From assembly GCA_014376355.1 (NCBI GenBank), contig JACMRQ010000272.1:1-35714 (forward strand): a DNA stretch of 35,714 nt, given 5' to 3'. Each line of letters begins with the position of its first letter. Positions within the stretch are counted from its first letter, which is position 1. Below are positions 1 through 35,714 of the stretch, piece after piece. The DNA is from Arcicella sp. (GTDB lineage Bacteria > Bacteroidota > Bacteroidia > Cytophagales > Spirosomataceae). Below the pieces are notes generated by a model. That model was not told where the DNA came from and did no database searches. It saw only the letters and a list, made by a program, of their open reading frames with translations. Both the position numbers and the translations under genes were made by a program.

Positions 1-76
1 CAGTTATCGAAAAAGTAATGCCCAAACATAGTAGAGACGATAAAAAGTTTTTTTTCATAGTAATTTCGTATTTCCA

Positions 77-141
77 ATTAACGGTCTGACTATCGTCTGA
101 CCTAGTAAACATTTTGGTCAGACGATAGTCAGACCGTTAAT
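77..141. repeat. Perfect 26-bp inverted repeat with a 13-nt loop
   Basis: The left arm (77-102) and right arm (116-141) are exact reverse complements, separated by a 13-nt AT-rich loop. Each arm contains the 7-mer GTCTGAC (or its complement GTCAGAC) twice, 11 bp apart, so four copies fall on about one helical turn each. It lies downstream of the minus-strand flavoenzyme that ends at 200 and could act as its terminator, although no clear T-run follows. It may also be an intergenic palindromic repeat or a protein-binding site. A degenerate half copy lies near 16693-16712. Confidence 0.75.
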
Positions 142-199
142 CCTGTTTTTCCTCGGTGGTTCTCCAATTGATTCTCATCTCCTAAAAAACTTCGCACAC

Positions 200-1552
200 T
201 TAAACATTATAAATATTCAAATCTAAATAAGGATTTCTAAACTTGCCAGTTGGGTCATATTCCTTAATTAGTTTCATAAAATCGTCATATTTTTCATATC
301 GTGAATGTAAATTTTTCGGTGCAATGGTAAACAATTTTCCCCAGTGTGGACGATATTGAAAAGGTATTAAAGTTGATTCAATCATGGGTAATAATTTCAT
401 GACTTCGGCTGTATGTTGTTTCCAAGTAAAATGAATTGCTACCGAATCCTGTTTATAAGCAGTACTCATCCAAAAATTATCCGCCGCAATAGTTCTGATT
501 TCAGTAATCATCAATTCTGGATAAATCAGATTTCCTTTTTTCTCTAAAGCAAGAATAGCTTCCAAAGCGTGTTCTCGTGGAACAAAAAATTCTGACTGTA
601 ATTCCTCACCGCTACTTGGCGTAAAACCCATTTTGAAATGAGGTAATCTTTCGTACCAAACACCAGCAACGCCCATTTGGTCGGTACAATTTTCTGCTGA
701 TAGTTTTGTGATTGGGTGGAGATTTTTTGTAGCGGCTTTTGCTCCAAAAAAATCTTTACCTAAATCCTTTGTATCTAATTCAACTTTACGTTTCACCCAA
801 ACTTGACTAATTTTTTGGTCTTGCCAATTGGTAAATAAACTAACGCTGTAACCGCTTGATAAAATCTCGTCAAAATGGTCTTTCAATGACTGTAAAGGTA
901 AATCTTGAAAGACATCTTGGCGAACTTGATAACTCTTTTGAATATCAAGTGTAAGTTTTGTAACAATTCCTAAAGCTCCCAAATTTACAACCGCTCCATT
1001 AAATTTGTCACCGTCTTTGTCCCGACTCAAATTAATTAAATCACCATTGGCAGTTACAATTTCTAAACTTGAAACCGCTGAGGCTAAATTTCCATTTCCC
1101 ACGCCCGAACCATGCGTTGCCGTTGCACACGCTCCAGCTACAGATATATGAGGGAGAGATGCAAGATTGTGTAAAGCGTAGCCATTTTTATCTAATTCAG
1201 GGGCAAATTGACCATATCTTGCCCCCGCTTCAACGGTCACAGTGTTAGTTTTTTCATCTACCGAAATGACTTTATTGAGATTTTGCGTAGATATTTGGTT
1301 GAGCGGACTATCGGCAATATCATTAAAACAATGACATGAACCCAATGCTTTTTGCTTATCTAAATTCTTAACCAAAGATTGGATTTCTTCCACTGTTTTG
1401 GGTTGGTACAAATTTTCAGCTTTATACTGATAATTTCCAGCCCAGTTCTTGCGAATAGACTTTGGTTTTTTTTGACATGAAATCAATGAAGACGATAATA
1501 AACTACCAGTAACAAAGACGGAGGATGTTTTAATAAATTGGTTTCTTTTCAT
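200..1552 (-). CDS. FAD-dependent alditol oxidase-like lipoprotein
   Basis: This is a 450-residue flavoprotein of the VAO/D-arabinono-lactone oxidase superfamily, closest in feel to alditol or xylitol oxidase. Such enzymes oxidise a sugar alcohol or aldonolactone and pass electrons to O2 or an acceptor. The N-terminal FAD-binding PCMH domain contains GSCHCFNDIADS, in which His74 fits the covalent FAD-histidine of alditol oxidase. The C-terminal substrate domain has the family's HWGKLF motif (His403) and ends with the DPTGKFRNPYL signature. The N-terminus has basic residues, a hydrophobic stretch and LISC (Cys26), which suggests a lipoprotein exported from the cytoplasm; most known alditol oxidases lack this. 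I chose ATG at 1552 because the longer reading starts at TTG (1576) and adds eight residues before the basic n-region. The substrate is not determinable; a generic sugar-lactone oxidase is the main alternative. Confidence 0.82.
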   Translation of the reverse strand: MKRNQFIKTSSVFVTGSLLSSSLISCQKKPKSIRKNWAGNYQYKAENLYQPKTVEEIQSLVKNLDKQKALGSCHCFNDIADSPLNQISTQNLNKVISVDEKTNTVTVEAGARYGQFAPELDKNGYALHNLASLPHISVAGACATATHGSGVGNGNLASAVSSLEIVTANGDLINLSRDKDGDKFNGAVVNLGALGIVTKLTLDIQKSYQVRQDVFQDLPLQSLKDHFDEILSSGYSVSLFTNWQDQKISQVWVKRKVELDTKDLGKDFFGAKAATKNLHPITKLSAENCTDQMGVAGVWYERLPHFKMGFTPSSGEELQSEFFVPREHALEAILALEKKGNLIYPELMITEIRTIAADNFWMSTAYKQDSVAIHFTWKQHTAEVMKLLPMIESTLIPFQYRPHWGKLFTIAPKNLHSRYEKYDDFMKLIKEYDPTGKFRNPYLDLNIYNV

Positions 1553-1725
1553 GGTTATTACAAGTTTTGAATTCAAGTAAACAAAGTAAGACGCAAAGAA
1601 ATAGTTGAAATTATTGAAAATAAAAACCTTAATTCTTTAGATGAAAATTGATTGAATAAAAAATATAAACTGATTTCTAACTATGATTTACTCAAATAAG
1701 AATAGAAAAGTAGAATCTGGGATAA

Positions 1726-2493
1726 TTAATATGGCGAAACCCCAACCGAAGTCCAACCACCATCTACGACCAAATTTTGTCCTGTGATTTGACGAGAAAG
1801 AGGAGATACTAAAAATAAAGAGGCTTGAGCAATGTCTTGAATAGTAGATGGTCGTCCAGAAGGTGTAATTTTTGACCACGTTTTGATATATTCATCATCT
1901 TCCAAAGTGCGTTCCGTCAAAGTTGCTCCAGGCACGATAGTGTTGATATTGATTTGATGGGGAGCTAAGTCTATAATCAAATTTTTGGCTAATTGGTCAA
2001 TTCCTGCTTTCGTCATTCCGTAAGCGGCCAAGTATTTATGAGCAATTTTACCAGTTACAGATGAAGTTAATAAAATACTTCCGCCGTGTGCTTGTAAAAC
2101 CATTTGTTTTGCGGCAGCTTGAGTTAAGAAAAAGGTGCCAAATAAATTCACCTGCAACAGTTTTTGCATAGATTCGGGTTGATAATCAAAAAAATCTCCG
2201 AAGGTTGTAATCCCTGTATTAGCGATGAGAATATCCAATTTACCAAAAGTAGAAACCGTGAATTTTACAATTTCTTCGATGATTGAGATCTCTGAAATAT
2301 CGCCACCAAAAGCCTCACAAATACCGCCAACTTTACGAATTTGTAATGCCGAAGCATGAGCCAAATTTATATCAACATCGTTTAAAATAACTTTTGCCCC
2401 CTGTGACGCTAATTGTTTGGCAACTTCAAAGCCAATTCCGATACCTGCACCCGTTACGATAGCTACTTGATTATGGAAAAGATTATTTTGCAC
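1726..2493 (-). CDS. Short-chain dehydrogenase/reductase (SDR) family
   Basis: This 255-residue protein is a classical SDR that would oxidise or reduce a hydroxyl/keto group with NAD(P). The Rossmann nucleotide motif TGAGIGIG is at residues 14-21. NTG replaces the more usual NAG near residue 92. Asn116 and the S-Y-K catalytic set (Ser145, Tyr158, Lys162 in YGMTK) are present, and the C-terminus has the common TGQNLVVDGGW segment. Asp39/Asp41 after the second strand suggest a preference for NAD over NADP. It is a separate unit between the flavoenzyme and the VOC gene on the same strand. It resembles glucose-1-dehydrogenase or 3-oxoacyl-reductase types, but the substrate cannot be assigned. Confidence 0.85.
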   Translation of the reverse strand: MQNNLFHNQVAIVTGAGIGIGFEVAKQLASQGAKVILNDVDINLAHASALQIRKVGGICEAFGGDISEISIIEEIVKFTVSTFGKLDILIANTGITTFGDFFDYQPESMQKLLQVNLFGTFFLTQAAAKQMVLQAHGGSILLTSSVTGKIAHKYLAAYGMTKAGIDQLAKNLIIDLAPHQININTIVPGATLTERTLEDDEYIKTWSKITPSGRPSTIQDIAQASLFLVSPLSRQITGQNLVVDGGWTSVGVSPY

Positions 2494-2674
2494 GTTATTT
2501 CTTTAAAATTCTTGAATCCAAATTATAGACAGACCTAAACAATTTTCTATTGGTTGCTAAATTAATCAGCTACCTTTTCGCCGTTAAAAGTATTGAATAG
2601 AAGCGCTCATACTGATTACTCTTGCGACAGCAACTACCTTGATTTAGTATTTGACTATCTATCATTTATCAACA

Positions 2675-3643
2675 CTATTTTTGAACGTTTTTATAAATTT
2701 TTCTCGCCGAAGTTCTTCCATCTTCTTGTTGCAATTCAATCTGAAAATTATCAGGACTCATCACAATACAATAGGTATAGGGCGTTGGTTTTTTATTATA
2801 AATCATTCGTTGAGGTTCTACCACTACTTTGTATCTGTTAGCCTTTGCTCCGTAAAATGCCGGTTCAATTTCGTCGTAAAGAAACCCCAAATGATCAATG
2901 TTGGCGACAAATTTCTTTGGATTACGTTCCATCACTTGCTCTCGAACAAGTCCTAAGGCCTCTGGTTCAGACAAAACAAAACGTTGATTTCCAATTTTTA
3001 GTACCGTTGAACGATCAGCTTTGTCAATGATTTCTGCGGCTAAAACGTTTTGATAAAATCTTACATTATCTTCTAAATTATTGACCAAAAGTTGTAAGTG
3101 ATCAATCCCGAATTCTGTTTTCATATTCTTCATATTAGGCCGTTCAACCAATACAATTATGTTGGAATCAAAACCATACATTGCCACCGCATTAACTTCT
3201 GGTTCGGTAGGTAAAGTAAAGTTTTCCGCTGCAAAACCATATCCTGATTTAAGTAATTTTCTCACCGTTTTCCGAATATTCGTTGTGTTAAATGCCACCC
3301 AACGTACGCCATATATGGGAAGATTTGAAGTAGAGGGCTTTACTTTTTCTCGAAAAAGTGGATTTTTGATAGCCAATTTTATACTTGATATTGGTTCTGG
3401 AGAAGAAATGTTAAAAGTAGCTTCGTCGGAGCCAAGAGAAATTAAATCTATGAATGGTAAGGGATTCATTACTTGTTCTGCCATGGAACGACCTTTAAAA
3501 AAGGTTTTAAAATAATTTACAGCAATATTCCTAACGGACGAATCACTGACGTAATAATGGATGTCATCTAACAAAATAGGCTTCTGAGCCATTGCGTTGA
3601 AAGAGAATATTATGAAGCAAAAAACAACAATAATATTTTTCAT
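2675..3643 (-). CDS. Secreted VOC (glyoxalase/dioxygenase-fold) protein
   Basis: This 322-residue protein has a clear Sec signal peptide (about residues 1-19, ending AMA before QK). The mature part carries two VOC-type modules. The first (about 25-170) is degenerate; the second starts at GIDHLQLLVNNLEDNVRFYQ (about residue 180) and runs to FQIELQQ near residue 305. His in DHLQ, His in NIDHLG and Glu in IELQ could be metal ligands, as is usual in the superfamily. Most VOC proteins are cytoplasmic, so export is unusual. It could be a metal-dependent dioxygenase, lyase or binding protein. The next gene upstream on this strand is the hydrolase/deacetylase fusion, separated by a likely terminator, so co-transcription is doubtful. 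Confidence 0.72.
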   Translation of the reverse strand: MKNIIVVFCFIIFSFNAMAQKPILLDDIHYYVSDSSVRNIAVNYFKTFFKGRSMAEQVMNPLPFIDLISLGSDEATFNISSPEPISSIKLAIKNPLFREKVKPSTSNLPIYGVRWVAFNTTNIRKTVRKLLKSGYGFAAENFTLPTEPEVNAVAMYGFDSNIIVLVERPNMKNMKTEFGIDHLQLLVNNLEDNVRFYQNVLAAEIIDKADRSTVLKIGNQRFVLSEPEALGLVREQVMERNPKKFVANIDHLGFLYDEIEPAFYGAKANRYKVVVEPQRMIYNKKPTPYTYCIVMSPDNFQIELQQEDGRTSARKIYKNVQK

Positions 3644-3703
3644 AAGTTTTCCAATCTGATAGTAGGAATTTAATTCAGCAGCTTTAACGGCTTTTTAATT
3701 CAT

Positions 3704-3711
3704 CAAAATTA
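3704..3711 (-). promoter_or_regulatory. Possible Bacteroidota -7 box for the VOC gene
   Basis: On the minus strand this reads TAATTTTG, matching the Bacteroidota -7 consensus TAnnTTTG, about 60 nt before the VOC start codon at 3643. I do not see a convincing TTG at the -33 distance, so this is weak support. Confidence 0.3.
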
Positions 3712-3772
3712 CAAAAAAATTAATTTTTATTCATGGAAAAATAAATATTAGCATAATTGCCAGATACTATAC

Positions 3773-3817
3773 AAACTACTGTAAATCCCGAAATAGGTTT
3801 GGGATTTACAGTGGTTT
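3773..3817 (-). terminator. Hairpin terminator after the hydrolase/deacetylase fusion
   Basis: The arms 3778-3789 and 3801-3812 form a perfect 12-bp stem around an 11-nt loop, and the stem extends to 3773 and 3817 with one mismatch. It begins 13 nt beyond the stop of the minus-strand fusion gene (3830). The T-rich tail on that strand is modest, so termination is likely but not certain. Confidence 0.65.
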
Positions 3818-3829
3818 GTTTTATGTACT

Positions 3830-6169
3830 CTATTTATTCAAAGCATCTTTATAACTCACTAATTGGATGCCTTTTTTCAAGATGGCTTCTTTCACTTTTT
3901 CGCTGGTAAAAATGGTCGTAACATCTTGTCTTCCTTTAGCAACGTCTTCGTATCCAATGTGCGATATTGCCCTTAGTTCGTCATTGTCCAAGCCTGGATG
4001 CTCTACAAATACATAAGTTTTGCCACTTTCTAATTTATCCAACATCGAAATAAATCCTTCAATTCTTTCTTCAGTCGTTTTGTCTTTAAATTCAAAACCT
4101 GTGTAGGCAATATTATTATCTTTTTGAGAATCAGCATCCACCATTTTGAGGTCATACTCTTTCGCAACTCGCTTACATAATTCCTTGATTTCAGGTGTGA
4201 AACCTGTGCTTCCCATGTGTCCAGAGATATGGCTCAATCGTGGGATATATTTTAAGGCCATTTCAATTTGGGCTCTTAACTCTTTTTCATAATCCTCCAT
4301 TTTCCAATCGTTATCCAGAATAGCTTGTTTGGGATAATTATTATTGTGAAAAAGCATTGGGTAAAAATAGCCATCGGAATTTCTAAGGCTTTTGCATTCT
4401 GTTATGGGTCGCCATTTAATGTTATCCCACTCACTGGTAATGGCAAAATGTAAACCCACATCTATTTTAGGATTTTGATTCAATAATTTTACCGCTTCTG
4501 GAAACCAAGGTGACGGCACAATCACTTCAATCGAAGTCTCAATGCCATCGTTGTAGGATTTTATCAAGGCCTCATTTCCCGAATGAGAATATCCCATATC
4601 ATCCCCTCTAATAATTAAATGAGGGGCATTTACCAAATTGTTTCCAATGATGCCTTTAAAAATTGTTCTTTTTTGATTTTTATTGAAAATATTTTGAATA
4701 TCAATATTTACTTTATCATTCTCAAAAGTGCAAGTAATCGTTTCAGTATGTGGACTTTCGATGTATCTCAAGGTCATTTCAAGCGTTTTTTCGTCCTTCC
4801 ACTCATAACTTCCTGCCACTTTGAAAGTGGGTAATCCAATCCGATTTGCTTTTGCTCGTGCCACTAAATAAGGGCCAAATTTTGTTGTTTCTGATAATTC
4901 CCATCTACCAAATCCAAAGGGGATTTTATGGGTAGTTGAATCAGTTTTTAAAGATAAAATACAAACATCATTTTTGAATTCAATATTTGCCCCTTGAAAA
5001 CTTTTTTCACCCGCAATCATACCATAATTTTTGCCAGAAATACTTGATTCTAATGTAGAGTGAATATTTTTAAAAGCTATTGGTAAAGCTAATGAAGCTG
5101 TTTTTTCTTTTAAACTTGCCAATAACTTAGAATTTGTAGGTAACTTTTTGTCCTGAAAAGCGGGCAGTAAATACTTCCAAATCAAGTTGATTTCTCCTTG
5201 CATATCGGGTGCTTCGGCAGTAATGGCAATCACGGCATCTTTCTCTGGCAAAACGATGATAAATTGTCCATTTGCTCCATCGGCACGAAAACCATTATTT
5301 CGACAACGCCACATTTGATAACAATATCCTTGCAACCAATCACTCGAATCTTTGCGAGCTTGGTTGGCATTTGGATCTTGCATGATTTTCATGGTTGAAG
5401 CCTCCTCAACCCATGAGGCTGGTAAAATTTGCTTGCCATTCCACTTTCCTTTTTGTAGAAATAGTTGTCCAAATTTTGCCATATCTTCAGTCTTCAAACG
5501 CAATCCCCAACCACCCGTATTAATCCCTTTTGGGTCAATTTCCCAATCCATGCCATTAATTCCAAGTGGGTCAAATAATCTGGGTTTTAAATAATCAATT
5601 ACTTTCTGGCCTGTCACTTTTTGTACAATGGCAGAAAGCATATACGTTGCAGGAGAATTATACAAAAACTTCGTACCGGGTTGATATTTAATGGGTGTAT
5701 TCAAGAAGTCTCTAACCCAATTATTACTGGTTGCCACAATAGTTGATGGCTCTTTTTCGTGTCCTACGCTCATACTCAAAAGGTCTTTTACCTTCAATTC
5801 CGCTAAGTTTGGGCTGATTACGGTAGGTAAATCTTCTGGAAAAAACGAAATAACTTTATCATTAACCGTCAATTTTCCTTCACTGACGGCAAAGCCAATG
5901 GCAGATGCCGTAAAACTTTTACTGGTAGAATACAAGGTGTGTTTCAAGTCATTGCGATAAGGATTCCACCAGCCTTCCGAAACCACTTTTCCGTGTCTCA
6001 GAATCATGAAGCTGTGTAATTCATGTTTGCTTTTTGAAACGGCATCTATGAAATTATTGATACCTTCCGAAGAAACGCCTTCTGCTTCGGGCGTGCTTCT
6101 TTGCAGAGAAATATTTTTTTGAGCAAATAAATTAATGCTTAAAAAAAGTAAAATGAGTATTTTTTTCAT
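3830..6169 (-). CDS. Serine beta-lactamase-like hydrolase fused to ChbG/YdjC-type deacetylase
   Basis: This is a 779-residue two-enzyme fusion with a Sec signal peptide (about residues 1-16, ending LFAQ). Residues about 25-345 are a class C beta-lactamase/penicillin-binding-like serine hydrolase. The SxxK motif is STSK (Ser81, Lys84), and YNS follows PGTKFL as the likely Tyr motif. Residues about 350-510 are a linker rich in beta-structure. Residues about 515-779 match the ChbG/HpnK (YdjC) carbohydrate deacetylase family: RGDDMG with Asp523/Asp524, GLHFAIT and SGHMGS supply likely metal and catalytic residues. Known ChbG enzymes remove N-acetyl groups from chito-oligosaccharides. The serine hydrolase half may act on an ester or peptide in the periplasm. 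The reading frame is continuous across both domains. The joint substrate is unknown; cell-wall or amino-sugar glycans are an inference. Confidence 0.82.
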   Translation of the reverse strand: MKKILILLFLSINLFAQKNISLQRSTPEAEGVSSEGINNFIDAVSKSKHELHSFMILRHGKVVSEGWWNPYRNDLKHTLYSTSKSFTASAIGFAVSEGKLTVNDKVISFFPEDLPTVISPNLAELKVKDLLSMSVGHEKEPSTIVATSNNWVRDFLNTPIKYQPGTKFLYNSPATYMLSAIVQKVTGQKVIDYLKPRLFDPLGINGMDWEIDPKGINTGGWGLRLKTEDMAKFGQLFLQKGKWNGKQILPASWVEEASTMKIMQDPNANQARKDSSDWLQGYCYQMWRCRNNGFRADGANGQFIIVLPEKDAVIAITAEAPDMQGEINLIWKYLLPAFQDKKLPTNSKLLASLKEKTASLALPIAFKNIHSTLESSISGKNYGMIAGEKSFQGANIEFKNDVCILSLKTDSTTHKIPFGFGRWELSETTKFGPYLVARAKANRIGLPTFKVAGSYEWKDEKTLEMTLRYIESPHTETITCTFENDKVNIDIQNIFNKNQKRTIFKGIIGNNLVNAPHLIIRGDDMGYSHSGNEALIKSYNDGIETSIEVIVPSPWFPEAVKLLNQNPKIDVGLHFAITSEWDNIKWRPITECKSLRNSDGYFYPMLFHNNNYPKQAILDNDWKMEDYEKELRAQIEMALKYIPRLSHISGHMGSTGFTPEIKELCKRVAKEYDLKMVDADSQKDNNIAYTGFEFKDKTTEERIEGFISMLDKLESGKTYVFVEHPGLDNDELRAISHIGYEDVAKGRQDVTTIFTSEKVKEAILKKGIQLVSYKDALNK

Positions 6170-6234
6170 TAGTTGTTTGGAGTGTGATTAAGTTGGATTT
6201 TTGAATATTTATCTTTGTGTTAGAATTATTAATT

Positions 6235-6242
6235 CAAAGGTA
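6235..6242 (-). promoter_or_regulatory. Possible -7 promoter box for the fusion hydrolase
   Basis: On the minus strand this reads TACCTTTG, an exact match to the Bacteroidota TAnnTTTG consensus, about 66 nt ahead of the start codon at 6169. No good TTG -33 element is visible upstream. It lies in the divergent region shared with the plus-strand MFS gene. Confidence 0.35.
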
Positions 6243-6369
6243 AGAATAATTTTATTTTACTGATTCATCCTACTTAATGATAGGTAGAAAATATTTTATA
6301 ATATGAACCCATTAATAAATATCGTAGTTTACACAATAAGTTATAACCTCATATTACACACTTTTAAGA

Positions 6370-7650
6370 ATGTTTCAGCACAGTATCCAGAACCCACCCA
6401 TAACCTTTAATTGGAAGATGAAATATTACCCGTGGATAATATGCTTTTCTGGACTTTTAATATTAATTGTTGTTAATGGACTGACTACCACCTCATTATC
6501 AGTTTTCGATAAGGCATTTTTAGATGAGTTTCATTGGACTCGTGAAGAATTAAAAGTTAGAGAATCAATAACGAATGGTGTAACACTATTATTTATTTTT
6601 ATATCAGGAGTAATCATTGATAAAATCAGGGTAAAAAAAATGCTTCTCTTTGGAACCTTGACTTTGACCTTGACTTTGGCAAGTTATAGTTTTATTCACA
6701 ATAAATTTGAAGCCTATCTTGTTCATTTCTTTTTAGGTATTTCAATGATTACGGCAGGGTCAGTTTCTTGCATAATTTTAGTTTCTTCTTGGTTTAATGA
6801 TAAGAGAGGATTAGCCATCGGCATTGTTTTAATCGGTACGAGTCTGGGAAGTGCCATTTTTTCACCCTTAAATACTTTTTTATTACAAGATTATGGATGG
6901 CGACAAGCCTTTCAAATCCTTTCAATTTTTCCTTTGATTGCTTTTTTTTACATTTATTTCTTCGTAAAAAACTCCCCATCCGATATCGGCATATTTGCTT
7001 TAGGATTCAATAAATCTACAAAAGATACCTCCAATGTAGATTTATTAAAACAAGGAATGTCGTATAAAGAAGCCACAAAAACCCATCTTTTTTGGCTAAT
7101 TTGCCTTTGTGGATTTTGTACTTTTTATAGTTTGGTTGGAACGATTGCTAATGTATTTCTGCACGTGGTTGAATTAGGATTTTCAGTTAAAAAGGCCAGT
7201 TATTATTTAACATTTTACTTTTTAATCGCTGGTTTAAGTAAGTTATTTATATCTTTATTCTCTGATTACTTAAATCCTTACATCGTTTTTTCAACTTGCT
7301 GTTTGTTAATGATTTTAGGAATATTGGGGCTATCAACAATGGATAAAACGCTTATATCCTTGTCAATCACCTTATTATCAATTAGTTGGGGAGGAATTTA
7401 CTCTTTATATAATTTAATTATTATTAAAAGTTTTGGATTAAAAGAAGCGGGGAAAATCAATGGAACAATTAGTATGTTTGAAGGTGGAGGTGCATTTTTA
7501 GGACCATTTCTAACGGCAAAATTATTTAACATAGAAGGGTCATATCAAATTCCATTTTTTGTAAATGCGGCTTTGATAGGCTTTGTGTTTATCATTTCCA
7601 TAAAATTCAAATCTTACGTAAATAAACTTCAACCCACTAAAATACAATAA
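6370..7650 (+). CDS. Major facilitator superfamily transporter
   Basis: This 426-residue, very hydrophobic protein has about twelve predicted membrane helices, a typical MFS length. After helix 2, the loop DKIRVKK resembles the MFS cytoplasmic signature between helices 2 and 3. SWFNDKRGLAIGI between helices 4 and 5 resembles the monocarboxylate or oxalate/formate-type (OFA/MCT) subgroup, which often has WF..RG.A.G. The cargo is therefore probably a small organic acid or related metabolite, but this is inference. An internal ATG at 6418 (residue 17) could be the true start, since the first sixteen residues are not membrane-like. It is followed after only 3 nt by the MalY/PatB gene, so the two are very likely co-transcribed. 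Confidence 0.85.
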   Translation: MFQHSIQNPPITFNWKMKYYPWIICFSGLLILIVVNGLTTTSLSVFDKAFLDEFHWTREELKVRESITNGVTLLFIFISGVIIDKIRVKKMLLFGTLTLTLTLASYSFIHNKFEAYLVHFFLGISMITAGSVSCIILVSSWFNDKRGLAIGIVLIGTSLGSAIFSPLNTFLLQDYGWRQAFQILSIFPLIAFFYIYFFVKNSPSDIGIFALGFNKSTKDTSNVDLLKQGMSYKEATKTHLFWLICLCGFCTFYSLVGTIANVFLHVVELGFSVKKASYYLTFYFLIAGLSKLFISLFSDYLNPYIVFSTCCLLMILGILGLSTMDKTLISLSITLLSISWGGIYSLYNLIIIKSFGLKEAGKINGTISMFEGGGAFLGPFLTAKLFNIEGSYQIPFFVNAALIGFVFIISIKFKSYVNKLQPTKIQ

Positions 7651-7653
7651 TTT

Positions 7654-8790
7654 ATGAATTACAATTTCGACGAAGTTATCAATAGAAAAAATACTGATTC
7701 ATTCAAATGGGATTTTTTCCAAGACCCCGAAGAAACAATCCCCATGCCCGTAGCGGACATGGATTTCCGAAGTGCCGAACCTATTCTGCAAGCCCTTCGT
7801 GAAGTTACCGAACATGGCGTTTTTGGTTATTCAATTGTTCCAGAAGAATTAAAAGATATTCTTCAAAAAAGACTTGAACGACTTTACGGTTGGAAAACTG
7901 AAAAAGAATGGCAGGTTTGGATTCCTGGATTGGTTCCTGCCATCACGGCAACTTGCAGAGCGATTGGTGAAATTGGAGATGCTGTTATTACTTCAATTCC
8001 TGTTTATCATCCCTTCCATCTTGCACCGGGTTATGTAGGAAAAAAATTGCAGACTTTCCCATTAATTGAAGTCGATAATCGTTGGACTTTTGATTTTGAA
8101 GCACTTGAAAAGGCAATAACGGAAGACACAAAATTATTCATGCTGTGCAATCCGTATAATCCCGCAGGAACTGTTTTTACACAAGAAGAATTAGAAAAAT
8201 TAGCAGAAATTTGTCAGCGTCATAACCTGATTATTTGTTCGGATGAAATACATTGTGATTTAATTTTGGATAAAAATAAAAAGCATATCCCGATTGCCAG
8301 TTTAAGTCAAGTGACTGAAAACATGACAATAACTTTATTAGCCCCTTCAAAAACATTCAATATTGCAGGGTTGGGATGTTCCGTTGCGATTATTCCAAAT
8401 CCCGAATTGAGGCAAAAATTCAATGCTGCTAAAGATGGTTTTTTTCCTCCACTTCCCCGGCATTCAATGGTAGCGGCAATGGCTGCTTATCGAGATTGTG
8501 AAGATTGGCGTTTGCAATTAATTGATTATTTAAGGGCAAATCACGATTATATGTTTCAAGCATTAAATGGTTATAAAGGTTTGAAAATGCTCCCCCTCGA
8601 AGCCACTTATTTAGCTTGGATTGATGCTCGAGAAACAGGTATTGAGGATATTCAAGAAAGAATTTTGAAAGCTGGCGTGAGATTAATTGATGGCAAAACA
8701 TTCATGGGTGAAGGCTTTTTACGGTTAAATTTTGCTTGTCCAAAATCAGTTTTGGAGGAAGCGGTGAAAAGAATTAAATCGGCTTTTTGA
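7654..8790 (+). CDS. MalY/PatB family PLP-dependent C-S lyase
   Basis: This 378-residue fold-type I PLP enzyme belongs to the MalY/PatB group, whose members cleave C-S bonds (cystathionine beta-lyase) and in a few cases act as aminotransferases or regulators. Visible family marks are PMPVADMDF near residue 31, NPYNPAG near 166-172, SDEIHCDL with Asp197 that contacts the pyridine nitrogen, and APSKTFNIAG with Lys233 as the Schiff-base lysine. The late FLRLNFACP motif contains the carboxylate-binding arginine. The length is normal for the family. It sits 3 nt after an MFS gene, which suggests that the carrier moves an amino acid, a sulfur compound or a keto-acid product. Methionine biosynthesis or sulfide release is the likely role; true substrate unproven. 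Confidence 0.87.
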   Translation: MNYNFDEVINRKNTDSFKWDFFQDPEETIPMPVADMDFRSAEPILQALREVTEHGVFGYSIVPEELKDILQKRLERLYGWKTEKEWQVWIPGLVPAITATCRAIGEIGDAVITSIPVYHPFHLAPGYVGKKLQTFPLIEVDNRWTFDFEALEKAITEDTKLFMLCNPYNPAGTVFTQEELEKLAEICQRHNLIICSDEIHCDLILDKNKKHIPIASLSQVTENMTITLLAPSKTFNIAGLGCSVAIIPNPELRQKFNAAKDGFFPPLPRHSMVAAMAAYRDCEDWRLQLIDYLRANHDYMFQALNGYKGLKMLPLEATYLAWIDARETGIEDIQERILKAGVRLIDGKTFMGEGFLRLNFACPKSVLEEAVKRIKSAF

Positions 8791-9137
8791 TTTATTGGCA
8801 TTGACTAAAAACCAGTGGTAAAGTTCGAAAATAGGCACTTTTTCGGAAAATATATATTATTATTTCAACTTGAAATAGGTTGATTTGGGTAAAAAATAGC
8901 TCATTACAAACTTGATTTGTAATGAGCTATTTTTTATATAAGTAAAGGTAGTTTTAGAGCATTTATCCAAATCTAAATTATTAAGAAATACTTCGTTTTG
9001 GGAAAGAGATTCTTTTTTTAACGCATGAAGGTACAGGACAGTCGTTTGTTAATAATTTACAAAATTTGAATAATAATGAGAATTTTTAGACTTATTCAAT
9101 GTCAGTAAATTTATTCATATTCCAAATAACCTTTCCA
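8791..9137. other. Intergenic region between malY-like gene and susC-like gene
   Basis: This stretch of 347 bases holds the strong palindromic terminator at 8891-8935 and then about 200 bases of AT-rich sequence that must contain the promoter of the sugar locus. I do not find an exact TAnnTTTG box in it. A short in-frame extension of the SusC reading frame (9099-9137) lies here but is probably leader. Confidence 0.6.
8891..8935. terminator. Bidirectional rho-independent terminator
   Basis: The 20-nt arms 8891-8910 and 8916-8935 are perfectly complementary around a 5-nt loop, with an A-run on the left and a T-run on the right. It ends the MFS/MalY transcription unit and insulates the sugar locus that follows. 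Confidence 0.92.
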
Positions 9138-12100
9138 ATGAAAAACACAATTACTAATCACAGTTTCAAAATCTTTGTATGCCGTTGGGTCATAACACTG
9201 ATTTTGTTTATTCCAACGCTTGCTTTCGCACAGCAACAAATAAAGGGTAAAATTTCAGGTCAAGACGGCGTACCATTGAGTGGGGTAAGTGTTGCGGTAA
9301 AAGGTACAACCCGAGGCACAACAACCGATGCCGAAGGTAATTTTAAAATTGAAGTGGCCGCCAAAGCAATTTTATCCTTTAGCTTTATTGGTTATGTAAC
9401 GAAAGATGTTGCCATTGCAAGTGGACAAAGTGTAGTAAATGTAGCGATGAATGAAGATCAACAAAATTTAGACGAAGTTGTAGTGGTTGGATACGGAACT
9501 CAATTAAAAAAGGAGATTACTGGGGCTGTTCAAACGGTAAATTATAAAGAATTAAAGGATATTCCCGTCTCGCAAATTACGCAAAAACTACAAGGACAAT
9601 TAGCGGGTGTACAAATTAATCAAACAACTGGTAAACCTGGACAGGGTATGTCGGTTCGTATTCGTGGGCAGGTGTCGGTAACTGCAGGGAGTGACCCGCT
9701 TTATGTGATTGATGGCTTTCCAATTACGGGAAATATTGGAGCGATGAATCCTGATGAAATTGAAGACATTTCGATTTTGAAAGATGCTGCATCTACTTCT
9801 TTATATGGTTCAAGAGCAGCCAATGGCGTAGTTTTAATAACCACGAAGAAAGGAAAAGCAGGCACAAATGTTAGTTTTAGTACTTTCACTGGTTTGCAAG
9901 AAGTTCCAAAAAGGGGAAGAGTTGAAATGATGTCAGCGGTTGAATTCGCACAATTTAAAAAAGAATATTATGAAGATGCTAAACAACCCGTTCCAGTAGA
10001 ATTCCAAAATCCATCACAATATGAAGGAAAAAATAATGACTGGTACGATGCTCTATTAAGAGTTGCTCCCTTACAAAGTTATAATTTAAGCATTACTTCA
10101 AACCGAGAAAAAGCCCGAACCAGTGTTGTTGCAGGGGTTTTTAATCAGAAAGGAGTTGTGATAAATAATGATTATAAAAGATATTCTCTTCGGATAAATT
10201 CTGAATTTGATATTTCGGATAAAGTAAAAATGGGCTTCAATTTAGCACCACAATATGTTTTTGATAATACACCAAGAACCGATGGTGACAGAGGAACGGG
10301 TATTTTATTCAACGCTCTACACACTTGGCCAGTGATGCCAATCCGTGATGCAAATGGAGAATTAACTTTATTTAATAAATTCCCAGCCAGTACCGGAAAT
10401 ATTTTTGCGTATGCTAACTGGGTACGTGCTGCTGGAGAATTAATTAATGAAACAACTACGACGAATCTTATTTCAAATGCGTATATTCAATATAGACCTA
10501 TTAAAGGTTTAGTTTTGAAATCCACTTTTAATGTGGAGGTTTTACGATCAAAATTTTTCTATTTTAATCCTTCAACTGCCACAAGTGCCATCAATGTTCC
10601 TGTTCCAACCACTGCAGTTTCAATTCGTGAAAACACAGAGAATCTCACTTGGTTAAATGAAAACTTGGCAACTTATTCCAAAAGTTTTAACAATAATCAC
10701 AATTTTGAACTTTTAGCGGGTTTTACCAATCAAAAATTTCGTCAAGAATCCACTCGTACACAAGCAGATACCTACGCAGACGATAGACTTCCTACGATTC
10801 AAGGAGCAATTAACATAAACCGTGCTGGAACTTTCAACGGCGTTCAAGAATGGAGTTTGACTTCTTTCCTCTCAAGATTAACGTATAATTACAAAGGGAA
10901 ATATTTATTTACCGCTGCTATTAGAAGTGACGGTTCATCTCGATTTGGTTCGGATAATCGTTGGGGTACATTTCCTTCTGCATCAGTTGGTTGGGTGATT
11001 TCGGACGAGCCATTTATTCAAAAATTTCCCGAAATATCTTTTGCTAAACTTAGAGCAAGTTTCGGGGTTATTGGGAATAATAATATTGGTAATTATACTT
11101 CTTATGCTTTAATTAACAATACTGTAAATGCCGTTTTCGGAAATACAGTTTCTGCGGGTGCCGTTGTTACTTCCTTGGCAAACAAAAATTTAGGATGGGA
11201 AACAACCCGCCAATTTGATCTTGGCCTTGACCTTGGTTTATTCAATAACAGAGTTCAATTTATATATGATTTTTATACCAAAAATACAACCAACTTGTTG
11301 TACAGTGTTCAAGTTCCACAAGAATCTGGTTTTGGAAATTTTAACGATAATATTGGGGAAATTAAATTTTGGGGACACGAATTTTCATTGGTTACAAAAA
11401 ATACCGTTGGAAAAATAAACTGGACTACTAATTTCAATATTTCATTTAATAGAAACATAGTTGTTGCCTTAGCAGATGGAATTGACCGTGTTTATGGTTC
11501 ATTTCACATCACTAAAGTTGGTTATCCTTTCGGACAATTTTATGGTCATGTAGCTCAAGGAGTTTATTTGAATGCCGAAGACTTGAAAAATTCACCCCAA
11601 GTTCCTGGGCGTTCAACGGTTGGAAGTATCAAATTGACTGACCAAAATGGCGATGGAATTATAACGAACGGAGGCGATAATGATGACCGAGTAATAATTG
11701 GAAGTCCTTTCCCAAAATTCACTTACGGAATCACTAATAATTTTCGCTACGGAAATTTTGATTTAAGTATCATTGGTTCTGGTTCTTATGGTAATCAATT
11801 GTTGGTAAGACATTTATACAGTACTGCAAATTTAGATGGTGTATTCAATATGGTAAAAGAAGTACAATATCGCTTTCGTTCCCCTGAAAATCCAGGCAAA
11901 GGTTTTTATGGTACAACCGTCGGTGGAGGAAACGTAACGGGTATTGAACGTGACTGGATGAACAGTAGATTTATTGCTGATGCTTCATTTTTTACCATCA
12001 AAAACATAACGTTAGGTTATACGATTGGAGCGGTAAATAAAGCATTCAAATCGGCTCGTCTTTATACTTCAATCCAAAATGCGTTTATTTTTACGCAATA

Positions 12101-12236
12101 TTGGGGTGGACCAAATCCTGAAACGAGTGCTAATGGTGCGGGAAATGGCGATGGCGGAAACCTAAGTCAGGGTGTGGACTTATCAAATTATCCCGTTCCA
12201 CGTACCTATACACTTGGAATAAATCTAAATTTCTAA
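9138..12236 (+). CDS. SusC/RagA-type TonB-dependent outer-membrane transporter
   Basis: This 1032-residue protein is a SusC-like TonB-dependent channel that imports oligosaccharides or other large nutrients across the outer membrane with its SusD partner. The signal peptide (about residues 1-31, ending AFA before QQQ) is followed by a carboxypeptidase-D regulatory-like domain (about 35-105). Next comes DEVVVVGYGTQ, the conserved start of the plug domain, then plug motifs such as VRIRG and DPLYVIDGFP, and the long beta-barrel ending in aromatic Phe (INLNF). I chose ATG at 9138 because the longer reading from 9099 adds thirteen residues in front of a normal signal peptide. It has no N-terminal anti-sigma-interacting STN domain. 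The SusD gene starts 19 nt after its stop. Confidence 0.95.
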   Translation: MKNTITNHSFKIFVCRWVITLILFIPTLAFAQQQIKGKISGQDGVPLSGVSVAVKGTTRGTTTDAEGNFKIEVAAKAILSFSFIGYVTKDVAIASGQSVVNVAMNEDQQNLDEVVVVGYGTQLKKEITGAVQTVNYKELKDIPVSQITQKLQGQLAGVQINQTTGKPGQGMSVRIRGQVSVTAGSDPLYVIDGFPITGNIGAMNPDEIEDISILKDAASTSLYGSRAANGVVLITTKKGKAGTNVSFSTFTGLQEVPKRGRVEMMSAVEFAQFKKEYYEDAKQPVPVEFQNPSQYEGKNNDWYDALLRVAPLQSYNLSITSNREKARTSVVAGVFNQKGVVINNDYKRYSLRINSEFDISDKVKMGFNLAPQYVFDNTPRTDGDRGTGILFNALHTWPVMPIRDANGELTLFNKFPASTGNIFAYANWVRAAGELINETTTTNLISNAYIQYRPIKGLVLKSTFNVEVLRSKFFYFNPSTATSAINVPVPTTAVSIRENTENLTWLNENLATYSKSFNNNHNFELLAGFTNQKFRQESTRTQADTYADDRLPTIQGAININRAGTFNGVQEWSLTSFLSRLTYNYKGKYLFTAAIRSDGSSRFGSDNRWGTFPSASVGWVISDEPFIQKFPEISFAKLRASFGVIGNNNIGNYTSYALINNTVNAVFGNTVSAGAVVTSLANKNLGWETTRQFDLGLDLGLFNNRVQFIYDFYTKNTTNLLYSVQVPQESGFGNFNDNIGEIKFWGHEFSLVTKNTVGKINWTTNFNISFNRNIVVALADGIDRVYGSFHITKVGYPFGQFYGHVAQGVYLNAEDLKNSPQVPGRSTVGSIKLTDQNGDGIITNGGDNDDRVIIGSPFPKFTYGITNNFRYGNFDLSIIGSGSYGNQLLVRHLYSTANLDGVFNMVKEVQYRFRSPENPGKGFYGTTVGGGNVTGIERDWMNSRFIADASFFTIKNITLGYTIGAVNKAFKSARLYTSIQNAFIFTQYWGGPNPETSANGAGNGDGGNLSQGVDLSNYPVPRTYTLGINLNF

Positions 12237-12255
12237 TTATTAAACTTTTGAACAC

Positions 12256-13764
12256 ATGAAAAAGATACTAATTATATCAATAATATTGGGATTTACCCAA
12301 ACGAGTTGCAAGGAGAATTTTTTGACCATTGTTCCCGAAACGGCCCTAAGTTCAGCAACTTTTTTCAATAAAGAAGCCGATTTCCAACAAGCGGTCAATG
12401 CCGCTTATGTTCCCTTACGAAGCATCGTGAATGATAGGGCATATTTATTAGGAGAAATGCACTCCGACAATACTTATTATTACAGAAATATCCTTTTTGG
12501 AGACACTGAACAGCAAGAGGATATTGCAGATTTTGCCGTTCCAACTGCCAACGGAGTTACTTCTAATACGCACGTTTTAAATAATTATCGTTTAGATTAT
12601 CAAATTATTGCCAGAGCAAATCAAATATTATCACAAATTGATAAGGTTGAATTTAATGCAGATTCAAAGAACAATTTGAAAGGGCAAGCCATGTTGTTAA
12701 GAGCTTATGCCTACCTTGAACTGGTTCAATATTTTGGCAAAGTGCCTTTACATTTGACTCCCGTAACGGTCAGACAAGATGCTGCATTGCCTTTATCAAC
12801 GGTTGATGAAGTTTATGCACAAATAATTAAGGATGCCACACAGGCCTCTACTTTTTTATTGCCAAAATCAAAGCAAGAAGCGGGTAGGGTAACTTCGGGT
12901 TCAGCTAAAACTTTATTAGCAAACGTTTACATCGTTCAGAAAAAATGGGCGGAGGCCGAAAAAGTTGCCAGAGATGTTGTCACAAGCGGAGAATACGGTT
13001 TAATGATTGGTTACGAAAATGCTTTTTCTACTAATACTGCCAATAAAAATAATCAAGAGTCAATTTTTGAAGTCCAGTTTTTGGAAGGTTCGGATGGTTT
13101 AAATGGTAGTATAATTTACAATTTTCTCCCAAGACCAATGAGTCCTGAAGAATTAAAACCGATCACTGGAACGTCAAACCCTCAGCCGCTCACGGGCGAA
13201 GGCAACAACGCCCCAACGCCTGATATTATCGCTGCTTATGAAACTGGAGATTTGAGAAAAGATGCCTCAATTGCTGTAGTAACATTAAGTGGAAGTTTAC
13301 GGGCAAATAAGGTTTTTCCATACATAAAAAAGTTTGCGAAGACTCATACTTTACATGGAAATACTGGTAACAATTGGCCTATTTATCGTTACTCAGAAGT
13401 TTTATTGTATTTAGCAGAAGCCTTAACGGAGCAGAATAAAGTTTCGGAAGCTGCACCATTTCTAAATCAAGTTCGTACAAGAGCTGGTCTCAAAGCCTCA
13501 AAAGCAGTTTCACAAACTGAAATGCGTAATGCAATTTATCAAGAAAGGCGAGTTGAACTGGCGTTTGAAAATAAACGGTGGTTTGATTTAATTAGAACAG
13601 GCAGAGCAATTGATGTAATAACAGCGTATGGAAATCGAATTAAGGCAAATCCTGTTGATTATTATTATCCAGAAGGGGCAATACCTCGAAGCAATGCTTT
13701 TACTAATATAAGTTTATTGTATGGTCTTCCAGCCGATGAGGCGGCATTGACTCCTTATTTCTAA
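12256..13764 (+). CDS. SusD/RagB-type nutrient-binding surface lipoprotein
   Basis: This 502-residue lipoprotein caps the SusC channel and binds its substrate at the cell surface. The signal peptide ends in QTSC with Cys18 as the lipid-attachment residue. The N-terminal SusD-like segment (ETALSSATFFNKEADFQQAVNAAY) and helical TPR-like region (LKGQAMLLRAYAYLELVQYFGKVP) are typical. So is the C-terminal block with YLAEALTE, LNQVRTRAGL and YQERRVELAFENKRWFDLIRTG. Translation probably continues from the SusC transcript (19-nt gap). A terminator-like hairpin follows at 13798-13837. The SusD family does not reveal the sugar. Confidence 0.95.
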   Translation: MKKILIISIILGFTQTSCKENFLTIVPETALSSATFFNKEADFQQAVNAAYVPLRSIVNDRAYLLGEMHSDNTYYYRNILFGDTEQQEDIADFAVPTANGVTSNTHVLNNYRLDYQIIARANQILSQIDKVEFNADSKNNLKGQAMLLRAYAYLELVQYFGKVPLHLTPVTVRQDAALPLSTVDEVYAQIIKDATQASTFLLPKSKQEAGRVTSGSAKTLLANVYIVQKKWAEAEKVARDVVTSGEYGLMIGYENAFSTNTANKNNQESIFEVQFLEGSDGLNGSIIYNFLPRPMSPEELKPITGTSNPQPLTGEGNNAPTPDIIAAYETGDLRKDASIAVVTLSGSLRANKVFPYIKKFAKTHTLHGNTGNNWPIYRYSEVLLYLAEALTEQNKVSEAAPFLNQVRTRAGLKASKAVSQTEMRNAIYQERRVELAFENKRWFDLIRTGRAIDVITAYGNRIKANPVDYYYPEGAIPRSNAFTNISLLYGLPADEAALTPYF

Positions 13765-13797
13765 TTCTTTTTTTTGATTAACATATAATATTACAAA

Positions 13798-13837
13798 TAC
13801 CGACCTGTAAGATTTTCAAAACCCTTACAGGTCGGTA
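13798..13837. terminator. Hairpin after susD-like gene
   Basis: Arms 13798-13811 and 13824-13837 form a perfect 14-bp stem with a 12-nt loop, 33 nt after the SusD stop. There is no T-run after it on the plus strand. It may be a partial terminator that lowers expression of downstream genes relative to SusCD, or a palindromic intergenic repeat. Confidence 0.6.
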
Positions 13838-13943
13838 CTGTAAAAGCAATAGAATTTATTATTTTTATCATATTAATAATGCATTAATTTTTTAGGTGTA
13901 AAATGCTATCAACAAAATTTATTTCGTACCAACCAAAAATATT

Positions 13944-16649
13944 ATGTTTACTAAAAGTCTAATTGTCAAACTCTTCTTTGTGGTAATTGCTTTGCTTGCA
14001 ATTGCTTCATTTATTTCTGTCAGAACTACTGAACCTTCTGTAACAGGAATTAAAGATCCTAAAGTTGAAAAGCTAAAACTTACGGATGGATTCAAAGCCG
14101 AACATCTTTATAGTCCCTCAGAAAATAATTATGGTTCTTGGGTTTCCATGACTTTTGATGATAAAGGTCGAATGATTGTTTCTGACCAATACGGTTCATT
14201 ATATCGTTTAAAAATTCCTGCTATTGGTGCTGAAAACCAAACTACTGCTATCGAAAAACTCGCTATCGGTAAAGCACCAAATGTTGATACTACGGGTATG
14301 GGTTATGCACACGGCTTACTATACGCCTTCAATAGTCTGTATGTAATGATTAATAACGGGAAAAATAACAAAGAATTTACTCGTAAAAGTGGCTTGTATC
14401 GGCTTCAAGATACTGATAATGACGATCAATTTGACAAACTTACCCTCATGAAAGAATTGGTGGGTGAAGGTGAACATGGGCCTCATAGTATTGTTTTATC
14501 GCCCGATAAAAAATCACTTTTTGTTATTTGTGGTAACCATACTGACGTTCCTCCTTTGGATGCTTACCGTTTACCATCTAATTGGCAAGAAGATAATTTA
14601 TTTCCATTAATAAAAGACCCTCGTGGACACGCTAACGATCGTTATGCTCCAGGTGGTTGGATTGCAAATCTTGACCCAGAAGGTAAAAAATGGGAATTAT
14701 TTAGTGCTGGATACAGAAATGCTTTCGATATGACTTTCAACGAAGTGGGAGATTTGTTTGTGTATGATGCTGATATGGAGTGGGATTTTGGTCTTCCTTG
14801 GTATCGCCCAACTCGGATTTGCCACGCAACAAGTGCCAGTGAATTTGGATGGAGAACAGGCAATAGTAAATGGTCGCCTACATTTCCTGATAATCTTCCT
14901 CCGGTTCTTAACATCGGACAAGGTTCACCAACAAATTTATTACATTTAAAAGATGCAAAATTTCCTGCAAAATATAAAAGTACCTTATTAGCTTTCGATT
15001 GGAGTTTTGGAATTATTCATGCCGTTCATTTAAAACCTTCTGGTTCAACCTATTCTGGTGAAAGAGAGGAATTTTTATCAGGACTTCCATTGCCACTAAC
15101 TGATGGGGTTATTGGACCAGATGGAGCTTTATATTTCTTAACGGGTGGGCGTAAATTAGAGTCAGATTTATACAGAGTTTCTTATATTGGTAATGAAAAT
15201 ACTGCCCAAGTTGCTGCTAAACCAATTAATTCAGCTAACGCTTTAAGAAGAAGTTTAGAACAATATCATACGGGCGGTCCAAATAAAGAGGCTGTCAAAA
15301 TTGCTTTTCCTTACCTTAAAAATCCAGATAGATTTATCAGATATGCCGCTCGATTGGCGATTGAACATCAGCCCGTAAGCGAATGGCAGGACTTAGCTTT
15401 GAACGAAAAAGATCCAATTGCTCAAACGCAAGCATTAGTTTCTTTGATTCGTCAGGGAAAAGGAGATAAGAAAAATGAGATTTTAAATGCTCTTTTAAAT
15501 ATTAACTTCAAGACATTAACGCAACCCCAACAATTGGATTTATTACGGGCATTTGAATTGGCTTTTCTACGGATGGGACAACCTGATGCAACGATGAAAC
15601 CAAAAATTATTGCTTACTTAGACCCTTTATATCCAGCCAATACTGCCCACTTGAATCGTTCATTAAGTAAAGTTTTAATTTATTTAGATGCACCTGACGC
15701 TGTGGCAAAAACCCTCAAATTGATGGATATAAAAACTGAGCCAGGAAGTAATGATTTGAATGTCGAAACTGCTACCGCATCAAGCGATTTAATTTTACGA
15801 AATCCTCAATATGGAGCAGACATTGCCGCTATGTTAGCCAATATTCCTCCCGCCCAACATACCTATTATGCAACGATGTTAAGTTTGGCAAAAGTTGGTT
15901 GGACTCCTGCCTTTCAAGATAAATATTTTAAGTGGTATTATGATGCTTTTGGGTATAAGGGTGGTAGAAGCTATGTTGGTTTTCTGGATAGAGCCAGAAA
16001 ATTAGCGTTAAAAAACGTTCCTGAAAGCAAAAGAGCCTATTTTGATAAATTATCGGGAGCAGAGAGATTAAGTAAAAATGGTAATGATTTAATTTTAGCA
16101 ACTGCCCCGAAAGGACCTGGCGGATATTGGAAATTGGAAACGGCTCTTCCACTCGTTGAAAATGGGTTAGCCAATCGAAATTTTGAGCAAGGAAAAGCCA
16201 TGTTTTCTGCTACGACTTGCAAAATGTGCCATGCTATGCGTGGAGAAGGCGGAGCAATTGGTCCAGATTTGACGCAATTAGGCACTCGCTTTTCTTCAAA
16301 AGATATGTTAGAAGCCATTATTCATCCTGATAAAACGGTTTCTGATCAATACGCTGCAACGCAATATAGTCTTAAAAATGGCAGTTCAGTTGTTGGACGT
16401 TTGATTAATGAAGATAAAAATTATTACTACGTTTCTCAGAATCCTTACTCACCCGAAGTATTGGAAAAAGTGTTGAAGAAGAATGTAGTTTCGGCTAAAT
16501 ATTCATCCGTATCCATCATGTTTGGTGGGCTAATTAACAGTTTAAATGCCGATGAAATGAAAGATTTGATGGCCTATTTAATGTCAGGAGGAAATGACAA
16601 AAACCCAATGTTCTCGGCCAAAACCGAGGTTAAAAAAGATGGGAAGTAA
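13944..16649 (+). CDS. PVC-type haem-binding protein: beta-propeller dehydrogenase-like domain with C-terminal cytochrome c
   Basis: This 901-residue exported protein starts with a signal or anchor helix (about residues 7-26). Residues about 45-420 look like the membrane-bound dehydrogenase/sorbosone-dehydrogenase-type beta-propeller (GEHGPHSIVLSPDKKSLFV, GPDGALYFLTGG). Residues about 430-700 look like HEAT-type helical repeats. Residues about 740-890 are a PVC-type cytochrome c domain with CKMCH (Cys759, Cys762, His763), GPDLTQLGTRFSSKDMLEAIIHPDKTVSDQY and a late Met for the second ligand. The protein probably oxidises a sugar or alcohol in the periplasm and passes electrons to the respiratory chain; the cofactor of the propeller (PQQ or other) cannot be confirmed. 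It lies between SusD and the DUF1080 gene, which links it to sugar breakdown. Confidence 0.85.
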   Translation: MFTKSLIVKLFFVVIALLAIASFISVRTTEPSVTGIKDPKVEKLKLTDGFKAEHLYSPSENNYGSWVSMTFDDKGRMIVSDQYGSLYRLKIPAIGAENQTTAIEKLAIGKAPNVDTTGMGYAHGLLYAFNSLYVMINNGKNNKEFTRKSGLYRLQDTDNDDQFDKLTLMKELVGEGEHGPHSIVLSPDKKSLFVICGNHTDVPPLDAYRLPSNWQEDNLFPLIKDPRGHANDRYAPGGWIANLDPEGKKWELFSAGYRNAFDMTFNEVGDLFVYDADMEWDFGLPWYRPTRICHATSASEFGWRTGNSKWSPTFPDNLPPVLNIGQGSPTNLLHLKDAKFPAKYKSTLLAFDWSFGIIHAVHLKPSGSTYSGEREEFLSGLPLPLTDGVIGPDGALYFLTGGRKLESDLYRVSYIGNENTAQVAAKPINSANALRRSLEQYHTGGPNKEAVKIAFPYLKNPDRFIRYAARLAIEHQPVSEWQDLALNEKDPIAQTQALVSLIRQGKGDKKNEILNALLNINFKTLTQPQQLDLLRAFELAFLRMGQPDATMKPKIIAYLDPLYPANTAHLNRSLSKVLIYLDAPDAVAKTLKLMDIKTEPGSNDLNVETATASSDLILRNPQYGADIAAMLANIPPAQHTYYATMLSLAKVGWTPAFQDKYFKWYYDAFGYKGGRSYVGFLDRARKLALKNVPESKRAYFDKLSGAERLSKNGNDLILATAPKGPGGYWKLETALPLVENGLANRNFEQGKAMFSATTCKMCHAMRGEGGAIGPDLTQLGTRFSSKDMLEAIIHPDKTVSDQYAATQYSLKNGSSVVGRLINEDKNYYYVSQNPYSPEVLEKVLKKNVVSAKYSSVSIMFGGLINSLNADEMKDLMAYLMSGGNDKNPMFSAKTEVKKDGK

Positions 16650-16684
16650 TTATTTCGTAGAAATGAACAAGAATATTTTGTTTG

Positions 16685-16718
16685 GATTTATGGTTCGACA
16701 ATAGTCAGACTATAAATC
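16685..16718. repeat. Imperfect inverted repeat related to the palindrome at 77-141
   Basis: Arms 16685-16694 and 16709-16718 match at 9 of 10 positions. The segment 16693-16712 matches 16 of 20 positions of the right arm of the palindrome at 116-135, sharing ATAGTCAGAC, which suggests a decayed copy of the same repeat. It lies 35 nt after the stop of the cytochrome gene. Confidence 0.45.
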
Positions 16719-16760
16719 TAAACCTTGTTTTAAATATTATAACGTATTGATAATTAAAAT

Positions 16761-16887
16761 ATAAGTGCCAAGATAAAATTAATTAGCATAATACTCATGG
16801 CATTACTTATGATAATTTATTCATTATCAATGATTTATAAACTCAGTCATGCCATGAGTAAATAATGTCCAAGCACTTATAAGTAAT
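16761..16887. repeat. Nested inverted repeats (possible cruciform or RNA structure)
   Basis: Three inverted-repeat pairs are nested: ATAAGTGC at 16761-16768 with 16873-16880; a perfect 12-mer at 16792-16803 with 16849-16860; and TGATAAT at 16810-16816 with 16823-16829. A further 9-mer, 16802-16810, is complementary to 16879-16887. This is more ordered than expected by chance in AT-rich sequence. It may be a terminator of the upstream unit, a processing site, or a remnant mobile repeat. Confidence 0.6.
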
Positions 16888-16951
16888 TTCAAGCCTTATA
16901 TTTTTATTGTAAAATATTTTTAAATGGTTATTTATATAAAAATCCACTTAA

Positions 16952-17728
16952 ATGAAATTAAAGAATAAACCCACATATTGGCAAATTGGATTGCTGATTT
17001 TCATTATTTCCACTGGCTGTAGATTCTCTACGATTAGCCAAAACAAAGAGAAAGGTTTTGTAAGTATTTTTGACGGAAAAACCTTAAACAATTGGGAAGG
17101 CGACCCAACTTATTGGAGAGTTGAAAATGGGAATTTAGTGGGAGAAATTACCCCACAGACGCTTCTTAAAACTAATTCTTTCATAATATGGAAAGGAGGA
17201 GAACCCGCCAATTTTGAACTAAAAGGTGAATTTAATATTACCGAAAAAGGAAATTCAGGCATTAATTACCGAAGTGAGAAATTACCCGATGTTCCGTTTG
17301 CATTGAAGGGTTACCAAGCTGATATTGACGGAGCAAATCGTTATACAGGACAAAACTATGAAGAACGTGGCAGAACAACTTTAGCATATCGTGGGCAAAT
17401 AACCAGTGTAAATCCGCAGTCTGGTGACTGGAAACCTGAAGATGTAAGGGCAAAAGTTCAAAAAAATGCTTGGTCAGATTTGAAAGTTACGGGTTCATTG
17501 GGTAATTCAGATTCTCTAAAAACAAAAATTAAAAATCAAGATTGGAATTCATTTCATCTAATCGTCAAAGGCAATCATTTACAACATTACATCAATGGAA
17601 TTTTAATGAGTGATGTAACTGACAATGATACAATTAACGGAAAATCTAAAGGCATTATTGGCGTTCAAGTTCACGTGGGTCCGCCCATGAAAGTTGAATA
17701 TAGAAATCTACGTTTGAAGCAATTATAA
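16952..17728 (+). CDS. DUF1080 (3-keto-disaccharide hydrolase family) lipoprotein
   Basis: This 258-residue lipoprotein has a signal peptide ending in STGC (Cys23) and one DUF1080 domain (about 36-256) of concanavalin-like jelly-roll fold. Family marks are FVSIFDGKTLNNWEGDP, YWRVENGNLVGE, FELKGEFNITEKGNSGINYRSE and GYQADIDG, with the closing VHVGPPMKVEYRNLRLK. Members of this family cleave glycosides that have first been oxidised to the 3-keto form, or catalyse the elimination step. A role on a keto-sugar produced by a dehydrogenase is therefore likely; this rests on the family, not on visible catalytic residues. The stop codon is one base before the start of the TIM-barrel epimerase, so the two are co-translated. 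Confidence 0.85.
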   Translation: MKLKNKPTYWQIGLLIFIISTGCRFSTISQNKEKGFVSIFDGKTLNNWEGDPTYWRVENGNLVGEITPQTLLKTNSFIIWKGGEPANFELKGEFNITEKGNSGINYRSEKLPDVPFALKGYQADIDGANRYTGQNYEERGRTTLAYRGQITSVNPQSGDWKPEDVRAKVQKNAWSDLKVTGSLGNSDSLKTKIKNQDWNSFHLIVKGNHLQHYINGILMSDVTDNDTINGKSKGIIGVQVHVGPPMKVEYRNLRLKQL

Positions 17729-17729
17729 A

Positions 17730-18581
17730 ATGAATAAAATAGGATTTAATGTACTGGCTTGGTCGGCTGGGGTTTCAGAAGATTTATTTCCAATCGTTGA
17801 AAGGTTAAAGTTAATTGGATATGATGGCGTAGAATATTTTGTTGGTTCTCCCAACGAATTGGAGTACAAAAATTTAGGACAACACTCTAAAGATGTTGGG
17901 TTGGAAGTTACCGCTGTAACAGTTGTTAGCCCAGAAGCAAACCCAATCAGTGATTCCGTAAATGTCAGAGCTAAAGGTCTCGAACGCCTCAAATGGTCAA
18001 TTGACCGTGCTTTTGATTTAGATTCTCGAATTCTTTGTGGACCTTTTCATTCGGCTCATGCTCATTTTTTTGCTCGTCCTGCATTAGAAGATGAATATAA
18101 ATGGGGTTCAGAAATTCTGCATCAAGCGGGAGAATACGCCAAACAAGCCAATGTAACCTTAGCATTAGAAGCCCTAAATCGTTTTGAATGTTATCTCTGC
18201 AATACGATGGAACAATTAGCAAAATTTGTTAAAATGGCAAATCATCCAAATGTGCAAGCCATGTTTGATACGCACCACGCTAATATTGAGGAGAAAAAAT
18301 ATCTGCATGCTATCCAAACAATTTCACCTTTTTTAAGCCACGTACATATTAGCGAGAACGATAGAGGAACGCCTGGTGATGGTCATGTTCCGTTTGATGA
18401 TGCTTTTTCAGCATTGGCAGATGTCCATTATAAAGGATGGCTTACGATTGAGGCTTTTTCAAGAAATGACCCTGATTTTGCTAATGCTATAAATGTTTGG
18501 CGTGAATATAATGACCCTTGGCATATTGCTGAAAATGGATTAAAATTCATCAAAGAAATGGGTCAAAAACATGGATTGTAA
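17730..18581 (+). CDS. TIM-barrel sugar epimerase, D-tagatose 3-epimerase-like
   Basis: This 283-residue protein has the xylose-isomerase-like TIM-barrel fold. The probable metal ligands are Glu147 (LALEALNR), Asp180 (MFDTHH), His206 (HVHIS) and Glu241 (LTIEAF). Their spacings (33, 26, 35) are identical to those I recall for Pseudomonas cichorii D-tagatose 3-epimerase (Glu152, Asp185, His211, Glu246), and the GTPGDGHVPF segment is also typical of the group. It should isomerise or epimerise a free ketose at C3, or act on a 3-keto-sugar intermediate. It starts one base after the DUF1080 stop; the next TIM-barrel gene begins 45 nt downstream. Annotation pipelines would call it sugar phosphate isomerase/epimerase, but phosphate binding is not evident. 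Confidence 0.85.
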   Translation: MNKIGFNVLAWSAGVSEDLFPIVERLKLIGYDGVEYFVGSPNELEYKNLGQHSKDVGLEVTAVTVVSPEANPISDSVNVRAKGLERLKWSIDRAFDLDSRILCGPFHSAHAHFFARPALEDEYKWGSEILHQAGEYAKQANVTLALEALNRFECYLCNTMEQLAKFVKMANHPNVQAMFDTHHANIEEKKYLHAIQTISPFLSHVHISENDRGTPGDGHVPFDDAFSALADVHYKGWLTIEAFSRNDPDFANAINVWREYNDPWHIAENGLKFIKEMGQKHGL

Positions 18582-18626
18582 ATTCATTAGAAAATCTACC
18601 TTCAAAATTTTAAAAAATAGATTAAA

Positions 18627-19454
18627 ATGGAAAATAAATTGCCATTTCGATTTGGTTCGGAAGTTTATACATGGTTTATGAGTGGAAATGGACAAACCCA
18701 TCAAGGGCGATTGGCTCACATGATAGAAATTATAGCCAAAGCAGGTTTTACAGGAATTCAACCTATTTTCACCTGGATGGGAGATTTAGTTGAGGCTGAT
18801 CGTTTAGAAGCTAAATTAAAAGAACAAGGCATAGAATTAGCGGCACTTGCATTGGCTTTGGAATGGAATGGTGCCGAAGAATCTGAGAACGAAAAATTAA
18901 TTGCTGATAATGCAATGGCACTGTTGCAACGTTTTCCTGGGGCAGTATTAAATACAGTTCAAATTCCAACGGGTCGTCATGATTTGGAAAAGCGTCAACG
19001 AAATTTGGTAAATATTGTCAATACAATTTCAAAAAGAGCCGCCGAAAATGGTATTCCTTGTAGTTTTCATCCCAATTCTCCTCATAGTTCAATCATAAGA
19101 ACTGAGTCAGATTATCGAGTCGTTTTAGAATCGTTGGACAGTTCGGTAACTGGCTGGACACCAGATGTTGGTCATATTATTAATGGTGACATGAATCCAC
19201 TCGAAAAAATGAAAGAATACGCATCTCTGATAAATCATGTTCATTTTAAAGATTGGAACGGTGAACCAGAATTTGCTTTGATGGGCAAAGGGAAAGTTGA
19301 CTTATTATCAATCACTCAGTGGCTCAAAGACATTAATTATGGTGGTTGGATTATCTGTGAAGATGAAGGTGTAGAGGCTGTGGATGACCCTGATTTTGTG
19401 ACGCTTCACGACGGTAAGTGGATATTAAATGATTTAATTCCTAACCTAAAATAG
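18627..19454 (+). CDS. TIM-barrel protein resembling inosose dehydratase (IolE-like)
   Basis: This 275-residue protein also has the xylose-isomerase-like fold but a different metal site. The fourth-strand position that is Glu in epimerases here reads CSFHPNSPHS (His148). It is followed by TPDVGHI (Asp180, His183), HVHFKDW (His206) and IICEDEG (Glu245). The FHPN...DVGH...HVHFKD pattern recalls IolE, the 2-keto-myo-inositol dehydratase, more than a sugar epimerase. A dehydratase or beta-eliminase acting on a keto-sugar would fit the neighbours. This is inference from motif resemblance. The alpha/beta hydrolase follows directly (TTG immediately after the stop, ATG nine nucleotides after it). Confidence 0.75.
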   Translation: MENKLPFRFGSEVYTWFMSGNGQTHQGRLAHMIEIIAKAGFTGIQPIFTWMGDLVEADRLEAKLKEQGIELAALALALEWNGAEESENEKLIADNAMALLQRFPGAVLNTVQIPTGRHDLEKRQRNLVNIVNTISKRAAENGIPCSFHPNSPHSSIIRTESDYRVVLESLDSSVTGWTPDVGHIINGDMNPLEKMKEYASLINHVHFKDWNGEPEFALMGKGKVDLLSITQWLKDINYGGWIICEDEGVEAVDDPDFVTLHDGKWILNDLIPNLK

Positions 19455-19463
19455 TTGAATTAT

Positions 19464-20273
19464 ATGCCCTTTTTACAAACAAACGGAATTAATTTTTATT
19501 ACGAAGAGCGTGGTTCAGATTCTGGCACTCCCATTTTAATGATTATGGGAATTACCGCCACAGGTGCTGTTTGGGAACCTCATACTGCCCATTTTGAGAA
19601 AAATTTTAGATGTATCATCGGTGATAATCGAGGTGTTGGTTTAACGGATAAACCCCATGAAGATTATACAACCGCCATGATGGCTGATGATTATGCGAGT
19701 TTACTCGATAAACTTCAAATCGAAAATGCCCACGTTATTGGCTGCTCAATGGGAAGTACAATTGCACAACAATTAGCAATTAGGCATCCTCAAAAAGTAA
19801 AATCCTTAGTTTTAATGTGTCCGTGGGCTCGTTGTGATAATGCCGCAAAAGCCATTTTTCAACATATTGTCAATTGCAAAGCAAAGTTTAATCCCGAAGA
19901 ATTTGCGCTTTACATTCAGTTATTAATATATTCAAAAGCGTTGTGGGATGATGCAAAATTTGTAGCCGAACTGGAAGAAGGTCGAAAAAATGCTCATTTA
20001 GACCCAAATCCACAACCACTACATGGACTGAAAGGTCAAGCAGCGGCGTGTATCAATCATTCAGCACTTACAGAATTAAGTGAGGTTTTGCAACCAACTT
20101 TTGTAATTGGAGGTAAAGAAGATATTTTTACACCCGTTTGGATGGCTGAGGAAATTGTAGCAACGATGCCAAATGCAGAATTATTCCTTTATGAAAAAGC
20201 TGGTCATGCCTTCCATTTTGAGAATCTTGAAGATTTTAATAATCGAGTAACTGATTGGATTCTAAGCCATTAA
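19464..20273 (+). CDS. Alpha/beta hydrolase
   Basis: This 269-residue cytoplasmic alpha/beta hydrolase has the nucleophile elbow GCSMGS (Ser95), an acid in GGKEDIFTP (Asp220) and a base in GHAFHFE (His248), giving a complete Ser-Asp-His triad. MIMGITATGAVWEP forms the usual oxyanion loop, and DNRGVGLTDKP is typical of the 3-oxoadipate enol-lactonase/haloperoxidase-like group. It could open a sugar lactone or remove an acyl ester from a substrate. I chose ATG at 19464 because the reading frame's earlier start, at 19455, is a TTG immediately following the upstream stop. It lies inside the sugar operon, 36 nt before the DUF4432 gene. Confidence 0.8.
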   Translation: MPFLQTNGINFYYEERGSDSGTPILMIMGITATGAVWEPHTAHFEKNFRCIIGDNRGVGLTDKPHEDYTTAMMADDYASLLDKLQIENAHVIGCSMGSTIAQQLAIRHPQKVKSLVLMCPWARCDNAAKAIFQHIVNCKAKFNPEEFALYIQLLIYSKALWDDAKFVAELEEGRKNAHLDPNPQPLHGLKGQAAACINHSALTELSEVLQPTFVIGGKEDIFTPVWMAEEIVATMPNAELFLYEKAGHAFHFENLEDFNNRVTDWILSH

Positions 20274-20309
20274 AAATAGTTTTTATAAAATTTTACGAAT
20301 TATTTTTCG

Positions 20310-21332
20310 ATGATAGAAATTCAAGATTATAAAGATAAAATCTCAAACGCTTCCCAATTAGGCGGTATTGAAACCTCCATTTTAGATAACGGTTCTGGGC
20401 GTGGCGTTAGAATTGCTTGGATAAATACGGGTACAGGTTTACGTTATAAAGTGTTGATTGATAGGGCAATGGATATTTCTGATGCCTTTTATAATCAGCA
20501 CAGTTTGGCTTGGTTAAGTCACGGAGGAATAACGCCCCCTCAACCTTTTTCTGATAAAGGAATTGATTGGTTAAGAACTTTTAACGGAGGACTTTTAACA
20601 ACTTGTGGGCTTACACACGTGGGTGGACCTGAATCGGATGAATTCGGTGAAAGAGGAATTCACGGGCATTTTTCTAATATTCCTGCCGAAATAGAATCTA
20701 TCATTCAGCCCGACCCTCAGATGGGTAAAATGGAAATGAGTATCATAGGAATTATTCGAGAAACAAGAATTTTTGGTCCAAGTTTAGCTTTGCGAAGAAC
20801 CATTTCAAGTACATTGGGTGAGGCGAATATCCGAATTCATGATGAGGTAATTAATTACGGAAATACTCCCGCACCGCTGATGATACTTTATCATTTCAAT
20901 TTTGGGTATCCATTGGTTGATGAAGGGACAGAAATACTTTGGGAAGGCACTTGGAAACCCCGTTTCGGAGAAGAAAACGCAAAGATTTTCAAGGCGGAAA
21001 ATAATTTCAAAAAATGCCCTTCTCCCATTGAAGACCATCTTGGTTCGGGTGAAGAAGTTGTATTAATTGACCCAATTTCGGATAATAATGGAATGTGTAA
21101 TTGCGGTCTTTATAATCCAAAAATTGGCTTAAAAGTTGAATTAATTTTTCAGAAAAACCAATTGCCAACGTTGACAAATTGGCAACATTGGGGTAAAAAT
21201 GAATATGTAACGGGTTTAGAGCCAGCCACTAATTATCCAATTGGGCAAGCAAAAGCAAGAGAAAATAAGGAACTTATTTTATTAGAACCTTTTGAAAGTC
21301 GTTCCTTTAATTTAGAATTGAAGGTTTCTTGA
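20310..21332 (+). CDS. DUF4432 family, aldose-1-epimerase-like protein
   Basis: This 340-residue protein has the beta-sandwich character of the galactose mutarotase superfamily and matches the DUF4432 group by its pattern. Examples are RGVRIAWINTGTGLRYKVLIDRAMDI, FNGGLLTTCGLTHVGGP, GIHGHFSNIPAE and MILYHFNFGYPLVDEG. His and Glu residues in these blocks and in TGLEPATNYP are candidates for catalysis. It could interconvert sugar anomers, or process an intermediate of the locus; no function is experimentally implied by the sequence alone. No signal peptide is visible, so it is probably cytoplasmic. Confidence 0.8.
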   Translation: MIEIQDYKDKISNASQLGGIETSILDNGSGRGVRIAWINTGTGLRYKVLIDRAMDISDAFYNQHSLAWLSHGGITPPQPFSDKGIDWLRTFNGGLLTTCGLTHVGGPESDEFGERGIHGHFSNIPAEIESIIQPDPQMGKMEMSIIGIIRETRIFGPSLALRRTISSTLGEANIRIHDEVINYGNTPAPLMILYHFNFGYPLVDEGTEILWEGTWKPRFGEENAKIFKAENNFKKCPSPIEDHLGSGEEVVLIDPISDNNGMCNCGLYNPKIGLKVELIFQKNQLPTLTNWQHWGKNEYVTGLEPATNYPIGQAKARENKELILLEPFESRSFNLELKVS

Positions 21333-21428
21333 AAGAATGAACATTATTTTGGTATTACTATGATTTATTTAAAGTTTTTAAAACCGCAGTTTCGTATAAG
21401 TTAAAAAATATTAAACCAAATATAAACG

Positions 21429-22643
21429 ATGTCAAATTTAAGTATAGCTCAAAAAGCCTTAGAACAGGGAGAAGGTATTTTTCGATTAGTCCCCACTTGG
21501 GTTCCACGCTCTTTTTGCGTACCTGGGCGAAGAATAAAACTTCACCCAGATGATTATTATGTATTGGGAGGTATTCGAGGGGGTATTGATGAGCGTTGGT
21601 TATCTTCAACTACACCTGCTAAAAATGGACCTCTTACGGGTGAAAATGAAGGACTAAGTTTTATCATTTTTAATGACGGAAGCACCGAGCAAAAGGTACT
21701 TTTGAAAGATGCCATTGATGAACTTAAGGGCGAAATTATCGGAAATAGGCTTTGGGATGAGTATAAAAGTTGGGCAATGTATTCCAAATTTTTTGATAAT
21801 ATGGGACCCTTACCTCACCATATTCACCACAATGACGAACACGCCGCAAAAATTGGACAACTCGGCAAACCAGAGGCCTATTATTTCCCTCCACAATTAA
21901 ATAATCACGGAGGGGATTTTCCTTATACTTTCTTCGGAATTGCCCCAGGAACAACCAAAGAGCAAATAAAAGAATGCTTAATGAATTTCACCAAAGGTGA
22001 TAATAAACTGACGAATTATTCGCAAGCCTTTCGCTTAGAACCCGGCACGGGTTGGGATGTACCTCCTGGAATGTTGCACGCTCCTGGGAGTATGTGTACG
22101 TATGAACCACAAAAAGCCTCCGATGTATTTGCGATGTATCAATCGTTGGTAAATGAAGCGATTATTCCCGAAGAATTATTGTGGAATGGCACTCCAGCCG
22201 ATAGAATCGGGGATTATGACCAATTAATGGAAGTTATAGATTGGGAGTTAAACACCAACCCAAATATTTTAGAAACTCGTTTTATGGCTCCAAAACCTGT
22301 AAAATCTGTGGCTGAAATGGAAGCAGAAGGGTACATTGAAAACTGGATTTGTTATCGTTCAGAAGCGTTTTCTGCTAAAGAGTTAACGATTGCTCCTGGC
22401 AAAACAGTAACTATAAAAGATAGTGCGGCTTATGGAATTATCATGATGCAGGGACACGGAAAAATGGGTGTTTGGAATATTGAAACGCCTTCGCTAATTA
22501 GGTACGGACAATTAACAAATGATGAATTTTTTATTACCGAAAAAGCGGCAACAGAAGGAGTGAAAATTACAAATCATTCAACTACTGACCCGATTGTAAT
22601 GCTTAAACATTTTGGACCAAATAATCCTGATTTGGTTGTGTAA
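21429..22643 (+). CDS. Cupin-type, phosphomannose isomerase-like protein
   Basis: This 404-residue protein resembles class I mannose-6-phosphate isomerase and related cupins. The first cupin has PLPHHIHHNDEH (His131/His133 region), then Glu149 in KPEAYYF and His217 in PPGMLHAPG, which fit the His-x-His, Glu, His zinc site. A second, degenerate cupin occupies the C-terminal third (about 310-395). A ketose/aldose isomerase role in the pathway is likely; whether the substrate is phosphorylated is unclear. It is preceded by a 96-nt spacer and followed by a structured intercistronic region. Confidence 0.75.
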   Translation: MSNLSIAQKALEQGEGIFRLVPTWVPRSFCVPGRRIKLHPDDYYVLGGIRGGIDERWLSSTTPAKNGPLTGENEGLSFIIFNDGSTEQKVLLKDAIDELKGEIIGNRLWDEYKSWAMYSKFFDNMGPLPHHIHHNDEHAAKIGQLGKPEAYYFPPQLNNHGGDFPYTFFGIAPGTTKEQIKECLMNFTKGDNKLTNYSQAFRLEPGTGWDVPPGMLHAPGSMCTYEPQKASDVFAMYQSLVNEAIIPEELLWNGTPADRIGDYDQLMEVIDWELNTNPNILETRFMAPKPVKSVAEMEAEGYIENWICYRSEAFSAKELTIAPGKTVTIKDSAAYGIIMMQGHGKMGVWNIETPSLIRYGQLTNDEFFITEKAATEGVKITNHSTTDPIVMLKHFGPNNPDLVV

Positions 22644-22705
22644 TAAATTGTGGTAGAACCCGTAATAATTCTTGGTTCTCCTACAGTTTTTGTGGAATGG
22701 CGATG

Positions 22706-22764
22706 TAGGGACGAATAGCATTCTACGATGTCATTGGAGAGAGGAAGAATGCTATTCGTCCCTA
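22706..22764. repeat. Perfect 19-bp inverted repeat in the intercistronic region
   Basis: Arms 22706-22724 and 22746-22764 are exact reverse complements around a 21-nt loop. It lies between the cupin gene and the third TIM-barrel gene, within a long operon. It may be an RNA hairpin for transcript processing or stability, a partial terminator, or a palindromic repeat copy. No T-run follows. Confidence 0.8.
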
Positions 22765-22815
22765 TTACAAAAAATATCAGACAACCTAATTCTTAAACAA
22801 AACCTTCATTTAATC

Positions 22816-23850
22816 ATGCAAGAAAATAATTATCCGAAGCTTCATAATGCCACTTGGCCAGGAATTGTTGGTAAAGGTCCTGATTCTGAGCCTCCTATCT
22901 CATTGGATACCATGCTCGAAATGACGGCTGCCGCTGAGGTGGATGGCGTTAAATTTGATGGCGTTGATATTGGACTTTTCGACCCACATTATGACCTTAA
23001 TATTTCCGATGATTCGATTAAAAAATTGGCGGATAAAGTAGCAAAACATAATCTGCAAATTGGAAGTTTAGTTGCACCCATCTGGGGAGGTCCAGCGATG
23101 GGAAGTAAAGAAGAACGAACGCAATTTGTGGAAATGGTTCGTAAATCTTGTCAGATTGGTCAAAAATTGCGTGAAATGGGCATTCGTCCCCACGGAGTCG
23201 TTCGAATTGACTCCGCAAGTAGTCCCCAAAATTGGGCAAATGACCCGATTAATAACACAAAATTAATTGCACAAACTTTCCAAGAGGCCTGTGATGTTGC
23301 GGCAGATTACGGCGAAAAATTGGCAGCCGAAGGAGAAATTTGTTGGGGAGGAATGCACAGTTGGAGAACTATGCTTGATACTTTAGAAGCAGTAAATCGT
23401 CCTAATATTGGTTTTCAAGCGGATATGTCCCATACTTTTCTGTATTTATTGGGCTATAATGCCCCCGAAGACCGAATCCTTCCCGTGAATTTTCAATGGG
23501 ATGATAGAGAGGCGTTGAATGCTGGGTTGAAAAAATTGACAAATGCCTTACGTCCTTGGACAATAGATTTTCATGTGGCACAAAATGATGGAACTGCTCA
23601 CGGAACGGGTTCACATGATAAAACAGGAAGACATTGTTTAGCAACTGATCCCAACGGAAAGTTAGACATCGTTCATGATGCAGGTTTTTGGCTTAGACAT
23701 GAAGATGGAGAATTAACAAAAGCCTTCAAACATATTTGTTGGGATGGATGTATGTTCGACAATGAGGTAATGACTCAACCCAAAACGTGGAATGATATTC
23801 TGGCAACGATGATAAAAGTTCGTAAACAACATGGTTGGTATGAGGCATAA
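22816..23850 (+). CDS. TIM-barrel protein of the sugar isomerase/epimerase fold
   Basis: This 344-residue protein is the third xylose-isomerase-fold TIM barrel of the locus. Candidate metal ligands are Glu172 ([10 protein letters not shown]), Asp203 and His206 (QADMSHTF) and His253 (DFHVAQ). SHDKTGRHC and [10 protein letters not shown] are other conserved-looking segments. I start it at ATG 22816: the longer open frame from 22672 would translate through the intercistronic hairpin, and those 48 residues do not look like part of the fold. It lies 21 nt ahead of the Gfo/Idh/MocA gene, a pairing that suggests successive steps on one keto-sugar. Precise reaction unknown. Confidence 0.75.
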
Positions 23851-23871
23851 ACCTATAATTTTTAATGAGAA

Positions 23872-25050
23872 ATGATACAGAAAAAACAAGTAAGAATTGG
23901 ATTAATTGGAACGGGTTTAATGGGAAGAACCCACTCCAATGGCTATAATCGGGTAGCCAATTTCTTTCCTGATTTAGCTTTCACTCCCGTTCTGAAAGCG
24001 GTTTGCTCTCGAAATAAAGATAAAGTACAAGCATTCGCAGACCAATGGGGTTATGAATCCGTTGAAACCGATTGGAAAAAATTAATTGACAGAGATGATA
24101 TTGATGCCATTGATATTTGTACGCCCAATGACAGTCATGCTGAAATTTCTTTGGCGGCGGCGGCGGCAGGGAAAATGATTTTGTGTGAAAAACCACTTTC
24201 TCGAAATTTAGCCGAAGGAGAAAAAATGGTAGAAGCCATTGAGAAAGCAGGGGAGGGGGGTGTTCCTCTAAAAACAACTGTTTGGTATAATTATCGAAGA
24301 TTACCCGCAGTATCCTTAGCAAAACAAATTATTGACTCGGGGAAATTGGGAAAAATTTATCATTATCGAGCTAACTTTTTACAAGATTGGACAATCAGTG
24401 CTGATTTGCCTCAAGGTGGAGAAGGTCTTTGGAGAATGGATATTGAAGCGGCTGGTTCTGGCGTTACTGGCGACCTTTTGGCCCATTGTATTGATACGGC
24501 CATGTGGTTAAATGGAGCAATTAAGGATGTTTCAGCCGTTACGGAAACGTTTGTAAAGGAACGAATGCACCAATTAACGGGTAAAGTTCAACCCGTTGGA
24601 ATTGACGATGCTTGCATTTTTCACTGCCATTTTGAAAATGGTTCTCTGGGGCTTTTTGAATCTACTCGTTATGCTCGTGGACATAAAGCACTTTATACTT
24701 TTGAAATAAATGGTGCGGACGCTTCCATTCGTTGGGATTTGCATGATTTGAATCGCCTTGAATATTTCGACCATCGGGATGAATCAATCGTGAGAGGATG
24801 GCGGTCAATTCACGTAACAGATAGTGACCAACCGTACATGGATAAATGGTGGGTTCCTGGGTTAGGAATTGGATACGAGCATAGTTTTGTTCATCAAGTA
24901 GCAGATTTTTTAAAAAGTTTGGAGACTGGTGAAACGTGTTCTCCCACTTTTAAGGAAGCATTACAAACCCAAAAAGTTTGCGAGGCAGTGATTGATTCCG
25001 CCAATTCGAGGAGTTGGAAGGATACTCATGTAGATGGAAAATATGTGTAA
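23872..25050 (+). CDS. Gfo/Idh/MocA family NAD(P)-dependent oxidoreductase
   Basis: This 392-residue cytoplasmic dehydrogenase oxidises or reduces a hydroxyl/keto group of a sugar or inositol. The N-terminal Rossmann domain has GLIGTGLMG (GxGxxG at Gly13, Gly15, Gly18) and CEKPLSR with the catalytic-site lysine (Lys107). The C-terminal domain carries [14 protein letters not shown], with Asp201, His205 and Asp208 in the typical catalytic-site positions. The length is normal for the family. In known routes such enzymes make the 3-keto-glycoside or reduce the keto product. It is the last gene of the sugar locus, followed by a strong terminator. A run of alanine codons at residues 95-99 is the only odd local composition. 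Confidence 0.9.
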
Positions 25051-25083
25051 ATTTTAAATAAATAAAAAGTTGAATTTAAGTAA

Positions 25084-25125
25084 AAATAAAATCCCGAAAA
25101 TGATGTCATTTTCGGGATTTTATTT
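25084..25125. terminator. Perfect bidirectional terminator between convergent genes
   Basis: The 20-nt arms 25084-25103 and 25106-25125 are exactly complementary, with A-rich and T-rich ends. The hairpin lies between the convergent Gfo/Idh/MocA gene (stop 25050) and sortilin-like gene (stop 25133) and should end both transcripts. Confidence 0.93.
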
Positions 25126-25132
25126 TCTAATC

Positions 25133-28100
25133 TTACTTCCCTTTATCATCCAAAACTATCGCTTGGATTTTTTCTCTATTTACTAAATCATTAAATTCAG
25201 GAACTTTCTTATCCCTAATTTCTCTGAAACGAGCAATAACTTTATCAATTCTTACTGCTAAATCTTCATAAACCGCAAAATGTTGTTTGTTTGGCTTACT
25301 GAAACCTTCTGACATGGCATATCTTGCAATACCCGCCATTTTATCGTTCAATCTAATCGGATAAGCCAAAACATCTTGCGGTGCTTTTGCCTTTGTTTGC
25401 ATCAATGAAGATTCAATAACTTCTAAAGAATCAATCATTGGTTGAGATACTTTTTTCAATTTTGAAACCAAAGCAGTGTCTTTCAAAGTAGTTAAATATC
25501 CACTAACCGAAGATTTAATCTTGCGAATTTGATTAATTGTAGTATGACATTCGCTTACCTTTTTGTTTACTTTTTGTACTAAATCAAATCGAGCTCTCAA
25601 GTCTTCATCACTCACGTTTAAATGTGGGTCTTTTTTGATTTCAAAAGTTTGTTCTGATAGCATTGTTTTGTCTTCAATCAATCTAACTTTATACGTTCCA
25701 GGCGTTGCAACTGCTCCTGCAATACTACCTGCCCACATTACGTTCGTTCCGTCAACTGCAACAGCATCTGGATAACTGAAATTCCAGATAAAATTATTCA
25801 TCCCTACATTGGCTGGAATTGCACCAGGTTTTGGTTGTTTATTGTCTTCAAAAAAGTCTTTTGAAACTTTAAACGCTTCTCCTTTTTTATCTTTAATATT
25901 TGAATAAGTAATAATTGTATCACCTTTTTCAGTCAAGAATTGCAACTTTAATTCTTTGCTCGGCTTATTCGCTAAATAATATCTCACCTGTACACCGAAA
26001 GGAACATTTTCACCCGCATCAGCATCTATACGAGTAGGTCTTGCACCTCCATTCATCAAATAGGAAGGGCGTGGTTTGAATAAATGCGAATTTGTTTTCA
26101 CCATGCCATCCATAATTTCATACAATGGCGTAACGTCATCCATAATCCAGAAAGCACGTCCGTGAGTGGCAACAACTAAATCTTTTTCACGCTTGTGAAC
26201 TTGCAAATCTCTAATCGGAGTTTGTGGTAGATTTGAGTTCAGTTTCTGCCATGATTCTCCATCGGTAAATGATACATAAATTCCTCGTTCCGTTCCTGCA
26301 TATAACAAACCTTTCTTGTTTGGGTCTTCTCTAACTACTCTACAATATTCATCAGCAGGAATTCCATTCGTGATTTTTATCCAAGTTTTACCATAATCAG
26401 TTGTTTTGAAAAGATAAGGTTTTCTATCGCCAAACATATATTTTGTAGCTGCTAAATAGGCTTTTCCTTTATCAAATTCTGAAGGTGAAATTAAATTAAT
26501 CAAACTAAAATCTGGTAATTGAGCAGTTGGCAACGAAATATTATCCCATTTTTTGCCACCATCTTTTGAAACATGAACCATTCCATCATCCGAACCTGTC
26601 CAGAAATTACCTTTTTCAGTTGGAGATTCTGCAAAAGTGAAAATTGTTCCGTAAATCTCCGCTCCCGTCATGTCTTTGGTAATTGGTCCCCCAGTTTCTC
26701 CTAATGTTTTTGGGTCATTGCGAGTTAAATCTGGCGAAATAGTTTCCCAACTATATCCTGCATCATTCGTCACGTGAACGTGATTGGAAGTAATGTATAA
26801 TTCTTTCGGATTATGAGGTGAAAATACGATGGGATATGTCCACTGAAAACGATATTTTTTTAGGATTGAAGGGGCTCCAATGGATGATACGGGGCAGATT
26901 GCAACGTCACGAGTTTCACCTGTTTCTGCATTATGTTGCGACATTTGACCGTCATATTCTCCACCATACGTAATTTTTGAGTTTAATGGGTCAGCGGCAA
27001 TATAACCTGCTTCACCACCCGCAACGGGATACCAGGCTTTATTGTCAATACTGTTTCCATCGGTCCTTGAAGCAATTCTAACCGATGAATTATCTTGTTG
27101 AGCACCATAGACATTGTACGGAAAATCATTATCTAACGAAACATGGTAAAATTGTGCTGTTGGCATATCAACATCCGAGAAAGTTGCTCCACCATTGAAA
27201 GTTACTTCCGCACCTCCATCATCGCCAATGATGTAATTTTCTGGATTTTTAGGGTTTATCCAACAGTCGTGTGTGTCGCCATGATGAACCATTATTCGCT
27301 TGAAAGTTTTTCCACCATCATTAGATTTCATGGCATTTACATTCAAAACAATTAAATTATTCTCATTTTTAGGATCAATTTCCAAATCCATATAATACCA
27401 ACAACGTTGCCACAGATTTTTATCATCATTAATTAGGGTCCAATTTTCTCCTCCATCATCCGAACGAAAAAGTCCACCTTTTGCATTTTCTACCAAGGCA
27501 AATAATCGGTTTGAATTTGAAGCAGCAACGGCAATTCCCATTTTCCCTAAAACTCCTTTTGGTAACCCTGGTTTTTGACTTAAATTCTCCCAAGTATCTC
27601 CGCCATCCAATGATTTATACAGTCCACAACCTTTTCCGCCACTGCTCATTGAATAGCCATTTCTATAGGCTTGCCACATTGAGGCATACACAATTCGAGG
27701 ATTATTTGGGTCTAAACGCACCATGACAGCACCTGTACTGTCATTTTTTGACAGAATTTGCTTCCAAGATTTACCACCATCAGTAGTTCTAAAAACGCCT
27801 CTTTCTGGATTTGGAGCGAAAGGATTTCCCACCGAGGCCACATAAGCCACATCTGGATTTGTTGGATGAATTTCGATATTTGAAATGGCATCAGCTTTCG
27901 GCAATCCTACATGTTTCCAAGTTTTACCTGCATCCGTAGATTTGTAAACTCCATCTCCATAAGAAATGTTACTTCTCATATCGCCTTCGCCCATACCGAC
28001 ATAAAGCACATTTGGGTCTGACGGAGCAACCGCAATTGCACCAACGGATGAAGAATGAAAAGTAGAATCAGAAATTGGAAACCAATTTGCACCTGCATCA

Positions 28101-28375
28101 ATCGTTTTCCAAACGCCTCCACCTACTGCTCCAAAATAGTAAATTAAGGGTTGATCCGCATGTCCTGCCACAGCCAATGAACGTCCTGAACGAAATGGAC
28201 CAATATTTCTCCATTTTAAACCATTGAAAAGACTGTCATTCACTGAAAGACTTGTATTTCGTGTAATTGTTGAAGAATTAGCTTTTGTCTTTGCTTTTTG
28301 AGCAAAAGAAGTAGCTAATATGGTCAATAAAAACAAGGCAATAATTCCCAATTTAAAGGGTATTAGTTTTTTCAT
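25133..28375 (-). CDS. Secreted sortilin/VPS10-type BNR-repeat protein
   Basis: This 1080-residue exported protein has a signal peptide (about 1-25, ending SFAQ). Its first 750 or so residues form a large beta-propeller of the sortilin/BNR type. Around ten Asp-box motifs (S/T-x-D-x-G-x-x-W/F) are visible, such as STDAGKTW, TTDGGKSW, SLDGGDTW, SDDGGENW, SNDGGKTF and SKDGGKKW. Residues about 780-930 look like a beta-sandwich module (VRYYLANKPSKELKLQFL, PGTYKVRLIED), and the last 150 residues are helical, possibly coiled-coil. Proteins of this type are often annotated as glycosyl hydrolases because of the BNR fold, but no sialidase active site is evident. Function unknown; extracellular or periplasmic binding, or hydrolysis, is possible. 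It is the only gene in its unit. Confidence 0.82.
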   Translation of the reverse strand: MKKLIPFKLGIIALFLLTILATSFAQKAKTKANSSTITRNTSLSVNDSLFNGLKWRNIGPFRSGRSLAVAGHADQPLIYYFGAVGGGVWKTIDAGANWFPISDSTFHSSSVGAIAVAPSDPNVLYVGMGEGDMRSNISYGDGVYKSTDAGKTWKHVGLPKADAISNIEIHPTNPDVAYVASVGNPFAPNPERGVFRTTDGGKSWKQILSKNDSTGAVMVRLDPNNPRIVYASMWQAYRNGYSMSSGGKGCGLYKSLDGGDTWENLSQKPGLPKGVLGKMGIAVAASNSNRLFALVENAKGGLFRSDDGGENWTLINDDKNLWQRCWYYMDLEIDPKNENNLIVLNVNAMKSNDGGKTFKRIMVHHGDTHDCWINPKNPENYIIGDDGGAEVTFNGGATFSDVDMPTAQFYHVSLDNDFPYNVYGAQQDNSSVRIASRTDGNSIDNKAWYPVAGGEAGYIAADPLNSKITYGGEYDGQMSQHNAETGETRDVAICPVSSIGAPSILKKYRFQWTYPIVFSPHNPKELYITSNHVHVTNDAGYSWETISPDLTRNDPKTLGETGGPITKDMTGAEIYGTIFTFAESPTEKGNFWTGSDDGMVHVSKDGGKKWDNISLPTAQLPDFSLINLISPSEFDKGKAYLAATKYMFGDRKPYLFKTTDYGKTWIKITNGIPADEYCRVVREDPNKKGLLYAGTERGIYVSFTDGESWQKLNSNLPQTPIRDLQVHKREKDLVVATHGRAFWIMDDVTPLYEIMDGMVKTNSHLFKPRPSYLMNGGARPTRIDADAGENVPFGVQVRYYLANKPSKELKLQFLTEKGDTIITYSNIKDKKGEAFKVSKDFFEDNKQPKPGAIPANVGMNNFIWNFSYPDAVAVDGTNVMWAGSIAGAVATPGTYKVRLIEDKTMLSEQTFEIKKDPHLNVSDEDLRARFDLVQKVNKKVSECHTTINQIRKIKSSVSGYLTTLKDTALVSKLKKVSQPMIDSLEVIESSLMQTKAKAPQDVLAYPIRLNDKMAGIARYAMSEGFSKPNKQHFAVYEDLAVRIDKVIARFREIRDKKVPEFNDLVNREKIQAIVLDDKGK

Positions 28376-28537
28376 GTTGTTTGTTAGTATTTTTTAATAG
28401 AACGGTAATTTACAAAAAAATAAAGAAAAATCACATTTTTTTTCTACTCAATATTTAGTCTCAAATCCACGATAAGACTGAAAATTTTGGAATTATAAAT
28501 TTGCTTAGATTTACAGTTTTTTTGATTACGGAACATA

Positions 28538-29455
28538 TTAAAAAAATATCTTTTCTGCTAATCGAAAAGTATTGCAATGAGCTTCAACAATATCCCGAAT
28601 TTGAGGGGAATATCCTCCTCCCATCGCCACAACAATTGGTAGTTTATGCTTAATGGCTTGTTGAAATACAAATTCATCTCGACGATAACAGCCTTGAATT
28701 GAAACACTTAACTTTCCTAATTTGTCAGTTTCTAATATATCAACGCCCGAAACGAAAAAGAGAAAATCGGGTTTTTGCTCTTCAATCAGTTTTGGCAAAA
28801 TATTGTAGAGAATTGTCAAATATTCTTCGTCTTTCGTGTAGGTTTGAAGTTCAATATCTACATCAGATTTTTCTTTGTGGAGTGGGTAATTTTCTTTTCC
28901 GTGCATAGAAAAAGTGAAAACTCGTGGTTCATTTTGGAAAATTTGAGCCGTTCCATTCCCTTGATGAACATCCAAATCAATGACTAAAATTTTAGTAGCT
29001 AAATGATTATCAAGCAGATAATTAGAGGCAATTCCCACGTCGTTCAATAAACAAAAGCCTTCGCCTCTATCCGTATAAGCGTGATGTGTCCCACCCGCAA
29101 CGTTCATGGCAATTCCGTTTTCTAAAGCAAAATGACAACAATCAATTGTTCCTTGGGTAATGATTGTTTCTCGTAAAACTAATTCGGCGGACAAGGGAAA
29201 ACCAATTTTACGAATCATTTTTGGGTCGAGACAAAGATTTTTCAAGTCTTCCCAATAGGCTTTATTGTGCGTACGAAGAATCCATTTTTCATCAACAGTT
29301 TTGGGAGCAAAAAAATTTTCGGAAGTACAAGTTCCTTCGTATAATAATTGTTCAGGAATTAATTCATATTTCAACATCGGAAAACGATGTCCTTCAGGAA
29401 GAGAATGTTGGTAGATGGATGAATAGGCTATTTTTAATAATTTTGTCTGAACCAT
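28538..29455 (-). CDS. Histone-deacetylase-fold (AcuC-like) deacetylase
   Basis: This 305-residue zinc amidohydrolase belongs to the HDAC/acetoin-utilisation/acetylpolyamine family and would remove acyl groups from a lysine, polyamine or small amide. The hallmark residues are present: GGTHHAY (His124, His125), IDLDVHQGNGT with zinc ligands Asp162 and His164, GVDILETDKLG with Asp239, and GGGYSP with the catalytic Tyr282. The length is that of a single-domain bacterial enzyme. It follows rpe on the same strand with a gap of about 100 nt and may share its transcript. The physiological substrate is not determinable. Confidence 0.87.
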   Translation of the reverse strand: MVQTKLLKIAYSSIYQHSLPEGHRFPMLKYELIPEQLLYEGTCTSENFFAPKTVDEKWILRTHNKAYWEDLKNLCLDPKMIRKIGFPLSAELVLRETIITQGTIDCCHFALENGIAMNVAGGTHHAYTDRGEGFCLLNDVGIASNYLLDNHLATKILVIDLDVHQGNGTAQIFQNEPRVFTFSMHGKENYPLHKEKSDVDIELQTYTKDEEYLTILYNILPKLIEEQKPDFLFFVSGVDILETDKLGKLSVSIQGCYRRDEFVFQQAIKHKLPIVVAMGGGYSPQIRDIVEAHCNTFRLAEKIFF

Positions 29456-29553
29456 GATTTTCAGGATTAAAAGATTATGGGATTAAAAATGAACAAACAA
29501 ATCCCAATAGTCAAACAAATCAATTGAATCAAGGTTCAGACAATTTTATACAA

Positions 29554-30216
29554 TTATACTCTTTTAATATTTTTTAATCCTGCAATTGCTTCTAAAGGAT
29601 TAGAATTACCAAATACATAACTTCCTGCAATCAGGACATCGGCACCCGCATCTACTAACTTTTGCCCAGTTTCTTGGTTTACGCCTCCATCAATTTCGAT
29701 TAATGTGGTAAGCCCTCTTTCATCAATCATTTTGCGAAGTTTACGGACTTTTTCATAAGTAGATTCAATAAATTTTTGTCCTCCATATCCAGGATTTACG
29801 GACATTAGTAAAATCATTCCGCAATCTGGCAATATTTCTTCTACTACAGAAACAGGCGTTGCAGGGTTCAAAACTACTCCAGCTAAACAACCTAAGTCCT
29901 TGATTTGCTGAATAGTACGGTGCAAGTGCGTACAAGCTTCATAATGAACCGTAATATTTGCAGCGCCAATTCTTTTAAATTCCTCTAGGTACCTTTCAGG
30001 TTTTTCAATCATCAAATGCACATCCAAAGGCTTGGTTGCATGGCGATTAATCGCCTCAATAACAGGCATTCCAAAAGAAATGTTAGGCACAAAATGTCCA
30101 TCCATTACGTCAATATGAAACCAATCTGCTTGTGAATTATTGACCATTTCAATATCACGTTGAAGATTAGCAAAATCGGCAGCAAGCACGGAAGGGGCAA
30201 TTAATATATTACTCAT
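29554..30216 (-). CDS. rpe: Ribulose-phosphate 3-epimerase
   Basis: This 220-residue enzyme interconverts ribulose 5-phosphate and xylulose 5-phosphate in the pentose phosphate pathway. All family marks are visible: APSVLAADF with Ser9, FHIDVMDGHFVPN with metal ligands His34 and Asp36, HLMIEKP with His67, MSVNPGYGGQKF for phosphate binding, EIDGGVN with Asp176 and AGSYVFG near the C-terminus. Length is standard. It lies 55 nt downstream of the GT39-like gene on the minus strand and upstream of the deacetylase. It is probably the general housekeeping copy. Confidence 0.97.
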   Translation of the reverse strand: MSNILIAPSVLAADFANLQRDIEMVNNSQADWFHIDVMDGHFVPNISFGMPVIEAINRHATKPLDVHLMIEKPERYLEEFKRIGAANITVHYEACTHLHRTIQQIKDLGCLAGVVLNPATPVSVVEEILPDCGMILLMSVNPGYGGQKFIESTYEKVRKLRKMIDERGLTTLIEIDGGVNQETGQKLVDAGADVLIAGSYVFGNSNPLEAIAGLKNIKRV

Positions 30217-30271
30217 TATTTAATTTTGGGTTGTGAAATACGGAACGCTGGTGACACTTATCATCTATTTA

Positions 30272-32029
30272 TTAATACCGAAATAAATCTCCTTTCAAAT
30301 CAAAAATCTCTAATTTTTGACCATCCTTTTTCTTTAAAATTATTCTATTGGGTTCGTTTGCGTCAATTGTTTGAACAAATTCAGCATCTTTGGGAAAATA
30401 CAAATTTACGTACTGAGCACCTAAAACCGATCTTTTTATATTTTTTGTATAAATATCAGCTTCATAAAAAGTCTTTACATAAGAAGGATATACGATTGTA
30501 TCACCCGATTGGTACAGTTTTTCTAATTTTTTAGCAATCATCGGATATGGGTTTTCTGAACGAGCTTTATCTCGGTAATTATACTTAAAAGATTCATCCT
30601 GTAAAACTTTTTTAACGGTTATTCCAACAAAGAATATTTGTATGCCAAAAATTGCCCAGATAACATAATTAAGCGGTTTTAACTTAACATTTGCCTGTAA
30701 AAGTGCCAAACTTACAATAATAATTGAATAAGGGAATGAGAAACCAGAATATCGTTGAGAAAGTCCAAAAGTATGCCCATTTTTGAAAGTCATTATCACT
30801 AAAAATAGCGTTGGTAAAAATGCTAAAATTACTAAAAACCAATTTTGTTTTCTTTGAACTTTATCCTTGGTTTCCCTCCAATATTCTATAAATAGATACA
30901 ATAATAAACTACAGTTTACTAATTCTAAATACTGAAATTTAGCCGTTGAATAAAGTAAAAAGCCAATGACATTAGTTCCTAAAATAACTCCAATCCAAAG
31001 CCTGTTCCTTGTTCTTTGAAACTTATACAAAGAGAAAGCGGATAAAAAAGAAATGAATATAGCTAACATTAAATTTCTTTTACCAACGGTATTACTTAAA
31101 ATATTGTTACTTGTAATAAATAAATCGGTAAAAATCGGTATTGATTTTTTCGTAACATTTCCCACCGTTGCAGGGTCAATATAACCTGCATGAGGGTTGG
31201 GAATTTGATGTGCTTCTTTATAATAAATTTTTGCCTGATAACTGAGCGTCGAAAAAGTATAATTTCCTCCTCCGTATAAAATCCAATAGCCAAAAGCCAA
31301 AGCTCCGATACTTAATGAAATGGGTAGTAAAATCCAAGGACGAGTTTTTCTAACAAATAATAAAACGTATAATCCATGAGCTAAGAAAACGGTTGCCGTT
31401 AAAAAATGGGATAATAAACAAAAAGCTGACAGGATTCCATAAGACCAATATAAACCATTTTTTTTCACGTCAATTTCCTCATTTTTAATAATCTTCAAGA
31501 AGATATAGGTTGCCAAAAGCGTCAAGAAAAAACTTAATGAATAATTTCGAGCTTGCTGACTGTACGCAATAAAAAAAGGCTCAATTGCCATTAAAAAGCA
31601 AGCCAAAAGGGCTAAATGAAGGTTTTTGAAATTTTCTTTGATGAAGAAAAACAATAGAATAATGGTCAAGCAACTGAATAATACGGATAAAAATCGGATT
31701 GAATAATCAGAAATTCCGAACACATTTATCCAATTATGTAGTAAAATGTAATAGAATGGACTATTCCCAATATCGCTTCGTCTGATGGCATCGTAATAAT
31801 CCTCCAAGGATTTATCAGCCCAAAATTCCGAAGGCATGAAAGTAGTTTTTCCAGGTGTATAAAAACAATTTTTCTGTGTATTTCCTTCCATTGCCATACC
31901 TTGGCTTACTAAAACAGAGGCTTTTTCATCAAAAAAAATACCGTGTTTATCAAGATTGTAGGTTCTTAAACCGAAGGCTAATACAGTAATTAATAGTAAA
32001 ATGGGAATTGAGAAACGAGAAAAATTCAT
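30272..32029 (-). CDS. GT39/ArnT-like polytopic membrane glycosyltransferase
   Basis: This 585-residue membrane protein has about ten to twelve hydrophobic helices over residues 8-490 and a soluble C-terminal tail. The first periplasmic loop carries FFDEKAS (Asp34, Glu35), the acidic motif typical of GT-C enzymes of the PMT/ArnT type, and the later QQARNYSLSF resembles the family's Q-x-x-R-x-Y block. Such enzymes move a sugar from a polyprenyl-phosphate donor to a lipid or protein on the outer face of the inner membrane. The acceptor here cannot be inferred. It may be co-transcribed with rpe and the deacetylase. Confidence 0.8.
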   Translation of the reverse strand: MNFSRFSIPILLLITVLAFGLRTYNLDKHGIFFDEKASVLVSQGMAMEGNTQKNCFYTPGKTTFMPSEFWADKSLEDYYDAIRRSDIGNSPFYYILLHNWINVFGISDYSIRFLSVLFSCLTIILLFFFIKENFKNLHLALLACFLMAIEPFFIAYSQQARNYSLSFFLTLLATYIFLKIIKNEEIDVKKNGLYWSYGILSAFCLLSHFLTATVFLAHGLYVLLFVRKTRPWILLPISLSIGALAFGYWILYGGGNYTFSTLSYQAKIYYKEAHQIPNPHAGYIDPATVGNVTKKSIPIFTDLFITSNNILSNTVGKRNLMLAIFISFLSAFSLYKFQRTRNRLWIGVILGTNVIGFLLYSTAKFQYLELVNCSLLLYLFIEYWRETKDKVQRKQNWFLVILAFLPTLFLVIMTFKNGHTFGLSQRYSGFSFPYSIIIVSLALLQANVKLKPLNYVIWAIFGIQIFFVGITVKKVLQDESFKYNYRDKARSENPYPMIAKKLEKLYQSGDTIVYPSYVKTFYEADIYTKNIKRSVLGAQYVNLYFPKDAEFVQTIDANEPNRIILKKKDGQKLEIFDLKGDLFRY

Positions 32030-32060
32030 TTTTTGATAACAAGTTTTAAATAGATTCCCA

Positions 32061-32068
32061 CAAAATTA
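32061..32068 (-). promoter_or_regulatory. Possible promoter of the GT39-like gene
   Basis: On the minus strand this is TAATTTTG, matching TAnnTTTG, with a TTTG about 16 nt upstream (32085-32088), a little short of the usual -33 spacing. It lies 31 nt ahead of the start codon at 32029. Confidence 0.35.
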
Positions 32069-32097
32069 TTACATATAAATCCCCCAAACAATAAAAA

Positions 32098-32124
32098 AGC
32101 CTTCTTGAAAATTTCAAGAAGGCT
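32098..32124 (-). terminator. Rho-independent terminator of the beta-barrel gene
   Basis: A 13-bp perfect stem (32098-32110 with 32112-32124) lies 18 nt beyond the minus-strand stop at 32143. On that strand it is followed by a run of six T residues, so it is a strong intrinsic terminator. Confidence 0.92.
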
Positions 32125-32142
32125 CAAAATGCTAAACTATAT

Positions 32143-32721
32143 TTAAAATAAATATCCTAATGATAAAGCAATGGTTGTATTTCTAAAACCATAAAGATTA
32201 GTGTTATCATTCCCTAAAGTCCATATATTACCATTAAAATTGTATCTTCCTTCAATAAAAATATGGTCAGTAACCCTGCTTCCAAGCCCAAAAGTACCCC
32301 CCCAGCCTAAAGCTTTTTCGTTCGGAGCTTTAAGGTTTACAGTTGGTAAATATGAAATATAGGGTCCAATAATGGTGTACATTCCTCCATCTCCCATATT
32401 GATTTTAAATAATAAAGGTACTTCAAAATAATTTGAGGTGATTACGGAAGTATCAACTTTAAATCCTTTTTGACTGAATGCAATTTCGGGACATAGAATA
32501 ATATCTTCGGATAGTTCAATAGTAGCAAACAAAGCAGCTTCAAATCCTATCAATGTTCCTTTTGGATTTGTGATGATGGCTCGCCCAAATTGAGTACCTG
32601 CATGAACACCTGCCCTAATTCCAAATCTACTATTTGATTGAGCAAAAGTGGCGTGTGAAAAAGTGAAAAATATGCCAATTATTAAAATTTTAACAATTGA
32701 GGATGAAGTAGTTTTTTTCAT
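32143..32721 (-). CDS. Small outer-membrane beta-barrel protein
   Basis: This 192-residue protein has a signal peptide (about 1-27, ending TFAQ). The mature part has the alternating pattern of an eight-stranded outer-membrane beta-barrel of the porin/OMP beta-brl family. Examples are RFGIRAGVHAGTQFG at the start, FEVPLLFKIN, YTIIGPYISYL, FGLGSRVTDHIFIEGRYNF and the aromatic end IALSLGYLF. Members are common in Bacteroidota, often annotated as PorT-like or outer-membrane protein, with no defined function. It forms its own unit, divergent from ligA. Confidence 0.85.
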   Translation of the reverse strand: MKKTTSSSIVKILIIGIFFTFSHATFAQSNSRFGIRAGVHAGTQFGRAIITNPKGTLIGFEAALFATIELSEDIILCPEIAFSQKGFKVDTSVITSNYFEVPLLFKINMGDGGMYTIIGPYISYLPTVNLKAPNEKALGWGGTFGLGSRVTDHIFIEGRYNFNGNIWTLGNDNTNLYGFRNTTIALSLGYLF

Positions 32722-32744
32722 GATTTGACAAATTACACATGTAA

Positions 32745-34826
<2,082 letters not shown>

Positions 34827-34828
34827 TT

Positions 34829-34926
34829 GTATCACGATTCTCCAGAATCGTGAAAATCATAGCCACTTTTACGATTCTGGAGAATCGTGATACATTTTAA
34901 AATGCGATTCTGGAGAATCGTAGTAC
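34829..34926. repeat. Triplicated palindromic repeat between ligA and dapA
   Basis: Three copies of a 23-nt unit centred on GATTCT-GG-AGAATC occur at 34829-34851 (inverted), 34871-34893 and 34904-34926. The first two are perfect reverse complements and form a large hairpin. Each unit is itself a near palindrome that can form an 8- or 9-bp stem. The third differs by a few bases. It could serve as a ligA terminator or be a mobile intergenic repeat family. It ends 9 nt before the dapA start codon. Confidence 0.85.
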
Positions 34927-34935
34927 ACATAAAAA

Positions 34936-35714
34936 ATGAGACCAAAATTTCACGGGGTAGCCCCAGCCTTAATTACCCCAATGTTGGCAAATGGGCAAGT
35001 TGATTATCAAGGATTAAAAAGATTAATCCAACACGTAACCGATGGTGGCGTGGATTATATGGTTGTTCATGGAACAACAGGTGAGTCGGCAACAACTGAT
35101 AAAAACGAGAAAAAAGCAATTTTAGATTTTATAAAGGAAAATAATTCAAAGAATTTACCAATTGTTTATGGACTCGGCGGAAACAATACTGCCAACGTTA
35201 TAAAATCTATACAAGAAACTGATTTTCAAGGCGTTGATGCTATTTTATCAGTTTGTCCGTATTATAATAAACCAGATGCAAGGGGTATAATTGCCCATTA
35301 TTCAGCCATTGCTGATGCTTCTCCTGTTCCCATCATAATGTATAATATTCCAGGTCGTTCAGGTATAAACATGTCTGCCCAAACAACCTTAACATTGGCT
35401 CAACATCCAAATATTATTGGAATTAAAGAAGCATCGTGTATTATTGAACAGTGTATGGAAATCAATAAAGATAAACCAGAAGATTTCCTCTTAATTTCAG
35501 GTGATGATGTGCAAGCTGTCCCTACGATTGCCTGTGGAGGAGTTGGAATTATTTCTGTAATTGCCAATGCAACTCCTGAGAAATTCTGTGAAATGATTCA
35601 TGCAGCGATGGAGGGAGATTTCCTAAAAGCACGAACGATATTAGGCAGTTTCTTGGCGATTGATCCATTATTATACGAAGAGGGAAATCCTGTGGGTGTC
35701 AAAAAAATTATTGA
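34936..35714 (+). CDS. dapA: 4-hydroxy-tetrahydrodipicolinate synthase, 3' end beyond the window
   Basis: This enzyme condenses pyruvate with aspartate semialdehyde in lysine and diaminopimelate synthesis. Its 259 visible codons contain VVHGTTGES (Thr47, Thr48), CPYYNKP (Tyr109/Tyr110), MYNIPGRSG with catalytic Tyr136 and Arg141, and GIKEAS with Lys164 as the Schiff-base lysine. The usual length is about 290-300 residues, so roughly 30-40 residues lie outside the window. I start at ATG 34936. The end given is the window edge, not a stop codon. Confidence 0.95.
   Translation, partial: MRPKFHGVAPALITPMLANGQVDYQGLKRLIQHVTDGGVDYMVVHGTTGESATTDKNEKKAILDFIKENNSKNLPIVYGLGGNNTANVIKSIQETDFQGVDAILSVCPYYNKPDARGIIAHYSAIADASPVPIIMYNIPGRSGINMSAQTTLTLAQHPNIIGIKEASCIIEQCMEINKDKPEDFLLISGDDVQAVPTIACGGVGIISVIANATPEKFCEMIHAAMEGDFLKARTILGSFLAIDPLLYEEGNPVGVKKII

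Follow-up and report, generated by a model that had tools for sequence, protein, structure and literature searches.

We analysed a 35,714-nucleotide stretch of DNA from Arcicella sp. (the window), in which 11 genes lie on the forward strand at positions 9099-25050, running SusC, SusD, cytochrome c protein, DUF1080, TIM1, TIM2, ABH, DUF4432, CUPIN, TIM3 and GFO:

9099..12236, + strand: SusC/RagA-type TonB-dependent outer-membrane receptor (TIGR04056, 829 bits, cut-off 368); uptake module, optional in relatives
12256..13764, + strand: SusD-like lipoprotein (PF07980, 112 bits; PF14322, 100 bits)
13944..16649, + strand: secreted propeller-like and mono-haem cytochrome c protein, candidate periplasmic sugar dehydrogenase (TIGR02603, TIGR02604)
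16952..17728, + strand: DUF1080 lipoprotein (Pfam 3-keto-disaccharide hydrolase; PF06439, 126 bits)
17730..18581, + strand: TIM1, xylose-isomerase-like barrel (PF01261), nearest D-psicose/D-tagatose 3-epimerases
18627..19454, + strand: TIM2, xylose-isomerase-like barrel (PF01261, 81 bits), nearest NCBIfam model IolE
19455..20273, + strand: ABH, alpha/beta hydrolase (PF00561, 120 bits), nearest enol-lactonase PcaD/RutD models
20310..21332, + strand: DUF4432, aldose-1-epimerase-like (PF14486, 334 bits; relative 3ty1); core gene in Bacteroidota
21429..22643, + strand: CUPIN, phosphomannose-isomerase-fold protein by predicted structure; core gene
22816..23850, + strand: TIM3, 344-aa xylose-isomerase-like barrel (PF01261; model pLDDT 86); core gene
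23872..25050, + strand: GFO, Gfo/Idh/MocA oxidoreductase (PF01408, PF22725); core gene
25083..25126, no strand: candidate bidirectional terminator closing the operon, a 21-nt perfect stem (loop of 2 nt) where the GFO and VPS10-like genes converge

All genes described in an earlier note on this DNA are present, on the + strand and in the order given there; its start of the locus, 9138, moves to 9099, where the SusC frame opens, 9138 being the next ATG. The TIM3 start is likeliest at 22816, rather than at the mechanically called TTG at 22672, because the frames of TIM3 relatives align from there. The stem at 25083..25126 was absent from the matches of a terminator scan. By TIGR04056 and PF07980/PF14322, the adjacent SusC and SusD genes qualify as a SusCD-type uptake locus. 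As the earlier note had also concluded, the 11 locus proteins give no model of a classical glycoside hydrolase, polysaccharide lyase or sulfatase in Pfam besides DUF1080. Export signals, read by eye, are present on SusC, SusD, the cytochrome protein and DUF1080 and absent from the other seven proteins; thus, the compartments fit a single route.

The cytochrome protein scores 92.3 bits against TIGR02603 (cut-off 68.15) and 67.5 bits against the N-terminal domain TIGR02604, below its cut-off of 122.2. Its N-terminal part is propeller-like and a CxxCH motif lies at residues 759-763; this motif and GEHGPHS are invariant. Searches with 15 orthologues at an E limit of 1 gave weak matches to DUF7133 (10/15, best E 0.0002) and GSDH (2/15, best E 0.007). 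With this weak link to glucose/sorbosone dehydrogenases, the protein is a candidate periplasmic sugar dehydrogenase; that it acts at C3 is a guess. DUF1080 matches PF06439 over its full length (positions 1-187 of 187, cut-off 26.8 bits) and has a lipobox-like STGC, read by eye. Judged by its family, it would cleave 3-keto-glycosides.

Relatives were sampled as 80 named and 55 further loci (135 in total), with flanks of about 10 kb round the cupin; 58 named loci extend at least about 9 kb to either side. Accompanying genes were counted at an identity of at least 40% on the cupin's strand. In these 58 full-flank loci, TIM3 and GFO each lie beside the cupin in 56, DUF4432 in 53, DUF1080 in 46 and the cytochrome protein in 38; SusC does so in just 19 and TIM2/ABH in 13. 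Over all 80 named loci, 22 have SusC on the same strand as the cupin, a count from 10-kb flanks that can miss it, and TIM2 and ABH are always paired (both in 16/16 named loci having either). L083 and L173 have the genes in another order but still side by side, and in L085 TIM3, GFO, DUF4432 and the cupin stay together, reordered. In G088, a genome of the same genus, TIM2/ABH are missing, as is SusCD immediately upstream. The locus is not one fixed system: to a stable core (cytochrome protein, DUF1080, DUF4432, cupin, TIM3, GFO) are added exchangeable modules for uptake (SusC/SusD) and accessory steps (TIM1; TIM2 with ABH). The earlier description of a complete import and breakdown system is not supported, since SusC/SusD, TIM1, TIM2 and ABH are optional and no inner-membrane importer is found among the 11 genes.

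The core is conserved together in Bacteroidota, Balneolota, Planctomycetota and Kiritimatiellota, so conservation of the genes apart from one another, which the earlier note had counted against its own reading, is not what we see for the core. The group is no chance neighbourhood, because other genera and phyla carry it but not the flanking genes: among the 80 named and 55 further loci, the window's flanking genes occur at full length in one same-genus genome only (G088: L057, L058). These controls are uneven, in that the VPS10-like, deacetylase-like and RPE genes fall within reach of a 10-kb flank, whereas the MFS and aminotransferase genes lie at least 13 kb upstream of the cupin and PMT lies at the edge, so that not seeing them in the named loci is less telling. 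The cupin is present in 107/150 genomes of the family Spirosomataceae, Aquirufa among the carriers, with complete copies at least 77% identical; at 50% identity or more it occurs in 10/296 genomes drawn from the phylum Bacteroidota (own genome counted). Five same-genus genomes are listed without a cupin match, and the protein is therefore dispensable.

CUPIN has zero Pfam or NCBIfam family matches. The structure predicted for it, in a model of moderate quality (pLDDT 69), shows the fold of type I phosphomannose isomerase (PMI), which bears out the earlier label of a PMI-like cupin: the best 14 Foldseek matches listed are all PMI, and VIA gives Z 16.8-18.6 for the 16 PMI entries listed (rmsd 3.0-4.3, 254-281 residues, 13-15% identity), the next fold scoring 10.2. 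An hhalign comparison with ManA is weak (probability 17%). Residues H131, H133, K147, E149 and H217 are invariant in sets of 8 and of 30 sequences. In a motif comparison, H131, H133, E149 and H217 fall at ManA Q97, H99, E134 and H255 (ManA numbering), which we take to be the metal ligands, and K147 at K132; the PMI metal-ligand positions are kept in CUPIN, the Q97 position being His. The motif-aligned position of ManA Arg274 is Met236, with Arg there in 0/8 aligned sequences. From the PMI fold, the kept metal-ligand positions and Met at the Arg274 position, we infer that CUPIN is a candidate isomerase of an unphosphorylated sugar. Only 2/135 loci (L171 and L172), both non-Bacteroidota, have a PfkB kinase next to the cupin.

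Relatives add further genes to the core. A gene for a ribose-type ABC importer, whose models are nearest ribose/xylose, lies directly 3' of GFO in 15/70 named and 24/45 further loci (GFO at least 60% identical), and an RbsB-like protein adjoins even a cupin of 49-50% identity (L086). No ribose-type ABC permease was found in the window's genome or in two genus-mates; both control genomes searched alongside gave one. Some relatives add GH130, GH88, GH106 or sulfatases: GH130 lies upstream of DUF1080 in 5/80 named loci, all Dyadobacter, and is absent from two further Dyadobacter loci (L120, L124) and every other named locus; GH88 adjoins the core in Lacihabitans and a GH106 rhamnosidase does so in Emticicia. 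Such unlike glycoside hydrolases beside one core suggest that it handles a sugar that different glycans can yield.

On balance, we lean towards a sugar-catabolism operon with periplasmic oxidation and DUF1080 cleavage, followed by cytoplasmic reduction and isomerisation. A small glycoside or oligosaccharide would cross the outer membrane via SusC/SusD, and the propeller/cytochrome c protein would oxidise a hydroxyl, probably at C3, in the periplasm, passing electrons to the respiratory chain. The DUF1080 lipoprotein would cut the resulting 3-keto-glycoside, and the keto-sugar would enter the cytoplasm, through the ribose-type ABC importer in many relatives and some other importer here. There GFO may reduce the keto group with NAD(P)H, and TIM3, with TIM1/TIM2 where present, may epimerise, dehydrate or hydrate keto intermediates. 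DUF4432 would then interconvert anomers, the PMI-fold cupin would convert free aldose to ketose, and a PfkB-type kinase, like that adjoining the cupin in the two non-Bacteroidota loci, would phosphorylate the ketose. A mannose- or glucose-configured sugar is our first guess for the substrate. Keto-sugar chemistry, as the earlier note proposed, is the best class-level reading of DUF1080, a levoglucosan dehydrogenase (LGDH)-like Gfo/Idh/MocA protein and xylose-isomerase-fold barrels. Its "unusual glycoside" fares less well, given the scores of GFO against the LGDH and BT2158/BT2159-type models (below) and the unlike glycoside hydrolases beside the core.

Those scores bear on an unlikely alternative modelled on levoglucosan breakdown, in which the periplasmic proteins do no more than prepare the substrate. 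The sugar or anhydrosugar would reach the cytoplasm intact, to be oxidised at C3 by GFO with NAD+; elimination and hydration by TIM barrels would follow, and then reduction of the product by GFO or a different enzyme. The nearest curated model of GFO is levoglucosan dehydrogenase (NF052479), and GFO is 37% identical to a protein passing that rule, but it scores 316 bits against a cut-off of 650 (749 bits for a positive control, the plasmid protein of L180) and forms its own clade beside levoglucosan dehydrogenase (support 99/100, tree of 16). It keeps the CEKP and DxxxH motifs. Against the BT2158/BT2159-type glycoside 3-dehydrogenases it reaches 28.4 bits (NF058561, cut-off 750) and 27.8 bits (NF058563, cut-off 650). 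The Lgd pathway, as outlined in PMC7676230 and PMC10066097, comprises LGDH, barrels of ~275 and ~325 aa and an ABC importer. Compared with the LgdB1-context barrel next to the control LGDH, TIM2 aligns at 27% over 129 aa only and TIM1 at 22% over 231 aa; TIM3 gives no match to the 352-aa barrel there, and a PMI-like isomerase has no place in that route. The 11 proteins include no second Gfo/Idh/MocA (LgdC), a weak criterion because LgdC lies nearby in only about half of LgdA genomes, according to PMC10066097. The three Planctomycetota/Kiritimatiellota loci that have the core trio and at least 9 kb to either side (L171, L172 and L174) favour the cytoplasm-first scheme: they lack DUF4432, the cytochrome protein and, at 40% identity, DUF1080, for which there is one 26% match. 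The cytoplasmic part could thus be independent of keto-sugar release in the periplasm.

It is less probable again that the route is one for mannosides, with mannose as the sugar handled and the cupin as a free mannose-fructose isomerase. The PMI fold with its metal-ligand positions and Met at the Arg274 position would suit it, as would the Dyadobacter GH130 (Pfam name: mannooligosaccharide phosphorylase), but that gene is missing in L120, L124 and all other named loci, other copies of the core adjoin GH88 or GH106, and the importer models are nearest ribose/xylose, not mannose.

Slightly behind comes catabolism of inositol or another cyclitol, in which GFO would act as an inositol-type dehydrogenase, TIM2/TIM1 would be IolE/IolO-like and PfkB would be IolC-like. 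The matches are far below the cut-offs: IolG 114 bits for GFO (355), IolE 60 for TIM2 (290), IolO 140 for TIM1 (300) and, for the L172 PfkB kinase, 74 to its best hit, the IolC N-domain (300). An ebo cluster with a DHQ-synthase-type gene lies downstream in 3/80 named loci, but the window proteins scanned include no IolB, IolD or IolJ-like protein, and DUF1080, SusCD and a PMI-fold isomerase would not be expected. Least probable is that the genes are co-regulated neighbours serving several sugars rather than one pathway. The variable presence of SusCD, TIM1 and TIM2 with ABH, which extends to the genus itself (G088), would suit this reading, but the core stays together through reordering and across phyla.

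ABH falls below the cut-offs of its nearest models, with 118 bits against TIGR02427 (cut-off 256), and TIM1 has a more distant match to 3-keto-D-glucoside 4-epimerase (6wn6). A profile search with TIM3 gave no significant PDB sequence, and its fold match is unspecific: IolE, xylose isomerase, ketose 3-epimerases and AtHYD, a 2-hydroxy-3-keto-glucal hydratase, all reach VIA Z 23-25, and IolI is tied as well. TIM3 is possibly a hydratase or epimerase of a keto-sugar. If true, the proposal accounts for a gene cluster that 107 of the 150 sampled genomes of the family keep, assigns a function to the cupin and TIM3, which are the two best-conserved core proteins lacking one at family level, and adds a second kind of periplasmic dehydrogenase to keto-sugar catabolism. 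DUF4432, the TIGR02604-like cytochrome proteins and an unnamed family with the PMI fold would also gain testable functions, and loci would still have to be counted as sugar-use loci even where classical glycoside hydrolases are missing.

Among known systems, the LacABC and DUF1080 route of Caulobacter and others likewise has glycoside oxidation and a DUF1080 hydrolase in the periplasm, a transporter, epimerases and a sugar reductase; fitness data presented in PMC9007349 mark the periplasmic sugar 3-dehydrogenase, DUF1080 protein, transporter, two epimerases and reductase as important for lactose use. In contrast, our locus has no GMC oxidoreductase, a propeller-like cytochrome c protein standing in its place, and adds SusCD, the PMI-fold cupin and DUF4432; the LacC-type PF13618 (gluconate 2-dehydrogenase subunit 3) is not found on the locus contig (C18), the four matches in the genome being on C427, C109, C46 and C448. 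The levoglucosan pathway LgdA-LgdB1-LgdB2/B3-LgdC, as described in PMC7676230 and PMC10066097, shares the wider Gfo/Idh/MocA group, several xylose-isomerase-like barrels and, in relatives, the ABC importer, whereas the locus has one dehydrogenase, different barrels, an added periplasmic part and the cupin. Agrobacterium AtHYD (PDB 8ro4) is like TIM3 in length and fold (VIA Z 24.0, rmsd 3.4, 278 residues, 14% identity), but the other barrels fit equally. Type I phosphomannose isomerase shares its fold and metal-ligand positions with the cupin, without a family-level sequence match and with Met236 at the Arg274 position. The Bacteroides BT2156-BT2160-type 3-keto-glycoside pathway reportedly combines DUF1080 and TIM-barrel proteins with Gfo/Idh/MocA dehydrogenases, all of which the locus shares, but GFO reaches only ~28 bits where the cut-offs are 750 and 650 (BT_2158_fam, BT_2159_fam). 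Tentatively, and with more doubt than for the operon as such, we suggest that a widespread, undescribed pathway exists in Bacteroidota and related phyla. Glycoside oxidation in the periplasm would there fall to a propeller-type cytochrome c dehydrogenase instead of the flavin LacABC enzyme, and the PMI-fold cupin would isomerise the free sugar (keto- or plain) together with a dedicated Gfo/Idh/MocA protein and a new xylose-isomerase-like barrel.

All eleven genes listed in the earlier note are present on a single strand at 9099-25050. Pfam and NCBIfam support SusC, SusD, a cytochrome c protein, DUF1080 (Pfam name: 3-keto-disaccharide hydrolase), three PF01261 proteins (TIM1, TIM2 and TIM3), an alpha/beta hydrolase (ABH), DUF4432 and a Gfo/Idh/MocA oxidoreductase (GFO); the cupin, with zero matches in either collection, was recognized by fold. 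As had also been claimed, the window locus has no classical glycoside hydrolase, lyase or sulfatase: none of the 11 proteins matched such a Pfam model. We assigned the TIM3 start to 22816 because the reading frames of relatives show that start. A perfect 21-nt stem (25083-25126), where GFO and the VPS10-like gene converge, is probably the operon end. Promoter scans of the window gave six matches to a Bacteroidetes-type pattern versus 3.6 expected, with no match in the gap before SusC, and sigma-70-type and terminator scans did no better than shuffles. The CUPIN-TIM3 gap holds an inverted pair of GGGACGAATAGCATTC (22706-22764), which has 19 exact copies genome-wide versus 0 for the pattern read backwards; five of the 19 copies are pairs in inverted order, 37-44 nt apart, and the pair is a REP-like element. 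Upstream lies an MFS transporter and class I/II aminotransferase pair (6370-8790; MFS 6370-7650), which in the same-genus locus L057 is found beyond GFO on the other strand. Elsewhere in the same genome, contig C114 (12067-14514) is a second site with DUF1080 and TIGR02604-type matches no more than ca. 2 kb apart.

Because no family model covers the cupin, the protein itself served as bait for relatives. A scan of genomes with the cupin gave at least 586 relatives, of which the best 80 were fetched, so this 80-locus set favors close cupin relatives; its 10-kb flanks can cut off SusC. A second, 55-locus set was chosen by hand: 40 stretches, representing 39 of the 107 family genomes in which the cupin was matched, plus 15 phylum genomes out of the 18 that gave a match. 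In eight of the 55 the only cupin is a distant one, with different surroundings. A gene counted as present when it matched with at least 40% identity on the same strand as the cupin. Five non-Bacteroidota loci, including L167, L168, L169 and L170, end near the cupin, and gene absence there says little.

The locus is a real, strongly conserved, modular operon. Of 150 family genomes, 107 carry the cupin (98 among the 134 better ones), its complete copies being 77-100% identical; among the listed genomes of the genus other than the window's own, two have it and five do not. Across the phylum it was found in 18 of 296 genomes drawn, own counted: ten at 50% identity or more and eight as a distant relative (36-39%) in other surroundings. 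A distant relative (33-36%, blastp) in L088, L089 and L091-L094 belongs to a different, xylan-type locus; domain checks in L091 covered GH10, GH2 and an FGGY (xylulokinase-like) kinase, whereas a second cupin and an ABC importer were named by eye. Among the best 80 of at least 586 loci, TIM3 was present in 71, GFO in 71, DUF4432 in 70, DUF1080 in 55 and the cytochrome protein in 50, versus 23 for TIM1, 22 for SusC, 20 for SusD, 16 each for TIM2 and ABH and 16-17 for ABC importer genes. The 58 of these best 80 that have at least about 9 kb of flank on each side gave 56, 56, 53, 46 and 38 for the first five genes, and 18 (TIM1), 19 (SusC), 15 (SusD), 13 (TIM2), 13 (ABH) and 13-14 (ABC importer genes) for the others. 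The window's flank genes (MFS, aminotransferase, VPS10-like, deacetylase-like, ribulose-phosphate epimerase and PMT-like) were found in 0 of 80 loci at 40% identity, although the MFS and aminotransferase genes lie at too great an upstream distance for a fair control; in the 55-locus set the flank genes occur only in the genus-mate G088. The VPS10/BNR-like gene (25133-28375) was also rejected as a hidden glycosidase, given its opposite strand, its Sortilin-Vps10 match and its absence from the 80 loci at 40% identity.

Comparison of gene order supports the grouping: L083 and L173 are rearranged, yet the genes stay together. L085 keeps TIM3, GFO, DUF4432 and the cupin together, with weak DUF1080 and cytochrome matches (33-34%). 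Metagenome-assembled genomes labelled Sedimentisphaerales (L171), Kiritimatiellae (L172), Planctomycetota (L174) and Akkermansiaceae (L168) also hold the trio of cupin, TIM3 and GFO, in varying order. Long flanks are available for L171, L172 and L174, and these three lack DUF4432, the cytochrome protein and, at 40% identity, DUF1080.

Around the core (cytochrome protein, DUF1080, DUF4432, cupin, TIM3 and GFO), other genes come and go. Among the best 80 loci, TIM2 and ABH are both present in 16 of the 16 loci having either, and TIM1 is found in 15 of these and in eight more, in part alongside a ThuA-domain protein (domain checked in L033). Locus L058 of G088 has no SusC/SusD directly before the cytochrome gene and no TIM2/ABH, so module content varies even inside the genus. 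Among loci whose GFO is at least 60% identical, an ABC importer (ATP-binding protein, permease and binding protein), whose nearest models are ribose/xylose/arabinose ABC systems, begins directly 3' of GFO in 15 of 70 from the 80-locus set and 24 of 45 from the 55-locus set. The permease was not found in the window's genome (89% complete, 7% contaminated) or in genus-mates G088 and G105 (95% and 88% complete); the search found it in two of two control genomes, G102 and G004. In L057 of G088, a VPS10-like gene follows GFO as in the window. The MFS transporter upstream of the window's SusC (6370-7650) was considered as a possible substitute for this importer. A ca. 400-aa FG-GAP repeat protein accompanies the core in 14 of the best 80 loci, across phyla including planctomycetes and on the cupin's strand in all 14; examples, among others, are:

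L171, 7930-9084, core's strand, FG-GAP repeat protein
L174, 5575-6831, core's strand, FG-GAP repeat protein
L097, 14350-15522, core's strand, FG-GAP repeat protein

Also among the best 80 are a GDSL-DUF7133-cytochrome fusion or its parts (11 loci), DUF1549/DUF1553 proteins (8) and DUF1501 proteins (7); the domain names of these partners and of the FG-GAP protein rest on one or two members each. Five of seven Dyadobacter loci have GH130, one Lacihabitans locus has GH88 and one Emticicia locus GH106, and sulfatases occur in some relative loci (domain checked in L046). These lineage-specific hydrolases limit the no-glycoside-hydrolase claim to the window and the conserved core; it does not extend to all relatives. 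Three of the best 80 loci, from two families, carry an ebo cluster downstream of the core (compare excerpts of PMC5133447); UbiA, TatD and DHQ-synthase domains were checked in L110:

L110, 13791-20458, core's strand, EboA-F
L160, 15128-20746, core's strand, EboB-F
L162, 15321-21203, core's strand, EboA-F

The predicted structure of the cupin (pLDDT 69, pTM 0.73) resembles phosphomannose isomerase (PMI). All 14 of its best Foldseek rows are PMI, and VIA-align gave Z 16.8-18.6 to 16 type I PMI entries, followed by seed storage cupins at 10.2. The hhalign alignment with ManA, the E. coli PMI, was weak, so residues were matched by motif (HxH, KPE, HA, SD) and by fold. By motif, ManA Q97-x-H99, K132-P-E134 and H255 correspond to cupin H131-x-H133, K147-P-E149 and H217, and none of these cupin residues (H131, H133, K147, E149, H217) varies in either of two alignments, one of 8 sequences and one of 30. 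The position of ManA R274 is Met236, invariant in the 30-sequence alignment and, in the 8-sequence alignment, replaced in L086, though not by Arg. The compared ManA residues (Q97, H99, K132, E134, H255 and R274) bind metal or substrate, and PDB titles list K86, H99, K132, E134, H255, E264 and R274 as chosen for mutation. We infer that the cupin is a metal-dependent isomerase whose substrate lacks phosphate. PfkB-type kinases that are 70% identical to each other adjoin the cupin in L171 and L172, the only two of 135 loci to have one, consistent with a free ketose product.

TIM3 is a xylose-isomerase-like barrel (pLDDT 86) whose fold ties at Z 23-25 with ketose 3-epimerases, IolE, IolI, xylose isomerase and Agrobacterium 2-hydroxy-3-keto-glucal hydratase; a profile search of PDB sequences gave nothing significant. 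The PDB entries nearest to GFO are 4h3v (334 bits) and 6a3f (252 bits), the latter of which we take to be a levoglucosan dehydrogenase (LGDH). Excerpts of PMC10066097 name the 6A3 series as LGDH structures. GFO retains the CEKP and DxxxH motifs. It shares 37% identity with a plasmid-encoded protein that satisfies the LGDH rule at 749 bits, a rule that GFO itself fails (316 bits). A tree of 16 sequences groups GFO with eight orthologues from four phyla in a single clade (99/100), separate from the LGDH. The cytochrome protein has an export signal, recognized by eye, an invariant CxxCH and invariant N-terminal motifs, e.g. GEHGPHS. Weak matches link its orthologues to DUF7133 (10 of 15) and the glucose/sorbosone dehydrogenase family (2 of 15), families that suggest a propeller fold. 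Secretion, these motifs and the family matches make it a plausible candidate cytochrome-linked sugar dehydrogenase.

Keto-sugar chemistry as a class, as proposed earlier, is the best reading of the locus. The predicted compartments of the proteins suggest that substrate would enter through the outer membrane, be oxidized in the periplasm by the cytochrome protein and be cleaved by DUF1080; the keto-sugar would then be imported into the cytoplasm for reduction, epimerization and isomerization. The reverse order would place the oxidation, by GFO, in the cytoplasm, on the pattern of levoglucosan breakdown (excerpts of PMC7676230 and PMC10066097). The trio found without a periplasmic part speaks above all for this reverse order and the predicted compartments for the other; we consider the reverse order the less likely of the two. 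Membership in the levoglucosan pathway itself was rejected on the LGDH cut-off and the separate GFO clade; the pathway is kept as a working analogy. Inositol catabolism was dismissed, every Iol model falling far below its cut-off.

Two parts of the earlier note found no support. The system cannot be called complete, as SusC/SusD, TIM1 and TIM2 with ABH are optional and the ABC permease was not found in the genome; nor is an unusual glycoside indicated, as the LGDH rule is failed and dissimilar glycoside hydrolases adjoin the cores of some relatives. The open-access literature searched, covering the first part of larger result lists, yielded no paper describing this cluster. According to excerpts of PMC5673643, DUF1080 has been linked to xanthan use in a planctomycete. 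The closest well-characterized precedent for the proposed periplasm-first route is lactose utilization by Caulobacter. In excerpts of PMC9007349, that process requires a periplasmic 3-dehydrogenase, and fitness data mark a DUF1080 protein and a transporter, together with two epimerases and a reductase, as important. Unlike that system, the window's contig has no LacC-type gene, and the cytochrome protein would fill that role.
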